Virus record (IMG/VR): IMGVR_UViG_3300027754_000128 | Coordinates: 1 to 52,458 of that record | Length of the DNA: 52,458 bases | Reading direction: 5' to 3' (one strand) | Source of the DNA: a virus | Shown: piece after piece, positions 1-52,458 of the stretch | Layout of the letters: each line of letters opens with the position of its first letter | Position numbering within the stretch: position 1 is the first letter of the stretch | The notes under the pieces: generated by a model | Databases searched by the model: none | Told to the model about the DNA's origin: nothing | The model's input: the letters and a program-made list of their open reading frames with translations, nothing else | Program-made: the position numbers and the translations under genes

Positions 1-45
1 TCCCATGTGAACAGCGGCGGCGGTCAGGGTGATCGGCTCACTCAT
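1..45 (-). CDS. Excisionase-like HTH protein, 5' fragment (partial at window edge)
   Basis: Only the first 15 codons are present (MSEPITLTAAAVHMG), running off the left edge. They are identical to the start of the complete gene at 50814-51152, which lies directly upstream of the integrase. The start codon overlaps the stop of the preceding membrane-protein gene by ATGA. On a circular molecule this fragment and 50814-51152 are the same gene seen twice, so it is an edge artefact and not a truncated gene. Confidence 0.7.
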   Translation of the reverse strand, partial: MSEPITLTAAAVHMG

Positions 46-106
46 GGGCTTCCCGCCCAGGCCAGGAACTCGACGTACCGGATCACCAGCCAGATCGCGC
101 CGGGGA
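1..106. repeat. Left copy of terminal overlap (identical to 51108-51213)
   Basis: Bases 1-106 are identical to 51108-51213. After that the two copies diverge but still encode the same membrane protein, then carry different genes, and converge again at the end of the HNH gene (1173 versus 52398). Best read as a circular or circularly permuted genome assembled past its own start into a second variant of the same locus. Unit length is then about 51.1 kb. A genuine long terminal duplication is less likely because the interiors differ in gene content. Confidence 0.85.
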
Positions 107-176
107 CGACCACGAACAAGACCGCAGCGACAATGCCGACGCGGGCGGCGACGGCCAGAGCGTCTTCGCTAATCAT
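42..176 (-). CDS. Small single-pass membrane protein (haplotype A)
   Basis: 44 residues. A short polar N-terminus (MISEDALAVAARV) is followed by one long hydrophobic stretch at about residues 12-38 (GIVAAVLFVVVPGAIWLVI), so a single membrane span is predicted. The start at 176 is set by the GGAG at 182-185 (read on the minus strand), which lies in the last codons of the preceding gene. The stop overlaps the excisionase start by ATGA. A diverged copy lies at 51149-51283 with the same C-terminal half and several substitutions in residues 10-24. Function unknown. Confidence 0.75.
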   Translation of the reverse strand: MISEDALAVAARVGIVAAVLFVVVPGAIWLVIRYVEFLAWAGSP

Positions 177-439
177 GTGTTCTCCAGTGCCGCACTGATT
201 TCCTCGATCTCGGAACGATGCGGCGCATCCATCTTCAGCGCGTGCAAAGCAGAGGACAGCGCACCCCGCAGCCGCTCGATCTCGTCTGCCTGTCTCGCGT
301 CCCACACGACCATCTTGTTGTGCGTGGCTGTGAGTTCGCTGTTGAGACGACGCAGGCGCTCGATTTCGTCGGCGGCTTCATACATCGTAGCCAGCGTCCC
401 GGCTTCCCGGCGCAGCTTCTTTACTAGGTCATCGCTCAT
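173..439 (-). CDS. Small coiled-coil cassette protein (haplotype A)
   Basis: 88 residues, almost entirely predicted helix. The heptad-like unit EIERLR occurs twice (about residues 25-30 and 53-58), suggesting a coiled coil or oligomerisation. The N-terminus (MSDDLVKKLRREAGTLATMY) and the C-terminal ALENT are shared with the 67-residue protein at 51280-51483, but the middle is replaced. The gene ends ...GAG AAC ACA TGA, and that sequence supplies the ribosome-binding site and overlapping start of the membrane-protein gene. Function unknown. Confidence 0.7.
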   Translation of the reverse strand: MSDDLVKKLRREAGTLATMYEAADEIERLRRLNSELTATHNKMVVWDARQADEIERLRGALSSALHALKMDAPHRSEIEEISAALENT

Positions 440-887
440 GTGTTCTCCAATTCAAATAGCTGCTTGCGCTCCAGTGGGTGGCCGTCTTTTCGTGGGCGGG
501 ACGGTACAGACCACGACCCCCCCCCCGTTCGCCAAGGCATCGCCATCCAGCACCCAGCACGCTTGCGCCTGTCTCGCTCGCCAGCAGATAGGTTCCGATG
601 CGGCGGTATCCGAGTGCGAAGCAGGCCCGAGCGGCTGCGCCGTACAGGAAGGAACAGGCGTTGCGTGTCCCGTCCGTGCATAGCCGCGTCACCTCCAACG
701 TGTTGCCATCGTCACGCATCCGAGATACCGGACGACCAACAATCACCACGCCTACAAGGAACTCTCCTGCGACTGCGCCAAGGCTGAACTTGTGGCCGAC
801 AACAGGCCGATGATGGCGATGCAAAACGCGAACAAAATCGTTCGCCGTCACCAACTCAACCTTTCGCAGTTGCAGGCGTTCGCTCAT
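429..887 (-). CDS. XF1762-family-like protein, frameshifted at a 10-G run
   Basis: The N-terminal part (about residues 1-125) has hallmarks I associate with the phage XF1762 family: HRHHRPVVGHKFS, VGRPVSR, LEVTRLCTDGTRNACSFLYG and GYRR. At 517-526 the coding strand has ten consecutive G. Beyond it the annotated frame reads an unlikely tail (GRGLYRPAHEKTATHW), whereas the -1 frame gives GGGSWSVPSRPRKDGHP...ELENT, which resembles the family C-terminus. That frame ends at 436 with the ENT-stop typical of this operon. The full product would therefore be 436-887 through a -1 shift. Explanations are a homopolymer indel, phase variation or programmed -1 frameshifting. The role of the family is unknown to me. 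Confidence 0.7.
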   Translation of the reverse strand: MSERLQLRKVELVTANDFVRVLHRHHRPVVGHKFSLGAVAGEFLVGVVIVGRPVSRMRDDGNTLEVTRLCTDGTRNACSFLYGAAARACFALGYRRIGTYLLASETGASVLGAGWRCLGERGGGRGLYRPAHEKTATHWSASSYLNWRTHER

Positions 888-910
888 CGCGGGACGCGCT
901 CATCGCTCAT
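884..910 (-). CDS. Eight-codon leader ORF before the XF1762-like gene
   Basis: The operon's usual start signal (GGAGGAGAGCACATGAGCGA) at 910 opens a reading frame of only eight codons, MSDERVPR. Its TGA overlaps the ATG of the XF1762-like gene by ATGA. The XF1762-like gene has no good Shine-Dalgarno of its own, so it would be translated by re-initiation after this mini-ORF. It could be a leader peptide or the scar left when a cassette was replaced. Confidence 0.4.
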   Translation of the reverse strand: MSDERVPR

Positions 911-1176
911 GTGCTCTCCTCCGCCTTATGAACCAAGAGCGTGCAGCGCCGGGGCGTGAACACTTCGCCATCCTTGTGGGTGATGAAGTCGATTATCTCT
1001 TGGCAGCCGCGCTCATCGACGTGCAGCGTGCCGACATCGGGCACGTTCAGAGCGTTGACGCCAATCCACAGTGTTGTGTCGATGTCGGCGGCGTCCACCA
1101 TCGACACAACGTCCGCCTCTTGGTGGCAGGGGGGGCAATATCCCACACGCCCATGTGGACACGCTTCATCGCTCAT
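907..1176 (-). CDS. Small zinc-ribbon-like cassette protein
   Basis: 89 residues. The N-terminus holds a compact Cys/His cluster (CPHGRVGYCPPCH, residues 5-17) that could bind one zinc. The rest is an unassigned alpha/beta domain with TLHVDERGCQEIIDF and a basic FTPRRCTLLVHK near the end. The start at 1176 (MSDE) follows GGAGCGCGGCAC and overlaps the HNH gene stop by ATGA. It is absent from the alternative slot version at 51149-52401, where other cassettes occupy this position. Function unknown. Confidence 0.7.
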   Translation of the reverse strand: MSDEACPHGRVGYCPPCHQEADVVSMVDAADIDTTLWIGVNALNVPDVGTLHVDERGCQEIIDFITHKDGEVFTPRRCTLLVHKAEEST

Positions 1177-1589
1177 GTGCCGCGCTCCACTTCGACAGCG
1201 GCCTTGCCTTCCGGCGAGAACGCGGAAATCCACGCAGCCGGGTCGACGCCGATCGCCTTCCACCAGGCACGCTCGTCGCCGGCCTTGTGCAGGGCGGCTG
1301 GCGAGGCATCGTGGTGGTAGTCGCACAACGGCACCGTAAGCTCGTCAGGACGCCGCTGGCCTAGCTTCCCGTGACCCTGTGGCCCGATAGACCGGACATG
1401 GTGGGCATGGCTTGGCGGGGCTGTTTTATGGCCTGTACCGCGGCACGCGATGCAGGGCTGGCCCTTCACCCGCGCGATGTGCCGCTTGTTCTTCGCCGGC
1501 CCCTTTTTGACCAGCGAGCGGGAGCCGGTCTTGGGGTGGCCCCTATTCTCTATTTTTGATTTAGGGGCCGGGTCTCTGGCGCGGATCAC
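1173..1589 (-). CDS. HNH nuclease-like protein, DUF968/Ref-like
   Basis: The C-terminal half carries a zinc/HNH-type core: CIACRG, HAHHVR, DELTVPLCDYHHD, then ALHKAGDERAWW. This matches the arrangement in DUF968 and P1 Ref-like recombination-enhancement nucleases, so a DNA nuclease acting in recombination is likely (inference). The GTG at 1589 overlaps the previous stop as GTGA, in line with neighbours; a TTG at 1619 would add ten residues. The region around 1538-1569 is AT-rich with an 8-bp inverted repeat. The last 61 bases of a second copy appear at 52398-52458. Confidence 0.75.
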   Translation of the reverse strand: MIRARDPAPKSKIENRGHPKTGSRSLVKKGPAKNKRHIARVKGQPCIACRGTGHKTAPPSHAHHVRSIGPQGHGKLGQRRPDELTVPLCDYHHDASPAALHKAGDERAWWKAIGVDPAAWISAFSPEGKAAVEVERGT

Positions 1590-2575
1590 CAGCCGACCCA
1601 CTGGCAGAAACGCGACCAAAGGGATGGCTGAAGGGCGACCGGCTCGATGACGGGCAGGTTGGGGAGGTTTGGTGAAGGCAATTCGCCCGGCACTAAAACC
1701 TCAAGAGGGCCATGAGGCGTGGGGTAACGCTTCTTCCATTGTCCACGGTGGGCACTCCATTGAACGGCTTTGAGGGAGACGCCCAAATGTTCGGCTGCTT
1801 GACGATAGGTCATCCAGGAACCGGCGATATTGATGATAGGCGAGATGACCGGCCCGACGCTGGCGAAGGGTGGGGTGGACGGGAGCAAATGAGCTGGGAT
1901 TAATAAATCGATGCCTGTGCTGCGGCCACCAAACGCGCGCCGCTTCTGCCAGCCACCTTGCGTGGCACGACGATGGATGGTCGATACGGAGCAGTCAAAC
2001 ATCTGGACGGCACGCTCAATCGTCACCCAGACCTTGTCAGGGTCGTCGGTGTATTTCTCCAATAACTTGTCGGGAATTGCGTAGATCGGGATTCCGCGCC
2101 CCCAAGCGTATGTCTTTCTCGGGAAGGAAGAATGATGGAAGTTTGCAAAGGCGGCTTTGCGACCAGTGACTTTCGCGTAAGTAGGCCCGGTCATCCACGT
2201 CGAACCTGCGATGGGCTCCGAGGTGTTGAGTTTTGCCGCGTAGCGTTCGACCTTGGCACGCATTTTAAGCACAGCCTTTCGTCTTGCGCGGCGACCTTCT
2301 GCACTTACGCGGCGTTTCGATTTCTGTTCGAGTTCGACGGCCGGCTGTTCCGCCACCTTGGTGGCCGTCAGGGCCGCATGATCGGCGATCATGTCCGACA
2401 TCCACGTTGACGGCGGCGACGACCTCGGCCGACCCTGCGGCGCTGTATATCCATTTCCTTGCGACATGAAATTGACCTCCGGCATGGTGAGTTGTGTTCC
2501 GTCTCGGGTACGCTCTCTGACGCGCTTGATGCGAAAGTAGTCGGCGACGTGGGTGCGGCGATGGCTGCGGGTCAT
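1586..2575 (-). CDS. DNA-binding protein with two related helix-turn-helix units
   Basis: 329 residues. Two similar units lie in the C-terminal half: VTIERAVQMFDCSVSTIHRR followed by a basic RRAFGG wing, and MTYRQAAEHLGVSLKAVQW followed by basic residues. Both have the A-x-x-LG/FxxS-x-x-TV pattern of a HTH with a following wing. The N-terminal third is basic (SKRRVSAEGRRARRKAVLK). The start at 2575 overlaps the ninB stop by ATGA. The position just after recombination genes suggests a DNA-linked or regulatory role, but the target is unknown. Confidence 0.7.
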   Translation of the reverse strand: MTRSHRRTHVADYFRIKRVRERTRDGTQLTMPEVNFMSQGNGYTAPQGRPRSSPPSTWMSDMIADHAALTATKVAEQPAVELEQKSKRRVSAEGRRARRKAVLKMRAKVERYAAKLNTSEPIAGSTWMTGPTYAKVTGRKAAFANFHHSSFPRKTYAWGRGIPIYAIPDKLLEKYTDDPDKVWVTIERAVQMFDCSVSTIHRRATQGGWQKRRAFGGRSTGIDLLIPAHLLPSTPPFASVGPVISPIINIAGSWMTYRQAAEHLGVSLKAVQWSAHRGQWKKRYPTPHGPLEVLVPGELPSPNLPNLPVIEPVALQPSLWSRFCQWVGW

Positions 2576-2967
2576 GTCGGCTCCCTCAACTGGATGCCGC
2601 GCATGGCGCACACGGCATGGATGAAATCTATGAGGCTGGAGAACCCCTTCTTCCTCAGTCTCGTTGTGCTGGGGCGAAGCTGGATCGGGTGGTCGAGGAA
2701 GATCACCATGTCCGAGTCGCCGCCATGCTCGATCATCCAGGCGGTGACGAGTGCCGTCTTGGCCTCCTCAACCGTGAGCCTGCGGCCATCGTCGGTGGCT
2801 AGTCCGCCCTCGACTACCTCTTCCAGCAAAGCGTGAAGCAGGCGATTCTGCCGGCTGTTCCTGCGCGGTTCGCCGATCTCGATGACCAGCCCCTTGGTCG
2901 CGCGCCGCACGAGATCAACGGCCCGCGCCCGGTCCTCCGGGGTCTGGAGGTAGACCTGGAGGCTCAT
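2572..2967 (-). CDS. ninB: NinB-family recombination protein
   Basis: 131 residues, close to the usual NinB size of about 140. Family-like blocks are visible: NRLLHALLEEV near residues 40-50, then GRRLTVEEAKTALVTAW at about 63-79, and a C-terminal region with LRPSTTRLRKKGFSSLIDF. Lambda NinB (Orf) helps RecBCD/Red-independent recombination by acting with SSB-coated DNA. The start at 2967 shares a base with the preceding stop (TAATG). It is grouped with the ERF annealing protein in one operon, consistent with a phage recombination module. Confidence 0.85.
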   Translation of the reverse strand: MSLQVYLQTPEDRARAVDLVRRATKGLVIEIGEPRRNSRQNRLLHALLEEVVEGGLATDDGRRLTVEEAKTALVTAWMIEHGGDSDMVIFLDHPIQLRPSTTRLRKKGFSSLIDFIHAVCAMRGIQLREPT

Positions 2968-3608
2968 TAGCGAATCGCCGTTCTGACCGTCTCGAAGATG
3001 CGGATGCCGGGGATGGCGCGCAGACCGCCGGCGACGGCCGCTTTGACTGCGGCCTCGTTGACCATGCAGTAGTTCCGCGGCACCAGCGACGGGTCGAGGA
3101 CTTCGTGCGTCCACTTCGTGCTGGCGCTGGCGAGCGCACCGCCGCTTGAGACGACGCGCGCGGCCTCGCGGACGACGACCGGGGCCGCCATGGGTGTCGG
3201 CTCATCGAATAGCGCCGCCGCCTCGCGTTCGGCCTTCTCGCGGGCAGCGGTTGCCGCCCGTTCCGCCGCCAGCTTCGCGGACTGGAAGCGGTTGATCGCG
3301 CCGACCACCTTGTCGATTGAGTCTTTGACCGGCTGGGAGAGGCCAGAGAAGAAGCCATCCACGGTGCGGCCGTCCGCGAGTATCTGCTGCTTCTCCTTCG
3401 TGCGGGCCGCCTCGATCGCCTTGGCAACTTCCTTCAGCGCGCGAGCCGTCTCTGCGTAGTCGCCGGCCTCGTCGTCGCTTTCAATCGCGCGGATCTCGGC
3501 CGGCACGAGCTGGGCTGCGTTCGTGGCGCCAGTCGAGAGCGCGGCGTGATCCATCGCCAGACGATCGGCGAGGGGCGGGGCATTGCCGCCGATGCCATGG
3601 CGGCTCAT
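2967..3608 (-). CDS. Coiled-coil protein beside the ERF gene, function unknown
   Basis: 213 residues. The N-terminus is LADRLAMDHAALS; the middle is a long charged helix with alternating Ala/Lys/Glu (about residues 45-135), typical of a coiled coil. The C-terminal domain (KWTHEVLDPSLVPRNYCMVN) looks globular. I recall similar genes next to ERF annealing proteins in alphaproteobacterial phages, but no function is known to me. The start at 3608 overlaps the ERF stop by ATGA, so translation is probably coupled. Confidence 0.75.
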   Translation of the reverse strand: MSRHGIGGNAPPLADRLAMDHAALSTGATNAAQLVPAEIRAIESDDEAGDYAETARALKEVAKAIEAARTKEKQQILADGRTVDGFFSGLSQPVKDSIDKVVGAINRFQSAKLAAERAATAAREKAEREAAALFDEPTPMAAPVVVREAARVVSSGGALASASTKWTHEVLDPSLVPRNYCMVNEAAVKAAVAGGLRAIPGIRIFETVRTAIR

Positions 3609-4348
3609 GCTGCCACCGCGCCTGTGCGATCCATCGCGGCATCGTAGGCTTCGAGCAGACGTTCGTAGTCGGCCGGCAGTTCGGTCTCGATCACGCCAAG
3701 GCGGGCCTTCTCGGTCTTCCACCAGGCTTTGAGTTCGTCGGACGTGTTCATGCCCTTGAACATTTCGACCGCAGCGGCGCACCACTGCTGCTTCTTTGTC
3801 GGCGGCGCGACAATCTTGGGAGCGGGGGCCTTGGATTCGGAGATCAACCCGTCGCGAGAGGCCTCGTCCTTTGCCGCCTGCGTTCCGACCGGGCCGACAA
3901 AGCGACGTGGCCCGGCTGGCCGGAAGTCGCCGCCGCCGTTCGCCATACCCCTGGTGCCTGTGTGTTCGTCATTTCCGTCGAGGTCGACGGGCGCTACGCC
4001 ACACATTGACGACAGCGCGAACCTGCGGGCGTAGGTGATGCTTGAGCCGTGGCCGTGCTGGTCGGCCTTGGTGACGGGCATACCCAGCACTTCACTCATC
4101 CACTGACCGGACGAGTGCATCATCATTGTCTCGACCTCGATGCCGCCGCCTTCGCGGATGCGGGGGAACTGCACCACCGCGATGTTGTTGGCGGAAAGCG
4201 GCGCGCGGATCGCGTCCCAGACCGCACCGAGGTCAGCGTACTTGGAGCGGAACGCGGGATTTTCCCGATCCTTGGTCGCCCCTTCGATCGCAGCCTGCGC
4301 CTTCGCCATAGCGGCGGCGATCTCGTTGATCTGTTCACTTCGTTGCAT
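3605..4348 (-). CDS. erf: ERF-family single-strand annealing recombinase
   Basis: 247 residues. The N-terminal ERF domain is clear: AMAKAQAAIEGATKD, NPAFRSKYADLGAVWDAIR, then YARRFALSSMCGV and DLDGND at about 105-125. ERF proteins anneal complementary single strands and help circularise or recombine phage DNA. The C-terminal half is a linker followed by a helical region (KKQQWCAAAVEMFKGM). I prefer the ATG at 4348 because GGAG sits 7 bases upstream; an ATG at 4360 is also in frame. Overlaps the preceding gene by 14 bases. Confidence 0.9.
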   Translation of the reverse strand: MQRSEQINEIAAAMAKAQAAIEGATKDRENPAFRSKYADLGAVWDAIRAPLSANNIAVVQFPRIREGGGIEVETMMMHSSGQWMSEVLGMPVTKADQHGHGSSITYARRFALSSMCGVAPVDLDGNDEHTGTRGMANGGGDFRPAGPRRFVGPVGTQAAKDEASRDGLISESKAPAPKIVAPPTKKQQWCAAAVEMFKGMNTSDELKAWWKTEKARLGVIETELPADYERLLEAYDAAMDRTGAVAA

Positions 4349-4559
4349 GACTTGCTCCATTGATTTTGAGGCAGGAAACCCGTGTGCCGCTCGGCACGAC
4401 GTTCGCGAGGCTGACGAGGTCGAGCGCGCAGGCGGTGGGTGACGACAGTGCCTTGCCGCGTGGGCGGCAGTCGGGGTCGCACTGCATGAGTTGCCAGCGC
4501 GGCGTGTCGGCCTGGGCCGGCAGCGCGATCAGGCAGAGCGCGAGCGCGAGGGGCTTCAT
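4335..4559 (-). CDS. Small exported protein, function unknown
   Basis: 74 residues beginning with a textbook signal peptide: MKPLALALCLIALPAQA, cleavage expected after QA at residue 17. The mature part has four cysteines spaced as two possible disulfide pairs (CDPDCR, TACAL, VSCLK). The start at 4559 overlaps the previous stop by ATGA. A secreted or periplasmic product inside an early replication/recombination operon is odd and hints at host-envelope modification, but no family is recognised. Confidence 0.7.
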   Translation of the reverse strand: MKPLALALCLIALPAQADTPRWQLMQCDPDCRPRGKALSSPTACALDLVSLANVVPSGTRVSCLKINGASHATK

Positions 4560-4942
4560 GCGTTCCACCGATCCTCGGCGCGCTGCTCGGCGCGCTGTTC
4601 TGCGGCGTCGTCCTCGTCGGCTTGCAGGTCATCGAGCGCCTGCTCGCACGCCTGTGCCTGGCCGTCCTCGCTTTCCAGCCAGTCGGCCGCGATGCTATCG
4701 AGCGTGCCTTGGGCGAGGTCGGCGTAGGCGCCGTCGAAGGGCGACGGCTTGCCGTCTTTGAGCGGCACCGCGCTGCCCCATTCGGCCATCGCGGCCTCTG
4801 CCGGCTGGCCGCCGGATGCGTAGGACGGCCCCTGCTCTGCAACGCGGGCGTGATAGGTGAACGTGATGCGGACATCGATCTCCGCGCCTTCGTCCGCGTC
4901 GCCGACCGGGATCGTGGCGTCGATCGTGTGGGTGCTGCTCAT
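4556..4942 (-). CDS. Acidic protein of unknown function
   Basis: 128 residues, strongly acidic (many Asp/Glu, ending EDDAAEQRAEQRAEDRWNA). The N-terminal half has alternating beta-like segments (IDVRITFTYHARV), the C-terminal third is helical. Start ATG at 4942 with GGAGG about 9 bases upstream; a GTG one codon earlier is possible. It overlaps the neighbour on both sides. The very acidic composition could suggest a DNA-mimic or protein-binding role, which is speculation. Confidence 0.7.
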   Translation of the reverse strand: MSSTHTIDATIPVGDADEGAEIDVRITFTYHARVAEQGPSYASGGQPAEAAMAEWGSAVPLKDGKPSPFDGAYADLAQGTLDSIAADWLESEDGQAQACEQALDDLQADEDDAAEQRAEQRAEDRWNA

Positions 4943-5154
4943 CACGCGGCCTCCAGTCCGAGATCGGAGGCGGAAACGGCGCGCGGCTGCGCCTCAACTT
5001 CCCGCTGAAGCATCTTTGCGATGCTCGCGGCATCCTTTGGGAACAGCCAGAATGTGGTTGTCACCATTGTTTTTCCGGCGTCATCGGACGCCCACAAGGA
5101 CAGTCCAATCTGACCTTTGTTCGATTGAGTGAGGTAGTTCAGCGAGGGCTTCAC
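4942..5154 (-). CDS. Small protein, function unknown
   Basis: 70 residues (MKPSLNYLTQSNKGQIGLSL...). GTG start at 5154 overlapping the upstream stop as GTGA. Contains a beta-rich first half (MVTTTFWLFPK) and a helical second half (ASIAKMLQREVEAQ). No signal peptide or membrane span. Shares the coupled-overlap organisation of the leftward operon. Confidence 0.65.
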   Translation of the reverse strand: MKPSLNYLTQSNKGQIGLSLWASDDAGKTMVTTTFWLFPKDAASIAKMLQREVEAQPRAVSASDLGLEAA

Positions 5155-5360
5155 GCGACATCTCCCTGGCGGTCGTTCATTGCGATGCTCGCGGCGCGGT
5201 GGGCGAGCAGAACGGCGTGCTGGCGGACGACCTGACGCTTGCTCTGGCAGAGCTGCTGGAGCGCGCGAACCAGCGTTTCGCCGATCGCGCCGGTAAACAC
5301 CGCACGCCGTGCGGCGAAGAGGGCGACCTCTTCCACTGAGGCGAGGGACAGGGCGTTCAT
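5151..5360 (-). CDS. Small helical protein, function unknown
   Basis: 69 residues, all helix by composition, with ARRAVFTGAIGETLVRALQQLCQSKRQVVRQHAVLLAHRAASIA in the middle (basic, Ala-rich). The start at 5360 overlaps the upstream stop by ATGA; a longer upstream reading frame exists but runs through the preceding gene. Second gene of the leftward operon. No recognisable family. Confidence 0.65.
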   Translation of the reverse strand: MNALSLASVEEVALFAARRAVFTGAIGETLVRALQQLCQSKRQVVRQHAVLLAHRAASIAMNDRQGDVA

Positions 5361-5593
5361 GCCGCCACCCGCATCGCGACGCCGGCTGCGTGGGCCTCGA
5401 GCATCTCGAGCGCGGCGGCGATCCGGTGGCCGGCGTAGACCTCCTGGCAGTCGGGCGCCTCGGCGATCATGTAGTGGCCGTGCCTGCGGGGCGTCCGGTA
5501 GATCGTGCCGATCCGCTGGCCGGCGTCGGTGACGACCTCGGCCGTGTCGGTCAGGCCGTCGGCGGCGGTGAAATTGAGCGGCTGAATGGTCAT
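5357..5593 (-). CDS. First gene of the leftward operon, function unknown
   Basis: 78 residues (MTIQPLNFTAADGLTDTAEV...). The ATG at 5593 is chosen because GGAGGG sits 7 bases upstream and the PL start point would fall near 5610; an in-frame ATG at 5668 would lie upstream of the promoter. The sequence looks like a small beta-rich fold (QRIGTIYRTPRRHGHYMI) followed by a helix. No family recognised. Confidence 0.7.
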   Translation of the reverse strand: MTIQPLNFTAADGLTDTAEVVTDAGQRIGTIYRTPRRHGHYMIAEAPDCQEVYAGHRIAAALEMLEAHAAGVAMRVAA

Positions 5594-5616
5594 GCTGTCC
5601 CTCCGTTGTTGGAAGG

Positions 5617-5646
5617 AGAGTACGCATAATGCGTCCGCATCGTCAA
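5617..5646 (-). promoter_or_regulatory. Early left promoter PL
   Basis: On the minus strand TTGACG (5646-5641), an 18-bp spacer and TACTCT (5622-5617). The spacer contains the operator at 5620-5634. This is nearly the same sequence as PR at 6424-6453 in opposite orientation. Transcription would begin near 5610, 17 bases before the first ATG. Confidence 0.75.
5620..5634. promoter_or_regulatory. Repressor operator OL1
   Basis: GTACGCATAATGCGT, a near-palindrome overlapping the -10 of PL. Its exact reverse complement occurs at 6436-6450 in PR. Such twin sites flanking the repressor gene are the expected targets of the S24-type repressor or the Cro-like protein. Confidence 0.8.
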
Positions 5647-5661
5647 ACGCAAAAAGCGTAC
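5647..5661. promoter_or_regulatory. Candidate second operator OL2
   Basis: ACGCAAAAAGCGTAC matches the operator ACGCATTATGCGTAC at 12 of 15 positions, with both half-sites intact. Its centre is 27 bp from OL1, just upstream of the PL -35. A weaker version (ACGCAAAAGGCGTTG, 6412-6426) sits in the corresponding place near PR. Confidence 0.55.
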
Positions 5662-5700
5662 ACCGCAAACAAAATGGTACGCCGCCAGAAAACCCTTAAA

Positions 5701-6387
5701 TTACTTGCGCTTACGGAAGGGCTGGTACTTTCCGATCACGAGGGCAATCAGGGCGATCTCCTCGTCTTCCGGTGGATTATCGGTATCCAGTTCAATCGGC
5801 CGCCATTTAGGGTCAGTCGAATCTGGTGCCAGGATCAGGATGTTGCCGCGCTTACGCAGTCGCTTGGCCGTCACCTCCCGTTGCCCCTGCTGAAAACGGC
5901 GCCGCTCGACAATCACGATGTCGTCTTCTGCGAACACAATGCCCGCGACGGCCTTGTCCACGCAGTGAAAGACATCCCCCGGCCCAGCAACACGGTTCAT
6001 CGACGTGCCGCGAACGATCAAGCCGTACTGTGAGTCAATTGGATAGCCGGCAGTTGGAGCTATCGGGAATTGCTCGAAGTCGTCGGCGTCCAGATCCGCG
6101 TCCAGGTCAAGCCACCGACCGGCCGCCACCTCACCGCGCGTAGGAACGGCGACCATCGCGCGCTGGGCCTTTTTCTGCGGCTGGGAACCTCCCTCTAGAA
6201 GCCACTCCCACGAAACGCTGAAGGCTCGCGCGTAGGCTTTCGCCATAGCCCGCTTAGGCACGCGCTGTCCGTTCTCGTGCGTCAAATAAGTAGACCGCAC
6301 CCAGCCAAAAGAGCGGGCGGCCTCTACTGCGGATTGGAACCCGGCTTCTTTGCGCGCCCACTTCAGACGTTCTGCTGGCGTGTTCAT
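5701..6387 (-). CDS. LexA/CI-type phage repressor (HTH plus S24 peptidase)
   Basis: 228 residues. N-terminal HTH at about 8-65 (ERLKWARKEAGFQSAVEAAR, then STYLTHENGQR). Linker cleavage site VAAGRW with Ala89-Gly90. Peptidase S24 catalytic Ser129 in RGTSMN and Lys175 in VTAKRL. It should hold PL and PR off in lysogens and self-cleave on RecA activation, so the prophage is likely SOS-inducible (known for the family). Start ATG at 6387 is the first residue before the HTH; upstream in-frame ATGs would cross the operators. There is no clear Shine-Dalgarno. Confidence 0.9.
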   Translation of the reverse strand: MNTPAERLKWARKEAGFQSAVEAARSFGWVRSTYLTHENGQRVPKRAMAKAYARAFSVSWEWLLEGGSQPQKKAQRAMVAVPTRGEVAAGRWLDLDADLDADDFEQFPIAPTAGYPIDSQYGLIVRGTSMNRVAGPGDVFHCVDKAVAGIVFAEDDIVIVERRRFQQGQREVTAKRLRKRGNILILAPDSTDPKWRPIELDTDNPPEDEEIALIALVIGKYQPFRKRK

Positions 6388-6423
6388 TAGGAACACATCG
6401 CACAGCCATCCACGCAAAAGGCG

Positions 6424-6453
6424 TTGACGGTGAGGACGCATTATGCGTACTGT
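6424..6453 (+). promoter_or_regulatory. Early right promoter PR
   Basis: TTGACG (6424-6429), 18-bp spacer, TACTGT (6448-6453). The operator 6436-6450 fills the spacer and touches the -10. The expected start point, about 6460, is at the ATG of the Cro-like gene (6461), so the mRNA may be leaderless. Confidence 0.75.
6436..6450. promoter_or_regulatory. Repressor operator OR1
   Basis: ACGCATTATGCGTAC, the exact reverse complement of OL1 (5620-5634). It lies between the -35 and -10 of PR, so bound repressor would block RNA polymerase. Confidence 0.8.
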
Positions 6454-6460
6454 CTCGGTC

Positions 6461-6703
6461 ATGATCACTTCGCCCTCTCAAGCAATCGAACTTCTCGGCG
6501 GCCACAAAAGCCTGTCTGGGCGCATCCATCGGCCTCTCACGACTGTCGCTTCTTGGGTGAAGCGGGATTCCATCCCCGTCGAGGTCTGGTCAAAGCTGAT
6601 CGACCTCGCGAAGGCGCGCGGCGTCGAAGGCGTCACTTACGAAACGCTCGCCCGCGCTCACGCGCCCGCTCGGCCCGGCAAGCGCAAGCGGCGTGCAGCA
6701 TGA
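6461..6703 (+). CDS. Cro-like HTH regulator
   Basis: 80 residues. SPSQAIELLGGHKSLSGRIHRPLTTVASWVKRDSIP is the layout of Cro/YdaS-like regulators: a helix, a second helix, then a recognition helix with TTVASW. The basic C-terminus (PGKRKRRAA) suits DNA binding. First gene downstream of PR, divergent from the repressor, as expected for a lytic-switch Cro. The start at 6461 fits the predicted transcription start; an ATG at 6443 would be inside the promoter. Confidence 0.75.
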   Translation: MITSPSQAIELLGGHKSLSGRIHRPLTTVASWVKRDSIPVEVWSKLIDLAKARGVEGVTYETLARAHAPARPGKRKRRAA

Positions 6704-7074
6704 AGGTCCGCGCCAAACAGAACGGACCGGAGCATATAGCCCTGTTGCGTCTTGGGCAGCGTCGGGCGCGGGAACGCCGCCTGAACGGCGAGGGTTTCAT
6801 CTACGCGGCAGAACTGCCCGGCACGGATATCATTAAAATCGGCTTTTCGCTCATGCCCGAAAAAAGAGTGCGGGGCGTCAGCATCCAAAACTACGCGAGA
6901 GCGCAGTTGCTGGCGAAGACACCCGGCACCGAACCCGCTGAGCGGGCGCTGCACAAGGTCCTCCGTGAACACTGCAGGCTCGACCTGCCTGGCTTCGAGT
7001 TCTACCCGCGCGCCATCCTGTCTCATCCGGCAATTCCTTCAGGGCTACGGGTGCCCGGCAAGCGTGCAGCGTGA
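6700..7074 (+). CDS. GIY-YIG/T5orf172-like nuclease domain protein
   Basis: 124 residues. The core FIYAAELPGTDIIKIGFSL (about 30-50), then RVRGVSIQNYARAQLLAKTPG and ERALHKVLREHCRLDLPGFEFYP matches the T5orf172 branch of GIY-YIG domains, where a Y-x(n)-IKIG pair leads and a conserved E/H-rich helix follows. A DNA endonuclease role is inferred. The start at 6700 overlaps the Cro-like stop by ATGA, and the gene ends with GKRAA, very like the Cro gene end. Confidence 0.75.
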   Translation: MKVRAKQNGPEHIALLRLGQRRARERRLNGEGFIYAAELPGTDIIKIGFSLMPEKRVRGVSIQNYARAQLLAKTPGTEPAERALHKVLREHCRLDLPGFEFYPRAILSHPAIPSGLRVPGKRAA

Positions 7075-7379
7075 AGGCAACGGCGCTCGCGATGATCGGT
7101 TCCATGAAATCTGCCGTCTCCTATGCGCGGCACGATCACGTCGACCTGCTTCCTCCCCCCTTGGTCGCGCGTGCAACTGACGGCGGCAGGCTTGGCTTGG
7201 TCTGCCGCCGTCTCTTTCTCGACGTAGAGCCTGGCGACCACCCTCGCGGTGGCAGCGCCCAACCGAATGAAATCCCGATCACCCATGCCGAAAAAAGTAC
7301 CAGCGTGCATTCACAAGGCTTTGGAAATGTCATCCACGCACAACGAAACACTGGCGGCCGCTCGTCGCCTATTGATTGA
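7071..7379 (+). CDS. Possible small protein overlapping the early terminator
   Basis: Open frame of 102 codons with a GTG start overlapping the previous stop (GTGA). The first 70 codons have GC-rich third positions, as expected of real genes here; the tail does not, and it overlaps the next gene. A perfect 11-bp hairpin followed by a T-rich tract (7179-7220) lies inside it. It may be a real gene, shorter than shown, or non-coding leader. Nothing else is evident between 7075 and 7326. Confidence 0.4.
   Translation: MKATALAMIGSMKSAVSYARHDHVDLLPPPLVARATDGGRLGLVCRRLFLDVEPGDHPRGGSAQPNEIPITHAEKSTSVHSQGFGNVIHAQRNTGGRSSPID
7179..7220 (+). terminator. Early rightward terminator-like hairpin
   Basis: GACGGCGGCAG (7179-7189), a 12-base loop, then CTGCCGCCGTC (7202-7212), a perfect 11-bp stem, followed by TCTTTCTC. 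Placed after the Cro and GIY-YIG genes, like lambda tR1. The tail is not all T, so efficiency is uncertain and it may need an antitermination partner. Confidence 0.55.
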
Positions 7380-7629
7380 AATCTGTGGCCCACGAACTTG
7401 GAATCAGACCAGACAGGCATGGCTCGCAAGAGGTGCTGCGCTGCTGGGCTGGAAGTACCGCCGTGCGGCGGCGCTTTTCTACAATGAAGCAAGACGCATC
7501 GAGCATGACGAGTACGTCCAGCTTGAGTCCCGTCTCATCGATCTTGAACAAAAACAAGCGGCACGGGAGGCCCATCTACATGAAATCCATTCTTTACGTT
7601 CGCGCCTCGACGGCACTCGCGATGGCTGA
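7327..7629 (+). CDS. Conserved-looking phage protein with C-terminal coiled coil
   Basis: 100 residues. The first half (TWNQTRQAWLARGAALLGWKYRRAAALFYNE) looks like a helical DNA-binding or HTH-like domain; the second half (EYVQLESRLIDLEQKQAAREAHLHEIHSLRSRL) is a clear coiled coil. The start at 7327 is favoured by AAGG 8 bases upstream; 7285 is a longer in-frame alternative. Similar proteins occur in other alphaproteobacterial phages, from memory; function unknown. Confidence 0.7.
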   Translation: MSSTHNETLAAARRLLIEICGPRTWNQTRQAWLARGAALLGWKYRRAAALFYNEARRIEHDEYVQLESRLIDLEQKQAAREAHLHEIHSLRSRLDGTRDG

Positions 7630-7699
7630 CTTCTTCTTCTGGATCAGCACTCTCTTCGCGCAGCAGGCCCGCATCCTGCACGATCGGTTGCCGCGATGA
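7580..7699 (+). CDS. Small hydrophobic protein
   Basis: 39 residues (MKSILYVRASTALAMADFFF...) with a hydrophobic stretch at about residues 11-28. It has a strong ribosome-binding site (GGGAGG, 9 bases before the ATG), overlaps the previous gene by 50 bases, and its stop overlaps the next start by ATGA. The coupled start and good Shine-Dalgarno argue for a real small gene. Confidence 0.55.
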   Translation: MKSILYVRASTALAMADFFFWISTLFAQQARILHDRLPR

Positions 7700-8280
7700 T
7701 CGGCGATAACGGCTTCAGTGTCGGCTACTGGTCGATGATGGCGGAACGCCTCGCGCGGTTCCATCAGCACCAGGCATCGCGTGGCATGTCGGAGTCGGCG
7801 CTCGCGCGCCTGCCGCGGCTGCCAAACTATGTACCGCCGCCGAAACTGCCGCCGATCGTGCTGGCGACACGCCAGAACTCCACGCGAGGCGGCGGTGCTG
7901 CGCCAATCGCGCCGCGCAAATACGACACCCATCGCGAGGAGCATCGCCGGCGGGTGCGACAGACGATGTCGTCTGAGCGTCTCGTTCTGGAACGGCAAAT
8001 CGTAGAAACGCTGATGGCGCTGTCCGGTATGAGCGAGGCCAAGTTGTGCAGCTCCACACGCGGCGGCGGCGAACCATCGAAGATTCGCGCGGTCGGCTAC
8101 GCGGCTGCGCGTCGGCGGGGTTTTAACACCGAGCAGGCCGCGCAGATCTGGAACAAGGAACGGTCGGTCGCGACCTATGCGGCGGCGAACCTGCCCGAGT
8201 GGCTCGCGGCATCCGCCGATCTGAGGCGCATCTCCGATGGCCTCGAGGCCGTTCTACCCCCAGTCAAGGAGCAAAAATGA
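7696..8280 (+). CDS. Protein with DnaA C-terminal-like helical domain
   Basis: 194 residues. Proline-rich linker at about 40-60 (PRLPNYVPPPKLPPIV), then a helical region at about 90-165: ERQIVETLMALSGMSEAKL, AVGYAAARRRGFNTEQAAQIW, KERSVATYA. The latter two resemble the DnaA domain IV layout (R-x-x-A-x-x-x-AR...F/WG-x-D/R-S-T-V). It may bind an origin or act as a regulator (inference). Followed directly by the SSB-tail gene with ATGA overlap. Confidence 0.6.
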   Translation: MIGDNGFSVGYWSMMAERLARFHQHQASRGMSESALARLPRLPNYVPPPKLPPIVLATRQNSTRGGGAAPIAPRKYDTHREEHRRRVRQTMSSERLVLERQIVETLMALSGMSEAKLCSSTRGGGEPSKIRAVGYAAARRRGFNTEQAAQIWNKERSVATYAAANLPEWLAASADLRRISDGLEAVLPPVKEQK

Positions 8281-8573
8281 GCGACGTTAAAACGACCGGC
8301 GCGCTGTTCGTGAACGACAAGCAGGGCAACCCAAGCAGACCGGATTACCAGGGGAATTTCAAACTGACGCCCGAGTTCCTGGCGGCGATCACCGCCGCAC
8401 TGGGTGATGGCACTGAGGTCAAAATCCGACTCTCGGGCTGGAAGAAACAGGGCCAGCAGGGGCCGTACCTCAGTCTCAGCATTCAGCCGCCGTTCGTTGC
8501 CGATGGGCAGTCGCGTCCTGCCTCGGCGCCGGCCGCCAAGCGCGACGACCTCGACTCCGAAATTCCTTTTTGA
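8277..8573 (+). CDS. Small SSB-like protein with acidic DxxIPF tail
   Basis: 98 residues. A compact beta-rich N-terminal domain (TGALFVNDKQGNPSRPDYQG ... VKIRLSGWKKQGQQGPYLSLSI) is followed by a flexible Pro/Ala linker and the tail DDLDSEIPF. That tail copies the C-terminal acidic tip by which bacterial SSB recruits replication and repair proteins. A single-strand binding or SSB-decoy role is inferred; the core is too short to be sure of a full OB fold. Start overlaps the previous stop by ATGA. Confidence 0.7.
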   Translation: MSDVKTTGALFVNDKQGNPSRPDYQGNFKLTPEFLAAITAALGDGTEVKIRLSGWKKQGQQGPYLSLSIQPPFVADGQSRPASAPAAKRDDLDSEIPF

Positions 8574-8584
8574 GCGAGGCGAAC

Positions 8585-8845
8585 ATGAGCAACGCAACTG
8601 AAGGTGCCAGCTACTCGGAAATGCGTCGGCACAACGCGCGCTGTGTGGACATCATCAATGCGGCCTGGGGCTCGACCGTCGCGCGCGTCGAGGACGTGAT
8701 GGTCGTGCAGAGTTACCGCAACAAGCAGAACGAGCTGGTGCGCTACGAGGCGAAGGTGCCGTCGATCAAGTCGAAGATGGTCAACGGCCGCGTCGCTGGT
8801 CTGGCGTCGCCGCCGTTTTTCGCCGGCCCGGCGAGGGGCCTGTGA
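8585..8845 (+). CDS. Small protein, function unknown
   Basis: 86 residues (MSNATEGASYSEMRRHNARC...). The N-terminal helix is followed by a beta-like segment (ARVEDVMVVQSYRNKQNEL). The start at 8585 has GAGGCG upstream; an in-frame TTG at 8570 is possible. Its stop overlaps the following GTG start. No family recognised. Confidence 0.65.
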   Translation: MSNATEGASYSEMRRHNARCVDIINAAWGSTVARVEDVMVVQSYRNKQNELVRYEAKVPSIKSKMVNGRVAGLASPPFFAGPARGL

Positions 8846-9021
8846 CTGCGCTCGCTCTCTACCGCCGCGACGACGAGGTCAAGGACTGGACCGATGTCGA
8901 GGTCGTCGGCCGGTATCCCAACGGCGACCTTCGCCTGCGCGAGATCGGCAAGTTCTATCCCGGCGTGTGGCGTGCGGCGCCGCATCAGATCGCCTTTCAT
9001 CAGACACCGGAGCCCAAATGA
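8842..9021 (+). CDS. Small protein of 59 residues, function unknown
   Basis: GTG start at 8842 overlapping the previous stop (GTGA); the stop overlaps the next ATG (ATGA). The sequence begins VTALALYRRDDEVKDWTDVE and ends with HQTPEPK. Both coupled junctions and GC-rich third positions support it as a real gene. No family recognised. Confidence 0.65.
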   Translation: MTALALYRRDDEVKDWTDVEVVGRYPNGDLRLREIGKFYPGVWRAAPHQIAFHQTPEPK

Positions 9022-9272
9022 CCGACAGTCCTGACGCTTCCTCCCGCCACTGGCCCGCTCGCATGCGCCGTAAGCTCGCCAGCCAATACCTATTCGAGGT
9101 CCACGGCGTCTCGTTGAGCCCGCCGACTCTCGCCAGGTACGCCGTTGAAGGCCGCGGCCCCGCATACAGAAAAGACGGTCACTTCCCGGTCTATGACCGG
9201 CAGGATCTGGATGATTTCGCGGTTTCTCGCCTCGGACCTCTACGCGCGTCCAGCAGGGAGTTGTGCAAATGA
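9018..9272 (+). CDS. AlpA/MerR-like small DNA-binding protein
   Basis: 84 residues. SLSPPTLARYAVEGRGPAYRK followed by FPVYDRQDLDDFAVSRL is the typical layout of AlpA/excisionase-type winged HTH proteins: recognition helix, GxGPxYxK wing, and a Y/D-x-x-DLDxF helix. It may act as a transcription factor or recombination directionality factor. Located in the early right region, not beside int, so a regulatory role is more likely. Confidence 0.7.
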   Translation: MTDSPDASSRHWPARMRRKLASQYLFEVHGVSLSPPTLARYAVEGRGPAYRKDGHFPVYDRQDLDDFAVSRLGPLRASSRELCK

Positions 9273-9931
9273 TCCGCGCACAGAACGAACGCGCCGTACC
9301 AGGCCACAACAAGACCAAATCCTTCACCGTCTCGGCTGAGACTTTGAAGGGATACGTCGATCGGCTTGAAAAGATGGACGAGGAAAAGAAAGCCGTCGCG
9401 GACGACATCAAGGACATCTACCAGGAATTGAAGGGCAACGGCTACGACGCAAAGGCCATCCGCACGATCGTGCGCGAGCGCAAGGTCGACGCAGCAGAGG
9501 CCGCAGAGCAGGAGGCGATCCTCGACACCTATCGCCACGCCCTTGGGATGGCCGTACAGGCGGTTCGTGACGGTTCAAGCCAGCGCAGTGCTGCCAAGGC
9601 GCATGGCGTCTCACGGTCATATCTGGGCCGTGTCGTGGGTGGCCCCTCCGCAGAAAATGTGGAGCAGGGGCCGGGTACGGAGATTCTGGAAACGACGGGA
9701 GCGGTTCCGTCGGGTGGCGACCAGGGGACGGCAGATGTAACGACTGCCCAGCCCTCGGTTGCCGCCAACTCATCGGCCTCGCAGGGCATGGTGATCGCCC
9801 GGACACCGAGGATGGCCGGCGCTGCAACGCCATCCATCCAGCCGACCGTCAGTGGCGAGGCTGGCGGCGGCACTCATCCAGACGACATCGATCTCACGAT
9901 CCCCGCGCACCTTCTGCGGAAGCTCGCGTAG
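9269..9931 (+). CDS. GapR/DUF2312-like DNA-binding protein with extra HTH domain
   Basis: 220 residues. Residues about 20-90 match the GapR/DUF2312 signature: LKGYVDRLEKMDEEKKAV, then IYQELKGNGYDAKAIRTIVR and REQEAILDTY-like end. GapR is an alphaproteobacterial nucleoid protein that grips overtwisted DNA. A second segment (SSQRSAAKAHGVSRSYLGRVV, about 108-128) is a HTH, followed by a long low-complexity tail. The fusion is longer than cellular GapR (about 90 residues). A role in phage DNA topology or host nucleoid takeover is inferred. Confidence 0.75.
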   Translation: MIRAQNERAVPGHNKTKSFTVSAETLKGYVDRLEKMDEEKKAVADDIKDIYQELKGNGYDAKAIRTIVRERKVDAAEAAEQEAILDTYRHALGMAVQAVRDGSSQRSAAKAHGVSRSYLGRVVGGPSAENVEQGPGTEILETTGAVPSGGDQGTADVTTAQPSVAANSSASQGMVIARTPRMAGAATPSIQPTVSGEAGGGTHPDDIDLTIPAHLLRKLA

Positions 9932-11169
9932 TGCGTTATCTCAGCGTCTGCTCTGGCATCGAGGCCGCCTCGGCTGCCTGGCATCCGCTGGGATGGACGC
10001 CTGTGGCGTTCAGCGAGGTCGACAAGTTCCCGTCCGCCGTCCTCGCCCATCACTATCCCGATGTCCCGAATTGGGGCGACATGACCAAGTTCAAGGAATG
10101 GCCCGATGCAGATGTCGATGTTCTCGTCGGAGGCACCCCTTGCCAGTCCTTCAGCGTCGCAGGACTCCGAAAGGGCATGGACGATCCGCGTGGCAACCTG
10201 GCGCTTACCTATCTGGCGATTGCTGATCGATACAAGCCCACCTTCCTCTGCTGGGAAAACGTTCCCGGTGTCCTGTCATCGAACGGAGGACGGGACTTTG
10301 GTGCCATCCTCGGGGGCATGGTCGAACTCGGGTATGGCGTCGCCTACAGAGTGCTCGACGCACAGTTCTTTGGAGTTCCTCAGAGACGCCGTCGCGTCTT
10401 CGTTGTCGGACATCTTGGAGACTGGCGACGTGCCGCGGCGGTTCTTTTTGAGCAGCACAGCCTGCAAGGGCATCCTCCGCCGAGCCGCAAAGCGCGGCAA
10501 ACTGCTCCCACCATCCCTTCACGCCGCACTGCGGGCGGCGGCCTCAGGACCGACTTCGATTGCGACGGCGGCCTGATCCCTGAGCCCACGATCATGTCCT
10601 CCGGCCAGGCGAACGCGGAGATCCTCGAGGACGGCACGGGGCGCGGCACGCCGCTGATTCCCGTCGCCTTCTCGTCGAAGGACCACGGCGCCGACGCGGG
10701 CGACATCGCGCCCACCCTCCGCTCGATGGGCCACGACGGCAGCCATGCGAACGGCGGCGGACAGGTGGCCATCGCCTTCCAAGCCAATACGAACGGCGAC
10801 GACGGCATGGAGGTTGACGGCATTTCGGTGACGCTGAAGAGCGAAAGAATGCCTGCGGTAGCCTTCGATCTTCGCGGTCGGGAAGGCGGCGCACAATTCA
10901 AGGGGCCGCACGACACGGCGAACATTCGCGCGGCATCTGGTGGCTCGTCACGGTCCTATGTGGCTGCGATGCAGGTCCGCAGGCTGACGCCAATGGAGTG
11001 TGAGCGCCTCCAGGGATTCAGTGATGGGTACACTTTGGTCCCGTGGCGCCGCGGCATGTCGCCCGACGGACCTCGCTATAAAGCCCTTGGAAACAGCATG
11101 GCCGTACCCTGCATGCGCTGGCTGGGCGAACGCATCCAGATGGTTTCTGACCTGGAGGTAACGCCATGA
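9931..11169 (+). CDS. C5-cytosine DNA methyltransferase
   Basis: 412 residues. Motif I FxGxG variant SVCSGIEAA near the start, PCQS with catalytic Cys71 (GGTPCQSFS), ENV at 108-110, QRRRRVFVVG (motif VIII), and ALGNSMAVP near the C-terminus (motif X). The target-recognition region lies at about 165-345 and contains many Gly/Asp-rich repeats. No companion restriction enzyme is seen, so it is probably an orphan that protects phage DNA from host restriction. GTG start shares a base with the previous TAG. Confidence 0.9.
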   Translation: MRYLSVCSGIEAASAAWHPLGWTPVAFSEVDKFPSAVLAHHYPDVPNWGDMTKFKEWPDADVDVLVGGTPCQSFSVAGLRKGMDDPRGNLALTYLAIADRYKPTFLCWENVPGVLSSNGGRDFGAILGGMVELGYGVAYRVLDAQFFGVPQRRRRVFVVGHLGDWRRAAAVLFEQHSLQGHPPPSRKARQTAPTIPSRRTAGGGLRTDFDCDGGLIPEPTIMSSGQANAEILEDGTGRGTPLIPVAFSSKDHGADAGDIAPTLRSMGHDGSHANGGGQVAIAFQANTNGDDGMEVDGISVTLKSERMPAVAFDLRGREGGAQFKGPHDTANIRAASGGSSRSYVAAMQVRRLTPMECERLQGFSDGYTLVPWRRGMSPDGPRYKALGNSMAVPCMRWLGERIQMVSDLEVTP

Positions 11170-11492
11170 CCCGCCAAGGTGCTGAGATGAGGCAGCAACT
11201 CGACCTTCTGACCTATCCCACATCCCCCGGCTTCAAGGCTGCCGGAACCTCGCAAGAGGCGGCAGAGGCGATGAAGCCGACTGCGGCGACGCTTAGGACG
11301 ATTTGCCTAACGATGATTCGCCGCTACTTCAACCTGACGGCGGACGAGTGCGCCGGTTTGATGAATGCGTCCATCCTCGCCGTGCGCCCGCGCATCACCG
11401 AGCTAAAGGAAATGGGCCTCATCGAGAAAACCGGCGAGCGCCGCAAGAACGCATCCGGCATGTCGGCGACTGTCTGGCGGGTGAAGGCGTGA
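11166..11492 (+). CDS. Winged-helix DNA-binding protein
   Basis: 108 residues. LTADECAGLMNASILAVRPRITELKEMGLI is a winged-helix layout (helix, helix, recognition helix), followed by a wing with KTGERRKNASG and VWRVKA. Proteins of this type near replication genes in phages are often annotated as helix-turn-helix or MarR-like. A transcription role, perhaps activation of late promoters, is possible but not shown. Confidence 0.65.
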   Translation: MTRQGAEMRQQLDLLTYPTSPGFKAAGTSQEAAEAMKPTAATLRTICLTMIRRYFNLTADECAGLMNASILAVRPRITELKEMGLIEKTGERRKNASGMSATVWRVKA

Positions 11493-11845
11493 AGCGGCCC
11501 GAGCAGCTCCTGCACAAGGCGGTGGCGCACTTCCTGCGGCTGTCGCTCAAGCCTCCGGTGGTGTGGTCGACGTTCCCGGCCGGCGGTGGCGGCAAGGTGC
11601 GCGGCGCCCAACTCAAGGCCATGGGCCTCCGCAAGGGCATGCCGGATCTGCTGGTGATCGCGCCGGGGCCGGTCCTTGTCGGCATCGAGCTGAAGTCGAA
11701 GGCCGGCAAGCAGACGCCCGAGCAGTTCCAGGTGGCGACTGACTTCAAAGACTGCGGCGCGTGGCTCGTCCTCTGTCGATCGGTCGAAGAGGTCGAGAAG
11801 GCCCTGCGCTTTTGCAAGATCCCGATGACCGCGAGGGTGACATGA
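11489..11845 (+). CDS. VRR-NUC domain nuclease
   Basis: 118 residues, the typical size of a stand-alone VRR-NUC. Core features: FPAGGGGKVRGAQLKAMGLRKGMPDLLVIAPG followed by IELKSKAGKQTPEQ, giving the G-x-PD and E-x-K catalytic signature of PD-(D/E)XK nucleases. These cut branched or flapped DNA, fitting a replication/recombination module next to endonuclease VII. GTG start at 11489 overlapping the previous stop. Confidence 0.85.
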   Translation: MKRPEQLLHKAVAHFLRLSLKPPVVWSTFPAGGGGKVRGAQLKAMGLRKGMPDLLVIAPGPVLVGIELKSKAGKQTPEQFQVATDFKDCGAWLVLCRSVEEVEKALRFCKIPMTARVT

Positions 11846-12192
11846 GCCAGCGAGACAAAATAGCCGAGACCTTGGAGCGTTATGCGTGCATCGACTCGCC
11901 AAGCAGTCGCCGGCTTCTGCAAACTGCCAAAAAGTACGGCCTCACTCTTTGGGAATGGGAGAACCTTGGCCACGCACAGGAATGGAAGTGTGCGGGTTGC
12001 GGCGAGCAGTTTCCTGATGACGATAACTTCAAAATCAAAACCGACCACTGCCACGCCACTGGAGTGGTGCGCGGCCTTCTGTGCCATCCCTGCAACGTGA
12101 CCTTGGGCTGGGTAAAGGACGATAGCCGCCGGCTGCGCCGCCTCGCGGGCTATCTGGATGCTTCTCAAACCAAGAAGGCCAGCAACACATGA
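11842..12192 (+). CDS. Endonuclease VII-like (HNH) resolvase
   Basis: 116 residues. CAGCGEQF, then KTDHCHATGVVRGLLCHPCNVTLG, is the zinc-bound betabetaalpha-metal fold of the T4 endonuclease VII family (DHxH-T-x-x-VRGLLCxxCN). Such enzymes resolve branched DNA before packaging. ATG at 11842 overlaps the VRR-NUC stop, indicating a recombination pair. Confidence 0.88.
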   Translation: MSQRDKIAETLERYACIDSPSSRRLLQTAKKYGLTLWEWENLGHAQEWKCAGCGEQFPDDDNFKIKTDHCHATGVVRGLLCHPCNVTLGWVKDDSRRLRRLAGYLDASQTKKASNT

Positions 12193-13070
12193 GCCGCCAC
12201 GATACATGGATGCCGCTCTACGTTGGCGACTATCTGGCCGACACGCTGCACCTGACCACGCGGCAGCACGGGGCTTATCTGCTGTTGCTCATGCACGCCT
12301 GGCGCAACGAGGGCTTCATTCCACACAACCCGGAAGAACTAGCCGCAGTCTCCAGAATGTCAGGCAAGGAATGGGCAAAGGACGGGGCTTGTATTCTGAG
12401 GTTCTTTGACGAAGACCCGAGCGGTGAAGGGGGATATTTCTGCCATCAGAGGGTGATGAAGGAGCTTGCCGTTGCCGAGGCGATGACACAGCAGCGCAGC
12501 AAAGCGGGCAAGGCGAGCGCAGCAAAGCGGGAACGGGAACGCCAACGGGATGGCAACGAGATTCCAACGGGCGATGGATTGCCGTTGCCGCCCCGTACCA
12601 AACCCTTACCTTCACCTTCACCTTCACCTGATTCAGAAGCTAAAGCTTCTGGCGCTGACGCGCCGCCTGTGGATATGACGAAGCTAGCCTTCGACGCTGG
12701 CGTTCGCGTTATGACCGCGTCGGGGATGACCGAGAGCAATGCGCGATCCTTGGTCGGGAAATGGCGGAAAGCCCACGGCGATGAGGCCGTGTTCAAGGTT
12801 CTGGGTGACTGCCAGCGTCAGAGCATCACAGAGCCCGCGTCGTGGATAGAAGCGGCTCTCAAAGCCGGTGCCAAGCCGACGCGCAAGCCTTGGGAGAAAG
12901 CCCCGATTGACGGGCTGCCGCCGTCCGAGGACTGGCCCGCTCGCATGCGAGGCTACAGGCCCGGCGTGATTTGGTGGAAGACGAACGATTGGGGGCCGGA
13001 ACCGGGGCAGCCTGGCTGCCGCGTACCGCCGTCAGTCCTCGCAGAGTGGCAGCAGCAGGTGGCGGCATGA
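12189..13070 (+). CDS. DUF1376/YdaU-like replication protein
   Basis: 293 residues. The N-terminus WMPLYVGDYLADTLHLTTRQHGAYLLLLMHAWR is the DUF1376 (YdaU) motif, found in phage replisome organiser-like proteins. After about residue 100 comes a charged helical linker and a Pro-rich stretch encoded by tandem TTCACC repeats (12607-12629). A C-terminal helical domain follows (KWRKAHGDEAVFKVLGDCQ). It probably takes part in replication initiation, replacing a O-type initiator (inference). Confidence 0.8.
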   Translation: MSRHDTWMPLYVGDYLADTLHLTTRQHGAYLLLLMHAWRNEGFIPHNPEELAAVSRMSGKEWAKDGACILRFFDEDPSGEGGYFCHQRVMKELAVAEAMTQQRSKAGKASAAKRERERQRDGNEIPTGDGLPLPPRTKPLPSPSPSPDSEAKASGADAPPVDMTKLAFDAGVRVMTASGMTESNARSLVGKWRKAHGDEAVFKVLGDCQRQSITEPASWIEAALKAGAKPTRKPWEKAPIDGLPPSEDWPARMRGYRPGVIWWKTNDWGPEPGQPGCRVPPSVLAEWQQQVAA

Positions 13071-13297
13071 GCGAGATCATTCCGTTTCCCGAGATGCCGG
13101 GCTGGAAGCTGCTGGTCGAGGGCGACACCGGGGTCCGCGTCTACGTCCGCGCCAACGCGGAGCCGATCATCTCAGTGGTCAGCGCGAACCTGTGCAGCAT
13201 GCTTGGTCCCGAGGGCCACGAGTTGCTGACGCAGTACGGCGCGAAGGTTGTGACAGACGAGCCAGACTACAGCTTCTGGCTGGGCCGCGACGGGTGA
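13067..13297 (+). CDS. Small protein, function unknown
   Basis: 76 residues (MSEIIPFPEMPGWKLLVEGD...). Starts at 13067 overlapping the YdaU-like stop. A short beta-rich fold is suggested by GVRVYVRANAEPIISVVSA. No membrane segment, no recognised family. Confidence 0.65.
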   Translation: MSEIIPFPEMPGWKLLVEGDTGVRVYVRANAEPIISVVSANLCSMLGPEGHELLTQYGAKVVTDEPDYSFWLGRDG

Positions 13298-13488
13298 GCG
13301 ACGCGATCATCCGCCAGATCGGCGCCGACTGGACGGCCCAGCAGGGCGCCAAGATCCTCGAGCATCGCGGCGAGCGCGTGTTCATCGCGGCGAAGTGGGC
13401 GGTTGTCGACCAGGCGCGTGCGACGCTGCGGCCGGTGATCCTGACGGCCGAGCAGATCGCCGGCATCATGGCGAGGCTCAATGATTGA
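13294..13488 (+). CDS. Small protein, function unknown
   Basis: 64 residues. GTG start at 13294 overlapping the previous stop. Sequence begins VSDAIIRQIGADWTAQQGAK and ends GIMARLND. Mixed helix and beta (RVFIAAKWAVVDQ). It is tightly coupled to its neighbours and overlaps the next gene by 8 bases. No recognised family. Confidence 0.65.
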   Translation: MSDAIIRQIGADWTAQQGAKILEHRGERVFIAAKWAVVDQARATLRPVILTAEQIAGIMARLND

Positions 13489-13765
13489 ATGGCTGGGCGC
13501 ACAGCAGGACGACGCGCTCGATGGCGTGCTTGTACGCATGGTCGAGAACCACGCCGGCCTGCCGTGTCCTGCCATCAAGGAAATCCAGCTCTGGACCGGG
13601 ATGAGCCGGCGGCGCGTCTGGCGATACCTCTACGACATGGCAGCCCGCGGCCTGATCGAGATCGAGACGATCGAGGCCCGGACCAGTGGACGAGACCCCA
13701 AGCGGCGCCGGATGCGCGTGCCTGGCGGGGAATGGACGGCGTGGACCAACCGGAGCCACGGCTGA
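13481..13765 (+). CDS. Winged-HTH DNA-binding protein
   Basis: 94 residues. PAIKEIQLWTGMSRRRVWRYLYDMAARGLI is a winged helix (T-G-M-S-R-R-x-V recognition helix), and the following basic segment (GRDPKRRRMRV) is the wing. A DNA-binding regulator is likely. It is one of several HTH candidates for the activator of the late promoters. Confidence 0.7.
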   Translation: MIEWLGAQQDDALDGVLVRMVENHAGLPCPAIKEIQLWTGMSRRRVWRYLYDMAARGLIEIETIEARTSGRDPKRRRMRVPGGEWTAWTNRSHG

Positions 13766-14019
13766 TGAGCGAGAAGATCGAGTTTCCCCGCTTCCTGGCC
13801 CTGCCGATCCGCCGCCGTCGCGAGGTCTGCCGGCTGGTGATGCTGATCTCCCAGCGGTCACTGGCCTCCGTCGAGGCGATGTGTCCAGACGATGACCTGT
13901 GTAGCGTCCGCGGCATGACCCGCGTATTCCTCCGCATGATCGAGCGCGGCGAGGCGTGTATATCGGTGGAGCGGGGCGGCAGCGTCTACCTGCGCCAGCC
14001 GGGGAGGACGATGCATTGA
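13765..14019 (+). CDS. Small basic protein, HTH-like, function unknown
   Basis: 84 residues starting at 13765 (TGATG overlap). IRRRREVCRLVMLISQRSLASVEAMCPDDDLCSVRG suggests helices with basic face, and three cysteines. It may be a regulator. The last codons contain GGAGG, which serves the next gene. Confidence 0.6.
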   Translation: MSEKIEFPRFLALPIRRRREVCRLVMLISQRSLASVEAMCPDDDLCSVRGMTRVFLRMIERGEACISVERGGSVYLRQPGRTMH

Positions 14020-14222
14020 GTGGCCCCTATTTAGAAAAACCGCGCGAGGGGCCACCCGAGGAGCCGACCGCATGGCCCGACCGCAAAGCCTACGACGCAT
14101 GGTGGTCGCGCAACGTGATCGCGCTCAACAGGACAGCGGTGAACGATCCAAGGGAGTACGCCAGGCTGCTCGACAAGATCGGCGGGCTGATCGAGGCGCT
14201 CAACAATCGGGTGGCAACATGA
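14016..14222 (+). CDS. Small protein with TTG start, function unknown
   Basis: 68 residues. TTG at 14016 follows GGAGG by about 9 bases and overlaps the previous stop. The sequence LSGPYLEKPREGPPEEPTAW then WPDRKAYDAWWSRN is Trp-rich, and the C-terminal part is helical (LLDKIGGLIEALNN). The start lies in a perfect 9-bp inverted repeat (14020-14028 with 14047-14055) that could affect initiation. Confidence 0.6.
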   Translation: MSGPYLEKPREGPPEEPTAWPDRKAYDAWWSRNVIALNRTAVNDPREYARLLDKIGGLIEALNNRVAT

Positions 14223-14398
14223 GGCCGATCGGCTGGTACTGGGTCAAGCGGGTGTTCGATGAGCCTTGGCAGCCCGCGCATTGGGCGCCGTGCAAGTCCT
14301 ACCCCGCCGATGGCTACCGCTGGAGGCTGGGAACCTACATCGAGATTCACCGTGGCAAGCTGTGGCGCGTAGGGCCGAGGATCAATGCACCGGCTTGA
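14219..14398 (+). CDS. Small Trp-rich protein, function unknown
   Basis: 59 residues (MRPIGWYWVKRVFDEPWQPA...). Contains seven tryptophans and reads like a compact beta fold (WYWVKR, WRLGTYIEIH, LWRVGPR). Start overlaps the previous stop by ATGA. Similar short tryptophan-rich proteins occur in phage operons, no function known to me. Confidence 0.65.
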   Translation: MRPIGWYWVKRVFDEPWQPAHWAPCKSYPADGYRWRLGTYIEIHRGKLWRVGPRINAPA

Positions 14399-14612
14399 CC
14401 CGCCCATCCCGGTCGCCATCACGGCTAATAGTCTGCCGGCCGGCGTGACAGCCACCGACCGACGCGGCTGGTGCTACGCATGGGACCGATGCGGCATCGA
14501 CGGCCATCGCATCTGGGTTGTGGTGCTGGATGAGACAGGCGAAGTGGTCGACGTACCCCAGCCCGAGATCGTGGTCGATCCGAATTGGAGCTACGGTCGC
14601 CGTCTCAAGTAG
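14385..14612 (+). CDS. Small protein ending at late promoter box 1
   Basis: 75 residues (MHRLDPPIPVAITANSLPAG...). Beta-rich with GWCYAWDRC and RIWVVVLDETGEVVDV. Its last Lys codon and TAG stop are part of the AGTAGACGCCACC box of the first late promoter, so the operon border and promoter overlap. Overlaps the previous gene by 14 bases. Function unknown. Confidence 0.65.
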   Translation: MHRLDPPIPVAITANSLPAGVTATDRRGWCYAWDRCGIDGHRIWVVVLDETGEVVDVPQPEIVVDPNWSYGRRLK

Positions 14613-14651
14613 ACGCCACCTGCACTCGATTTGAACGACCGGCCTCATAAT
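14608..14651 (+). promoter_or_regulatory. Late promoter 1 (packaging genes)
   Basis: AGTAGACGCCACCT at 14608-14621 and CATAAT at 14646-14651, separated so that AGACGCC (14611) is 35 bp from the -10, as in the other three copies. No -35 hexamer. A GGGGA/TCCCC hairpin (14655-14670) lies just after the start point. Confidence 0.75.
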
Positions 14652-14680
14652 CGCGGGGAACTCAATCCCCGTGAGGACGT

Positions 14681-15172
14681 GTGGCGACCCTCAACCCTAA
14701 GCAAGCGCGATTCGTCGCGGAATATCTGATCGACAGCAACGCCACGCAGGCGGCGATCAGGGCTGGGTATAGCGCCAAGACCGCACAGCCAATCGGTTCG
14801 CGGCTGTTATCCAATGTTATGGTGGCCGCTGCCATCAAGGCGAAGCAGGGAACGATCCTTGACCGGCTTGGCATTTCGGCCGAGTCCGTCCTCGCTGAAG
14901 TGAAGGCGCTGGGCAAGGAAGCCCGCGAGATCGGCCAGCTTCCCGTGGCACTGCGCGCCCAGGAACTGCTGGGCAAGGCCTGCCGGCGCACCGAGGACGG
15001 CAACCCGTTCGCCGAGGCCATCGAAGTCAACACCACCGTGAAATCAGAGGACGAGCAGCCGGTGACGCTGCTGCAGCTCTCTCGCGAACTCGTCTTTGCC
15101 GTCCACCTCGGTCTGATCGAGGCGGCGAAGACCCCGACGTTGGAACCCTCCAACACTCCGCTCAAGCACTGA
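14681..15172 (+). CDS. terS: Terminase small subunit
   Basis: 163 residues. LNPKQARFVAEYLIDSNATQAAIRAGYSAKTAQPIGSRLL is the Terminase_2-type HTH (KQ..FV.EYL.D.NATQAAIRAGYS). This subunit binds the packaging start site and loads the large subunit. A helical middle and a loose C-terminus (EEA... TPLKH) follow. GTG start at 14681 with GAGG upstream; the TTA/ATG alternatives are not better. First gene of late promoter 1; the large subunit is separated from it by one unrelated gene. Confidence 0.88.
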   Translation: MATLNPKQARFVAEYLIDSNATQAAIRAGYSAKTAQPIGSRLLSNVMVAAAIKAKQGTILDRLGISAESVLAEVKALGKEAREIGQLPVALRAQELLGKACRRTEDGNPFAEAIEVNTTVKSEDEQPVTLLQLSRELVFAVHLGLIEAAKTPTLEPSNTPLKH

Positions 15173-15215
15173 CATCAAGCAATGGCGCAAGCCATATAAT
15201 CAGGAGACTAAGACC

Positions 15216-16034
15216 ATGCGTATCCTTTCCTCGGTCGACGGCCGCAAGCTCGGCACAGGCCCCAACTACCCCAGCACCAGCCTCTCGCCGACCATCTCGA
15301 CCGGCGGCGTCATCGTCGGCGACCACGGCTCGCAGTTCGCGATGCCCGGCCCGAATCATGTCGTCCTGTTCGATGACTTCGTCGGCCTCGATGGCGTCGC
15401 GCCTGCCGCTTCCGCCTGGAAGTTCTTGGAAGGCACCGACAGCGCGACCTCCGCTGAAGTCGTGTCGCCGGCCAATGGCGGCGTGCTGCTGATGACCACG
15501 GGCGATGCTGGCACAGGTGTAGCCGCTGACGCTTGCGCGGCTGTGAACGGCCTGCATTGGTTCGCCAGCAATGGCGGATTGACCTTCCAGACGCGCATCA
15601 AGCTGTCGGCGATCACGACCTGCACGGCGTTCGTCGGCTTCACCGACTTGGCTGCCACCCTCGAGCAGTCGATCCTGTTCGCGACCGGCACCACGTTCAC
15701 GACCAACGCCAGCGATGCCTGCGGATTCCTGTTCGATACCGTGTCGACCGCCGACACCTGGTACCTGACGGGCGTCGCCGCTGACACCGACGCGACGATG
15801 CAGAACACCGGCCTCGCTCCGGTCGCCGACACCTACGAGACGTTCCGTATCGAACTCTCGACCACTGGCGCCGCCACGTTCTACCGGAACGGCGTTCAGG
15901 TTGGCACGACGATGGCTGGCGCTGTCACCGCCACCACGGCCCTGACGCCGATCGTCTACGTCTCGAAGCTGTCGGTGGCAGCCTCGATGACGGCGAGCGT
16001 GGACTACATCCACACGTCGATGCTGCGCGCTTAA
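15216..16034 (+). CDS. LamG/lectin-like virion protein
   Basis: 272 residues. After an N-terminal arm with STGGVIVG and HVVLFDDFVG, the rest has the spacing of a concanavalin/LamG jelly-roll: LTFQTRIKLSAI, TAFVGFTD, GFLFDT, WYLTGVA, ETFRIELSTTGAATFYRNG, TMTASVDYIH. Likely a structural head or decoration protein with possible carbohydrate binding (inference). The start ATG has AGGAG at 15201-15205. It lies between the two terminase genes, an unusual place. Confidence 0.65.
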   Translation: MRILSSVDGRKLGTGPNYPSTSLSPTISTGGVIVGDHGSQFAMPGPNHVVLFDDFVGLDGVAPAASAWKFLEGTDSATSAEVVSPANGGVLLMTTGDAGTGVAADACAAVNGLHWFASNGGLTFQTRIKLSAITTCTAFVGFTDLAATLEQSILFATGTTFTTNASDACGFLFDTVSTADTWYLTGVAADTDATMQNTGLAPVADTYETFRIELSTTGAATFYRNGVQVGTTMAGAVTATTALTPIVYVSKLSVAASMTASVDYIHTSMLRA

Positions 16035-17656
16035 TGCTGAACACGGCGCACGAGGGACTGCAGATCGAAGCAGTGATGCGAGCCCTCGGCGCCGTGCCAG
16101 CGGAGGCGCGTGCGAAGCTGCGCGATACCGCCAAGGTCGCGATGGCAAAGGCAGGTCGATCGGCTCTGTGGGTACCCAATGCGGGGCCACAGACCGACGC
16201 CTACCTCTGCGAGGCGGACGAGCTGTTCTACGGCGGCCAGGCTGGCGGCGGTAAGTCCGCGCTGATGATCGGCCTGTCGCTGACATGCCACCAGCGCAGC
16301 CTGCTGCTGCGTCGCACGGCGAAGGAGGCCGAGGGCTGGGTCGATGACTATGTCGCGATCCTGGGCGACCGCGAGGGCTACAACGGCCAGCAGAACACCT
16401 GGCGCCGCGACGGTCGCATCATCGACCTCAGTGGCTGCCAACTCGAGGCGGACAAGCAGAAGTTCAAGGGCCGCCCGCACGACCTGATCGGCTTCGATGA
16501 GATCGCCGACTTCACCGAGACGCAATACACGTTCATCATTGGCTGGAACCGATCGACCACGCCCGGCCAGCGATGCCGCGTGATCGCAGCCGGCAACCCC
16601 CCGACCACGCCCGAGGGCCTGTGGGTGCTGAAGCGGTGGGCAGCCTGGCTCGACCCCAACCACCACAACCCTGCCGCTGCCGGCGAGCTTCGCTGGTACA
16701 CCACTGGCGCCGAGGGCAAAGAGATCGAGGTCGACGGCCCCGGCCCGCATGACGTGGGCGGCGAGATGGTCGTGGCCCGCTCGCGCACGTTCATCCCGGC
16801 CAAGTTAAGCGACAACCCGGATCTCGCCGCTTCCGGCTACGCTGCCACCCTGGCGGCCCTGCCCGAGGAGCTTCGCGCTGCCTACCGTGACGGCCGCTTC
16901 GACGTGGCCCTGCGTGACGGCGCCTTCCAGGCCATCCCGACCTCGTGGATACGCGCCGCGCAGGAACGCTGGACGCCCCGGCCGCCTGATGGCGTGCCAA
17001 TGTGCAGCATCGGTGTCGATGTGGCGCAGGGCGGCAACGACGAGACCGTGCTGGCCATCCGGCACGATGGCTGGTTCGCGCCGCTGATCGCGGTGGCTGG
17101 CAAGCTGACGCCTGATGGTGCATCCGTCGCCGGCCTCATCGTGAGCAAGCGTCGCGACAAGGCGACCGTGATAATCGACATGGGCGGCGGCTACGGTGGT
17201 GCGGCCTTCGAGTGGCTGCGCGATCAGGGCGACGACGTTCGTGGCTACAAGGGTGCCGAGGCTGGCCCCGGCCGCACGGTCGATCGGCAGCTCGCCTTCT
17301 TCAATCGCCGCACCCGTGCATACTGGCGTTTCCGCGAGGCTCTGGACCCGTCGCAGCCGCAGGGCTCCAGCATCGCGCTACCGCCTGACCCTGCCCTGGT
17401 GGCTGATTTAACCGCCGCCACGTTCAAGGTCGGCCCGCACGGCATCCAGGTCGAGGCCAAGGAACACGTCGTCAAGCGTCTGGGTCGATCGCCTGACCGC
17501 GGCGATGCCGTCGTCATGGCGTGGGAGGCCGGCATCAAAGGCCAGAACATCCCCGGCGGCTTTGCCCGCGGCTCTCGCCGGCAGCCTCCGCAGGTCGTGA
17601 TGGGCCACGGTCGATCGGCCCCGGCCCCACAAATGAAGGTGAGCGAGCATGGCTGA
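16034..17656 (+). CDS. terL: Terminase large subunit
   Basis: 540 residues. ATPase domain: Walker A GGQAGGGKSAL at about 66-76 and Walker B LIGFDEIADF at about 151-160. Nuclease domain with three Asp motifs: VDVAQGGND (~328), IIDMGGGYGG (~382) and SPDRGDAVVMAW (~485). It packages DNA into the prohead and cuts the concatemer. Start shares a base with the previous stop. The motor type (headful versus cohesive ends) cannot be told from the sequence, though the circularly permuted ends fit headful packaging. Confidence 0.93.
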   Translation: MLNTAHEGLQIEAVMRALGAVPAEARAKLRDTAKVAMAKAGRSALWVPNAGPQTDAYLCEADELFYGGQAGGGKSALMIGLSLTCHQRSLLLRRTAKEAEGWVDDYVAILGDREGYNGQQNTWRRDGRIIDLSGCQLEADKQKFKGRPHDLIGFDEIADFTETQYTFIIGWNRSTTPGQRCRVIAAGNPPTTPEGLWVLKRWAAWLDPNHHNPAAAGELRWYTTGAEGKEIEVDGPGPHDVGGEMVVARSRTFIPAKLSDNPDLAASGYAATLAALPEELRAAYRDGRFDVALRDGAFQAIPTSWIRAAQERWTPRPPDGVPMCSIGVDVAQGGNDETVLAIRHDGWFAPLIAVAGKLTPDGASVAGLIVSKRRDKATVIIDMGGGYGGAAFEWLRDQGDDVRGYKGAEAGPGRTVDRQLAFFNRRTRAYWRFREALDPSQPQGSSIALPPDPALVADLTAATFKVGPHGIQVEAKEHVVKRLGRSPDRGDAVVMAWEAGIKGQNIPGGFARGSRRQPPQVVMGHGRSAPAPQMKVSEHG

Positions 17657-18083
17657 CAACGTGGCGGCTCTCATGCGTCATCTGCGGGCGACCGCGCGAG
17701 CGGGGCGTGCCTGCGACGCTGCGCGCGACATCGCCCTGTCGCTGGGCATCTCCGAGAAGGCGGTCAACACGGCGTTCGTCGCGGCCCGCAAGGCCAAGAT
17801 GATCCACTGGTCGACGCACTACTGCGGGCCAGGGGTCGGTCAACGTCGCTGGGTGACGCTGGTTGCCGATCGCCTGCAGACGGCCAAGCCGGTCAAGTTC
17901 GGCCGCGCCTACCTTCGCGCACAGGGTGACACGAGCGACCTCCAGAAGGCCAAGACGGCGCTGCAGAAGCGCGGCCACTACGTCTGGGACGCAGCCATTG
18001 ACGGCGGGCCTCTGGGCCTCGTCCGCGTCGACCAGCACCTGATGCTGCCGGCCGATGTCATCGCATTCGCAGGAGGCGTCTGA
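17649..18083 (+). CDS. HTH-like protein in packaging operon
   Basis: 144 residues. ACDAARDIALSLGISEKAVNTAFVAARKAKMIHW is a HTH arrangement, and the C-terminal region (VRVDQHLMLPADVIAF) resembles a small globular domain. It overlaps the terL end by 8 bases. It could be a regulator or a packaging accessory; no family recognised. Confidence 0.6.
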   Translation: MADNVAALMRHLRATARAGRACDAARDIALSLGISEKAVNTAFVAARKAKMIHWSTHYCGPGVGQRRWVTLVADRLQTAKPVKFGRAYLRAQGDTSDLQKAKTALQKRGHYVWDAAIDGGPLGLVRVDQHLMLPADVIAFAGGV

Positions 18084-18406
18084 TGGGTAGCATGTCTGGT
18101 GGCGGCGGAATGGCTCCAGCACCTGCTCCCGTGGCAGTCGCACCGGCTCCCGCGCCGATCGTTTGGCAGGGCGACGATCCGTTCGCGCCCAACTACAGGC
18201 CACCGACCGGCGCACAGCTATCGCCCGCTCAGAAGGCGGCTGAAGCGGCCAAGGCTGCTGCGGCTCGTCCCTTGGCGCCCGCTGAACCCATCGAATCTGA
18301 AGAGGACCGCCTGGTACGTCAGCGCCGATCGGCTCTGATCCTGGGTGGCGGCTTCGAGGGCTGGGGCGGCGGCGATCCAAGCCAGTATGCGCCGCAAGGC
18401 TATTAG
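18083..18406 (+). CDS. Low-complexity Pro/Ala protein, function unknown
   Basis: 107 residues. Begins MGSMSGGGG and has Ala-Pro runs (APAPAPVAVAPAPAPIV), then DDPFAPNYRPPTG, an Ala/Lys-rich helix and a Gly-rich end. Disordered by composition, possibly a virion linker or scaffold accessory. Start from a TGATG overlap. Similar Gly/Pro-rich small proteins precede the portal in T7-like phages. Confidence 0.6.
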   Translation: MGSMSGGGGMAPAPAPVAVAPAPAPIVWQGDDPFAPNYRPPTGAQLSPAQKAAEAAKAAAARPLAPAEPIESEEDRLVRQRRSALILGGGFEGWGGGDPSQYAPQGY

Positions 18407-18417
18407 GAGAGCGTAAC

Positions 18418-18636
18418 ATGGGTTCATTATTTGGCGGCGGCGGCGGTTCGTCCGCACCACCTCCCGCACCAATGCCTGTCATGCCCGAGCCTGCGAAGGT
18501 CGAGCCGCCCATCGTCATGCCGGTCAAAGACCCGGTGGCTGACACGCAGTACGCGATGAAGGAGCAGGTGCAGCGTCGCGCCGGCAAGACCTCGCGGTCC
18601 AACACCATCATTGGTGACAGCCTGGGCGACGGGTGA
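18418..18636 (+). CDS. Small podovirus-type protein upstream of portal
   Basis: 72 residues. Starts MGSLFGGGGGSSAPPPAP, has a Pro-rich arm, and ends with RRAGKTSRSNTIIGDSLGDG. The (G)xSxxxTIIGG-like ending preceding the portal gene is what I would expect in T7-like phages. Ribosome-binding site AGGAGAG at 18404-18411. Function unknown. Confidence 0.65.
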   Translation: MGSLFGGGGGSSAPPPAPMPVMPEPAKVEPPIVMPVKDPVADTQYAMKEQVQRRAGKTSRSNTIIGDSLGDG

Positions 18637-18734
18637 TGGGCGCGCTCTACCAGATCAGCTACGTCACTGAGGCAGAAGCCCTAGTCGCCCGCGCCGCCGC
18701 AGTTAATTCTTACTTGGCTGGAGCAGGCGCATGA
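18636..18734 (+). CDS. Tiny protein before portal
   Basis: 32 residues (MGALYQISYVTEAEALVARA...). TGATG overlap with the previous stop, and its own stop overlaps the portal ATG (ATGA), so coupling supports a genuine gene. Probably helical; function unknown. Composition changes to AT-rich towards its end. Confidence 0.5.
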   Translation: MGALYQISYVTEAEALVARAAAVNSYLAGAGA

Positions 18735-20407
18735 GTAACGAAGATTGCGTCAACCACGTCAAAATGTTGGGGGATAATTTATTCAGCAAACGCATGGGTT
18801 TATTGTCCTTATGGCAAGAGCTTGCTGAACAATTTTTTCCCGCTCGTGCCGACTTCACGCGCACGCTGTCGCTAGGCACCGACCGCAACGGTGCCTTGAT
18901 GACCTCGGCTCCGGTGATTGCGCGCCGCAACCTCGCCAATGCTTTCAGCACCATGCTGCGCCCGACCGCCAAGCCGTGGTTCAACATCCGCAGCCGGCGC
19001 CCTGACCAGGAGGACACCGAGGCCAAGCAATACCTCGAGAAGCTGACGAGGCTGCAGAAGGACGCCATGTACGACAGCCGATCGGGCTTCGTGCGCGCCA
19101 CCAAGACGGCCGACAACGACTTTGCGACGTTCGGCCAGGCGGTGCTTCAATGTGAACTGTACCGCCCCGGCGACGGTTCGCAGCCCCATCTCCTACATCG
19201 CTGCTGGCATCTGCGCGACTGCGCCTGGATGGAGAACGATGTCGGCATCATCGACACCATGTACCGCCAGTGGACGCCGACCGCGACGACGCTGTCGACG
19301 CTGTTCCGCGACAAGGTCCACTCCGAGACGACCAAGCTGCTCGAGAAGACGCCCTACGCCGAGGTCAAGTGCTGGCACGTCGTCATGCCGTCGAAGATGT
19401 ACGCGACGTTCCCCGGCGCCAAGAAGTTCATGCAGCCGTTCGTCTCGATGATTATCGATGTCGACAACGTCCACATGATCGAATGTGTCGGGCAATGGTC
19501 GTTCGGCTACGTCGTGCCGCGGTGGGAGGTCGTCTCCGGTTCGCAGTACGCCAACAGCCCGGCAACCGACGCCGCCGTGGCCGATGCGCGGCTGCTGCAG
19601 CAGATCACCCACGTCATCCTCGAGGCGGGCGAGAAGGCGGTAAATCCGCCCATGGTGGCCGTTCAGGACGCCATCCGGGGCGATGTCCCGATCTATGCCG
19701 GCGGCATCACCTGGGTCGACGCTGACTACGACGAGCGCACAGGCGAGGCGCTGCGGCCGATGGCGAGCGATCACAAGGGCCTGACGTTCGGCCACGAGAT
19801 GATCGCCGACCTTCGCATGCAGATCGGCGAGGGCTTCTTCCTCAACAAGCTGAACCTTCCGCCCCAGGGCGGGCCTGACATGACGGCCTATGAGGTCGGC
19901 CAGAGGGTCCAGGAGTACATCCGCAACGCGCTGCCGCTCTTCGAGCCGGTCGAGATGGAATACAACTCCAAGGTCTGCGAGGAGGATCTCGGCCTGATGA
20001 TGCGGGCCGACCCGGTCATCGCTCAAGACGCGCCGCCGTCGATGCGCGGTCAGACCGTCGAGTTCCAGTTCGAGTCCCCACTCCGCGAGGCGATCGACAA
20101 GATGAAGGTCGGCCAGATGCTCGAGGCCAGCCAGGTCTTGACGCAGGCCATGCAGCTCGACCCCAGCGTCGCGATGCTGGTCGACATGACCAAGGGAACA
20201 CGCGACGTGCTGACGGCGGTGATCCCGGCGGCATGGATGAGGACCGAGTCCGAGGTCGACAGCCTGAAGAAGAAGGCCGCCCAGCAGGCAGCCCAGCAGC
20301 AGATGATGCAGGGCCTGGAGCAGGCGGCGTCTGTCGCCAAGACGGCCTCGGAGGCTGCCGGCAACACTGCCGACATGATGGGCCTCACCCCGCAGGCTGC
20401 CGCATGA
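18731..20407 (+). CDS. T7-like head-tail connector (portal)
   Basis: 558 residues, the size of T7 gp8-type connectors (about 535). Family-like features: LWQELAEQFFPARADF near 30, AVIARRNLANAFSTMLRPTAKPWF at about 60-83, QAVLQCELYRPGD, and FEFESPL-like EFQFESPLREA near 455. It forms the dodecameric gate for DNA entry and exit. C-terminus is Gln/Ala-rich helical. The first 110 bases are clearly more AT-rich than the rest, with codons such as TTA and ATT otherwise rare here. Confidence 0.85.
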   Translation: MSNEDCVNHVKMLGDNLFSKRMGLLSLWQELAEQFFPARADFTRTLSLGTDRNGALMTSAPVIARRNLANAFSTMLRPTAKPWFNIRSRRPDQEDTEAKQYLEKLTRLQKDAMYDSRSGFVRATKTADNDFATFGQAVLQCELYRPGDGSQPHLLHRCWHLRDCAWMENDVGIIDTMYRQWTPTATTLSTLFRDKVHSETTKLLEKTPYAEVKCWHVVMPSKMYATFPGAKKFMQPFVSMIIDVDNVHMIECVGQWSFGYVVPRWEVVSGSQYANSPATDAAVADARLLQQITHVILEAGEKAVNPPMVAVQDAIRGDVPIYAGGITWVDADYDERTGEALRPMASDHKGLTFGHEMIADLRMQIGEGFFLNKLNLPPQGGPDMTAYEVGQRVQEYIRNALPLFEPVEMEYNSKVCEEDLGLMMRADPVIAQDAPPSMRGQTVEFQFESPLREAIDKMKVGQMLEASQVLTQAMQLDPSVAMLVDMTKGTRDVLTAVIPAAWMRTESEVDSLKKKAAQQAAQQQMMQGLEQAASVAKTASEAAGNTADMMGLTPQAAA

Positions 20408-20604
20408 AGGACGAACTGACGCGCATTGCCGAGGCCCTGGAGCGCATCGCCAACGTGCTGACGCCGTCCGTACAGCCGCCGTACATCGAGCCAGACATCT
20501 GGTCCGATTGGGATCCGACCCCGGAGATCAAGGTCGCCTTGGAGCGGCCTCACCGGCTGGCTGTCGCCGGCTGGCTATCGCCGACCGCGCGCCGCGGGGA
20601 CTGA
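20404..20604 (+). CDS. Small protein, function unknown
   Basis: 66 residues (MKDELTRIAEALERIANVLT...). N-terminal coiled-coil helix, then an acidic Pro/Trp stretch (PPYIEPDIWSDWDPTPE). Start overlaps the portal stop by ATGA. Probably structural accessory; no family. Confidence 0.6.
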   Translation: MKDELTRIAEALERIANVLTPSVQPPYIEPDIWSDWDPTPEIKVALERPHRLAVAGWLSPTARRGD

Positions 20605-20921
20605 TGGCGCAGAAGCCTCTCGGCCACAACACACTGCCGCACCTCTCCTACCAGCACGATGTCGCCGACGTGGCGGCCGTGAAGGCATTGGCAGTGGGAG
20701 AGGCGACGCCCGACCAGCAGATCCGCGCCTTCAAGTGGATCATCGAGCGCGGCTGCATGACCTACGACGAGACCTTCGATCATACCAATGAGCGCAGCAG
20801 CGCCTTCATGCAGGGCCGGCGCTTCGTGGGTCTGAAGCTCGTGCTGTTCCTCAAGCTGTCCATAACCGCGCTCAAGACGCGGGTCTCACCGGGGGAGGGT
20901 TTGTCCGAAACAGGAGTCTAA
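20604..20921 (+). CDS. Small protein between portal and scaffold, function unknown
   Basis: 105 residues (MAQKPLGHNTLPHLSYQHDV...). Helical with IRAFKWIIERGCMTYDETFDH and RRFVGLKLVLFLKL; the latter is hydrophobic but charged at both ends, so probably not a membrane span. Similar small genes sit between portal and scaffold in podoviruses. No confident family. Confidence 0.6.
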   Translation: MAQKPLGHNTLPHLSYQHDVADVAAVKALAVGEATPDQQIRAFKWIIERGCMTYDETFDHTNERSSAFMQGRRFVGLKLVLFLKLSITALKTRVSPGEGLSETGV

Positions 20922-20928
20922 ACCCCCA

Positions 20929-21912
20929 ATGGCACTCGAACCCACAGCGGCCCCGGTCGATCCGGCCACCCCGCCACCCGTTCCAGCTTCCGCTACGCCT
21001 GCCACGCCTGCCGCACCCGCGGCACCGATCGTTCCACCCGGCCCCTCCGCGACAATTCCCGACGAGGGGCCACCCCCGACTGCAAATACCCCGCCTGCCG
21101 GCGACCCTCCCGCAGACCCTCCCGCGTCGACCTGGCGCGACGAGATGGCCGGCGGCGACGACAAGCTGCGGAAGATGCTCGACCGCTATGCCTCGCCCAA
21201 GGCGCTGGCAGAGGCGCAGCTTGCCGCGCGCGACCGCTTCGCCAAGGGACAGGTGCGCCAGCCCCTCAAGGAAGGCGCCACGCCCGAGGAACTGACGCAG
21301 TGGCGTGCCGACAACAACATCCCGGAGACCTTCGACAAGTACGACGTGAGCCTGCCGCAGGGCATGGTGATCGGCGAGGCTGACAAGCCTCTGGTCGAAG
21401 GCTTCCTCAAGACGGCGCACGACAACAACCTCCAGCCCGAGGCCGTCAAGACGGCGCTCAGTTGGTACTACGCCGAGCAGGGCCGCAGGGCCGAGGCACA
21501 GTTCGCCCAGGACGCGACCGGCAAGCAGGAGGTCGTGGCTGCACTCACCCAGGAGTACGGCGGCGACTACAAGCGATACGTCACCGCGGCCGACGATTAC
21601 TTCCGCGAGGCTGGTCCCGACCTGGGACCGTCGATCCTGCAGGCGCGCATGCCTGACGGGACGCTGGTCGGCGCCAATCCGCTGGCCGTGCGGTTCTTCA
21701 TCAACAAGGCACTGGAGGTCAATCCGTTGGCGACTGTGACACCGGCCGGCGGGCAGACGCCGATGGCGACGATCGAGGCCGAGCTCGCAGGCCTCAAGGC
21801 CGAGATGGGCGATCACAACGGCCCGTACTGGAAGGGGCCGATGGCGAACATCAAGCAGGCCCGCGTCGATGAGATCAACCGGATGATGGCAGGCGCCACC
21901 GCCCGCAAGTAG
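20929..21912 (+). CDS. Scaffolding protein
   Basis: 327 residues located directly upstream of the major capsid gene. It has a disordered Pro/Ala-rich N-terminus (about 1-65), then helical segments (ASTWRDEMAGGDDKLRKMLDRY, PKALAEAQLAARDRFAKG) and an acidic/charged C-terminal helix (AELAGLKAEMGDHNGPYWKG). This composition and place are typical of podovirus scaffolds. Its terminal Lys-stop is part of late promoter box 2. Confidence 0.75.
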   Translation: MALEPTAAPVDPATPPPVPASATPATPAAPAAPIVPPGPSATIPDEGPPPTANTPPAGDPPADPPASTWRDEMAGGDDKLRKMLDRYASPKALAEAQLAARDRFAKGQVRQPLKEGATPEELTQWRADNNIPETFDKYDVSLPQGMVIGEADKPLVEGFLKTAHDNNLQPEAVKTALSWYYAEQGRRAEAQFAQDATGKQEVVAALTQEYGGDYKRYVTAADDYFREAGPDLGPSILQARMPDGTLVGANPLAVRFFINKALEVNPLATVTPAGGQTPMATIEAELAGLKAEMGDHNGPYWKGPMANIKQARVDEINRMMAGATARK

Positions 21913-21951
21913 ACGCCACCTGACGGTGATTGCGAGGGGTCGCAGTAGAAT
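21908..21951 (+). promoter_or_regulatory. Late promoter 2 (capsid)
   Basis: AGTAGACGCCACCT at 21908-21921 and TAGAAT at 21946-21951, again 35 bp from AGACGCC to the -10. Start near 21958 gives a 115-base leader before the capsid gene. The leader contains a direct repeat GCCACCCCGAC at about 21999 and 22025. Confidence 0.75.
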
Positions 21952-22072
21952 ACTCACAACTTGCTGCGGCCCCATTGCGATCCAGGTCGGCGCTCTAAGA
22001 CGAGCCACCCCGACCAAGTAAGCGTGGCCACCCCGACAGAAGGGTCTTTCACCTTTCATCGGAGTACGTCAC

Positions 22073-22906
22073 ATGGCTGAATCAGCCTTTCAAACCAAAT
22101 ACCGGCAGGAGTTCATTGCCGGCTTCGAGGCTCGCCAGAGCCTGCTTCGCGGCGCCGTCACCACGGAAGCCAACGTCAACGGCTCGGCCGCCGTGTTCCT
22201 CGTTGCCGACTCGGGCTCCGCGAGCGCCACGACCCGTGGCCTCAACGGCTTGATCCCGGCACGCGCCGACAACCTGACGCAGTACACGGCGACGCTCGCC
22301 GAGTGGCACGATCTGGTTCGTCGCACGAGCTACAACCTCTATGCCTCGCAGAGCGACGGTCGCCGAATCATGCAGCAGACCACGATGGCCGTTCTCAATC
22401 GCAAGATCGACTACGACATCCAGGCCGCTCTCGAACTCGGCACGCAGGACACCGGCACGGCACAGACGGGCTCGCTCTCGCTCGTCATGTACGCGCTGAC
22501 GATCCTGGGCAACAACGCTGTCCCGCTCGACGGCGACATCACTGGCCTGATCAGCCCGGCGTTCTACGCCTACCTGATGCAGACCAAGGAGTTCGCTTCG
22601 GCCGACTTCACCGCCAACAAGATGTTCGACAAGTCGAACCCGACCACGTTCAAGTGGGCCGGCGTCAACTTCATCGTGCATCCGACGATCACCGGCAAGG
22701 CGACCTCGGCCGAGAAGTGCATCTTGTTCCACAAGAGCGCGATCGGCCACGCCATGGACATGGCCAGCATCCAGACCGCCGCCGACTACATGTCGGAGCA
22801 GGACTACTCGTGGGCGCGTGCGAGCGCGTACATGGGCTCCAAGCTCCTGCAGAACACCGGCATCGTGATTATGAACCACGACGGCTCCGGCTTCGCTGCC
22901 CAGTAA
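22073..22906 (+). CDS. Major capsid protein
   Basis: 277 residues placed after the scaffold and its own promoter. Features: N-terminal FQTKYRQEFIAGFEARQSLLRGAV, Ala/Thr-rich middle, DFTANKMF, then YMGSKLLQNTGIVIMNHDGS at the end. Size and layout match compact podovirus capsid proteins. A strong SD (CGGAG) precedes the ATG. The separate promoter and following partial terminator fit high expression. Confidence 0.82.
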   Translation: MAESAFQTKYRQEFIAGFEARQSLLRGAVTTEANVNGSAAVFLVADSGSASATTRGLNGLIPARADNLTQYTATLAEWHDLVRRTSYNLYASQSDGRRIMQQTTMAVLNRKIDYDIQAALELGTQDTGTAQTGSLSLVMYALTILGNNAVPLDGDITGLISPAFYAYLMQTKEFASADFTANKMFDKSNPTTFKWAGVNFIVHPTITGKATSAEKCILFHKSAIGHAMDMASIQTAADYMSEQDYSWARASAYMGSKLLQNTGIVIMNHDGSGFAAQ

Positions 22907-22912
22907 CCGATG

Positions 22913-22950
22913 AGCCTCGGCCTACGGGCCGGGGCTTCTTCTCTCTCTTC
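22913..22950 (+). terminator. Terminator after major capsid gene
   Basis: AGCCTCGGCC, loop TACG, GGCCGGGGCT (22913-22936, 10 pairs with one G-U), followed by the pyrimidine tract TCTTCTCTCTC. It probably reduces transcription after the capsid gene. Confidence 0.7.
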
Positions 22951-22967
22951 ATCGAAAGGATTCTCTC

Positions 22968-23255
22968 ATGGCTTACACTTCCGCCAACCTGAGCCTCGTC
23001 GCTCAGTCCATCGCCGGCCCGCGCTTCTGGCACCACACTTCGGCTGACGCCACGGCGACGGTCGATGGCGCCTCGTTCATCACCGATGGTGGCGACAAGG
23101 GCATGAAGGCCGCTGACATCGTGTACCACAAGGACAGCACGACCAACGCGACCGCACTCACGATGCACAAGGTCGTGACGGTCAGCGCGACGGCGCCCGG
23201 CGTGGTCGATCTCTCCGATGGCACGGTCGTCGGCTCCGCTACCAACACCGACTAA
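22968..23255 (+). CDS. Small virion protein (decoration-like)
   Basis: 95 residues (MAYTSANLSLVAQSIAGPRF...). Ser/Thr/Val-rich with HTSADATATVDGASFI and TVSATAPGVVDLSDGTVV, suggesting a small beta fold. The next gene after the capsid in many phages encodes a head decoration or fibre, and short Thr/Ala-rich proteins fit. SD GAAAGGA upstream. Confidence 0.6.
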   Translation: MAYTSANLSLVAQSIAGPRFWHHTSADATATVDGASFITDGGDKGMKAADIVYHKDSTTNATALTMHKVVTVSATAPGVVDLSDGTVVGSATNTD

Positions 23256-23298
23256 TTGACCCTCTAACCCGGCGGGCATCCGCTCGCCGGGGTTCTGG

Positions 23299-23335
23299 GA
23301 TGCCGCCGCCGCGTAGCGTTTCGCGGCGGCATCTT
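23299..23335 (+). terminator. Strong hairpin between virion genes
   Basis: GATGCCGCCGC (23299-23309) pairs perfectly with GCGGCGGCATC (23323-23333), an 11-bp stem with a 13-base loop. Only TT follows, so it may be a pause or RNA-stability element as much as a terminator. A shorter imperfect stem (AACCCGGCG/CGCCGGGGTT) lies just upstream near 23266-23294. Confidence 0.5.
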
Positions 23336-23351
23336 CACATCAGGAGACACC

Positions 23352-23786
23352 GTGAAGATCCTTTCCCACCAGTTGAAAATCGCAGACTACGGCCGCAACA
23401 CCTGGATCGCGGGCGACCTCGATGAGAGCGTCACGCGCGCCGACTTCCTGAAGGCCGAGACCTACATCCACGTCGCCAAGCAGCTCTCCCGCGGTGACAT
23501 CATCGCCGTGCTGGCTCCCGATGGTTCCTGGTACGCCGAGTTCATGGTCCGCGCGAACGGCATGACGGGCGTCCTGATCGGCGCGCTGGCAAGCTACGAC
23601 TTCGCCGTCACCGACGTGAAGGAAGTCGCCCTCGAGACGCCGGAAGGCTTCGAGATCAAGTATGCCGGCCCGACCGCCAAGTGGCGCGTCACCCGTCTCA
23701 GCGACAAGTCGATCCTCAAGCAGGGCCTGTCGAGCAAGCTCGAGGCGCATGCCTGGCTGGCGTCGCCTGTGCTGCAGGCGGCCTAA
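23352..23786 (+). CDS. Virion-associated protein, function unknown
   Basis: 144 residues, GTG start with AGGAG upstream. Beginning MKILSHQLKIADYGRNTW, then DESVTRADFLKAETYIHVAK and SWYAEFMVR. Mixed alpha/beta, no low complexity. Located between capsid and tail tubular genes, so a head-completion role is likely but unproven. Confidence 0.65.
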   Translation: MKILSHQLKIADYGRNTWIAGDLDESVTRADFLKAETYIHVAKQLSRGDIIAVLAPDGSWYAEFMVRANGMTGVLIGALASYDFAVTDVKEVALETPEGFEIKYAGPTAKWRVTRLSDKSILKQGLSSKLEAHAWLASPVLQAA

Positions 23787-24431
23787 GTGGGAACGACGCG
23801 GCTGAAATTGGTCAACGCCGCGCTCGGCATATGCGGGGAGAGGCTGCTTGCCTCCCTCACCGAGGACCGCGAGCCGCGTCGCATCGCTGACACGGTCTGG
23901 GACAACGGCCTGGTCGATGACGTGCTGGCGCAGGGACAGTGGACCTTCGCCACGCGCTCGATCGAACTGTCGTCGGACGCCAGCACCACAACGCAGTTCG
24001 GCTATTCCAAGGGCTTCGTGCAGCCCACCGACATGCTGCGGACGGTGGCCTTGTGTGAGGATGAGCGGTTCAACACGCCGCTCACCGCCTACCAGGTCGA
24101 GACCGGCTACTGGTATGCCGACATCGATCCCATCTGGGTCCGCTACATCTCCAACGATGCGGACTACGGCGCCAACCTGGCTCTGTGGCCGACCGACTTC
24201 TGCCGGTTCGCCGAACTCTACTTCGCCACCCTGATCCAGCCTCGCCTGACCGGCTCCAAGGCCGACCTGATGGCGATGAAGAAGGAGCTGCGGAAGTCCC
24301 GCCTTGAGGCCGCTTCGTGCGATGCGATGGAAAAGCCCACGCAATTCGCGCCGCAGGGCTCGTGGGTCTCTGCGCGACAGGGCCGCGCTGGCCGGTCGGA
24401 CAGGGGCAGCCGCAGCCAGTTGATTGGCTAG
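23787..24431 (+). CDS. Tail tubular protein A-like
   Basis: 214 residues, similar in size to T7 gp11 (196). KLVNAALGICGERLLASLTEDREPRRIADTVWDNGLVDDVL matches the start of T7-like gp11/gp4-type adaptors (L-N-x-AL-x-x-IG/CG...A..cw...v..vL). It forms a ring between portal and nozzle. GTG start immediately after the previous stop. Confidence 0.82.
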   Translation: MGTTRLKLVNAALGICGERLLASLTEDREPRRIADTVWDNGLVDDVLAQGQWTFATRSIELSSDASTTTQFGYSKGFVQPTDMLRTVALCEDERFNTPLTAYQVETGYWYADIDPIWVRYISNDADYGANLALWPTDFCRFAELYFATLIQPRLTGSKADLMAMKKELRKSRLEAASCDAMEKPTQFAPQGSWVSARQGRAGRSDRGSRSQLIG

Positions 24432-24530
24432 TGAACGGGTGTCGCTATAGCTAAGGTTCTCCACCAGATCCTGGCTCTGAACCGCGGGCTTGTCTCGCGG
24501 CTTGCGCTTGCCAGGACCGATCTCAAGCGC

Positions 24531-27221
24531 ATGGCGCTGTCGGCCGACACCTACCAGAACTTCATGCCTCGCGTGATGGGCTCGATGATGCTGCGGCCGG
24601 GCCTCGAGTACATCGGCTCGACCAAGTCCAACGCGGCGTCGTTCCACATACCGTTCGTTCACGCGACGAGCGACACGGCGATCATCGAACTGACCAACAG
24701 CGTGATGCGCGTGCGGATCGATGAGGTGGTGATCACCCGGCCGGCCGTCACCTCGAAGCTCAACGACTGGAACGGCGCGGCCTTCGTGGCAGGCACCAAC
24801 GTCTCCAGCCTGTTCGTCAACCTGGCCGATGTCGACCTGTGGCAGGACAGCGATGCGTCGGGCGGCGTCTCGACCTTCGCGACAGGCGGTTACATGAGCC
24901 TGCTCGGCAATGGCGTCGCGGCGGCAATCCGAGATCGATCGGTCGCCGTGTCCGGTGCCAACATCAGCGTCGAGCATGCGCTGGCCATCGTCGTCAATCG
25001 CGGCAACGTCACCCTGCGGATCGGCTCGACACTGGGCGGGGACGAGTACCTGACCGACAGAACCCTGCGACCCGGCCAGCATTCCATTGCCATCACGCCG
25101 ACGGGCGACTTTTTCATCCGCCTGTCCAATGCCGACGACATCACCGCCCTGGTCGACAGCGTGACGCTGGGCCAGTCGGCGGGCGACATGGAGCTCACAA
25201 CCCCGTGGGCTGCCGCCAACCTCCAGTACGTCCGCTACGAGCAGTCTGGCGACGTGATCTTCGTGGCCTGCGACGGCATCGTCCAGAAGCGCATCGAGCG
25301 CCAGGGCGCGACCTCTCCGCGCTCGTGGTCGGTGGTCGACTACCATCCCGACGACGGCCCCTTCATGTCGCTGAACACAGGCCCCGTGCGGCTCAAGGGA
25401 TCGGCGCTGACCGGCGACATCACGCTGACGGCAGAGACCGCCTTCTTCAAGTCGACCAACGTCGGCTCGCTGTTCCGGCTGACTTCCGCCGGCCAGCAGG
25501 TGACCAAGCGCATCCAGGCGCAGAACACCTTCTCCAACTACATCCGCGTGACCGGCATCTCGACGGGGCGCGTGTTCAACATCACCCTGACTGGGCCGAC
25601 CTTCACCGCCACGACCACGGTGACGCTGCAGCGGTCGGTCGGCACGCCGGGCTCGTGGACCGATGTCACGACCTACACGGCCGTCAACAACGTCAACTAC
25701 AACGACACGCTCGACAACCAGATCATCTACTACCGGATCGGCGTAAAGACCGGCGCCTACACGGCAGCCGACGACCTGACGGCGGCCCTGACGTTCTCTG
25801 CCGGCACGATCACTGGCGTCGTGCGGGCGACCGAATACCTGACCACAACGACGATGAGCGCGTCTGTGCTGACGGATCTCGGCCAGGCCGATGTCTACAC
25901 ACAGGACTGGTACGAGGGCGCGTGGTCGCCCCGCCGCGGCTACCCGTCGAGCGTCTGCCTGTTCGACGGTCGCCTGTTCTGGGCCGGCAAGGACAACATC
26001 TGGGGGTCGGCGTCCGACCTGTTCGACAGCTTCGATGACCTCGACACCGAGGCGGGCGATGCCAAGACGATCAAGAAGTCGCTGGGCTCAGGACCTGTCG
26101 ACAGCGTCAACTGGCTCCAGCCGGTGCTGCATCTCCTGATCGGCACGCAGGGCGCATCGATCGTCGCCAAGGCGTCGTCCTTCGATGAGCCTCTGACGCA
26201 GACCAAGTTCGGCCTGAAGCCGGTGAGCAACAGCGGCACCTCGTCCATCATGGCGGCGCGCATCGACACCTCGTGCATCTTCGTCTCGCGGTCGACCAGC
26301 CGCGTCACCGAGCTGTCCTACGACGGTGGCTCCTACACCTACGTCCCCAACGATTTGACGGCAGTGATCCCTGAGATCGGCCTGCCGGGCGGCTTTGTGC
26401 GCGTCGCCGTCCAGCGTCATCCCGACACCCGCGTTCACTTCGTGCGCGCCGATGGCACGGTCTGCGTGCTGCTGTTCGACAAGATCGAGGGTGTCACCTG
26501 CTGGGTGACAGTCGTCACCGATGGCACGGTCGAGGATGTCGTCGTCCTGCCAGGCTCATCGACGGCGCCGGAAGAGGATCGCATCTACTACGTCGTCAAC
26601 CGCACGATCGGCGGCGTGACCAAGCGGTACCTCGAGCGGTGGGCCTTCGAGGCCAAGGCGCAGGGTGCTGCCGACACGCGGCTGGGCGACTCCGGCGTCT
26701 ATCGCAGCAGTGCTGCCTCGGTTACGGTAACCGGCCTGACGCACCTCGAGGGCGAGCAGGTCGTCGTGTGGGCCGATGGCGTGTGCCTGGCCGACGGCGA
26801 GAACCCCAAGCTGTTCACCGTCACGAGCGGCGCGATCACCCTCGATACCGCAGCGTCCGTCGTCTACGCCGGCCTGCCCTATACCGCCAAGTGGCGCTCG
26901 GCCAAGCTCGCCGTCGCGTCGCAAGCCGGCGCCCCGCTGACACAGCGTAAGAAGGTGGAAAGCCTCGGCGTCGTGCTGGCGGACACCCACCACAAGGGCC
27001 TCAAGTACGGCCCGACCTTCGACATCCTGGATGCCCTTCCTCAGATGGAAGCCGGCAAGCCTGTCGCCACCGACTACATCTGGACGGCCTACGACGCTCC
27101 GTCCTTCGAGTTCAATGGCGAGTGGACGACCGATGCCCGCATCTGCCTGCAGGCTGTGGCGCCGCGTCCCTGCACCGTTTTGGGCATCATTATGGGCGTG
27201 GAATCGCACGATAAACTATGA
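24531..27221 (+). CDS. Tail tubular protein B-like (nozzle)
   Basis: 896 residues, in the range of T7 gp12-type nozzle proteins (about 800). Begins ALSADTYQNFMPRVMGSMMLRPGLEYIG, which is typical of the N-terminus. Further marks: HIPFVHATSD, GSMSA-like insert, VCLFDGRLFWAGKDNIWGS and RVHFVRADGTVC. Upstream of the chosen ATG the frame stays open to 24435 and encodes a plausible extension (AKVLHQILALNRGLVSRLAL) but has no ATG/GTG/TTG. The real start is therefore uncertain. Confidence 0.82.
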   Translation: MALSADTYQNFMPRVMGSMMLRPGLEYIGSTKSNAASFHIPFVHATSDTAIIELTNSVMRVRIDEVVITRPAVTSKLNDWNGAAFVAGTNVSSLFVNLADVDLWQDSDASGGVSTFATGGYMSLLGNGVAAAIRDRSVAVSGANISVEHALAIVVNRGNVTLRIGSTLGGDEYLTDRTLRPGQHSIAITPTGDFFIRLSNADDITALVDSVTLGQSAGDMELTTPWAAANLQYVRYEQSGDVIFVACDGIVQKRIERQGATSPRSWSVVDYHPDDGPFMSLNTGPVRLKGSALTGDITLTAETAFFKSTNVGSLFRLTSAGQQVTKRIQAQNTFSNYIRVTGISTGRVFNITLTGPTFTATTTVTLQRSVGTPGSWTDVTTYTAVNNVNYNDTLDNQIIYYRIGVKTGAYTAADDLTAALTFSAGTITGVVRATEYLTTTTMSASVLTDLGQADVYTQDWYEGAWSPRRGYPSSVCLFDGRLFWAGKDNIWGSASDLFDSFDDLDTEAGDAKTIKKSLGSGPVDSVNWLQPVLHLLIGTQGASIVAKASSFDEPLTQTKFGLKPVSNSGTSSIMAARIDTSCIFVSRSTSRVTELSYDGGSYTYVPNDLTAVIPEIGLPGGFVRVAVQRHPDTRVHFVRADGTVCVLLFDKIEGVTCWVTVVTDGTVEDVVVLPGSSTAPEEDRIYYVVNRTIGGVTKRYLERWAFEAKAQGAADTRLGDSGVYRSSAASVTVTGLTHLEGEQVVVWADGVCLADGENPKLFTVTSGAITLDTAASVVYAGLPYTAKWRSAKLAVASQAGAPLTQRKKVESLGVVLADTHHKGLKYGPTFDILDALPQMEAGKPVATDYIWTAYDAPSFEFNGEWTTDARICLQAVAPRPCTVLGIIMGVESHDKL

Positions 27222-27580
27222 CCGTGACCTTCACCGAGGCGACCTCCGAGATGGCGACTGCCTACTATGGCTGCCAGCCGCCGTATTCGTTCAAGGGCTA
27301 CGTTGCCCTGCACGATGGCCGCCCGATCGGCATTGGCGGGGTGTTCTTCTCTGGCGACAGGCCGGTGGCCTTCAGCGACATGAAGGACGAGATGCGGCCC
27401 ATGCTGAAGGCGAAGGCTCGCGCCGTGCGCGTGCTGGAGACGCTGATCCGCAGCTTCAAGGTGCCGGTCTACGCCGTCGCCGCCGAAAGCACGAGCGTCG
27501 GCCTGCTGACCAAGCTGGGCTTCACCGATACCCACGAGAAGGCCAGCGCGGGGCCTGTGATGATGCGGGAGCCGACATGA
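27218..27580 (+). CDS. GNAT-like acetyltransferase 1
   Basis: 120 residues. Pattern: substrate-side FKGYVALHDGRPIGIGGVFFSGDRPVAF, then a helix (ARAVRVLETLIRSF) and VPVYAVAAESTSVGLLTKLGFTDTH, the last strand-helix of GNAT folds. The R-x-x-G-x-G/A CoA loop is not clear, so it may be a variant or partly inactive fold. Two GNATs in tandem within the virion gene region are uncommon. Substrate unknown. Confidence 0.6.
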   Translation: MTVTFTEATSEMATAYYGCQPPYSFKGYVALHDGRPIGIGGVFFSGDRPVAFSDMKDEMRPMLKAKARAVRVLETLIRSFKVPVYAVAAESTSVGLLTKLGFTDTHEKASAGPVMMREPT

Positions 27581-28035
27581 GGGTCCAACCCAGCACCGTG
27601 GCTGAAATCTCTGCTGCCGCCTCTTTTCCGGCGCTGCTGGCCGAGTATGCCGCCGAGTCCTCGATCGAAGGGATGCCGTCTCCCAACGCCAGGATGGAGA
27701 CCTACCGCGAGCTTGAGGCGAAGGGGATGCTGCACGTCATCAGCGCGGTCAACGATGACGGCGAGCTGGTCGGCTTCATTTCTGTGCTGGCCGCGCCTCT
27801 GCCGCACTACGGCATGTCCGTCGCCGTGTCCGAGAGCTTCTTTGTCGCCAAGGCGCACCGCGGCAGCGGGGCTGGCATCAAGCTGCTGCGCGACGCCGAG
27901 GAGAGGGCGCGTGTCATCGGCTCGCCAGGTCTGCTGGTCAGCGCACCCTACGCCGGCAAGCTGTTCGAGCTGCTGCCCCGCCTTGGCTACGCCGAGACCA
28001 ACCGCATCTTTTTCAAGAGGACGGTCGATGCTTGA
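27577..28035 (+). CDS. GNAT-like acetyltransferase 2
   Basis: 152 residues. GELVGFISVLAAPLPHYG, VSESFFVAKAHRGSGAGIKLLRDAEERAR, then KLFELLPRLGYAETNRIFF: R-G-S-G-A-G is the acetyl-CoA-binding Q/RxxGxG/A motif. Start overlaps the previous stop by ATGA, so it is translated with GNAT 1. A role in host or virion protein modification is possible. Confidence 0.7.
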   Translation: MRVQPSTVAEISAAASFPALLAEYAAESSIEGMPSPNARMETYRELEAKGMLHVISAVNDDGELVGFISVLAAPLPHYGMSVAVSESFFVAKAHRGSGAGIKLLRDAEERARVIGSPGLLVSAPYAGKLFELLPRLGYAETNRIFFKRTVDA

Positions 28036-28462
28036 CATCGCTGTACGTCCCGTCATCCCCGCGATGGATACACGCTCTGTCGATGTCGTTCGTCGCCTGG
28101 AAGCCGCTTCGCTTGCCGAGATGCCGCAAGTCGAGATCCGCATCGATCATGTCCTGCATGCCGGCATGTACGCGCGCACGGCATTCCTGCCGGCGGGTGC
28201 GATGATTACCGGCGTCGAGATCAGGATCGAGACACTGCTGATCGTTCACGGCGATGCCATCGTCTGGATCGGTGCCGACGATGGTAGCCGGCGCCTGTCG
28301 GGCTTCAATGTCGTGGCCGCCGCAGCCGGTCGCAAGCAGGCGTTCATCGCCGAGACCGACACGCATCTCACGATGGTTTTTCCCACGTCGGCAAAGACGG
28401 TCGAGCAGGCCGAGGCCGAGTTTACTGCTGAAGCCCACATGCTTCAGTCGCGGAGGGTGTGA
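28028..28462 (+). CDS. Cupin-like virion-region protein
   Basis: 144 residues (MLDIAVRPVIPAMDTRSVDV...). IDHVLHAGMYARTAFLPAGAMITGVEIRIETLLIVHGDAIVWI has the alternating strands of a small cupin barrel (H-x-G-x-Y-x-R, LPAGAMITG). Metal-binding residues are not certain. Overlaps GNAT 2 by 8 bases. Function unknown. Confidence 0.5.
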   Translation: MLDIAVRPVIPAMDTRSVDVVRRLEAASLAEMPQVEIRIDHVLHAGMYARTAFLPAGAMITGVEIRIETLLIVHGDAIVWIGADDGSRRLSGFNVVAAAAGRKQAFIAETDTHLTMVFPTSAKTVEQAEAEFTAEAHMLQSRRV

Positions 28463-29166
28463 TGTCGGGTGTATCGACAGCGACGATGCTGGCGGTCGGC
28501 TCTGCCGCCATGACGGTGGTCAGCGGCGTGATGTCGTTCGCAGGCTCGCAGAACCAGGCCGGCGCGCAGGAGCAGGCGGGCCGCGTGGCACAGCAGAACG
28601 CCATCCTGCGCCAGCAGCAATTGGAAGCGCAGGCGCGTCAGCAGGAGGGCGAGGCCGCCCAGAACCGTGCCGCCGCCAACGACAGCGCCGCGGCGGGGCA
28701 ACGCCAGATGATCGAGGCCAAGCGCAAGGGCGCGATCATGGCGGGCCGGGCGCAGGCCGTGATGGGCGCGTCGGGTGCCGGCGTCGATCCGTCGATGACG
28801 GCGGGGCTTCTCGCCGAGGGCAACTATGCGGGTGATGTCGCCAACTTCGAGGGCCAGCAGCGCGAGCGTGGCTACAAGAACGCCGCCAACGTGAACGACT
28901 ATCAGGCGGCCTACTCCCGCTACAGCGGAAAGGGTGCCGTATGGCAGGGCGCGCAGACGCAGGCGGCCTACAACACAGCCGCCGGCAATACACGGTCGGC
29001 GGCCACGGGTGCCTTGATCGGCTCTGTCGCCAAGGCAGGCATTGGCCTCGCGGCGCAGTACGGCGGGGATTGGGGTGGGGGTGATACAGGCGTAGCCCAA
29101 AGCGAAACAGCCGCCGCCTACGCAACCCGCGGTATGGCCCCGATCATCTACGACCCGCTCGTCTGA
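28462..29166 (+). CDS. Internal virion protein, Gln/Ala-rich
   Basis: 234 residues. N-terminal hydrophobic stretch (ATMLAVGSAAMTVVSGVMSFAG, about 7-28), then a long Gln/Ala/Glu coiled coil (about 30-100) and a Gly/Ala-rich C-terminus. This is the usual look of small ejected core proteins (T7 gp14-like). ATG at 28462 follows a TGATG overlap. Likely crosses the outer membrane during ejection (inference). Confidence 0.7.
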   Translation: MSGVSTATMLAVGSAAMTVVSGVMSFAGSQNQAGAQEQAGRVAQQNAILRQQQLEAQARQQEGEAAQNRAAANDSAAAGQRQMIEAKRKGAIMAGRAQAVMGASGAGVDPSMTAGLLAEGNYAGDVANFEGQQRERGYKNAANVNDYQAAYSRYSGKGAVWQGAQTQAAYNTAAGNTRSAATGALIGSVAKAGIGLAAQYGGDWGGGDTGVAQSETAAAYATRGMAPIIYDPLV

Positions 29167-29582
29167 TGTCCGTCGCCGCCTTCATCGCCGCTCGTGCGAA
29201 GCGCCCAGAACCGGCGCCGGAGAAGGCTGAGACCGAATCCGATGCCGCCGAGATCAAGGGCCTCGACAGCGTCATCAAGGCGATCGAGGGGCTGGGCGAG
29301 ATCCTGAAGGATCAGGCCAAGGCCGACGCCGAGGACGACAAGGCAGAGCGCGAGGCGATGGCGAAGGTCATGCAGGAGGTCGGGCAGGAATTGACGCAGA
29401 TCGTCCCGGCCATTGCCGCCGCTGTCGGTGCCGCCATCCAGGCGCGCGAGGCGCAGCAGGACGCGCAACTGAAGATGATCTGCGACGCGCTGTGCGCGAT
29501 GAAAGACGACACCGCTGCGGCACAGGATAAAACCAATGCGCTGCTCGAGCGCATCGCCGACTCTATGAAGGATATGGCCTGA
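29166..29582 (+). CDS. Helical coiled-coil virion-region protein
   Basis: 138 residues. Charged helix at 15-65 (EPAPEKAETESDAAEIKGLD...), then IVPAIAAAVGAAIQAREAQQDAQLK, which is an amphipathic or membrane-like segment, and another helix ending LLERIADSMKDMA. Likely structural accessory or chaperone for the internal core. Starts with TGATG overlap. Confidence 0.6.
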   Translation: MSVAAFIAARAKRPEPAPEKAETESDAAEIKGLDSVIKAIEGLGEILKDQAKADAEDDKAEREAMAKVMQEVGQELTQIVPAIAAAVGAAIQAREAQQDAQLKMICDALCAMKDDTAAAQDKTNALLERIADSMKDMA

Positions 29583-31978
29583 TGGGCGTTGTCATTCCCG
29601 ATGCTGCCGACTACGGCACCCCTGTCCCGCGCGCAGCGACGACCGTCCAGTCCTATGGTGTCGGCCAGCCTGTCCAGCAGGATGTCGCCGCATGGACCTA
29701 CGCCGCGCAGTCCGCCAAGGCCGCCGCCGATAGCGACGCCAAGGCGATGGAAGGCGTGGGCGTCGAGATTGCCAAGTGGTCCGACCAGCTCCAGACCACG
29801 CAGGCGCAGGACAGCCTCAACCAGTTGCGCGCACGCCGGCAGGAACTGACGACCGGCGACAACGGCTTTATGAAGGTGCAGGGCGGCAACGTCGTCAATC
29901 CGGCGGGCGGGCAGGGTACTTCGATCTACGAGACGTTCCCGACCCAGTTCCAGGGCCACGCCGACGACATTGGCTTGAAGCTCTCTGGCAAGGCCGCGAT
30001 GCTCTACAAGCAGGCGATGGCGGCCGAGATCACCGGCTTCAAGAGCGACGTTGCCCGGCACGGCCTTGCGGAGGGCGAGAAGTACCGCGGCGCCGTGTAC
30101 AAGGACTTGCAGACCCAGCTCGACAACAAGATCGCCTCCTCGAGCGACCCGGCCGAGGTCGACAAGGGGATCGCCGACAAGATCGCGTCAGCTACGCAGT
30201 ACGCAATCTCGATCGGCATGCCGGGCGCTGCGGCGGCAAAGGCTGCCGGTTCCGACGCTGCCATGCTGGTGATCCAGAAGGCGGTCAATACCGGCGACAG
30301 CGGCGCGGCGTCGGCTGCCCTCACGAAGTACGGCACCTACCTCGACGCCAAGGACCGCATCAGGGTCGACGGCCTGGTGAAGACGCTTGCAAATCAGGAC
30401 TCTGCGGTCTCCGAGGCCGGCGCCATTCGCGCCAGTGTACTGGGCGGCGGCACAGGCGGTGATCTGGACAACAATATCGGCAACATCACGACCAGCCAGT
30501 TCCAGTATTCTGGCGGCAAGGGCGCTCCAAAGGGAGCCTTTGAGACATTCCAGACGCCGGAACATGGCGTCGCTGCCGCCTATCATACGGTTCAAGCAAA
30601 GGCGAAGCAGAACGGCGGCACGATTTCGTTCATCGAACTGATCGGTGGCAACGGCAAGGTGAAGGGCTGGGCGCCGGCCGCTAACGGTAGTTCTGATCCA
30701 CTCCTCAAGGGCAACGACCCCAACTCCTATGCAGCGCGTCTTGCTGCGGCTGTCGGGCTGAAGCCAGGCGATGCCGTCCCCGTTGGGGATGATGCGAAGA
30801 TGCAAGCCATTCTTCGCATGATGAACGTACACGAGAAGGGTAAACAAACAGTCAAGGACGATGCCTTCGGCCGCGGCATTCAGTTGGCTAAGGGTGACAC
30901 GTCTGTTGTCGCCGCGCCCGCTGCCAAGCGTTCGTCAGACCCGCTCTTCGATGACGGGCCGGCTGTAGACCCGATGAGAGACCCGCTCGGCGGCAAAGAC
31001 AATGTAGTGGCGGGCCAGGAGAACGGGGCTCTCTACAAAGACCCCGATGCCCTGCTGTACCAACTCAACCAGCAGTTTGCCGCCATGACGCGCGCGAACC
31101 AGGAGCGTTTCGCCACCAACATCGGAAAGCGCACCCTAGTCCAGACGGAACTGGAACTCTGGCACACGGCGCAGAAGAAGCAGATCGAACAGATGCGCCT
31201 CGCGCAAAAGGTGAACCTGAACCAGGTGATGACGACCGGCGGTCCTGACGGCAAGGGGCCGACCCACGAGAAGCAGATCCCGACCGAGCTGTGGGCGCAG
31301 CTCTCGTTCCGCGAGCGCGAGAGCGTGACCAATATCATCAAGCACAATGCCAAAGGCACCGAGGCCGTGACCGACCAGCAGCACTGGTATGAGATCCAGC
31401 GCGGCCTGACGAGCGCCGACCCCGTGGAGCGCCAGAAGTGGGCCGACTACGACCTGTGGCAGTCGAAGGACAAGCTCGACAACAAGGATCTGCAGGAACT
31501 GGCGAAGATGCAGGGCGTCGTCCGCAGGGGCGATCCCGACAAGCAGACGACGCATGTCCGCAACATCAATCAACTGGTCGATGATACGTTGCTAAAGCTG
31601 AGGATCGACAGCACGCCCAAGGCCGGGTCGAACGATGCCACGAAGGCATACGAGTTCCGGCGCTTCGTGCAGGATCAAATCACCGCGCTTGAAGCGACAC
31701 AGCCCGGCAAGAAGGCAACCACCGAGCAGCAGCAGAATATCATCGACCGCGCGGCGCTCGACATCGTCATGAAGAAAGGCAGGCTCTGGGACGACACGAA
31801 GCCGCGCTACGCCCTTACCATCAAGGACATCCCCGCCGAGGACAAGACCAAGATCATCGACGCCCTGACGCGCAAGAACGCAGCAGAAGCCGCCGCCACA
31901 AAGACGCAACCCAAGGCAATCTCGGAGAGTGACATCATCGACGCATTCGCACGCAAGAACGCCCAGGCCCCGAAATGA
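29582..31978 (+). CDS. Internal virion protein with transglycosylase-like domain
   Basis: 798 residues. A domain at about 290-420 has NNIGNITTSQFQYSGGKGAP, FETFQTPEHGVAAAYHTV, then NGKVKGWAPAANGSSDPLLKGNDPNSYAARLA, the NNxGNI...F.tPe.G..a layout of peptidoglycan-degrading domains in phage structural proteins. The rest is helical (e.g. about 490-560). It probably opens a path through the cell wall during ejection, like T7 gp16. Overlaps its neighbours by 1-4 bases. Confidence 0.72.
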   Translation: MGVVIPDAADYGTPVPRAATTVQSYGVGQPVQQDVAAWTYAAQSAKAAADSDAKAMEGVGVEIAKWSDQLQTTQAQDSLNQLRARRQELTTGDNGFMKVQGGNVVNPAGGQGTSIYETFPTQFQGHADDIGLKLSGKAAMLYKQAMAAEITGFKSDVARHGLAEGEKYRGAVYKDLQTQLDNKIASSSDPAEVDKGIADKIASATQYAISIGMPGAAAAKAAGSDAAMLVIQKAVNTGDSGAASAALTKYGTYLDAKDRIRVDGLVKTLANQDSAVSEAGAIRASVLGGGTGGDLDNNIGNITTSQFQYSGGKGAPKGAFETFQTPEHGVAAAYHTVQAKAKQNGGTISFIELIGGNGKVKGWAPAANGSSDPLLKGNDPNSYAARLAAAVGLKPGDAVPVGDDAKMQAILRMMNVHEKGKQTVKDDAFGRGIQLAKGDTSVVAAPAAKRSSDPLFDDGPAVDPMRDPLGGKDNVVAGQENGALYKDPDALLYQLNQQFAAMTRANQERFATNIGKRTLVQTELELWHTAQKKQIEQMRLAQKVNLNQVMTTGGPDGKGPTHEKQIPTELWAQLSFRERESVTNIIKHNAKGTEAVTDQQHWYEIQRGLTSADPVERQKWADYDLWQSKDKLDNKDLQELAKMQGVVRRGDPDKQTTHVRNINQLVDDTLLKLRIDSTPKAGSNDATKAYEFRRFVQDQITALEATQPGKKATTEQQQNIIDRAALDIVMKKGRLWDDTKPRYALTIKDIPAEDKTKIIDALTRKNAAEAAATKTQPKAISESDIIDAFARKNAQAPK

Positions 31979-34900
31979 GCGGCCCCGACGAGCTCCAGCC
32001 CGCCGCTCCCGTTGACGACGGTCTGGCGCAACTGACGGCCGACCGCAATGCAGCCGATGTTCCGCCGCCGCCCACGCCGCCTGCCAGTGCGCCTGGCCCC
32101 GCCGTCACGAACGAGTACGATGCTCTTCTGGCAGAGGCGCCCGCGAAGCCGGTCAACGAATACGACGCCGTCGTGGAGGATCTGTCCCGCGAGCGCAAAC
32201 AGACTGTGCGCGGGAACCTCATTGGCGCGCAGGCGACCACGCCAGAAGCCGCCGCGAAGTCTCTCGACCTGTCGCGCAAGACCGGCCTGCCGGCTGACAT
32301 GGTCGAGCGAAACTTGCCCAAAGTCGAGGCCGATCACAGGCTGAACGAATACGACGCCATCCTCAACGCTTCGCCCAAGACGCAGACATGGATCGCGGGC
32401 GACCCGACGAACGCCAAGGTGGCGGGCGATGAGGTCAAGAGGTTGGCCGAGATCGAAGCCATCCTGAAGCCAAGGAACATGTACGACCGCAACAGGCCGA
32501 GCAAGGCCTCGCGCTCGATCGACAGCGAGTCGGCGGATTGGGAGGCGACGGCGTTCGGTCGTGCGGGCGGTATCGTCTATGATAACAAGGCGCCCGCCGC
32601 CGCTCCGCTCTACCAGTCGCAGTGGATGTCTGGCGTCGAGAATATGGCGCAGGGCTTCAACAAGATGTCGAACCTCAATATCGCCCGCGATATTCGGACG
32701 TTCGACGCGATCGACCAGGGTAAGCCTGTCAATACGGCTGATGATCCCTATGGCTACAAGGACATGTCGAGTGACCAGCGCGCCCAGACGCGCACGCTCG
32801 CCGAGGTCCAGATCGTCAAGAACGTCGCGGCTCTCAAGCGGTCGACCGCCTTCGTCGCCGATCTGCCGCGCAACCAGAACGTCCAGCCGTTCTTCGATGC
32901 CCTCGATGATGTGCAGGCCAAGGATATGCTTTCCGTTCTGACGGATGCTCTCGGCAAGATGTCGGCGGGGATGAATGGCGCCCCGCAGGCTGGCACTGCT
33001 GGCCCTTCGCCATTGGCCGCGGCCGGCAAGATATTCGCGTCCGATTCGCTGGGTATCATGCAGCAGCTTGCGGTGGAAACGACGCCCAACATGCTCCCGA
33101 TCATCGCGGGTTCGATCGTGGGTGGTCCTGTCGGCACTTTCCTGGCATCGCAAGCTGTCGATTTCCCGTCGCGAACCGACGACTGGATCAAGCAGGAACT
33201 GGCGAAGGAAAACAAGACCGGCGTCGAGTTCATTAATGTCAACGATCCCGAGGCCGTGCAGGCATATCTGCGCGCCAACCCCGCCTTCGCCGAGAAGGCG
33301 CAGAGGATGGGATATGCTGGATCATTCGGCCCGTCTGCTGTCGACGCCGTCTCGTTCGGAGCGACCCGCCCGTTCAAACGCGGCGCAGGTTTCGCCGCGA
33401 ATACCGGACGAGTGGCCGGCAACATCGCGATGGATACCGGCCTTGAAATGGTTGGTGAGGCCGCCGGGCAGATCATCAGCGGACAGGACGAGATCAAACT
33501 CAGTGAGATTGTCGCCGAGGGATTGGGCGCGTTCCCGCATGGCGCCTCCAATACCGTTGTCGCAACGGCGCGGGAAGCATCCCGCGCCAGTACCGAGGCC
33601 AAGACCGAGGCCGCCGTCAAGGAGATCAAGGCGACCATCACGGCCGCCAACGAGTTCCTGACCGACCTGCGGACGCACGTCGCGGAGACGGAGACGCTGA
33701 CGCTCGATGACCTTGTCGACAAGGTGCAGGGCAGCACCCTCCACAAGCTGTCGCCCGAGAAGATGAAGGACTTCCTCGAGTCGCTGTCTCCTGACGAGCA
33801 GAAGGCCGACGTGTTCATCTCGTCGGATGCGGTCAGCACGCTGTTCCAGGACATGTCGGTCCTGGAGCGCGATACGCTGGCCGAGAACCTCGGCATCACC
33901 GAGCAGCTCAATTCGCTGGGCCTCAACGCCAACACCGACATCGTGATCCCGCTGCCGGTCTACCTGACGGCGATCGGCGATGCTCACAAGGCGTGGCGCG
34001 ACGACGTTCGCATGGACTTCATGGGGTTCTCCAACCGGGAGGCCATTGCGGAGGGCAAGGCCAAGGCCGAGGAGACCGCCGCTGCGGTGGCGCGCTTCGA
34101 GGAGCAGGTCGCTGCCGGCGTGCAGGATAGCCCGCAGGAGATCGTCTACCAGCAGGTGTTGGGGATGCTGAAGGCGAACGGCTTCACCAATGAGCAGGCT
34201 TCCCAGCAGGCTGCCTATGCTGCCTCGCGCTACCATGCTCGTGCGGTTCGCAGCCCGCAGATGTTCACCGACGCCCTGGATGCGTTCACGCAGTACCCGT
34301 TCACCATCCGCTCGCACCTGGGCGACGGCATCCGGGTGATCGGCCCTGACCAGCTCGACATCATGCTCGACAGCATCCGGTCGGGCAAAGATCCGGTGAT
34401 CACGCCGGCCTTCGCCCACATCGAGGCGCGCAAAGCTGCGGCCGAGGCAGAGTTGTCGACGGTCCTCGGCGAGGCACCTGTCGTCAAGACGCCCAAGCAG
34501 ATCGCGGACGAACGCAAGGCTGCCGCGCTGGGCGTGTTCCAGGCTCGCCGTCAGGAACTGGCAGACTGGCTCGAGAGCCGCGGCCTCGACCTCAAGACGG
34601 CGACCAACGCGCAGATCCGCGCCGAGATCGAGAAGGTCCAGAAGGGGACCAGCTACAACCAAGACGATGTTCTGGTTGTTAAGCAGCCCCTTTCCGACAG
34701 TTTGATCATGGTCGCCCAGCGTGGCGATCGGGCGACTGGTAATCGGCTTCTCCTGTCTACTGAAGAGAAGGCGGCCATTGCCGCGTCTGTCGGGCCGAGC
34801 GGTCTATCGGTTGCAGAAATCACCGCGACCGTTCGCAAGCACAAACTGGCCCATCCGCCGGCACAGAACTGGGAGCCTCTGGTCTTCATCAAGGCCCGCC

Positions 34901-37900
34901 TCGACAAAAAGGGCAAGCCTGAGTTCATGTACAAGTTGGTTCCCTATAGCTTCATCAGGGACAACGACGGCAAAGAGATTCAGCCATCGGAGAAGAAATA
35001 CGCGGGCAGGGTCAAGGCGCTCGGCGACGCTATTGCGGAAGAGGTTCGTGGCATCTATCGCCGCGCCGCTGCTGGCGACAAGAACGCCCAGAACATCCTG
35101 GCCCAAGCCGGCTGGTACAAGGCAATGCGTGCCAGGCTGCGCCAAGAGTTCGGTGGCCTGGGTGACCTGTTTGCCGACGCTCTCGGAGCCACGTCGCCCA
35201 ATACGCCCGTGCGCGGGAACTGGGAGAATGCGGTCGACAGCTTGCGCCGCGCGAGCCGTGGTGACTTTGATGCACTGATGCCGCAGTGGGTAGCCTGGTC
35301 TGAGAATATCGACCGGCTCGAGACCGACCTCCGCGCGTTCGTAAACGAGCAGCGCGCCAAGAAGCAGGCCTCGAAGAGCGAGCCCTGGATGGACAGCGAT
35401 AAGCCGCAGACCTTGAAGTCCATCAAGGAGATGCAGGAATACATCGATAAGAGGAAGGCTCTGTCTGAGGCGCGTGAACTGCCGCCCGACCTCATGCCGA
35501 CCAAGGAGAGTGGCGCACAGTACGGGTTCAACGGTCGCAACGTGGTGCGCGCCATGCTCGACCTGTGGCGCACAATCAAGGACGCTGATCCCGATATCGG
35601 ACGTAGCGGCACTGCGCCCAAGGCGCTCAATTTCTCTGGCAACCTCATTGGGTTCCGGGGCAAGGCGACGATCGATGTCTGGGCCGCGCGCCTGCTGCAG
35701 CGTCTGGCCGGCAAGCGCCGCATACCCAGCATGGCAGAGATAGCCGTCTCCGGTGAGATGCTTGCTGATGCTTCGACAACGGGCCAGTTCGGCTTCGGGC
35801 AGGACACTTTCGCGCATGCCGTTGCCGTCATCAGATCCGACAGCGAGATGAGCCAGGACTCTGCTCTCGCAAAAATCAATGACGACGACCTACAGGCTGT
35901 TGTCTGGTTCATCGAGAAAGAGGTCTGGACGGTCAACAACTGGACAAGCGTCTCAGGGGAGGGAGGCTCGTTCGAGTTGGAAGCCAACCTCACCGGCACG
36001 GCCAAGCAGGCCCGTGTTCGCGAGCTGCGTAAGATCATCGACAGCTCCCCGTCCGCGGCCGATGTGAAGGCGGTGGCCGGCGCCGACGCAGTCTCGGCAA
36101 AGGTCGAGGCGTGGGATGCTGAACACAAAGCGGAACTCGATGAACTGGGAGAGATCAACCAGCGCCTCGCGTCGGATACCCTGTCGAAGAAGGAAGCATC
36201 CGGTCTAAAGAAGCGCGCGGCAGAACTGCAGAAGGCCACTAAGCTGCCGAAAGAAATCGCGCAGGAGATGCGCGACGTTGCCAACGGCCAGCGACGGATT
36301 GACGAGCGCGCTGCCCAGAAGGTGTTGGCGCGGGCGGAACTGGCAACCCTTGAGCGTCCCGTCGATCGCTACGTCGGCGGTCTGTCCACGCAGATGTCGA
36401 TCGACAACCAGGGGGTGGACTACGTCCCGACCGACGCCGACATGGCCCGCTTGGGTGATGCCATCCGGCTGGCGATCTACGAGAACGATGCCACTGCAAA
36501 CGTGCTGGCCTCCAAGGCCCTGCCGACCGAGGGCCGCTACGGCAGCGTGGAGCGTTCGCTCGACCTCGAGATTGTGGCTCGCGAGGGCTACGATCCCAGC
36601 ACGGTCTGGGCCGAGATGCTGCGCCAGGCGCAGGAAGCGCGGCAGGACTCGACCTTCCTCTCCCGCGTTCTGCGGGATGGCGAGGAGATCGATTACACCA
36701 AGCACCGGCCCGGCATTGAAATATACTTCCGCGATGCCGCCGCCGCCCAGCAGCTTGAGAAGATGTTGGCCGACCTGGCGAAGGAGGGGGTGTCCTTCCT
36801 GACGGTCTCTGTCGACGGGCGCCGGATGCCCGGTTATGTGGCCGGTGCCATGCCGGCAGCGGTCGGCGTGCGCCTGCAGTACGTCCCAGAGTTCGAGCAA
36901 AGGTACGGAATAGACGACCTTTCGGGCTTGGATGACGCGGCCATTGCGGATAAGATGAAGGCCAAAGGCGACGAACTGGACGACGTTGCGATGCGCGTCG
37001 CCACCAATGTTTCAGGCGTCTCGTTTGCTGGCGTTTTCTGGCATGAGACACAGGTGGCATTCAGCCATCAGTATCAGGAGAAGATCGATGGTCTCGCAAC
37101 TGGAAGAACTGAAGCGGAAGCTGGCGCGACTGGACCCGGAGGGTGGGTCGGACAATCCGTTCGTGCAGGGCTTGCGGATGCAGATCGCCAGTCGCGAGAA
37201 GCCGCGAGCGGAGAACCCGGTGGGCAACGAGAGCCGGTGGTCGGCGGGGATGAGGGCAGCACCGGACGCGCCGGAAAAGGCGTAACTCTCAACCAGTCCG
37301 TCTACCACGGCGGCCCGCGCATCTTCGACCGCTTCAGCCTCGACTATATTGGAACGGGAGAGGGCGCGCAGGCTTTCGGTTGGGGATTATACTTCGCGTC
37401 GAAGAAGGCTCTCGCGGCGCACTATCGCGACAAGCTATCTCCCGCTGGCCCCGGTGCCGTCGAGTATCAGGGCAAGATGGTCCTCACCTCGGACGGCAAG
37501 CCTCTTCGCGCGCGGCCCGAGTGGCTGAAGGATTGGGGCAACGATCTGCAGGCGCTGATCGAGGTTGCAGTCGACGGCAACATGACATTGCCGGAGGCCA
37601 TTGCCGAGGTCCGCGCCGCCGCTAAGCAGGTCGGGTTTATCCGTCGCTTTCTGGGCTACGGCTTTAACGAGCGGTTCCTGCAGGCGATCCTCGACAAGGG
37701 CTACACCATTGGCGACTCGCAGAAGGGCCGCCTCTACACCGTCGAGATCCCCGACGATGGCGCGTACCTGCTGTGGGACAAGCCGCTCAGTGAGCAGAGC
37801 AAGGTTCTTCGCGACGCACTGCCCGCACTGATCCAGAAATACGGCGGTGACCTCTCCAAGATCATTGGCGCCAACGGCCAACTGCGCGACAGCGTGACGG

Positions 37901-40900
37901 GCGAGTCCGTCTACCGCGCACTGTCGGCGGCTATGGCGAACAAGCCAATCGATGAAAGCGGCATGGCGGGCTGGACGCGGGTCCAGAATACCGTCAACGA
38001 CCGAATGGCGAACGACAAAGCCGCCTCCCTCGCCCTGCTTGCCGCAGGCATCCCCGGCATCAAGTACCTCGACGGCTCGTCGCGGCGGAAGGGCGATGGC
38101 GATCACAACTATGTGCTGTTCGATGACAGCCTCGCCAAGATCACGCAGTACGAGCAAGACAAACGCGGCTCGATCACGTTCGGCGATACGTCCGCCACGG
38201 TCGACCTCTACCAGGCCCGCAACCCGTCCACGCTGCTGCATGAGATGTGGCACAAGTGGTTCGGCGAGTTCGAGTTCGATGTCGCCCACCTCGGCGCCAG
38301 CGAGCAGATGCGGGCGGACTTCAAGGTGCTGCTCGACTTCGTCGGCTCGACGGACGGTCGCATTGGACTGAGCGCCTACGAGGGCGGGCGGGTGAATACA
38401 CTGCGCGCCAAGATCGACGCCACGGGCGAGAAGAGCCTCGACGGCGCGGAAGCCGAGGAGTGGGCCGCGCTGAAGGTCCGCATCGAGCAGAACGAGAAGC
38501 TGGCCCGTGCCGGCGAGGTCTACCTCATGGAGGGCAAGGCCCCGTCCGACGCCCTCCGCAAGGTGTTCCGCGCCTTCAAGTCGTGGCTGCTGGGCGTCTA
38601 CCGCAATATGCGGAATCTGCAGGCGCCGATCTCTCCCGAGGTCCGCGCGGTGTTGGACCGCATGCTGGCGACCGACGAGGAGATAGCCTCGCTGAACGAT
38701 CGGCAGGGGCTGAACCCCGTGCTGGAGTACGCCAAGGAACTGATGAGCAAAACTGAGTTCGCCGCCTACACGAAGAAGACCGCGGACGTACTCGAGGACC
38801 AGCAGGACGCACTGTTCGCCAAGGTATCGGGCGACCTCCGCAAGCAGGCCAAGGGCGAATACGTCAAGGAACGCGCCAAGATCCGGGGCGAGGTCACCGA
38901 CGAGATGATGGCGGAACCCGGCCAGCAGGCGCTGCACTTCCTAAAGAAGGGCGTCATGTCTGCCGGCGAGACGCCTGAGATACTGAAGGGCCGCAAGTTG
39001 TCCCGCGCCGGCCTGATAGAACTGATCGGGCAGGAGGGGCTGAACACGCTCCCGGCGGGCATCTATGCGGAAGAGGGGCTTTCCCCCGACGAGATGGCGC
39101 CGCTGTTCGGGCTGGGCAACGGCATGGAGTTGGCCGAGCGCCTGATGCAGATCGCCGCCGAGGACAAGGCGTGGAAGGACAAGGGCGGGCGCGGCACCGC
39201 CGTCCAGTCGCGGATCGCAGAGGAGACCCAGAGGCGGCTCACAGAGGCCCTGGGAGACCCGCTGAACGACGGCAGCATCGAAGCCGAGGCTTGGGCCATC
39301 GTCCACTCGGACAAGCGCCTGGACCTCATGGCAGTCGATCTGCGGATGCTTGCGCGCAAGGCCGGGCAGACCGGCGCGGTGAGCATCGTGGACATCCAGA
39401 ACTGGGCGGCCGAGCAGATCGGCGGCATGTCGTCGTATCAGGCGACACAGGTCGCGCGCTACCAGCGCGCCGAGCGGATGGCGGGCCAGCAGGTCCAGAA
39501 GGCCCTCGTGAAGGGCGACTGGGTGGCTGCGTTCAAGGCCAAGCAGGACCAGGTCTACAACTTCGCGCTCTACAAGGAGGCGATGAAGGCGTCCGACGAT
39601 GCTGGCAAGATCACGGCCTACCTCGACAAGCTGGCCGGCGCCCGCAACATCAAGGCCCTCGACCAGAACTATCTCGACTCCATCCACGGTCTCCTCGAGG
39701 AGTACGACTTCAAGAAGCGCAGCGGCACTCTGCTGACCGATCGCACCCGCTTCAACGCCTTGGTCGCGGAGCAGGCGTTGATGGGCGTCGAGGTGCAAGA
39801 GCCGCCTTACCTGAAGGGGGCCGAGCGCAAGCACTTCTCGCAGATGACGATGGATGAATTGCGCGCCGTCTACGAGGCAATCAAGCAGCTCGATCGCCTT
39901 GGCCGAGACATCAAGAAGGTGATGCTCGACGGCAAGAAGGTCGCGCGCGATGCTGTGCTGACCGAGATGGAGGCGACTGCTGCTGCCGGCGTGCAGCGCG
40001 GCTCCAGTCTCAGCAATCTCGGCAAGACCGAGATCCAGAAGAGCGTCGGCAAGGCCAAGCATATCTTGCGTCTGGGCAACGCCAGCCTGCTCAAGATCGA
40101 GCGGCTGCTGGAGTTCGCGGACGGCGATGTGACCGGCAACGGTATCTTTTCGCGCGCGATCTACCGGCCCATCGCCAACGCTGCCCACGCCACCAACGAT
40201 GAGCGCGTCGATAACAGCAAGCAGTACAAGGTGATCTACGAGAAGGTGCCGCTCGAGCAGCGCAATGCCTGGTCGACAATCCACACGCTTCCCGAGCTTG
40301 GCGGCAGGAAGCTCTCAAAAGAGAACATCATCTCGATAGCTCTCAACATGGGCAACGAATCGAACCTCGAGAAGCTGATCAAGGGCTATGGCTGGAGCTA
40401 CGAGGGTGTTCGCGCGGTCGTGAACAAGTACCTCACGAAGGAAGAGTGGAGGTTCGTTCAGGACAAGTGGGACTTGATGCAGTCTCGCTGGCCTGCCTAC
40501 GCCGCGATGATCCGCGACATCGAGGGCGTCGAACCTCCCAAGATCGAGGCCGTCCCTCTCGAGACACCGTTCGGAACGCTGCCCGGCGGCTACATGCCGG
40601 TCCAGTATGACCGCAACGAGAGCCTGGAAGCACAAAAGATCGGCGAGGCGCAGGACAGTGCGTTGCTGCAGGGCATGGCAATATCGCCCCGCGCCAATGT
40701 ACCGTCCACGAAATCTGGATCGTCCATCGAGCGCACCGGCTTCACTGGTCCCATCCTGCTGGAACTGAGTGTCATCGGTAAGCATCTGGACGAGGTCGCC
40801 CACGACACCCACCACCGTCGTGCCGTGGCGGACGTTTTCAAGATCATCTCAAACGACCGCTTCCGCAAGGCCATCCAGTCGCGGCTCGGCGTCGAGTACG

Positions 40901-42045
40901 AGGCAACCTTCATGCCGTGGTTGATCCGCGTGGCTAACGAGGCGCGCGTAGCCAACGTCGAGCTGGCCGGGCCTGACTACATGATGCGGGCGCTGCGGGT
41001 GAACGTGACGCAGATGGCGATGGGCCTGCGCGTCTCGACCATGGTGCAGCAGGTCGCGGGCTTTGCCGCATCGGCTGCGAATCTGGGCGCCAAGGATCTG
41101 GGCTCCGGCTTCTGGGAATACATCCAGAACCCCAAGGCCGCCGCTCGCGAGGTCTACGCGAAGTCGGGCGAGATGCGCCACCGCGCCAACAACCTCGAGC
41201 GCGACATCAAGGCCAACCTCGACAAGTTCCGCGGGAGTACCAAGAGGATCTCCCGCGCGCGGGACGACATCGGACGGTTTGCCTTCCGCGGCATCGCGCT
41301 GATGGACCTCGCGGTGTCGATCCCGACGTGGCTGGGCGCCTACAAGCAGGGCCTGACCAAGGGCATGCTCGAGGCTGATGCCATTGCCTACGCCGACAAG
41401 ATGGTGCGCGACACGCAGGGTGCCGGCGGCGTCAAGGATCTGTCGGCCTTCCAGGGTGGCGGCGGCGAGGGCTGGAAGCTCCTCGGCATGTTCTATTCGT
41501 TCCTCAACGTCTACTACAACGCGCAGGCCCGCATGCTCGAGGCCGCGCGCAAGCCCGGCAAGACCTTCTCCGAGCATGTCGACCTCTGGTGGATGGCGAC
41601 CATGTGGATGGCCGTGTCGCCGCTGTTGGCCGCCGCCGTGTCGGGGCAGGGACCGGACGACGACGAAGACCCGCTCTACTGGGCCATGCGGACGGTGGGC
41701 TTCGGCGCCTTTGCCGGCATCCCGGTCGTGCGCGATGCAATGAGTACGATGTCCCGCGAGATGGGCGGCAAGCCAACGGCCGGCTTCCAGATGTCTCCCG
41801 TGACCGGGCCGATCTCCGGGTCCACGCGCCTGGTGAAGGATTTGATCAACCTCGCGAGCGGCGAGGATGTCAGCAAGAACTTCACCAAGAACACCTTCAA
41901 CGTGATTGGCGGCTTCACCGGCCTGCCAACAGGGCAGATCGGCGTGACCTCGCAGTTCCTGTGGGACACGCTCTACTCCGGGGCAGAAAACCCCGAGAAC
42001 ATTCTGGAATGGCTCCGCGGCCTCACGTTCGGGCCCAAGAAGTAG
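31975..42045 (+). CDS. Giant polyvalent ejected virion protein (3356 aa)
   Basis: By far the largest gene, in the place of the largest internal core protein. Segments I can see: N-terminal repeats of NEYDA (residues ~43-125); a Gly/Ala hydrophobic region near 370-400; large helical regions; a central domain with WYKAMRARLRQEFGGLGDLF (~1045); an ADP-ribosyltransferase-like segment from VYHGGPRIFDRFSLD to AFGWGLYFASKKALA (Y1777/H1778); and a zinc-peptidase-like HEMWH at 2089-2093. The C-terminus has hydrophobic MFYSFLNVYYNAQ (~3172) and WWMATMWMAVSPLLAAAV. The gene is open without a stop throughout. The segment at about 1705-1770 has unlike codon use and contains a second frame (37088-37285). 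Confidence 0.85.
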   Translation: MSGPDELQPAAPVDDGLAQLTADRNAADVPPPPTPPASAPGPAVTNEYDALLAEAPAKPVNEYDAVVEDLSRERKQTVRGNLIGAQATTPEAAAKSLDLSRKTGLPADMVERNLPKVEADHRLNEYDAILNASPKTQTWIAGDPTNAKVAGDEVKRLAEIEAILKPRNMYDRNRPSKASRSIDSESADWEATAFGRAGGIVYDNKAPAAAPLYQSQWMSGVENMAQGFNKMSNLNIARDIRTFDAIDQGKPVNTADDPYGYKDMSSDQRAQTRTLAEVQIVKNVAALKRSTAFVADLPRNQNVQPFFDALDDVQAKDMLSVLTDALGKMSAGMNGAPQAGTAGPSPLAAAGKIFASDSLGIMQQLAVETTPNMLPIIAGSIVGGPVGTFLASQAVDFPSRTDDWIKQELAKENKTGVEFINVNDPEAVQAYLRANPAFAEKAQRMGYAGSFGPSAVDAVSFGATRPFKRGAGFAANTGRVAGNIAMDTGLEMVGEAAGQIISGQDEIKLSEIVAEGLGAFPHGASNTVVATAREASRASTEAKTEAAVKEIKATITAANEFLTDLRTHVAETETLTLDDLVDKVQGSTLHKLSPEKMKDFLESLSPDEQKADVFISSDAVSTLFQDMSVLERDTLAENLGITEQLNSLGLNANTDIVIPLPVYLTAIGDAHKAWRDDVRMDFMGFSNREAIAEGKAKAEETAAAVARFEEQVAAGVQDSPQEIVYQQVLGMLKANGFTNEQASQQAAYAASRYHARAVRSPQMFTDALDAFTQYPFTIRSHLGDGIRVIGPDQLDIMLDSIRSGKDPVITPAFAHIEARKAAAEAELSTVLGEAPVVKTPKQIADERKAAALGVFQARRQELADWLESRGLDLKTATNAQIRAEIEKVQKGTSYNQDDVLVVKQPLSDSLIMVAQRGDRATGNRLLLSTEEKAAIAASVGPSGLSVAEITATVRKHKLAHPPAQNWEPLVFIKARLDKKGKPEFMYKLVPYSFIRDNDGKEIQPSEKKYAGRVKALGDAIAEEVRGIYRRAAAGDKNAQNILAQAGWYKAMRARLRQEFGGLGDLFADALGATSPNTPVRGNWENAVDSLRRASRGDFDALMPQWVAWSENIDRLETDLRAFVNEQRAKKQASKSEPWMDSDKPQTLKSIKEMQEYIDKRKALSEARELPPDLMPTKESGAQYGFNGRNVVRAMLDLWRTIKDADPDIGRSGTAPKALNFSGNLIGFRGKATIDVWAARLLQRLAGKRRIPSMAEIAVSGEMLADASTTGQFGFGQDTFAHAVAVIRSDSEMSQDSALAKINDDDLQAVVWFIEKEVWTVNNWTSVSGEGGSFELEANLTGTAKQARVRELRKIIDSSPSAADVKAVAGADAVSAKVEAWDAEHKAELDELGEINQRLASDTLSKKEASGLKKRAAELQKATKLPKEIAQEMRDVANGQRRIDERAAQKVLARAELATLERPVDRYVGGLSTQMSIDNQGVDYVPTDADMARLGDAIRLAIYENDATANVLASKALPTEGRYGSVERSLDLEIVAREGYDPSTVWAEMLRQAQEARQDSTFLSRVLRDGEEIDYTKHRPGIEIYFRDAAAAQQLEKMLADLAKEGVSFLTVSVDGRRMPGYVAGAMPAAVGVRLQYVPEFEQRYGIDDLSGLDDAAIADKMKAKGDELDDVAMRVATNVSGVSFAGVFWHETQVAFSHQYQEKIDGLATGRTEAEAGATGPGGWVGQSVRAGLADADRQSREAASGEPGGQREPVVGGDEGSTGRAGKGVTLNQSVYHGGPRIFDRFSLDYIGTGEGAQAFGWGLYFASKKALAAHYRDKLSPAGPGAVEYQGKMVLTSDGKPLRARPEWLKDWGNDLQALIEVAVDGNMTLPEAIAEVRAAAKQVGFIRRFLGYGFNERFLQAILDKGYTIGDSQKGRLYTVEIPDDGAYLLWDKPLSEQSKVLRDALPALIQKYGGDLSKIIGANGQLRDSVTGESVYRALSAAMANKPIDESGMAGWTRVQNTVNDRMANDKAASLALLAAGIPGIKYLDGSSRRKGDGDHNYVLFDDSLAKITQYEQDKRGSITFGDTSATVDLYQARNPSTLLHEMWHKWFGEFEFDVAHLGASEQMRADFKVLLDFVGSTDGRIGLSAYEGGRVNTLRAKIDATGEKSLDGAEAEEWAALKVRIEQNEKLARAGEVYLMEGKAPSDALRKVFRAFKSWLLGVYRNMRNLQAPISPEVRAVLDRMLATDEEIASLNDRQGLNPVLEYAKELMSKTEFAAYTKKTADVLEDQQDALFAKVSGDLRKQAKGEYVKERAKIRGEVTDEMMAEPGQQALHFLKKGVMSAGETPEILKGRKLSRAGLIELIGQEGLNTLPAGIYAEEGLSPDEMAPLFGLGNGMELAERLMQIAAEDKAWKDKGGRGTAVQSRIAEETQRRLTEALGDPLNDGSIEAEAWAIVHSDKRLDLMAVDLRMLARKAGQTGAVSIVDIQNWAAEQIGGMSSYQATQVARYQRAERMAGQQVQKALVKGDWVAAFKAKQDQVYNFALYKEAMKASDDAGKITAYLDKLAGARNIKALDQNYLDSIHGLLEEYDFKKRSGTLLTDRTRFNALVAEQALMGVEVQEPPYLKGAERKHFSQMTMDELRAVYEAIKQLDRLGRDIKKVMLDGKKVARDAVLTEMEATAAAGVQRGSSLSNLGKTEIQKSVGKAKHILRLGNASLLKIERLLEFADGDVTGNGIFSRAIYRPIANAAHATNDERVDNSKQYKVIYEKVPLEQRNAWSTIHTLPELGGRKLSKENIISIALNMGNESNLEKLIKGYGWSYEGVRAVVNKYLTKEEWRFVQDKWDLMQSRWPAYAAMIRDIEGVEPPKIEAVPLETPFGTLPGGYMPVQYDRNESLEAQKIGEAQDSALLQGMAISPRANVPSTKSGSSIERTGFTGPILLELSVIGKHLDEVAHDTHHRRAVADVFKIISNDRFRKAIQSRLGVEYEATFMPWLIRVANEARVANVELAGPDYMMRALRVNVTQMAMGLRVSTMVQQVAGFAASAANLGAKDLGSGFWEYIQNPKAAAREVYAKSGEMRHRANNLERDIKANLDKFRGSTKRISRARDDIGRFAFRGIALMDLAVSIPTWLGAYKQGLTKGMLEADAIAYADKMVRDTQGAGGVKDLSAFQGGGGEGWKLLGMFYSFLNVYYNAQARMLEAARKPGKTFSEHVDLWWMATMWMAVSPLLAAAVSGQGPDDDEDPLYWAMRTVGFGAFAGIPVVRDAMSTMSREMGGKPTAGFQMSPVTGPISGSTRLVKDLINLASGEDVSKNFTKNTFNVIGGFTGLPTGQIGVTSQFLWDTLYSGAENPENILEWLRGLTFGPKK
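37088..37285 (+). CDS. Nested out-of-frame ORF inside the giant gene
   Basis: 65 residues in +1 relative to the giant frame: MVSQLEELKRKLARLDPEGG... FVQGLRMQIASREKPRAENP. It has AGGAG 7 bases before its ATG and about four fifths G/C in third positions by eye, versus about half for the host frame there. The host frame at this place is a low-complexity Gly/Ala/Glu linker. This looks like a true small gene overprinted or trapped by fusion of two larger genes. Confidence 0.5.
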   Translation: MVSQLEELKRKLARLDPEGGSDNPFVQGLRMQIASREKPRAENPVGNESRWSAGMRAAPDAPEKA

Positions 42046-42084
42046 ACGCCACGTCGCCGTCGATCGGTGATCGGCGGCTATAAT
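42041..42084 (+). promoter_or_regulatory. Late promoter 3 (tail fibre 1)
   Basis: AGTAGACGCCAC at 42041-42052 and a perfect TATAAT at 42079-42084, 35 bp from AGACGCC to the -10. Start near 42091, 15 bases before the ATG; the SD AGGAG (42095-42099) is just inside. The last Lys-stop of the giant gene is inside the box. Confidence 0.8.
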
Positions 42085-42105
42085 CGCTTTCTGTAGGAGT
42101 ACGCA

Positions 42106-43344
42106 ATGACATTAGACCGGCGCCTGGGCGTCTCTGGCGGCACCGCCTTGAAGGCACCGTGCCTAGTGGCGACGACGGCCAACATCACGCTGTCCGGTCT
42201 GCAGACGATCGACGGCGTGACCGTCGTTGCCGATGATCGTGTGCTGGTGAAGAACCAGACGACCGGCAGCGAGAACGGCATTTATCTGGCGAACACCTCG
42301 ACGTGGACGCGGGCGGTCGACTTCAACGGCACGCGCGACGCGGTACAAGGAACGCTGGTCCTGGTGATCTCAGGAACAGTCGGCGGAAATGCCCTGTTCC
42401 AACTGACGACGGCGACGCCGGTCATCGGCACCTCTAGCCTAACCTTCACGCCGTCGAGCGCGGGCGCGCTGTCGCTCGCTTCGACCTTCATGCTGACGGT
42501 GCTGGATGACACTACGGCGGCAGCGGCGCGGACCACGCTCGATGTGCCGAGCAATGCCGAGGCCATTCTGGATACAATCGTTGATGCCGCGGGCGATCTG
42601 ATCGTCGGCACGGCGGCCGATACTGTAGCCCGCCTTGCCAAGGGGACTGCCCTGCAGGTCTTGCGCGTCAATTCCGGCGCAACCGCGCTCGAATGGGCGG
42701 CGGCGCCGAACGCCACCGCGCCAACCTATCAGGTTCTCACCAGCGGGACGGCGGCTACATACACAACGCCAGCCGGCGTTCGCTATATCAGGGTCGTGTT
42801 CGTAGGCGGCGGCGGCGGTGGTGGCGGCGCTGGCGGCTCTACCGCACCGACTGGCGCAACGGGCGGCACGACATCGTTCAACTCGATCACGGCCATCGGC
42901 GGCTCTGGCGGTGTCGGATCAATCGGGACTACGGGTGCTGGTGGCATCGGCGGCACGGGTGGCGCTGGAACGGCTACTTGGCGCCTGCCGGGCGGCCCCG
43001 GCTCAACTGGTTCGGGAACGTTCGGCTACGTTCAGGGTGGCAATGGCGGCGTAGGCCCGTTTGGTGGGGCGTCTGGCACGGGCGTCAACGGGGGCGTCGG
43101 CGTTGCTGGACAGGCGAACACGGGAGCCGGTGGCTCGGGCACCGGCACCGCAGCCGCGACCAATGCTTCCGGTGGCGGCGGCGCTGGCGAGTACGTTGAA
43201 TTGATCATCGGCAGTCCTGCGGCGACCTACACCTACACGGTGGGGGCTGGTGGCGCGGGCGGCATTGGGACAGGGGCGTCGCCGCTGACCGGAGGCGCGG
43301 GTGGCAGCGGCATCATCGTTGTCGAAGAACACTACAACTTCTAG
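42106..43344 (+). CDS. Tail fibre / receptor-binding protein 1
   Basis: 412 residues. N-terminal 120 residues have the phage fibre repeat look: LVATTANITLSGLQTIDGVTVVADDRVLVKNQ, GIYLANTSTWTRAVDFNG. A short coiled region follows, then from about 210 a Gly-rich domain (VVFVGGGGGGGGAGG, GGIGGTGGAGTATW, YTYTVGAGGAGGIG) ending EEHYNF. Such Gly-rich tips are seen in fibres of aquatic and soil phages. The Gly domain is duplicated in the protein at 44296-44985. Confidence 0.8.
   Translation: MTLDRRLGVSGGTALKAPCLVATTANITLSGLQTIDGVTVVADDRVLVKNQTTGSENGIYLANTSTWTRAVDFNGTRDAVQGTLVLVISGTVGGNALFQLTTATPVIGTSSLTFTPSSAGALSLASTFMLTVLDDTTAAAARTTLDVPSNAEAILDTIVDAAGDLIVGTAADTVARLAKGTALQVLRVNSGATALEWAAAPNATAPTYQVLTSGTAATYTTPAGVRYIRVVFVGGGGGGGGAGGSTAPTGATGGTTSFNSITAIGGSGGVGSIGTTGAGGIGGTGGAGTATWRLPGGPGSTGSGTFGYVQGGNGGVGPFGGASGTGVNGGVGVAGQANTGAGGSGTGTAAATNASGGGGAGEYVELIIGSPAATYTYTVGAGGAGGIGTGASPLTGGAGGSGIIVVEEHYNF
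42738..43335 (+). repeat. Duplicated glycine-rich fibre domain, copy 1
   Basis: About 0.6 kb that is highly similar at DNA level to 44390-44980, with long identical stretches interrupted by scattered synonymous and a few non-synonymous changes. It encodes the C-terminal half of fibre 1. The pattern suggests duplication followed by partial gene conversion. Confidence 0.8.
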
Positions 43345-43353
43345 GAACCGAAC

Positions 43354-43665
43354 ATGATTAAAGTGATTGTTCGTAACAATGTGGTCGAAAACATCGGTGT
43401 CCCGAGCCCGAACGACGGGCCGCCTCCTGATGGGACTACCGTGCATGATTTCGACGGCCCTTGCTCCGTTAGGTGGTTGTGGAACGACGGAAGTCCTGTT
43501 GATCCGAATCCCCCGCCGTCGTCGCCGCCTTTCCCCGATCAATCCAACACGGACAATCATCAGCGTGCGATCAAGGCCGCCATGCTGGTCATGGCACAGT
43601 GGAACGGAAAGACGCCTGCACAAGCAAAGGCAGCGTTCAAGGCGGCCTACGACAGCCTGCCCTGA
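43354..43665 (+). CDS. Small fibre-associated protein
   Basis: 103 residues (MIKVIVRNNVVENIGVPSPN...). Beginning with a strand (KVIVRNN), then a Pro-rich arm (DPNPPPSSPPFPDQ) and a helical end (ALKAAMLVMAQWNGKTPAQAKAAF). It is just after fibre 1, so may be a fibre chaperone or tip accessory. No exact family known. Confidence 0.6.
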   Translation: MIKVIVRNNVVENIGVPSPNDGPPPDGTTVHDFDGPCSVRWLWNDGSPVDPNPPPSSPPFPDQSNTDNHQRAIKAAMLVMAQWNGKTPAQAKAAFKAAYDSLP

Positions 43666-43704
43666 AGTAGCGACCAGTAGGCCGTTCGACCGGGTGCGTC
43701 ATCC

Positions 43705-43748
43705 AGTAGACGCCACCTAACAGGAAACCGACCGAGCCAAGGTATCCT
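43705..43748 (+). promoter_or_regulatory. Late promoter 4 (second fibre operon)
   Basis: AGTAGACGCCACCT at 43705-43718 and TATCCT at 43743-43748, again 35 bp apart by the same measure. Start near 43755; SD GGGGAGAGG before the ATG at 43784. It is the only copy not overlapping a stop codon. Confidence 0.7.
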
Positions 43749-43783
43749 CTTCTCAATCCCACGAAACCCTGGGGAGAGGACAC

Positions 43784-44296
43784 ATGGCAACCAAGAACGG
43801 CCTCGGCTTTCGCAGTATCACAGCGACCTTCACGCGACCCTCTGACACCAACGTCTATGCTTCCGGCGACCTCGTCGCCAACTCGACCACGGCGGCCAGC
43901 GTCGTGCCGATGGAGTGGGTCGTGCCGGGCAAGCCGGTGTTCCAGGTGCCGGCCATCCGGCTGCAGAAGAGCGGCGCGACGGTCACCAACGCCCAGTTCC
44001 GCGTCCACCTGTTCCTGACCACCATCCCGACCATCGCGACCACGGGCGACAACGGCGCGTTTGCCTCTGTGGTCACCGGCTTCGGGTCATGGTTCGGCGC
44101 ATATGACGGCACCATGCTTGGCCTCGCCGATGGCGGCGTCTGCGACTGCGTACCGATCTCTGGCATTATCCGGCCCGATCTGATCGCCACGCCCGGCGAC
44201 AAGATCTACGGCCTTGTCGAAGCTCGAGCGGCCTACACGCCGGCTAGTGCCGAGATCTTCATCGCGACGCTCATCCAAGAGTTTGAGAGGCCATAA
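43784..44296 (+). CDS. Virion structural protein, fibre region
   Basis: 170 residues (MATKNGLGFRSITATFTRPS...). All-beta composition: DTNVYASGDLVANSTTAASVV, FQVPAIRLQKSGATVTNAQFRVHLF, then GDKIYGLVEARAAYTPAS. Proteins of this size and layout are common in phage and prophage structural regions. First gene after late promoter 4. Confidence 0.7.
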   Translation: MATKNGLGFRSITATFTRPSDTNVYASGDLVANSTTAASVVPMEWVVPGKPVFQVPAIRLQKSGATVTNAQFRVHLFLTTIPTIATTGDNGAFASVVTGFGSWFGAYDGTMLGLADGGVCDCVPISGIIRPDLIATPGDKIYGLVEARAAYTPASAEIFIATLIQEFERP

Positions 44297-44985
44297 TGGC
44301 ACGCTTTCTCGGCGTCACCTCGGGCAGTATCGCGCGCGCTCTGGGCTTCACGCCCGCTTCGTCCAGGGTGCCTACCTCGCAAACCTTCACTAGTGGCACG
44401 GCGGCGACCTATACAACCCCGGCCGGCGTAAGTTATCTCAAGGTTCGCTTTGTCGGCGGTGGTGGTGGCGCTGGCGGCGCTGGCGGCTCTACCGCACCGA
44501 CTGGCGCAACGGGCAGCACGACATCGTTCAATTCCATCACGGCCATCGGCGGTTCCGGTGGCGTGGGTTCAGTGGGGGCGACTGGCGCGGGCGGCATCGG
44601 CGGCACGGGCGGCGCAGGCACGGCTACTTGGCGCCTGCCGGGCGGCCCCGGCTCAACTGGTTCGGGAACGGTCAGCTACGTTCAGGGCGGCAACGGCGGC
44701 GTTGGCCCATTTGGTGGGGCGTCGGGAACCGGCATCAACGGGGGCGTGGGCGTCGCTGGACAGGCGAACACTGGCGCGGGTGGTTCGGGAACCGGCACAG
44801 CAGCCGCGACCAACGCTTCCGGTGGCGGTGGTGCGGGAGAGTATGTCGAATTGATTATCGGCAGTCCTGCGGCGACCTACACCTACACGGTGGGGGCTGG
44901 TGGCGCGGGCGGCATCGGTACTGGCGCAGGCGCGCTTACGGGCGGCGCGGGCGGCAGCGGCTTCATCATCGTTGAAGAGTTTTAG
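44296..44985 (+). CDS. Tail fibre protein 2 with Gly-rich domain
   Basis: 229 residues. A short N-terminal segment (MARFLGVTSGSIARALGFTP) replaces the long shaft of fibre 1, then the Gly-rich domain nearly identical to fibre 1 follows (GGSGGVGSVGATGAGG, YTYTVGAGGAGG), ending VEEF. It may bind the same kind of receptor or compete for tip assembly. Start shares a base with the previous stop. Confidence 0.75.
   Translation: MARFLGVTSGSIARALGFTPASSRVPTSQTFTSGTAATYTTPAGVSYLKVRFVGGGGGAGGAGGSTAPTGATGSTTSFNSITAIGGSGGVGSVGATGAGGIGGTGGAGTATWRLPGGPGSTGSGTVSYVQGGNGGVGPFGGASGTGINGGVGVAGQANTGAGGSGTGTAAATNASGGGGAGEYVELIIGSPAATYTYTVGAGGAGGIGTGAGALTGGAGGSGFIIVEEF
44390..44980 (+). repeat. Duplicated glycine-rich fibre domain, copy 2
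   Basis: Partner of 42738-43335. Differences cluster in a few spots, such as SIGTTG versus SVGATG and TFGY versus TVSY, whereas several 40-60 base runs are unchanged. The order is the same and both copies are on the same strand. Confidence 0.8.
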
Positions 44986-44997
44986 GTGCTTGGGGTA

Positions 44998-45086
44998 ATG
45001 GCACCCGCGAATACCAGGCTCGGCCAACCATGACGCCCGACGCCACATTGACCGCGCCTACCATCGCACAGTGGGGGGCGCCATGA
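44998..45086 (+). other. Two tiny coupled ORFs before the holin
   Basis: ATG at 44998 opens 11 codons (MAPANTRLGQP), whose stop overlaps an 18-codon ORF at 45030-45086 (MTPDATLTAPTIAQWGAP), whose stop overlaps the holin ATG at 45083. The chain of ATGA overlaps may serve translational control of the holin. Could be chance. Confidence 0.3.
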
Positions 45087-45436
45087 ACGACCGAATCTCC
45101 GCTCTTGTGGACGCGCTCTGGTTCCTGATCCCGTTTAGCTTCGTGGGCGCGTTTTTTGGGGATTCGTTCCGCCGCGATGTGCTGTCGCCGCGCCAGCGCG
45201 TGGCGGCGGGCCTGTTCGCCCTGTTCATCGGCCCGGTCTCCGGCCTGCTGGTGACGCGGGAATGGGGTTGGCACGACGTGACCGGATACGCCATCGCCGC
45301 CGTGGTGCCGACCCTCTCTTACGACCTGATCGTGCTGGTGGCGGCTCTGTTGAGCCAGATCCGTTCGGACCCGCTGGGTGGGCTTCGCAAGGTGTGGGAC
45401 GCGGTTGCCGCGATCCTGCCGGGGCGGAAGCCGTGA
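45083..45436 (+). CDS. Putative holin
   Basis: 117 residues with three likely membrane segments: about 9-26 (DALWFLIPFSFVGAFFG), 37-56 (RVAAGLFALFIGPVSGLL) and 66-88 (VTGYAIAAVVPTLSYDLIVLVAAL), then a charged tail. It is directly followed by a small membrane protein, lysozyme and spanin, typical of a holin. The start at 45083 is preferred over 45071 because of the coupled tiny ORF. Confidence 0.75.
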   Translation: MNDRISALVDALWFLIPFSFVGAFFGDSFRRDVLSPRQRVAAGLFALFIGPVSGLLVTREWGWHDVTGYAIAAVVPTLSYDLIVLVAALLSQIRSDPLGGLRKVWDAVAAILPGRKP

Positions 45437-45519
45437 CCTGGGAAGTCCTGATCTGGGTTGCTGTTGTGGCCTTCCTTGCATGGCGGGCGCGTAGGCATTG
45501 GACGGGCGCGTCCAGATGA
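45433..45519 (+). CDS. Small membrane protein in lysis cassette
   Basis: 28 residues, GTG start overlapping the holin stop: VTWEVLIWVAVVAFLAWRAR... with one membrane span and a basic C-terminus. The stop overlaps the lysozyme start (ATGA). May be a holin partner or pinholin-like protein; position and coupling are the main support. Confidence 0.5.
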   Translation: MTWEVLIWVAVVAFLAWRARRHWTGASR

Positions 45520-45950
45520 AGATCAGCCAACAGGGCATCGATCTCCTGATTGCTCGCGAGGGCAAGCGCAACAAGGCGTATCTCGACAGCGTCGGTGTAT
45601 GGACTGTGGGTGTCGGCCACACTGGGCCGGAAGTCCATGAGGGTCTGGTCTGGACGGACGCGGAGATTGAAGCCGCATTGCGTGCGGACATTGCCCGCTT
45701 CGAGGATGCCATCAACGGCAGCGTGACGGTGGGGCTTGAGCCGTACCAGTTCGATGCGCTTGTCAGCTTCGCCTTCAATGTCGGCGTGGGCGCGTTCAAA
45801 TCTTCAACGCTGCTAAAGAAAATCAACCTTCACCGCTTTGAAGAGGCCGCGCTTCAATTCGACCGCTGGAACATCCCGCCCGAGATCACCCGCCGCCGCA
45901 ATGGCGAGCGCGAGCAGTTCGCCGGGCGGCACTTCGTGGCGCAGTACTGA
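45516..45950 (+). CDS. T4-type lysozyme (endolysin)
   Basis: 144 residues, GH24 family size. Catalytic triad spacing of T4 lysozyme is kept: Glu15 (AREGKR), Asp24 (YLDSVG), Thr30 (WTVGVGHTG). It cuts the MurNAc-GlcNAc bond after holin opening. No signal peptide, so holin-dependent release is expected. C-terminus WNIPPEITRRRNGEREQF is typical. Confidence 0.93.
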   Translation: MKISQQGIDLLIAREGKRNKAYLDSVGVWTVGVGHTGPEVHEGLVWTDAEIEAALRADIARFEDAINGSVTVGLEPYQFDALVSFAFNVGVGAFKSSTLLKKINLHRFEEAALQFDRWNIPPEITRRRNGEREQFAGRHFVAQY

Positions 45951-46300
45951 TGGGCTTCCTTCTCAAGATGCTGCCCTCGTGGGTGCCGCTTGCGCTGGGC
46001 GGTCTGCTGATCGCCAGCCTGATCGGCGGCTACTACGTCTGGCGCGGACAGCAGCGGGAGATCGGCCGGCAGGAGATCATCGCAGCCGATGCCAAGGCGG
46101 TGGCCGAGCAGGCCATCAAAGATCGAGATCTATCGCGTCAGTTGATTGCTTACATGCAGAACAACATAGCGCAGCGCGAAGCCTCGGCCGCACCTGTGCG
46201 AGAGGTCATCAAGTATGTCACCCCTTCGACTTGCGCTGGCGACGCCGCTCTTAATTCTGCTGCTGAATGGGTGAGGTCTGCGCTGCAACCACGGAGATGA
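45950..46300 (+). CDS. Inner-membrane spanin (Rz-like)
   Basis: 116 residues. One N-terminal membrane span (WVPLALGGLLIASLIGGYYVW, about 10-30) followed by a periplasmic helix (GRQEIIAADAKAVAEQAIKDR...). This is the i-spanin plan, linking to the outer-membrane lipoprotein to fuse membranes at lysis. The o-spanin follows, but is separated by a HNH gene. Start shares a base with the lysozyme stop. Confidence 0.75.
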   Translation: MGFLLKMLPSWVPLALGGLLIASLIGGYYVWRGQQREIGRQEIIAADAKAVAEQAIKDRDLSRQLIAYMQNNIAQREASAAPVREVIKYVTPSTCAGDAALNSAAEWVRSALQPRR

Positions 46301-46301
46301 A

Positions 46302-46820
46302 ATGATGGCATCCGCGGCGTCCGAAAGCACACTCAAATACCTTGAATCGCGGAGCATCCCAGAACCCAATTCGGGGTGCATTCTGTGGCTTCAATTCGTT
46401 GACCGTTGGGGGTACGGAATTGGTACGCGCGACTGTGTTCGCTGGCCGGCGCACAGATTGGCGTGGATCGCTGAACGTGGGCCAATCCCCACGGGCCTAA
46501 AGGTTTGCCACAAGTGCGATGTGCCGAGTTGCATCAACGTCGATCATCTATTCCTCGGAACGGATGCCGAAAATGCCGCCGACAGGAACGCAAAGGGACG
46601 ACAGTCACGCGGCGTAAAGCACGTTGCGACGTGGCTCACAGACAAGTGGCGGAAGGCTATCCCGCGTGGAGCAGCCCGGATTAACGCTAAACTTTCAGAG
46701 CCCGACGTGCTGGCGATCCGCTCGCGCACTTCCTCGCAACGAGCAATAGCCGTTGAGTTTGGTGTCTCCCAAAGGCTCATCGGCCAAATCAAAAGGTGCG
46801 AGCGTTGGACACACGTATAG
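46302..46820 (+). CDS. HNH homing endonuclease (HNH_3-like)
   Basis: 172 residues. CILWLQFVDRWGYGIG, HRLAWIAERGPIPTGLKVCHKCDVPSCINVDHLFLGTDAENAADR is the HNH_3 core (H...C-H-x-CDxPxCxNxxHLxxGTxxxN). A C-terminal HTH (SEPDVLAIRSRTSSQRAIAVEFGVSQRLIGQI) is typical of free-standing homing enzymes. Base composition is lower in GC than neighbours, indicating recent arrival. It splits the two spanin genes. SD GGAG precedes ATG 46302. Confidence 0.85.
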   Translation: MMASAASESTLKYLESRSIPEPNSGCILWLQFVDRWGYGIGTRDCVRWPAHRLAWIAERGPIPTGLKVCHKCDVPSCINVDHLFLGTDAENAADRNAKGRQSRGVKHVATWLTDKWRKAIPRGAARINAKLSEPDVLAIRSRTSSQRAIAVEFGVSQRLIGQIKRCERWTHV

Positions 46821-47056
46821 GTTTTGCCGTCCTTGCGCTGGTCGCATTGACGGCCTGCGCCGCGCCCTCTCACCCCAAGCTGGTGGACCGGCAACCCGAC
46901 CCTAGCCTTCTGGTGGCGCCGCTTCGTCCGTCTCTGCCGCCCGCCAAGCCTACCTACAACGATGCCCTGCTGGGCTGGATGGAGGCGGTGCAGCGGTATC
47001 TGGATCTGGAAGTGCGCTTCAACGCGCTCGCGGCCTTCGTGAAGGGCGGCAAGTAA
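46805..47056 (+). CDS. Outer-membrane spanin lipoprotein (Rz1-like)
   Basis: 83 residues. Lipobox ALTAC with Cys18 after a short hydrophobic signal (GFAVLALVALTAC), then Pro-rich mature part (PLRPSLPPAKPTYND). This is the o-spanin layout. TTG at 46805 is preferred because AAGG lies 8 bases upstream; GTG at 46796 also fits. It overlaps the end of the HNH gene by 16 bases, showing the intruder has been fitted between Rz and Rz1. Confidence 0.72.
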   Translation: MDTRIGFAVLALVALTACAAPSHPKLVDRQPDPSLLVAPLRPSLPPAKPTYNDALLGWMEAVQRYLDLEVRFNALAAFVKGGK

Positions 47057-48306
47057 TGGCGCAGGCCCCGCTATCCGACGAGAAGTGCCAGGAGGCGGTT
47101 GACGCCATCGTGACCCATGGCAGCGTGGCGGCTGCGGCCCGCGCGTTGAACGTCAATCGATCAACATTCGAGGCCCGCGCAATCGAGGCAAAAAGGCGAG
47201 GCTTCAACTCGACACTGCCGCCGCGCCTGATGATGAAGGGGCAGTCCATCCTCCGCAACATGGCGGGGGAGGAGGTCGGGAGGTGGGACAAGACCAAGCT
47301 CGCCGGCCGCGACGCCGCCGATACATTTCAATTGCCCGATCCAAAAAAGGTCACGAAGGTTTCGACCTTCCTCGACCAACAAGGAAACGTCGCCGCTCAG
47401 TGGATCTCGGAAAAACCGGACGACGCCGAACGCGAACGTCTCTGGCAGCTCTACGCAGAGAAGATCGCGGGCGATGTGAAGCGCGCCGCGCCGGTCAAGG
47501 CGCCCAAGGGCAAGTCCCATTCCGACCTTCTGGCGGTGTATCCGGTAGGCGACCATCATACCGGCATGATGGCATGGCCCGATGAAACGGGCGACGCGGC
47601 CTACGATTTGAAGATTGCCGAACAGGTGATGCGTGATGCGTCCGTCCGCCTGATCGACACATGCCCGCCGTGCGACCAGGCGCTGATCCCGTTCCTCGGG
47701 GATTTTCTTCATTACGATTCCTACGCCGCGGTCACGCCGGCTCACCGGAACCTGCTCGACGCTGATGGCCGGTTTCCAAAGATGGTCGAGACCGGCGTGC
47801 GGATCGTGCGGCATGTCATCGCCGCTGCGCTCGAGCGGCATGGGCGCGTCAACGTGATCTTCGAGGGCGGCAACCACGACCCCGCCACGGCGGCCTTCAT
47901 GCGTATCCTGCTGTCATGCCTGTACGAGAACGAGCCGCGCGTCACCGTCGATAAAACGCCCACGGGTGTCCACTATTTCGAGTGGAACCGCGTGCTGATC
48001 GGCACCCACCACGGCGACAAGATCAAGGGCGAGAAGCTGCCCAGCATCATGGCGCACGACCGGCCGGAAGCGTGGGGCCGCACGGCGCACAGGGTTTGGT
48101 TTACCGGCCACGTTCACCACGAAAGCCTCAAATCGTTTCCCGGCTGCAAGGTCGAGACGATGGAAGTGCTGGCGCCGCTGGACGCCTATGCGGCGGGCGC
48201 CGGCTATCGCGGCCATCGATCGATGAAGGCCATCGTCTACCACTGCGAATACGGCGAGGTAGAGCGGCACACTGTGCAGCCGAGCATGTTTGAGAGGGCC
48301 GCGTGA
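47056..48306 (+). CDS. Calcineurin-like metallophosphoesterase with N-terminal HTH
   Basis: 416 residues. An N-terminal HTH (EAVDAIVTHGSVAAAARALNVNRSTFEARA, about 10-40) is followed by a metallophosphoesterase domain with ordered motifs: GDHHTGMM (~165), GDFLHYDS (~216), GGNHD (~272), GTHHGD (~316) and GHVHH (~352). This is the D-x-H / GD / GNHD / H / GHxH set of binuclear phosphoesterases. It may act on DNA ends or nucleotides. Start overlaps the o-spanin stop by TAATG. Confidence 0.82.
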   Translation: MAQAPLSDEKCQEAVDAIVTHGSVAAAARALNVNRSTFEARAIEAKRRGFNSTLPPRLMMKGQSILRNMAGEEVGRWDKTKLAGRDAADTFQLPDPKKVTKVSTFLDQQGNVAAQWISEKPDDAERERLWQLYAEKIAGDVKRAAPVKAPKGKSHSDLLAVYPVGDHHTGMMAWPDETGDAAYDLKIAEQVMRDASVRLIDTCPPCDQALIPFLGDFLHYDSYAAVTPAHRNLLDADGRFPKMVETGVRIVRHVIAAALERHGRVNVIFEGGNHDPATAAFMRILLSCLYENEPRVTVDKTPTGVHYFEWNRVLIGTHHGDKIKGEKLPSIMAHDRPEAWGRTAHRVWFTGHVHHESLKSFPGCKVETMEVLAPLDAYAAGAGYRGHRSMKAIVYHCEYGEVERHTVQPSMFERAA

Positions 48307-48572
48307 TGGCGAAGAAGTTCGCCATGCCGACGCGGATGGTGATGGTCGAGTGGCTCGACGCCATGAGCGACGACGCCGGCTGGAAGAGCTGGAAGAAGGT
48401 TCACAAGCAGGAACCGCTGATCGTGCATTCGCTGGGCTATGTCGTGCGCGACGAGCCGGGCTTCCTGACGATTGTCGGGTCTGTTGTCGTATTCGACGGC
48501 ACTCTTGATGGCGACGTGACCATACCACGCGCGATGATCCAGAAGATCCATGACTTGAAGGTCGAGCCGTGA
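48306..48572 (+). CDS. Small protein, function unknown
   Basis: 88 residues (MAKKFAMPTRMVMVEWLDAM...). Beta-rich middle (PLIVHSLGYVVRDEPGFLTIVGSVVVFDGTL) with a helical end (AMIQKIHDLKVEP). ATG at 48306 follows a GTG at 48303 that overlaps the previous stop. Similar small proteins follow metallophosphoesterase genes in phages of Rhizobiales, to my knowledge without a known function. Confidence 0.65.
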   Translation: MAKKFAMPTRMVMVEWLDAMSDDAGWKSWKKVHKQEPLIVHSLGYVVRDEPGFLTIVGSVVVFDGTLDGDVTIPRAMIQKIHDLKVEP

Positions 48573-49003
48573 CCGTGTTCCGCCCCGTGTCCACCCGCGA
48601 GGATGAACGCTGGCTGCGCTGGCTCGACGCCGAGTGCTTCCCCGACGACCGGCCGCTGGTCCTAAGCGACGCCTTCTGGGCGTTGGCATGGGAGGGCGAC
48701 GAGCCTGTGGCCTTCTGCGGCTGGTGCGCGCGGGGCGACTGGGGCTTCCACTATCGCGCAGGCGCCCATCCTGTGGCTCGTGGGAGAGGGTTACAGGCTT
48801 TGATGATCCGCTACCGCGAGGGCGAGATGGTGCGCCGGGCGGGGCTTAAAACCGCCGTGACCTACACTGAAGCCTACAGCGCCGCGTCGATGCGGTCGCT
48901 CATTGCCTGCGGATACCGGCCCTTCGAGGCTGATGAGAACACGGGTCTCGTTCTCAACCCGGCCTATTGGCGCACGATGGTCTACTGGCGGCGGCAGCTA
49001 TGA
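48569..49003 (+). CDS. GNAT acetyltransferase 3
   Basis: 144 residues. LSDAFWALAWEGDEPVAFCGWCARGDWGFHYRAGAHPVARGRGLQALMIRYREGEMVRRAG contains RGRGLQ, the Q/R-x-x-G-x-G/A CoA loop, then VTYTEAYSAASMRSLIACGYRPF as last strand-helix. Better preserved than GNAT 1. GTG start overlapping the previous stop. The presence of a third GNAT in one phage is notable. Substrate unknown. Confidence 0.8.
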   Translation: MTVFRPVSTREDERWLRWLDAECFPDDRPLVLSDAFWALAWEGDEPVAFCGWCARGDWGFHYRAGAHPVARGRGLQALMIRYREGEMVRRAGLKTAVTYTEAYSAASMRSLIACGYRPFEADENTGLVLNPAYWRTMVYWRRQL

Positions 49004-49212
49004 GCGAAGTGGTCGTGTTTCCCGGCGAAACGACCCTGCCGCTGCCGGCCGAGCGCGTCCTCAACGGCGCCATCGAGGCGGGGCTGGGGATGGCCTTGGT
49101 GCTGGGCCGATACCCGGACGGTCAAATCTATCTGGCGACGACGCACGGCGACCTCGGCGATCTGCTGTTGTTGCTCGAGCGTGCCAAGGCTGCCTTCCTG
49201 GAGGACTGCTGA
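49000..49212 (+). CDS. Small protein, function unknown
   Basis: 70 residues (MSEVVVFPGETTLPLPAERV...). Starts with a strand, then helix and strand (GLGMALVLGRYPDGQIYLATTHGD) and a helical end with several Leu (LLLLLERAKAAFLEDC). Overlaps GNAT 3 by ATGA. No recognised family. Confidence 0.65.
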   Translation: MSEVVVFPGETTLPLPAERVLNGAIEAGLGMALVLGRYPDGQIYLATTHGDLGDLLLLLERAKAAFLEDC

Positions 49213-49415
49213 TGGTCGCTCTTTACCCGCGCTTCGTGGTCGAGGACGGCCGCATCCTTTGCAAGGTCAACGTCGAGGGGGTGGAGCGTGCCTGCCCCGT
49301 GTCGGAGGGTCTTGCTCTATCCCTGATCGCGGATCTGGCGAAGGCCATCCAGTGGGCCGATTGCAGCGCGCCGCACCCGTCCGACAGCGACCAGCCAAAG
49401 GCACCCGCCCGATGA
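49212..49415 (+). CDS. Small protein, function unknown
   Basis: 67 residues (MVALYPRFVVEDGRILCKVN...). Begins with a beta segment, then SEGLALSLIADLAKAIQWA (helix) and a loose Pro/Ser tail. TGATG overlap with the previous gene. No recognised family. Confidence 0.6.
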   Translation: MVALYPRFVVEDGRILCKVNVEGVERACPVSEGLALSLIADLAKAIQWADCSAPHPSDSDQPKAPAR

Positions 49416-49801
49416 TCCGGGTTGTCGCCTCTTACCTGGCGGCGGCTCTGGCTTTTGTGGCTGTCGTGACCGTGTTCATGCCGCTGAAGGCGAGGGCGCA
49501 GGATCACAGCCCGCACCACAAGGACTTCTACCGGCTATGGCTACAACCCGGCACGTCTGTCAGTTGCTGCAACGCCCGCGTCGAGCTGAACGGCGTCGAG
49601 ACCGGAGACTGCGAGCCTGTCAAGGCCGAGGTCCGGGGTGGGAACTGGTGGGCGTGGCTGCGGCAGGAGAGCCGGTGGATCGAGATAGACGACAGCCGCA
49701 TCCTGCGTGAGCGGAACCCGACGCAGGGCGGGGTGGATGCTCACCTGTGTTACAGCTACGGACGCGTGCTGTGTTTTGTCCCGCCATTTGGCGGTGGCTA
49801 G
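49412..49801 (+). CDS. Exported Cys/Trp-rich protein, function unknown
   Basis: 129 residues with a signal peptide (IRVVASYLAAALAFVAVVTVFMP...ARAQ; cleavage expected after residue ~29). The mature part has SVSCCNARVELNGVETGDCEP, GNWWAWLRQESRWIEI and CYSYGRVLCFVPP, so probable disulfides. Last gene before attP, which is a usual place for lysogenic-conversion genes. No family recognised. Confidence 0.7.
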   Translation: MIRVVASYLAAALAFVAVVTVFMPLKARAQDHSPHHKDFYRLWLQPGTSVSCCNARVELNGVETGDCEPVKAEVRGGNWWAWLRQESRWIEIDDSRILRERNPTQGGVDAHLCYSYGRVLCFVPPFGGG

Positions 49802-49815
49802 AACATACCTGGAAC

Positions 49816-49835
49816 TTTCTCCCCCATTCCTCCCC
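49816..49835. repeat. Integrase arm-site candidates, left pair
   Basis: TTTCTCCCCC at 49816-49825 and TTCCTCCCC at 49827-49835, 11 bases apart. They lie about 115-125 bp from the att core. The same pair with the same period recurs at 50012-50032. Confidence 0.55.
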
Positions 49836-49908
49836 TAGTGTTTTGGTCTTGTTCTGTCCCGGCGGGGCAGTTCCCCACAGGGAGCCGGAATCTACGAAGG
49901 ACCGAAAA

Positions 49909-49930
49909 CCCAATGTTTATTGGGAAAAAA
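49909..49930 (-). terminator. Weak terminator for integrase transcript
   Basis: CCCAAT (49909-49914), loop GTTT, ATTGGG (49919-49924). Read on the minus strand the hairpin is followed by TTTTCGG. The stem is only 6 bp. It would end minus-strand transcription coming from int. Confidence 0.45.
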
Positions 49931-49975
49931 TGGTGGGCGCTGTAGGGATTGAACCTACGACCCCACCCGTGTGAA
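49931..49975 (-). other. attP core: 3' half of a tRNA-Val (CAC)
   Basis: On the minus strand the sequence contains an anticodon loop TTCACAC (49975-49969), a T-arm GTAGG-TTCAATC-CCTAC, the acceptor strand AGCGCCC and A-CCA at 49931-49933. The 5' acceptor strand is absent and the anticodon stem is broken at 31-39, so it is not an intact tRNA. The D-arm side (AATCAGCGGG) still resembles a tRNA. Best read as the phage attachment core restoring a host tRNA-Val(CAC) gene on integration. Confidence 0.82.
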
Positions 49976-49998
49976 CGGCGTTCTGCCCGCTGATTTCA

Positions 49999-50985
49999 TT
50001 AGACAATTCGCTTTCTCCCCCGTTTCTCCCCCATTAGAATCACGACCCCACGGTCAGGCGTTACCGGCGATCGGTGGTGAACGTAGCGGCCGGCAGATCG
50101 TTCGTCGCGCCACAGTCCGCGCTCGGCGATGGCGCGCATATCGTATCCCAGCGCCCGCAGATCGGTCGCCATTGCGTGCCTCGACTGGTGTGGCGTGTAG
50201 GTGACCTTCAGGCGGGCGCACAGGGGCTTCAGCCACCTGTAGACGTTGTGCCGGTCACCCCAGGGGAAAACGCGCCCAGAGGGCAAATGCGGGGCGCTGG
50301 CGAGCATTGCTACCAGTTCGGGCGACAGACCTATCTCACCGATGTCATCCGTCTTGGTGGAGCCGACGCGGGCAGTGGCGGCCGGAAGGTCGAAGTCCTC
50401 GCGGCGCAGGCGCAGGCTGTCGGTGATCCGCTGGCCTGTCTCATACAGCCAGACGAGGAACAGGTGCTTGTGTCCGGTCGTGTTCGCCAACAACAGCCGC
50501 ATCGTGTCAGCGGCGACAGGCCGGCGGGGCGAGCGGCGGGATACCTTCAGCCGGCGGTGGCGGCGGTCGGCGCACCATCCTTGCTCGGCGGCGAAGTGCA
50601 GGATCGAGGAGGCGGGGCCAATCACAGCGCGGTTCTTGTTGCTGTCGCTTGTGCGGGGGCAGAGCGCGTGCGCTGCAGTCGTGAGGTCGGAGCCGATCAT
50701 ATCGCCCACAAGCTTGTCGCCAAAGAACCGCACCAGCCGGTCGATATAGGCGAGGTCTTGCTTGCCTAGCCGCTTGCCCTGAAGGAAGGCGTGGGCGGCC
50801 TCGCGGAACGAGACTACCGCGCCAGGCTCACGACCTTTGATAGCGGCGAAGAACTGTTCGGCTTCTTTCTTTGCATCTGCGAGTTTCGTCGCTGCCAGTA
50901 CTTTCTCAACTTGTCGTCCGTTACTTGGCCCGCGAACAACGAAGGTCCGGTTGCCTTTGCGGGAACCGGGCGCGTAGAACTGCAT
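49999..50985 (-). CDS. int: Tyrosine-recombinase integrase
   Basis: 328 residues. Catalytic residues in order: Arg186 (ETGQRITDS), Lys211 (GSTKTDD), His266 and Arg269 (PHQSRHA), Trp292 (GLWRDE) and the nucleophile Tyr301 (AGRYVHH). The N-terminal region (FREAAHAFLQGKRLGKQD) is the core-binding SAM-like domain. The start at 50985 has AAGGAG 9 bases upstream; longer versions overlap the excisionase frame more. Its 3' end contains the right arm-site repeats, next to attP. Confidence 0.92.
   Translation of the reverse strand: MQFYAPGSRKGNRTFVVRGPSNGRQVEKVLAATKLADAKKEAEQFFAAIKGREPGAVVSFREAAHAFLQGKRLGKQDLAYIDRLVRFFGDKLVGDMIGSDLTTAAHALCPRTSDSNKNRAVIGPASSILHFAAEQGWCADRRHRRLKVSRRSPRRPVAADTMRLLLANTTGHKHLFLVWLYETGQRITDSLRLRREDFDLPAATARVGSTKTDDIGEIGLSPELVAMLASAPHLPSGRVFPWGDRHNVYRWLKPLCARLKVTYTPHQSRHAMATDLRALGYDMRAIAERGLWRDERSAGRYVHHRSPVTPDRGVVILMGEKRGRKRIV
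50012..50032. repeat. Integrase arm-site candidates, right pair
   Basis: TTTCTCCCCC at 50012-50021 and again at 50023-50032, 11-base period. The pair lies within the last codons of int (encoding GEKRGRK). Together with 49816-49835 it flanks the attP core, as arm-type binding sites do. Confidence 0.55.
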
Positions 50986-51152
50986 GCGGCGCGCTCCTTG
51001 GCTTTGAGTGTTTCGATGTCCGCGTCCTCGAGCCTGGCGCGGCGGCCGGTGCCGATCGTGGCGATACCGTGCCGGGCCAGCGCCCGCGTCAATGTACGAC
51101 GGGACCATCCCATGTGAACAGCGGCGGCGGTCAGGGTGATCGGCTCACTCAT
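50814..51152 (-). CDS. xis: Excisionase-like HTH protein
   Basis: 112 residues. ITLTAAAVHMGWSRRTLTRALARHGIATIGTGRRARLEDADIETLKA is the excisionase/MerR-like winged helix (HTH, then a wing with GTGRRARLE). It overlaps int in another frame by 172 bases, much longer than in lambda. The C-terminal part is basic and low in complexity. ATG at 51152 overlaps the stop of the small membrane-protein gene. A directionality factor is the likely role. Confidence 0.72.
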   Translation of the reverse strand: MSEPITLTAAAVHMGWSRRTLTRALARHGIATIGTGRRARLEDADIETLKAKERAACSSTRPVPAKATGPSLFAGQVTDDKLRKYWQRRNSQMQRKKPNSSSPLSKVVSLAR

Positions 51153-51213
51153 GGGCTTCCCGCCCAGGCCAGGAACTCGACGTACCGGATCACCAGCCAG
51201 ATCGCGCCGGGGA
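51108..51213. repeat. Right copy of terminal overlap (identical to 1-106)
   Basis: Same 106 bases as 1-106, inside the excisionase and membrane-protein genes. Downstream bases diverge. See 1-106 for interpretation. Confidence 0.85.
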
Positions 51214-51283
51214 TCACCACAAAGAGGACTAGGGCGACAAGGCCGACCTTGGTGACGACGGCTAGAGCGTCTTCGCTAATCAT
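51149..51283 (-). CDS. Small single-pass membrane protein (haplotype B)
   Basis: 44 residues, same length as 42-176. The C-terminal 20 residues (GAIWLVIRYVEFLAWAGSP) are unchanged; residues 10-24 differ (VVTKVGLVALVLFVVIP instead of AARVGIVAAVLFVVVP). The start at 51283 follows GGAGAACAC. Stop overlaps the excisionase start. Same gene, second allele. Confidence 0.75.
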   Translation of the reverse strand: MISEDALAVVTKVGLVALVLFVVIPGAIWLVIRYVEFLAWAGSP

Positions 51284-51483
51284 GTGTTCTCCAGTGCTGC
51301 GCGGGCGGCTTTTTGAACCGCAAACAAAACGTCAGCGTCGATGATGCCGTCCACGCCAACCAATTCTGCGGTGGCCGCAACTCTCAGCGCAGCCCGCAGC
51401 CGCTCTATCTCGTCGGCGGCTTCATACATCGTAGCCAGCGTGCCGGCCTCGCGGCGCAGCCTCTCTACTAGGTCATCGGTCAT
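51280..51483 (-). CDS. Small coiled-coil cassette protein (haplotype B)
   Basis: 67 residues, short form of the 88-residue protein at 173-439. Same N-terminus (DDLVERLRREAGTLATMYEA) and the EIERLR unit, then a different C-terminal half (VGVDGIIDADVLFAVQKAAR) and ALENT. It seems to have been formed by exchange at the EIERLR segment. Start follows GGAGAACAC. Confidence 0.7.
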   Translation of the reverse strand: MTDDLVERLRREAGTLATMYEAADEIERLRAALRVAATAELVGVDGIIDADVLFAVQKAARAALENT

Positions 51484-51797
51484 GTGTTCTCCCTCGCTTT
51501 GGCGATGGCGGCGCGGGCGACGTAGTAGCCGAGTGGCGTTTCATCAAGGTCTAGGCAGTCGATGCTTTCGAGGATGCCTTCCAGCGCAGCCCGGAGCCGC
51601 TCGATCTCTGCATCGGATGCGCGGCGGTTCCATGCGGCGATGGCTTGGGTTTCGGTCGAGTAACGAGAGTCGCCGTCGCCCGCGCAACCTACCTCACCAT
51701 CGCAATAAATTTCCCACCCGTCGATGCGATTCTCGTCACGAAAGGTAGCAACGCGAGCGCCGCAAAACGGACACGGATTCAGTGCTTCATCGCTCAT
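51480..51797 (-). CDS. Lar-like zinc-finger protein (haplotype B only)
   Basis: 105 residues. LNPCPFCGARVATFRDE, then YCDGEVGCAGDGDSRYSTETQAIAAWNRRA matches the Lar restriction-alleviation layout (N-PCPFCG...C...C.....A...WN.R). Lar of Rac protects against type I restriction, so an anti-restriction role is plausible. The C-terminal part has the EIERLRAAL unit and ends ARENT. Not present in the first version of the slot. Confidence 0.75.
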   Translation of the reverse strand: MSDEALNPCPFCGARVATFRDENRIDGWEIYCDGEVGCAGDGDSRYSTETQAIAAWNRRASDAEIERLRAALEGILESIDCLDLDETPLGYYVARAAIAKARENT

Positions 51798-52153
51798 GCT
51801 GGCACCTCTTGCTGGTGTGGGCCGGTGACGCGGATGCAAGCCGTGTCGTCCCATTTAGACAAGACCTTGGCGTAGTCCTGTGCTTCAGCTTCCACATGGA
51901 AGGACGCGGAAAATGGATAAAAGGCGGGTCCGTTGATTTTCGTTTGCGCGTATTCAACCCTCCACACCTCGACCATCTTGGTCTTGGGTAGGGTGGACTC
52001 GGCGGCGTCTGCGAGGGCCTTCGCCAAATCCTCGCGGATGTTCAGAAAGACGCCCGATCCAGACGGCTTGCCAAACGGACCGCTTGGGCCAAACAGCATT
52101 GGTGTCTGGCGTGCTGCGCGGATTGCCTCGCGCAGTTTGTCTGCATCGCTCAT
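51794..52153 (-). CDS. Cassette protein (haplotype B only), function unknown
   Basis: 119 residues (MSDADKLREAIRAARQTPML...). Helical N-terminus, then GPFGKPSGSGVFLNIREDLAKALADAAE, and a beta-rich C-terminal half (MVEVWRVEYAQTKINGPAFY...). It starts with the cassette signature GGAGAACACATGAGCGATG. The end differs (EVPA) but still supplies GAGGTG to the next gene. No family recognised. Confidence 0.65.
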   Translation of the reverse strand: MSDADKLREAIRAARQTPMLFGPSGPFGKPSGSGVFLNIREDLAKALADAAESTLPKTKMVEVWRVEYAQTKINGPAFYPFSASFHVEAEAQDYAKVLSKWDDTACIRVTGPHQQEVPA

Positions 52154-52401
52154 GTGTTCTCCTTCCGGGCGCGGATGGCGGCGGCGGCTTCGTCAAGTTC
52201 AGCGCCGACAGCCCAGCCGATTCGGCCTCCATTCAGGCGCTCGCAGACCTTCGCCGCTTCCTCCAGCACCGCATCCCGTTCCGGTTGGGGCCGGCGGGAG
52301 AGTAGGGCGCGGGCGACGATAAGGGCGTCAAGTGCACGCGGAAGCTTGGTATCGAAATCAGTCACAATCCGCTTCGCTGCTTCCAGTTCGTCTAGGGTCA
52401 T
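52150..52401 (-). CDS. Cassette protein (haplotype B only), helical, function unknown
   Basis: 83 residues (MTLDELEAAKRIVTDFDTKL...). Entirely helical with RALDALIVARALLSRRPQPERD and AAKVCERLNGGRIGWAVG. Ends RKENT, the shared cassette ending. Its start overlaps the HNH stop by ATGA. No family recognised. Confidence 0.65.
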   Translation of the reverse strand: MTLDELEAAKRIVTDFDTKLPRALDALIVARALLSRRPQPERDAVLEEAAKVCERLNGGRIGWAVGAELDEAAAAIRARKENT

Positions 52402-52458
52402 GTCCCGCGCTCCACTTCGACAGCAGCCTTGCCTTCCGGGCTAAACGCGGAAATCCAC
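52398..52458 (-). CDS. HNH nuclease-like protein, 3' fragment at window edge
   Basis: The last 19 codons and stop of a second copy of the DUF968-like gene (WISAFSPEGKAAVEVERGT), protein-identical to the end of 1173-1589 though with silent changes. It marks where the two slot versions rejoin. Partial because the window ends. Confidence 0.75.
   Translation of the reverse strand, partial: WISAFSPEGKAAVEVERGT

Follow-up and report, generated by a model that had tools for sequence, protein, structure and literature searches.

How are the late genes of a phage turned on when their promoters lack a −35 element and share a single upstream box? This question is raised by the window, the whole stretch of DNA that was analysed, which is a 52.5-kb virus record. 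Its gene content points to a temperate phage of the podovirus type. In addition to the genes listed in Table 1, it carries genes for Erf, Orf/NinB, a C5 methylase, a DUF1376 protein, terminase, a tail protein, a 3356-aa polyvalent protein, and a portal protein of PHROG 332. The relatives of this phage are nearly all metagenomic, and a search of 50,697 phage records with its capsid protein gave one match, a distant one. Because a winged-helix (wHTH) protein of the window, which is discussed below, is also present in alphaproteobacterial genome bins, an alphaproteobacterial host is likely.

Table 1. Features of the window, and late-promoter boxes of related phages.
Feature	Coordinates	Strand	Sequence	Context
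Repressor-like protein	5701-6246	−		
Winged-helix protein, 94 aa, proposed late activator	13481..13765	+		last part of rightward early operon
Late box 1	14608..14621	+	AGTAGACGCCACCT	before terminase operon; holds Lys-TAG end of ORF 14385-14612
−10 hexamer, late promoter 1	14646..14651	+	CATAAT	
Small terminase subunit (TerS)	14681..15172	+		first gene of late operon 1; PHROG 51
Late box 2	21908..21921	+	AGTAGACGCCACCT	before major capsid gene; holds Lys-TAG end of ORF 20929-21912
−10 hexamer, late promoter 2	21946..21951	+	TAGAAT	
Conserved structured RNA leader of capsid mRNA	21954..22047	+		cmsearch E 4.6e-9, model R1; covariation
Major capsid protein	22073..22906	+		first gene of late operon 2; PHROG 3437
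Late box 3	42041..42054	+	AGTAGACGCCACGT	before fibre-like gene; holds Lys-TAG end of 3356-aa gene
−10 hexamer, late promoter 3	42079..42084	+	TATAAT	
Fibre-like protein	42106..43344	+		late operon 3; weak Gly-rich domain match; homologues behind boxes in G018 and G019
Late box 4	43705..43718	+	AGTAGACGCCACCT	intergenic, before second fibre/lysis operon
−10 hexamer, late promoter 4	43743..43748	+	TATCCT	
First gene of late operon 4	43784..44296	+		homologues behind boxes in G001 and G015
Integrase	49999-50985	−		
Box, G018/L163			AGTAAACGCCAGTT	before TerS
Box, G018/L163, two copies			AGTAATCGCCACAT	before fibre gene; before operon following fibre gene
Box, G019/L166			AGTAGAAGCCAAAT	before terminase operon
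Box, G019/L166			AATAGAAGCCAAAG	23-bp spacing; before capsid
Box, G019/L166			AATAGAAGCCGCTT	before fibre gene
Box, G040/L127			AATAGACGCCACTT	before TerS
Box, G040/L127			AATAGACGCCGCTT	before capsid
Box, L172			AGTAGAGACCGCAT	before TerS
Box, G015/L156			AGTAAGGACCAAAC	before terminase operon
Box, G015/L156			AATAGAGACCAAGT	before capsid operon
Box, G015/L156			AATAGAGACCAAAT	before 43784-type operon
Box, L138			AGTAAGGACCAGTT	before capsid
Box, L138			AGTAAGGACCAGAC	one gene earlier
Boxes, G001 (near-twin of the window)				before capsid, fibre and 43784-type genes

The box was confirmed in three exact copies and one copy with a single mismatch, all on the plus strand. At all four sites it is followed by a −10 hexamer after exactly 24 bp, which is the same fixed distance that the first-pass annotation had counted as 35 bp from AGACGCC. 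No TTGACA-like −35 hexamer is present at the four window promoters, and the genes served are the terminase, capsid, fibre-like and second fibre operon genes; both points agree with that annotation. The triple repeat of a 14-mer taken alone is only moderately unusual, as some 14-mer occurred three times in 6 of 100 third-order Markov shuffles and seven 14-mers are present three times in the window itself. With at most three mismatches, the box had 8 matches in the window versus 3.0 expected, and zero or one mismatch was reached by the four late-promoter boxes only. The coupling of the box to the −10 is far beyond chance: the mean match of the four boxes to TATAAT at offset 24 was 5.0 of 6, a value never attained in 20,000 random draws of four positions, whichever offset between 5 and 59 was taken. 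Good box-plus-−10 sites in the window are confined to the four late promoters.

Related loci were gathered by searches with the capsid, the terminase, o14385 (the ORF that ends in box 1) and the wHTH protein. The motif search in related phages, which had been proposed as a check, found a diverged box with its spacing and its place conserved and with phage-specific spellings. The box, the 24 bp and the −10 are kept in five further phages (G015/L156, G018/L163, G019/L166, G040/L127 and L172), diverged boxes are also carried by the capsid fragment L138, and the relatives' boxes stand before terminase, capsid or fibre genes. An alignment of 18 sites gave the consensus aARTARANRCCANNT, 24 bp, TATNNT. 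In this alignment the 15-bp box and the −10 are conserved with little conservation between them, box positions A1, T3, A4, C9 and C10 are invariant, and each genome has its own spelling at positions 5-9. The distance from box to −10 is 24 bp in 17 of the 18 sites and 23 bp in the other one, most of the relatives' sites having been first picked with a matrix that included the −10. A less biased test was a leave-one-genome-out scan scored on the box alone. The promoter boxes stood at or near the top of the list in nearly every genome; nearly all of these top-ranked boxes were followed by a −10, and the other high scorers were almost all without one. The G015 site at 18255 had a low box-only score and lay outside the top box-only matches. 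A regular box is missing before the capsid gene of L163, where another arrangement is apparently used. A scan of IMG/VR with the exact box returned 79 stretches, almost all unrelated, among which the close kin of the window were L041 and L071 (one contig) and L055.

With −12 to −7 taken as the place of the −10 hexamer, the box extends from about −50 to about −37, close to the upstream activator position that the first-pass annotation had assigned to it. At class II promoters a single site near −41.5 adjoins the position of a poor −35 element, and the box, centred at about −43, appears to share this feature. The simplest reading is that a class II-type activator substitutes for the −35 contact. 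That box, spacing and place are all kept in diverged relatives supports the view of the box as an activator site at late promoters. We consider it probable that the boxes are the sites of one phage activator, most likely the wHTH protein 13481-13765, which would turn on the late operons via host polymerase. This protein would be expressed from the rightward early operon once induction has occurred, and its gene would occupy the place where lambdoid phages keep their late regulator. It would bind the boxes and switch on the terminase, capsid, fibre and second fibre/lysis operons, and late transcription would use host RNA polymerase. The box would lie directly upstream of the seat of σ region 4, and the bound protein would replace the missing −35 contact via σ region 4 and/or the α C-terminal domain, in the class II mode. 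The binding of the box by 13481-13765, its activating role and its touching of polymerase are steps that we infer. In box-less relatives, a strong −35/−10 promoter (at least 10 of 12 matches) was found at the corresponding place before the capsid leader, which is described below, in 12 of 73 cases; a promoter of this strength was found in 2 of 87 shuffled controls and in none of the 14 rows with a box, a set that includes several copies.

The first-pass annotation had proposed that a phage HTH protein encoded at 11166, 13481, 13765 or 17649 might be the activator. This proposal holds for 13481, which fits the phyletic profile, and not for the other three. When the called window genes were compared by tblastn, 13481-13765 was the only non-virion gene common to all box-bearing phages. 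It was found in none of the 34 box-less relatives, either by tblastn or by a whole-record profile search, the box-less relatives having been scanned for boxes over 12-22 kb around terminase and capsid. Genes 11166 and 13765 were rejected because no other box-bearing phage has them, and gene 17649 because only one does. In both L163 and L172, the wHTH gene itself runs into the TerS box, with which its stop codon overlaps.

AlphaFold2 predicted for the 94-aa protein a helix-helix-helix-strand-strand order with two wing strands (mean pLDDT 81.7), and the predicted wing is basic. In alignments its kin share CPtxxEixxWTGxxrrrxW...RGlIEiE...RRRxR..GGxWTxWT. The family is unnamed in Pfam, NCBIfam and PHROGs, and the window protein had no match in Pfam or NCBIfam at E≤1. 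Other members reached best E-values of 2e-4 to 6e-4 to HTH_Crp_2, MarR_2 and TrmB, with no match above the curated cut-off for the named wHTH families (MarR, TrmB, Crp-type HTH and GntR). A PDB fold search gave generic winged-helix matches only (best E 0.11), and no match to the wHTH protein was found in the 50,697 phage records. A single-sequence search found nothing; relatives were found by alignment-based searches. The spelling of the box does not visibly track the recognition helix, and the recognition-helix residue after the invariant Trp was rejected as specificity determinant, since it fails for L127. Taken together, the comparisons suggest that a small unnamed phage DNA-binding protein may read the box and so switch on the particle-building genes late in infection. 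The original observation of the shared box is thus confirmed, and the sequence evidence supports sharpening its interpretation to one candidate protein.

The boxes might also be activator sites for a different activator, either a host regulator or a phage protein without sequence relatives in other phages; this appears unlikely, but it deserves to be taken seriously. The portal tree places all box-bearing phages in one clade and the capsid tree requires two changes, so the co-occurrence of box and wHTH does not represent many independent events, and the two could have been co-inherited without a functional link. The link between them thus comes from one clade, and there are two kinds of wHTH phages without a visible box: none was found in the fragments scanned of L241/L242 (wHTH about 60% identity) or, in an out-of-sample test, of L306/L307 (wHTH 47%). 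However, no second non-virion window gene is common to the box-bearing phages, and the change of spelling from phage to phage, together with the confinement of box-plus-−10 sites to late promoters, favours a phage factor.

A role of the boxes as operators for repression of the late promoters by the wHTH or by another protein, for example in the lysogen, is very unlikely. A binding site adjoining a promoter can also be an operator, and the integrase and repressor genes mark the phage as temperate, but the box is outside the core promoter, on its upstream side, no −35 element is present, and the wHTH gene is in the rightward (lytic) operon. The fixed spacing and the missing −35 would also be expected with a dedicated polymerase specificity factor; the box would then be recognized, as a distal element, by an alternative σ factor or a phage RNA polymerase. 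This can scarcely be the case, as 24 bp is too long for a −35/−10 pair (about 17 bp) and the −10 is σ70-like. In agreement with the first-pass annotation, which saw no phage RNA polymerase gene, neither a single-subunit RNA polymerase nor a σ family turned up in the scanned proteins. The 17649 protein gave a weak, sub-threshold match to σ region 4 (E 0.021), and its gene is missing from most box-bearing phages, a distribution that gives no support to a role as σ factor.

Equally hard to sustain is the idea that the 14-mer is a by-product of conserved Lys-stop gene ends without a promoter role, which the first-pass annotation had itself named as a possible refutation. As it had observed, three window boxes supply the Lys-TAG of the preceding gene and the fourth does not, and a TAG or TAA of the box ends the preceding gene at most sites; however, these ends belong to unrelated genes (o14385, the gene before capsid, the giant gene and the wHTH gene), no gene ends at two of the sites (box 4 and the site matching it in L071), and the fixed 24-bp distance to the −10 would be left unexplained. 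In phages without the wHTH, o14385 homologues end with TGA or TAA and without a box, mostly as GGGAGGCGC..TGA running into the next gene, whereas in the window, L166 and L127 o14385 is extended by a few residues, up to the TAG within the box. Thus the box supplies the stop codon and not the reverse; the coding artefact was rejected on this comparison, and the sequences already contradict the by-product reading.

An activator of the proposed kind, one phage protein acting with host polymerase at several late promoters, can be compared with known systems. Lambda CII and other class II-type activators adjoin σ region 4 at promoters with a poor −35. CII sites are direct repeats flanking the −35, whereas here one box lies wholly upstream of the −35 position. 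Mu C is a small phage activator for several late promoters; its protein type and its box differ from those described here. The temperate phage P2 has four late promoters sharing one motif, TGT-N12-ACA, which are served by one phage activator, the zinc-finger protein Ogr (Delta in P4) (PMC3931495). The window phage is likewise temperate, with four motif-sharing late promoters and one proposed phage activator, but its box is an asymmetric 14-mer and its candidate activator is a winged-helix protein. The CX2CX22CX4C zinc motif is absent from 13481, the wHTH alignment having a single invariant Cys, and TGT-N12-ACA is not conserved among the 18 aligned sites; the consensus given above stands upstream of the −10 instead. 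At T4 middle promoters, a MotA element tolerant of changes takes the place of the −35 and the host −10 is retained; the centre of the MotA box is at −30, its distance from the −10 is 12 ± 1 bp, and the protein acts together with AsiA-bound polymerase (PMC2988021). Here too a phage element would take over from the −35 and the −10 is kept, but the box is centred at about −43, and the spacing of 12 ± 1 bp was not seen at any of the 18 sites. The double-wing DNA-binding domain of MotA is a further difference. The system works like the strategies of P2 Ogr, T4 MotA and lambda CII, and no feature tested places it with Ogr or MotA.

The analysis also brought to light, as a by-product, a structured RNA leader upstream of the capsid gene. 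It is roughly 95 nt long, has two GG-NYA-CCCC motifs, and recurs at this place in a very diverse set of relatives, both those that carry the box and those that lack it. Transcription from promoter 2 is expected to begin near 21958, about the 5' end of the leader. In helix 48-52/77-81 of alignment A3, both sides changed in all five pairs. The covariation score of the helix, which supports the structure named by hand, was 0.217 versus 0.108 ± 0.012 for shuffled and 0.02-0.09 for slid alignments, a score favoured by the naming of the structure by hand after the same sequences had been viewed. A covariance model found the leader once per genome before capsid (E 4e-7 to 2e-9), several of the sequences searched or their near kin being in the model itself. 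RNAalifold gave almost no structure for the leader, and a comparison with Rfam gave no match. As a guess, the leader might serve translational or assembly-linked control of capsid synthesis.

The best reading of the late promoters is a new activator-and-box version of the known strategy of a phage activator plus host polymerase. To our knowledge, late-gene control is known for few phage types. The chances seem evenly balanced that the window represents a previously unrecognized family of small phage wHTH late activators, known so far from metagenomic phages of the podovirus type and from a few alphaproteobacterial bins only, which would act from the class II position through an asymmetric box that in many cases also provides the upstream stop codon and whose spelling drifts between phages. 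If this is true, the drifting spelling would reserve the late genes of each phage for its own activator. What is proposed here is a testable pair of regulator and box for environmental podovirus-type phages that are almost without sequenced isolates. The 94-aa protein, the 15-bp box and the −10 are small enough for reconstitution in vitro, and the phage-specific spellings provide a natural series for how an activator and its site change together.

Several of the late −10 elements that follow the late box, a 14-letter tag, have CAATCCC shortly downstream, both in the window and in the box-bearing related phages G015 and G019. CAATCCC may represent a 5′ end common to the transcripts. The location of the gene pair o14072/o14385 alternates among phages between a pre-terminase and a pre-capsid position, the latter being found at L166 and L127, loci of box-bearing phages, and the pair is also carried by phages of other types.

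Features and their positions
Feature	Sequence	Position	Remark
Structured RNA leader	window	21954-22047	before major capsid gene; conserved motifs, covarying hairpin
o14072/o14385	window	14072-14612	before terminase
CAATCCC	window	14652-14672, 43749-43760	after late −10 elements
CAATCCC	L295		directly downstream of box at 5373
CAATCCC	L298		directly downstream of box at 3070 (−)
TCATGTGTTCTCCA	window	173, 436, 51280	exact
TCATGTGTTCTCCA	window	51480, 52150	one mismatch
Giant gene	window	31975-42045	3356 aa; LPD22 domain
Winged-helix domains	L246	6336-7115	three in tandem

TCATGTGTTCTCCA occurs five times in the window, against an expectation of 0.01. Read on the minus strand (TGGAGAACACATGA), it comprises a ribosome-binding site and a stop/start overlap (ATGA), which are the same in five places in leftward genes. 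The giant gene product, which also gave a weak ART-PolyVal match, is likely to be an injected polyvalent protein. The triple winged-helix region of L246, a locus from a genome bin labeled Asaia, lies within a single reading frame, which adjoins a DUF1376-like gene.

Very diverse podovirus-type phages keep a structured RNA leader upstream of the major capsid gene; the capsid loci where it was found are, besides the window, L284, L085, L104, L185, and L208, together with roughly 85 more. The leader contains two copies of the motif GG-NYA-CCCC and a hairpin with covariation; some distant phages seem to have more than two copies of this motif. No match to the leader was obtained in an Rfam search. 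The leader is a candidate cis-regulatory RNA acting on capsid synthesis.

Follow-up and report, generated by a model that had tools for sequence, protein, structure and literature searches.

The window, a stretch of 52,458 nucleotides (positions 1 to 52,458 of virus record IMGVR_UViG_3300027754_000128 in IMG/VR), carries towards its right end a tyrosine integrase gene (int) accompanied by part of a tRNA-Val(CAC) gene and by short G-rich repeats. The features of this region, all on the minus strand, are as follows.

49814 to 49836, minus: distal repeat pair, GGGGAGGAATG and GGGGAGAAAGT, with equivalents in L002 (at +164) and L027 (at +140).
49931 to 49975, minus: core of the probable attP, the 45-bp 3' part of tRNA-Val(CAC) from anticodon loop to CCA, identified by comparison with host tRNA loci.
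49969 to 49975, minus: anticodon loop TTCACAC, putative 7-bp overlap (strand-exchange) region, where identity with the host attB begins.
49999 to 50985, minus: tyrosine integrase gene, 328 aa (PF00589, E=6e-13; PHROG integrase; predicted fold).
50011 to 50032, minus: integrase-proximal repeat pair, GGGGGAGAAAC and GGGGGAGAAAG, inside the last int codons, with equivalents in L002, L027 and L132.
50814 to 51152, minus: excisionase-like helix-turn-helix (HTH) frame, a putative recombination directionality factor (RDF; NCBIfam TIGR01764, E=5e-4, below the cut-off), whose overlap with int is kept in relatives.

The start of int was placed at the ATG at 50985, the ATG at 51108 giving a protein that is overlong in comparison with its relatives. 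A catalytic domain with the conserved residues of lambda-type integrases is present, R186, K211, R269 (in HQSRH), W292 and Y301 being invariant among the four integrases compared. The predicted fold resembles those of tyrosine recombinases including lambda Int, Tn1549 Int and P2 Int, full-length lambda Int being matched with a TM score of only about 0.42. In the AlphaFold2 model, which is of moderate confidence (mean pLDDT 72), the N-terminus is predicted to form a beta-beta-beta-alpha segment (strands at residues 2-4, 15-21 and 24-30, helix at 35-49), with a pLDDT of about 70 that is too weak for this domain to be superposed alone. A segment of this kind binds the arm sites in lambda Int.

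The core, which on the minus strand reads TTCACACGGGTGGGGTCGTAGGTTCAATCCCTACAGCGCCCACCA, occurs once in the 52-kb window. It had been recognized in an earlier note as the anticodon loop to CCA of a tRNA-Val, and its 45 bp are indeed equal to the corresponding part of host tRNA-Val(CAC) genes. The search of bacterial genomes for tRNA-Val(CAC) genes ending in the same 45 bases, which that note had proposed as a check, matched the core pattern in at least 120 genome stretches, with core identity at no fewer than 100 loci of alphaproteobacterial hosts. Nearly all of the matches listed carry the complete gene (GGGCGCNTAGCTCAG...CACACCC, TTCACAC, GGGTGGGGTC...), and the genera among them include Sphingomonas, Sphingobium, Azospirillum, Reyranella and Chelativorans as well as others. 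The host loci share bases with the window from the first T of TTCACAC and differ from it directly before, while the 5' half of the tRNA is absent from the window, where ARAGORN calls no tRNA. An identity block of 45-53 bp from the loop to the 3' end, as in the anticodon-loop class of tRNA attB sites, is thus present. Among the matches listed, the identity runs past CCA and reaches 53 bp in L012, a genome of the same order as Reyranella soli, and on this account a host of Reyranella's order is suggested.

A tRNA 3' half would also be present at a prophage edge, that is, in an attL or attR, or in a decayed phage-borne tRNA gene. Such an origin is highly improbable, as there is a single core with phage-type genes on both sides of it in the record and with no 5' half; the single core and the missing 5' half led to its rejection. 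Repeat pairs lie moreover on both sides of the core, whereas an attL or attR would hold one pair each.

Host tRNA genes, other virus records with the same tRNA 3' half and the junctions of an element in a Reyranella genome all support the proposal that the window contains an attP in tRNA-Val(CAC). Three virus records (L002, L132 and L134) carry this 3' half next to a tyrosine integrase gene, and in a fourth (L003) the integrase is 2.4 kb off. The attP at L003:481-551 also matches the host tRNA in the 5' anticodon stem (CACCC), and for this reason ARAGORN does call a tRNA-Val in that record. In L027, a Reyranella metagenome-assembled genome, a host remnant with both junctions was found. One junction has a complete tRNA-Val(CAC); 3.8 kb on, the other has a second core that lacks the 5' half. 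The element between them (3095-6984; 3.8 kb) is decayed and includes a C-terminal integrase fragment 70% identical to the window integrase. This is the pattern of tRNA restoration, and L027 looks as would be expected of a decayed insertion at tRNA-Val(CAC) that has kept one repeat pair per end. No intact prophage of the window phage was found in any host.

The sequence TTTCTCCCCC was found in the window as exact copies at 49816-49825, 50012-50021 and 50023-50032 on the plus strand, and nowhere else in the 52 kb. The earlier note had described pairs of this sequence with an 11-base period, placed symmetrically on both flanks, the right pair within the int reading frame. The period, the three copies just named and the position of the right pair (int running from 49999 to 50985, minus) stand; the copy at 49827 is degenerate, reading TTCCTCCCCT with 8 of the 10 letters of TTTCTCCCCC, and the arrangement is not symmetrical, all copies being direct repeats at -57/-46 (proximal) and about +140/+151 (distal), counted from the first T of TTCACAC. 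The two proximal copies sit in different codon frames of int, and they are therefore repeated as DNA and not as peptide.

Several tests were made of whether such repeats could be due to chance. Copies of TTTCTCCCCC with one mismatch number five in the whole window against 2.8 expected, which alone is not significant. GGGG-N7-GGGG was found on either strand of the 52 kb solely at the two pairs, an open scan of lags 7-25 ranked lag 11 top on both flanks, and after dinucleotide shuffling of the flanks, 0.04% of trials had such a pair on each flank. When the last 24 int codons were recoded synonymously, the similarity of the proximal pair was reached in 0 of 20,000 trials; among relatives, the corresponding figures were 0.15% for L002 and 11% for L132. 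The recoding test thus gives strong evidence for the window and for L002, and weak evidence for L132.

Comparable pairs occur in the relatives. The integrase of L002, a virus contig, is 63% identical to that of the window, and its proximal pair (GGGGAAAAAGA and GGGGAAAATCT, period 11) lies at -58 inside the int end, with a distal pair (GGGGGAAGATC and GGGGGAAGCGG) at +164 and the same tRNA core in between. On the attL side of L027, GGGGAAAATCT and GGGGCAAACGA follow the complete tRNA at +140, while on its attR side GGGGCAAAGCA and GGGGCAACTTT precede the second core at -59. Two records with the same tRNA and more distant integrases also carry pairs, L132 inside int (GTGGAAAATCC and GTGGAATGGGA) and L003 outside it (GTGCAAAATCC and GCGCAGAGGAT), each with a similar pair beyond the core. 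No clear pair was seen at the att site of L134, which has the same tRNA and an integrase 28% identical. Pairs with lag 11 at the int end were also found for other tRNAs, in L127, L214, L215 and Acetobacter phage phiAX1. Genomes of Reyranella's order (L125-L131) have related integrases, mostly at other integration sites, and were for that reason used only as a wider comparison. Scans with the window integrase gave nothing beyond L002 in viral_contigs and no match in genome_contigs, and the two proximal copies in exact tandem (GGGGGAGAAACGGGGGAGAAA) had no other match in viral_contigs.

The earlier note had made its arm sites depend on conservation of TTTCTCCCCC near other att sites. Taken to the letter, such conservation is lacking; what is shared is a less strict pattern, about G(G/T)G(G/C) with A-rich sequence after it, together with the spacing. 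Since period-11 pairs with other letters recur across the relatives, the spacing of the pairs appears to be preserved as their letters change along with the integrase. The recurrence of 11-bp pairs at corresponding positions with changed letters supports the arm-site reading of that note, and the paired G-rich repeats are best regarded as candidate arm-type integrase sites. By comparative evidence such sites lie on both sides of the core, as in lambda-type systems.

Another conceivable reading accepts the core as a true attP and takes the G-run pairs for something other than integrase arm sites: binding sites of another factor, such as an excisionase or a bending protein of the host, or G-runs arisen by chance in a G+C-rich phage. 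The unremarkable whole-window counts with one mismatch and the lack of clear pairs in L134 are in keeping with this. Such an account is nevertheless improbable, given that L002 and both ends of L027 show pairs at corresponding places and with the same 11-bp period, in other letters, and that both-sided pairs arose in only 0.04% of shuffles; one would not, furthermore, expect a one-sided accessory factor to have its sites as similar pairs on the two flanks.

Taken as a whole, 49814-50032 is, with a probability of about 90%, an attP with paired arms on both sides, through which a temperate phage integrates into an alphaproteobacterial tRNA-Val(CAC) gene, probably in a host of Reyranella's order. 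At such an attP the integrase would act bivalently: the catalytic and core-binding domains would engage the core around the 7-bp TTCACAC, and the small N-terminal domain would bind the paired arms, two copies one helical turn apart per side. Strand exchange would take place inside the 7-bp anticodon loop in a lambda-like manner. The 5' half of the host tRNA would be rejoined to the phage-borne 3' half, making the tRNA whole at attL, and attR would keep int, the proximal pair and the spare core. The probable role of the HTH protein, whose frame lies directly upstream of int, is to promote excision.

This architecture matches described attP sites of mycobacteriophages. In cluster J and K phages, Giles and L5, putative arm pairs of 10-11 bp flank the attP core, which in clusters J and K lies in a tRNA or tmRNA, according to the portions of the reports consulted (PMC3706429, PMC3203893). 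In cluster J (Omega, BAKA), HTH genes upstream of int have been proposed as directionality factors, as in the window; these phages differ from it in using tRNA-Leu, in their arm letters (TGCATAC..) and in having the core some 100 bp away from where int ends, and arm sites inside the coding end of int are not described in the consulted part of that report (PMC3706429). Cluster K phages (CrimD, Pixie) and Giles/L5 resemble the window in having two 11-bp repeat pairs, one per core side, which in Giles and L5 are also in direct orientation; the CrimD pairs, by contrast, are mutually inverted, and its core lies in tmRNA 5' of int (PMC3203893).

The cultured Acetobacter phage phiAX1 (LC644973) has a related integrase (29% identity over 73%) and, like the window, a period-11 pair at the int end (GTGCAGAACTC and GTGCAGTCC) followed by a tRNA-Val-like core, as well as an annotated small CDS that overlaps the int start as the HTH frame does. 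By inspection its core has the anticodon GAC, unlike the CAC of the window; the att site is not treated in the consulted part of the paper on this phage. IntS of ICEMlSymR7A is likewise an alphaproteobacterial tyrosine integrase that needs several arm-type motifs for integration, and its directionality factor RdfS is an HTH protein, as the HTH frame of the window would be (PMC11963761). The attP of that element has five sites with the consensus TGKTGGTATC and its rdfS heads a conjugation operon away from intS, both unlike the window (PMC11963761). The attP described here appears to be ordinary in kind, with one pair of putative arms within the end of its own int gene and a putative excision gene overlapping the int start; its arm letters, host group and target are new compared with the mycobacteriophage sites.

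DNA similar to the window was not found in the phages collection. The late region includes a single open frame of 3356 aa (31975-42045, plus), next to which 29582-31978 gave a partial-length match to phrog_873, labelled endolysin. The phage also encodes a head-tail connector (PHROG 332), and a connector protein 99% identical to it is encoded by a 29-kb virus contig (L145, IMGVR_UViG_3300006805_000116), so near-identical phages have been sampled elsewhere. No integrase match was found in the 29 kb of L145, and the relatives found via the connector protein either are without a related integrase or have records that end short of attP.

The HTH frame shares 169 nt (50817-50985) with the start of int, relative to which it is read in the +1 frame. 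The stop of the +1 frame lies 169-211 nt past the int start in each of the 16 loci examined, one of them the window; after synonymous recoding of int, a stop at 160-215 nt was obtained in a share of trials that varied by locus, from 1 to 39%. The tails of the HTH frames often end in a shared short motif, as in KVVSLAR, NVVALRNR, VITLPPRAPR, VIGFPTPGSR and VLPFPSAGRR. It was present in nine of the first ten loci and in at most 0.34% of recoded sequences, the motif having been set after these ten loci were viewed and the ten being related and not independent trials. Among six held-out loci, one carried the strict motif and four a relaxed form that was chosen afterwards. Synonymous change seems to be lowered in the overlap, where differences at fourfold-degenerate sites of int amount to 24/64 against 156/275 elsewhere (P=0.008, for three non-overlapping pairs picked after the counts were seen). 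In phiAX1 the overlapping frame, annotated as a gene by the depositors, reaches 181 nt into the int start and ends in KKVSMANAPL.

These data suggest that the HTH/int overlap is under selection in both frames. A literature search found no description of such an overlap between an excisionase-like gene and int, and the present result is unfinished, a lead that needs separate study. It seems fairly probable that this integrase family has an out-of-frame overlap of about 170-210 bp with both frames selected, in which the tail of the putative excision factor (often V-V/I-x-F/L/M) would be read from the DNA of the arm-binding domain; with the arms in its last codons, int would then carry a second message at both ends.

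The window offers a ready int-attP cassette for a tRNA-Val(CAC) gene that is common to Reyranella, Sphingomonas and Azospirillum-like bacteria. The comparative set of putative arms, whose letters vary with the integrase, helps to work out how the N-terminal domain chooses its sites. If the overlap is confirmed, the choice between integration and excision would be tied to one dual-coded stretch.

Follow-up and report, generated by a model that had tools for sequence, protein, structure and literature searches.

Two gene contents of one accessory slot at the ends of a putatively circular temperate-phage contig

Why should the two ends of a phage contig share a stretch of sequence and then carry different genes? 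The window analyzed here is an entire IMG/VR record of 52,458 bases, and its ends are therefore the ends of a contig. The first-pass annotation had pointed to an exact identity between these ends, which holds:

1-106, no strand assigned: exact repeat at the version A end, comprising the start of xis and the 3' half of the TM gene; identical to 51108-51213
51108-51213, no strand assigned: the same exact repeat, version B

Past this repeat, similarity of 92% runs on to 190/51297. A piece of a coil gene recurs as well (351-448 versus 51395-51492, 91%), as does the 3' end of an HNH gene, as previously described (1173-1233 versus 52398-52458, 61 bp, 92%). The recurring end pieces are well above chance, with blastn E values of 7e-73, 2e-33, and 2e-19. 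Ahead of the HNH end, the two segments measure 1172 and 1290 bases, and the earlier figures of 1173 and 1291 were right to within one base. Simple terminal redundancy was considered and is ruled out, as the repeat diverges after 106 bp.

Beyond the identical 106 bp, the two ends hold two different contents of what we term the slot, both on the minus strand. Version A comprises a TM gene, a coil gene, an XF1762 (Mom-like) gene, and a gene for an 89-aa protein:

42-176, minus strand: 44-aa one-helix (TM) protein, version A; 86% amino acid identity to version B and 85% to L209 2167-2292
173-439, minus strand: 88-aa coil protein, version A; its N-terminal 30 aa are 90% identical to version B, and a related coil occurs in the dissimilar phage L292
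429-887, minus strand: XF1762 family/Mom-like protein (NF045478, phrog_1384), frame broken near the C-terminus at 517-526
907-1176, minus strand: 89-aa protein with a Cys/His-rich N-terminus; the open reading frame ends in the junction variant GGAGAGCACATGA

Version B comprises TM, coil, and Lar-like genes followed by genes for 119-aa and 83-aa proteins:

51149-51283, minus strand: 44-aa one-helix (TM) protein, version B; 86% amino acid identity to version A
51280-51483, minus strand: 67-aa coil protein, version B; N-terminal part common with the version A coil
51480-51797, minus strand: Lar-like restriction alleviation protein with a coil tail (PF14354); 89% DNA identity to L292/L287 over 51619-51798
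51794-52153, minus strand: 119-aa protein, no family matched
52150-52401, minus strand: 83-aa protein, 40% identical over 67 aligned positions to a 124-aa slot protein of L209
52398-52458, minus strand: 3' end of the version B HNH gene, truncated where the contig stops; 92% to 1173-1233

The gene lists drawn up earlier were right overall, except that the 44-aa TM gene had been missed in both copies. What had been called a zinc-ribbon gene is present as the 89-aa protein with its Cys/His-rich N-terminus, but it matched no family in Pfam or NCBIfam. The coil proteins form a pair of alleles with a common N-terminal part and different C-terminal parts.

Some of the slot genes probably act against host restriction, and putative anti-restriction genes are present in both versions. 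Family matches lend weight to the anti-restriction content proposed from the first reading. The Lar-like protein scores 40.2 bits against PF14354 (cut-off, 28.6) and falls narrowly below the cut-off for TIGR03655 (37.5 versus 39.6). In profile searches, the XF1762 protein reaches 174 bits against NF045478 (cut-off, 50; E value of 1.3e-51) and an E value of 1.5e-33 against phrog_1384, "Mom-like DNA modification protein," while its score against Pfam Mom (PF25680) is 14.3, below the cut-off of 27.1. Outside the slot, a DNA methyltransferase-like gene at 9931-11169 (phrog_116, E value of 1.5e-90) is a possible further anti-restriction gene.

Unlike those of its relatives, the XF1762 frame is not intact, shifting at the 10-base tract at 517-526. 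In L084 and L085 the frame reads through and continues, with mixed glycine codons, to a conserved C-terminal tail; in the window, the homologous tail sits in another frame past the tract and ends in the usual ENT stop/start junction. The tract is C10 (G10 in the gene) and is the only homopolymer of at least 8 in the 52 kb, and none of 80 matched relatives has a G/C run longer than 5 at this position. Sequencing error, decay, and phase variation are all possible causes. With 0.75 G/C runs of at least 10 expected in shuffles, the homopolymer is not improbable by base composition, and we therefore make no claim of phase variation.

On its upstream side the slot is flanked by HNH, followed by a DNA-binding protein, NinB, and Erf; on its downstream side, on the minus strand, come xis and the integrase and then a tRNA 3' end:

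1173-1619, minus strand: HNH/DUF968/Ref-like nuclease, inner flank, version A (PF06147, E value of 2e-7; phrog_2321 Ref-like, 1e-5)
2572-3114, minus strand: NinB/Orf recombination mediator (phrog_72, E value of 2.6e-19)
3605-4360, minus strand: Erf-like single-strand annealing protein (phrog_2324, E value of 2e-32)
49929-49980, no strand assigned: probable attP core, a tRNA 3' end whose CCA end and T-loop show on the minus strand; these 52 bp are 96% identical to sequence beside the L003 integrase
49999-51108, minus strand: integrase, 61% to the L003 integrase and weakly similar to integrases of named phages
50814-51152, minus strand: excisionase-like HTH protein (xis), outer flank (phrog_1840 excisionase, E value of 9e-6; 67% to L003)

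Translation of the integrase probably begins at an internal Met near 50985, with the sequence MQFYAPG seen in L003. The tRNA 3' end beside it is a probable attP core and, judged by eye, possibly derives from tRNA-Val. ARAGORN found no complete tRNA in the window, which fits a tRNA fragment at attP. By terminase, the closest named phages are Acidovorax phage AP1, Limnohabitans phage DC33, and the Bordetella BPP-1 group (43-45%). A DNA search of named phages with the window gave no match, nor were close relatives of the integrase and the DNA-binding protein present among named phages or relatives of the integrase in bacterial genomes. In the structural region, 31975-42045 is one open frame of 3356 codons.

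To interpret the two versions, we turned to relatives. The IMG/VR record IMGVR_UViG_3300006805_000019 (G032; loci L209/L295; 34,739 bp) was the sole match in a search with the TM protein and is collinear with the window over its body. On one contig it carries Erf, NinB, HNH, two linker-joined small genes, TM, and lysis genes, thereby joining genes from the left end of the window to genes near its right end. Its single slot holds a third haplotype, unlike A and B, and int and xis are absent from beside it. The more distant phage L003 (related int/xis, with the 61% integrase) likewise has one slot, with other genes, in the order HNH-slot-xis-int-att. A comparison of related phages over the HNH-xis interval, proposed with the first-pass annotation, thus found a single slot in each, differing in content (L003, and G032 without xis). 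Conserved flanks around different content are seen in A, B, G032, and L003, and, as far as these sequences indicate, one slot per genome is the rule among the relatives found.

With a single slot in each relative, we favor reading the two slots of the window as alternative versions, produced by an assembly that ran past its own start. We consider it probable (about 0.72) that the contig goes once round a temperate-phage genome of about 51.1 kb, circular or circularly permuted, and then runs ~1.35 kb into a second coexisting variant. The earlier proposal of a circular genome assembled past its origin into a second variant is in this way supported by the comparison with G032 and L003. The ends would then overlap within an accessory slot of hypervariable content, whose place in the minus-strand gene order is Erf-NinB-DNA-binding protein-HNH-[slot]-TM-xis-int, and what appears to be a single phage population would have two gene contents in one slot with the recombination edge visible. 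A true duplication, in which one attachment site holds a tandem of two related prophages (or a concatemer), both with their own int, xis, and slot, is very unlikely. Its appeal is that the gene orders at the right end (int-xis-slot) and at the left end (xis-slot) fit head-to-tail prophages, and that the attP-like tRNA 3' end adjoins int. However, relatives have one slot, the contig is without a second int, and no host sequence was recognized.

The recombination edge itself emerges from the TM gene. Within this gene, A and B differ at 0 of the 55 sites at window positions 52-106, where G032 differs from each at 9 of 55; over the next 73 sites, A and B differ at 16, with 9 differences between G032 and A and 15 between G032 and B. 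The contrast between the two intervals (0/55 versus 16/73) gives a Fisher p of 7e-5, or 5e-6 when counted as 0/106 versus 16/100, indicating a mosaic breakpoint at 106/107, inside the TM gene at the slot edge, with the caveat that the contig start could be a k-mer common to two branches of the assembly graph, one that the reads of both versions must contain. This pattern of differences is hard to obtain under a simple clonal history, and a recombination edge at 106/107 accounts for it. The mosaic breakpoint supports the exchange that had been suggested for the slot.

An alternative is an assembly misjoin, with slot A belonging to the genome and the final 1.2 kb to a different phage in the sample that has the same xis/TM stretch. 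Past the breakpoint, the homologous pieces are just 78-92% identical; given differences of 8-22%, version B might come from the slot of a different phage through a join at the common 106 bp. The contig also ends shortly afterwards, inside a divergent HNH allele. Yet even an otherwise divergent phage would have to match these 106 bp exactly, an identity that in itself implies recent recombination, and gene order agrees with that of relatives up to the very end. We regard a misjoin as unlikely and favor one circular genome read into its second variant.

Slot content is probably replaced through homologous recombination in the conserved flanks, with xis/TM on one side and HNH/NinB on the other, and perhaps also at repeated 13-bp junctions and a common 23-bp coil-coding segment. 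Erf and NinB lie near the slot, and the phage's own Erf-type annealing protein would be a likely catalyst. Homologous exchange on diverged sequences is established for Rad52-like recombinases, and Erf of phage D3 drives recombination between sequences 78% identical (PMC3945230). The slot is an ordinary but clear and well-supported case of phages swapping small accessory genes. Variable hotspots with anti-phage systems have been described in P2-like phages and P4-like satellites, and these are, like the slot, hotspots of genetic variation with exchanged content; they hold anti-phage systems, whereas the slot holds short putative anti-restriction genes and unassigned genes (PMC9122126).

The position of the slot has a counterpart in lambda. 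In the leftward operon of lambda, the interval from xis to exo holds ea8.5, ea22, orf61, orf63, and orf60a and is variable in lambdoid phages, and lambda and Rac carry restriction alleviation genes (ral, lar) in the same part of the genome. The slot matches this accessory interval in position, with small genes on one strand, between excisionase/integrase and recombination genes, that vary among relatives. The phage differs from lambda in carrying Erf and NinB and in its terminase, which most resembles those of the Acidovorax AP1/BPP-1 group, and its slot has other gene families and stereotyped SD-ATGA junctions. The slot genes probably act early.

These junctions recur at the following sites:

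173-185, 436-448, 907-919 (one mismatch), 51280-51292, 51480-51492, and 52150-52162, minus strand: junction GGAGAACACATGA (SD plus ATGA stop/start overlap), from a motif scan

The six matches, allowing at most one mismatch, compare with 0.03 expected in 52 kb, and all fall in the two slots, three in each. Each consists of two elements, a ribosome-binding site with the SD consensus (A)AGGAG and the 4-base ATGA stop/start overlap, and the short slot genes so linked would be translated as a coupled row. The junction joins the slot genes of G032 too. It is also carried by L292/L287, together with a coil gene and a Lar gene with 89% DNA identity to its slot B counterpart; in the stretch compared, these phages are otherwise without DNA similarity to the window, and the Lar similarity between slot B and L292 begins at the start codon. 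In L292:9253-10600 (also in L287), a coil gene, a gene for a 64-aa protein, a 9-codon mini-frame (MSDPTKENT), and Lar are joined by GGAGAACACATGA, and ahead of the array a long repeat-rich protein runs in frame into the coil gene as a fusion.

Two views of the junctions can be weighed. To the first we give about even odds: the repeats would reflect selection for a single site that efficiently combines ribosome binding with a stop/start overlap, a view in which gene exchange plays no part and which is compatible with any reading of the two contig ends. It draws on the SD consensus and ATGA and on the frequency of the same coupled sequence in unrelated phages; in the loci scanned, 107 of 146 exact copies are coupled ENT-stop/M junctions, in phages of many kinds. 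Because unrelated phages commonly carry GGAGAACACATGA for plain translational coupling, it does not have to be a site of recombination, and efficient translation could account for it without any other factor. Set against this are the confinement of GGAGAACACATGA to the slots within the window and the Lar gene common with L292, whose similarity starts at the start codon.

The second view, rather doubtful, is that the SD-ATGA junction and a common coil segment serve as standard connectors, with annealing recombinases swapping single small early genes, even gene halves, between unrelated phages. The 23-bp coil-coding segment is common to both coil genes and the tail of the Lar gene. On this view, the slot would be a rapidly reassorted array of host-countering genes, and uniform junctions would provide a simple criterion for locating short phage counter-defense genes that lack annotation. 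Conserved boundary sequences are a standing proposal as drivers of phage mosaicism, and as in the slot, short stretches common to the borders of modules could allow homologous exchange (PMC3029335); the slot boundary differs in doubling as a ribosome-binding/overlap site and is a candidate exchange site only. Start-associated sequences (SAS) in Cluster K mycobacteriophages, with the consensus GGGATAGGAGCCC ahead of many gene starts, are similar in that one short repeat precedes the starts of unrelated small genes, sometimes including the upstream stop codon (PMC3203893). Compared by consensus, the two are distinct sequences, and SAS are spread over many genes, whereas GGAGAACACATGA is a stop/start overlap in one slot only.

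Elsewhere, stereotyped junctions take other forms. Among 354 loci, not picked for complete early regions, repeated 12-mers with a coupled ATGA end occurred, besides the window copy, in two loci with 3 copies of one 12-mer and in none with more. A linker search of bacterial genomes returned 28 scattered single matches, many in actinobacteria. Coil relatives elsewhere have other junctions, which speaks against GGAGAACACATGA as an exchange device. A search for MSDDLV starts found mostly unrelated sequences and, in other phages, a distinct stereotyped junction, GGAAAGGCTGACACATGA, suggesting that stereotyped junctions may be lineage-specific. Junctions of this other kind (e.g., GGAAAGGCTGACACATGA) stand ahead of MSDDLV coil genes in L325-L336 and L339. 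On the minus strand of L173, a long run of small stop/start-coupled genes has near-identical AAGGAGAAGAACACATGA junctions and a Lar-like start, MTNLEVMKPCPFDG.
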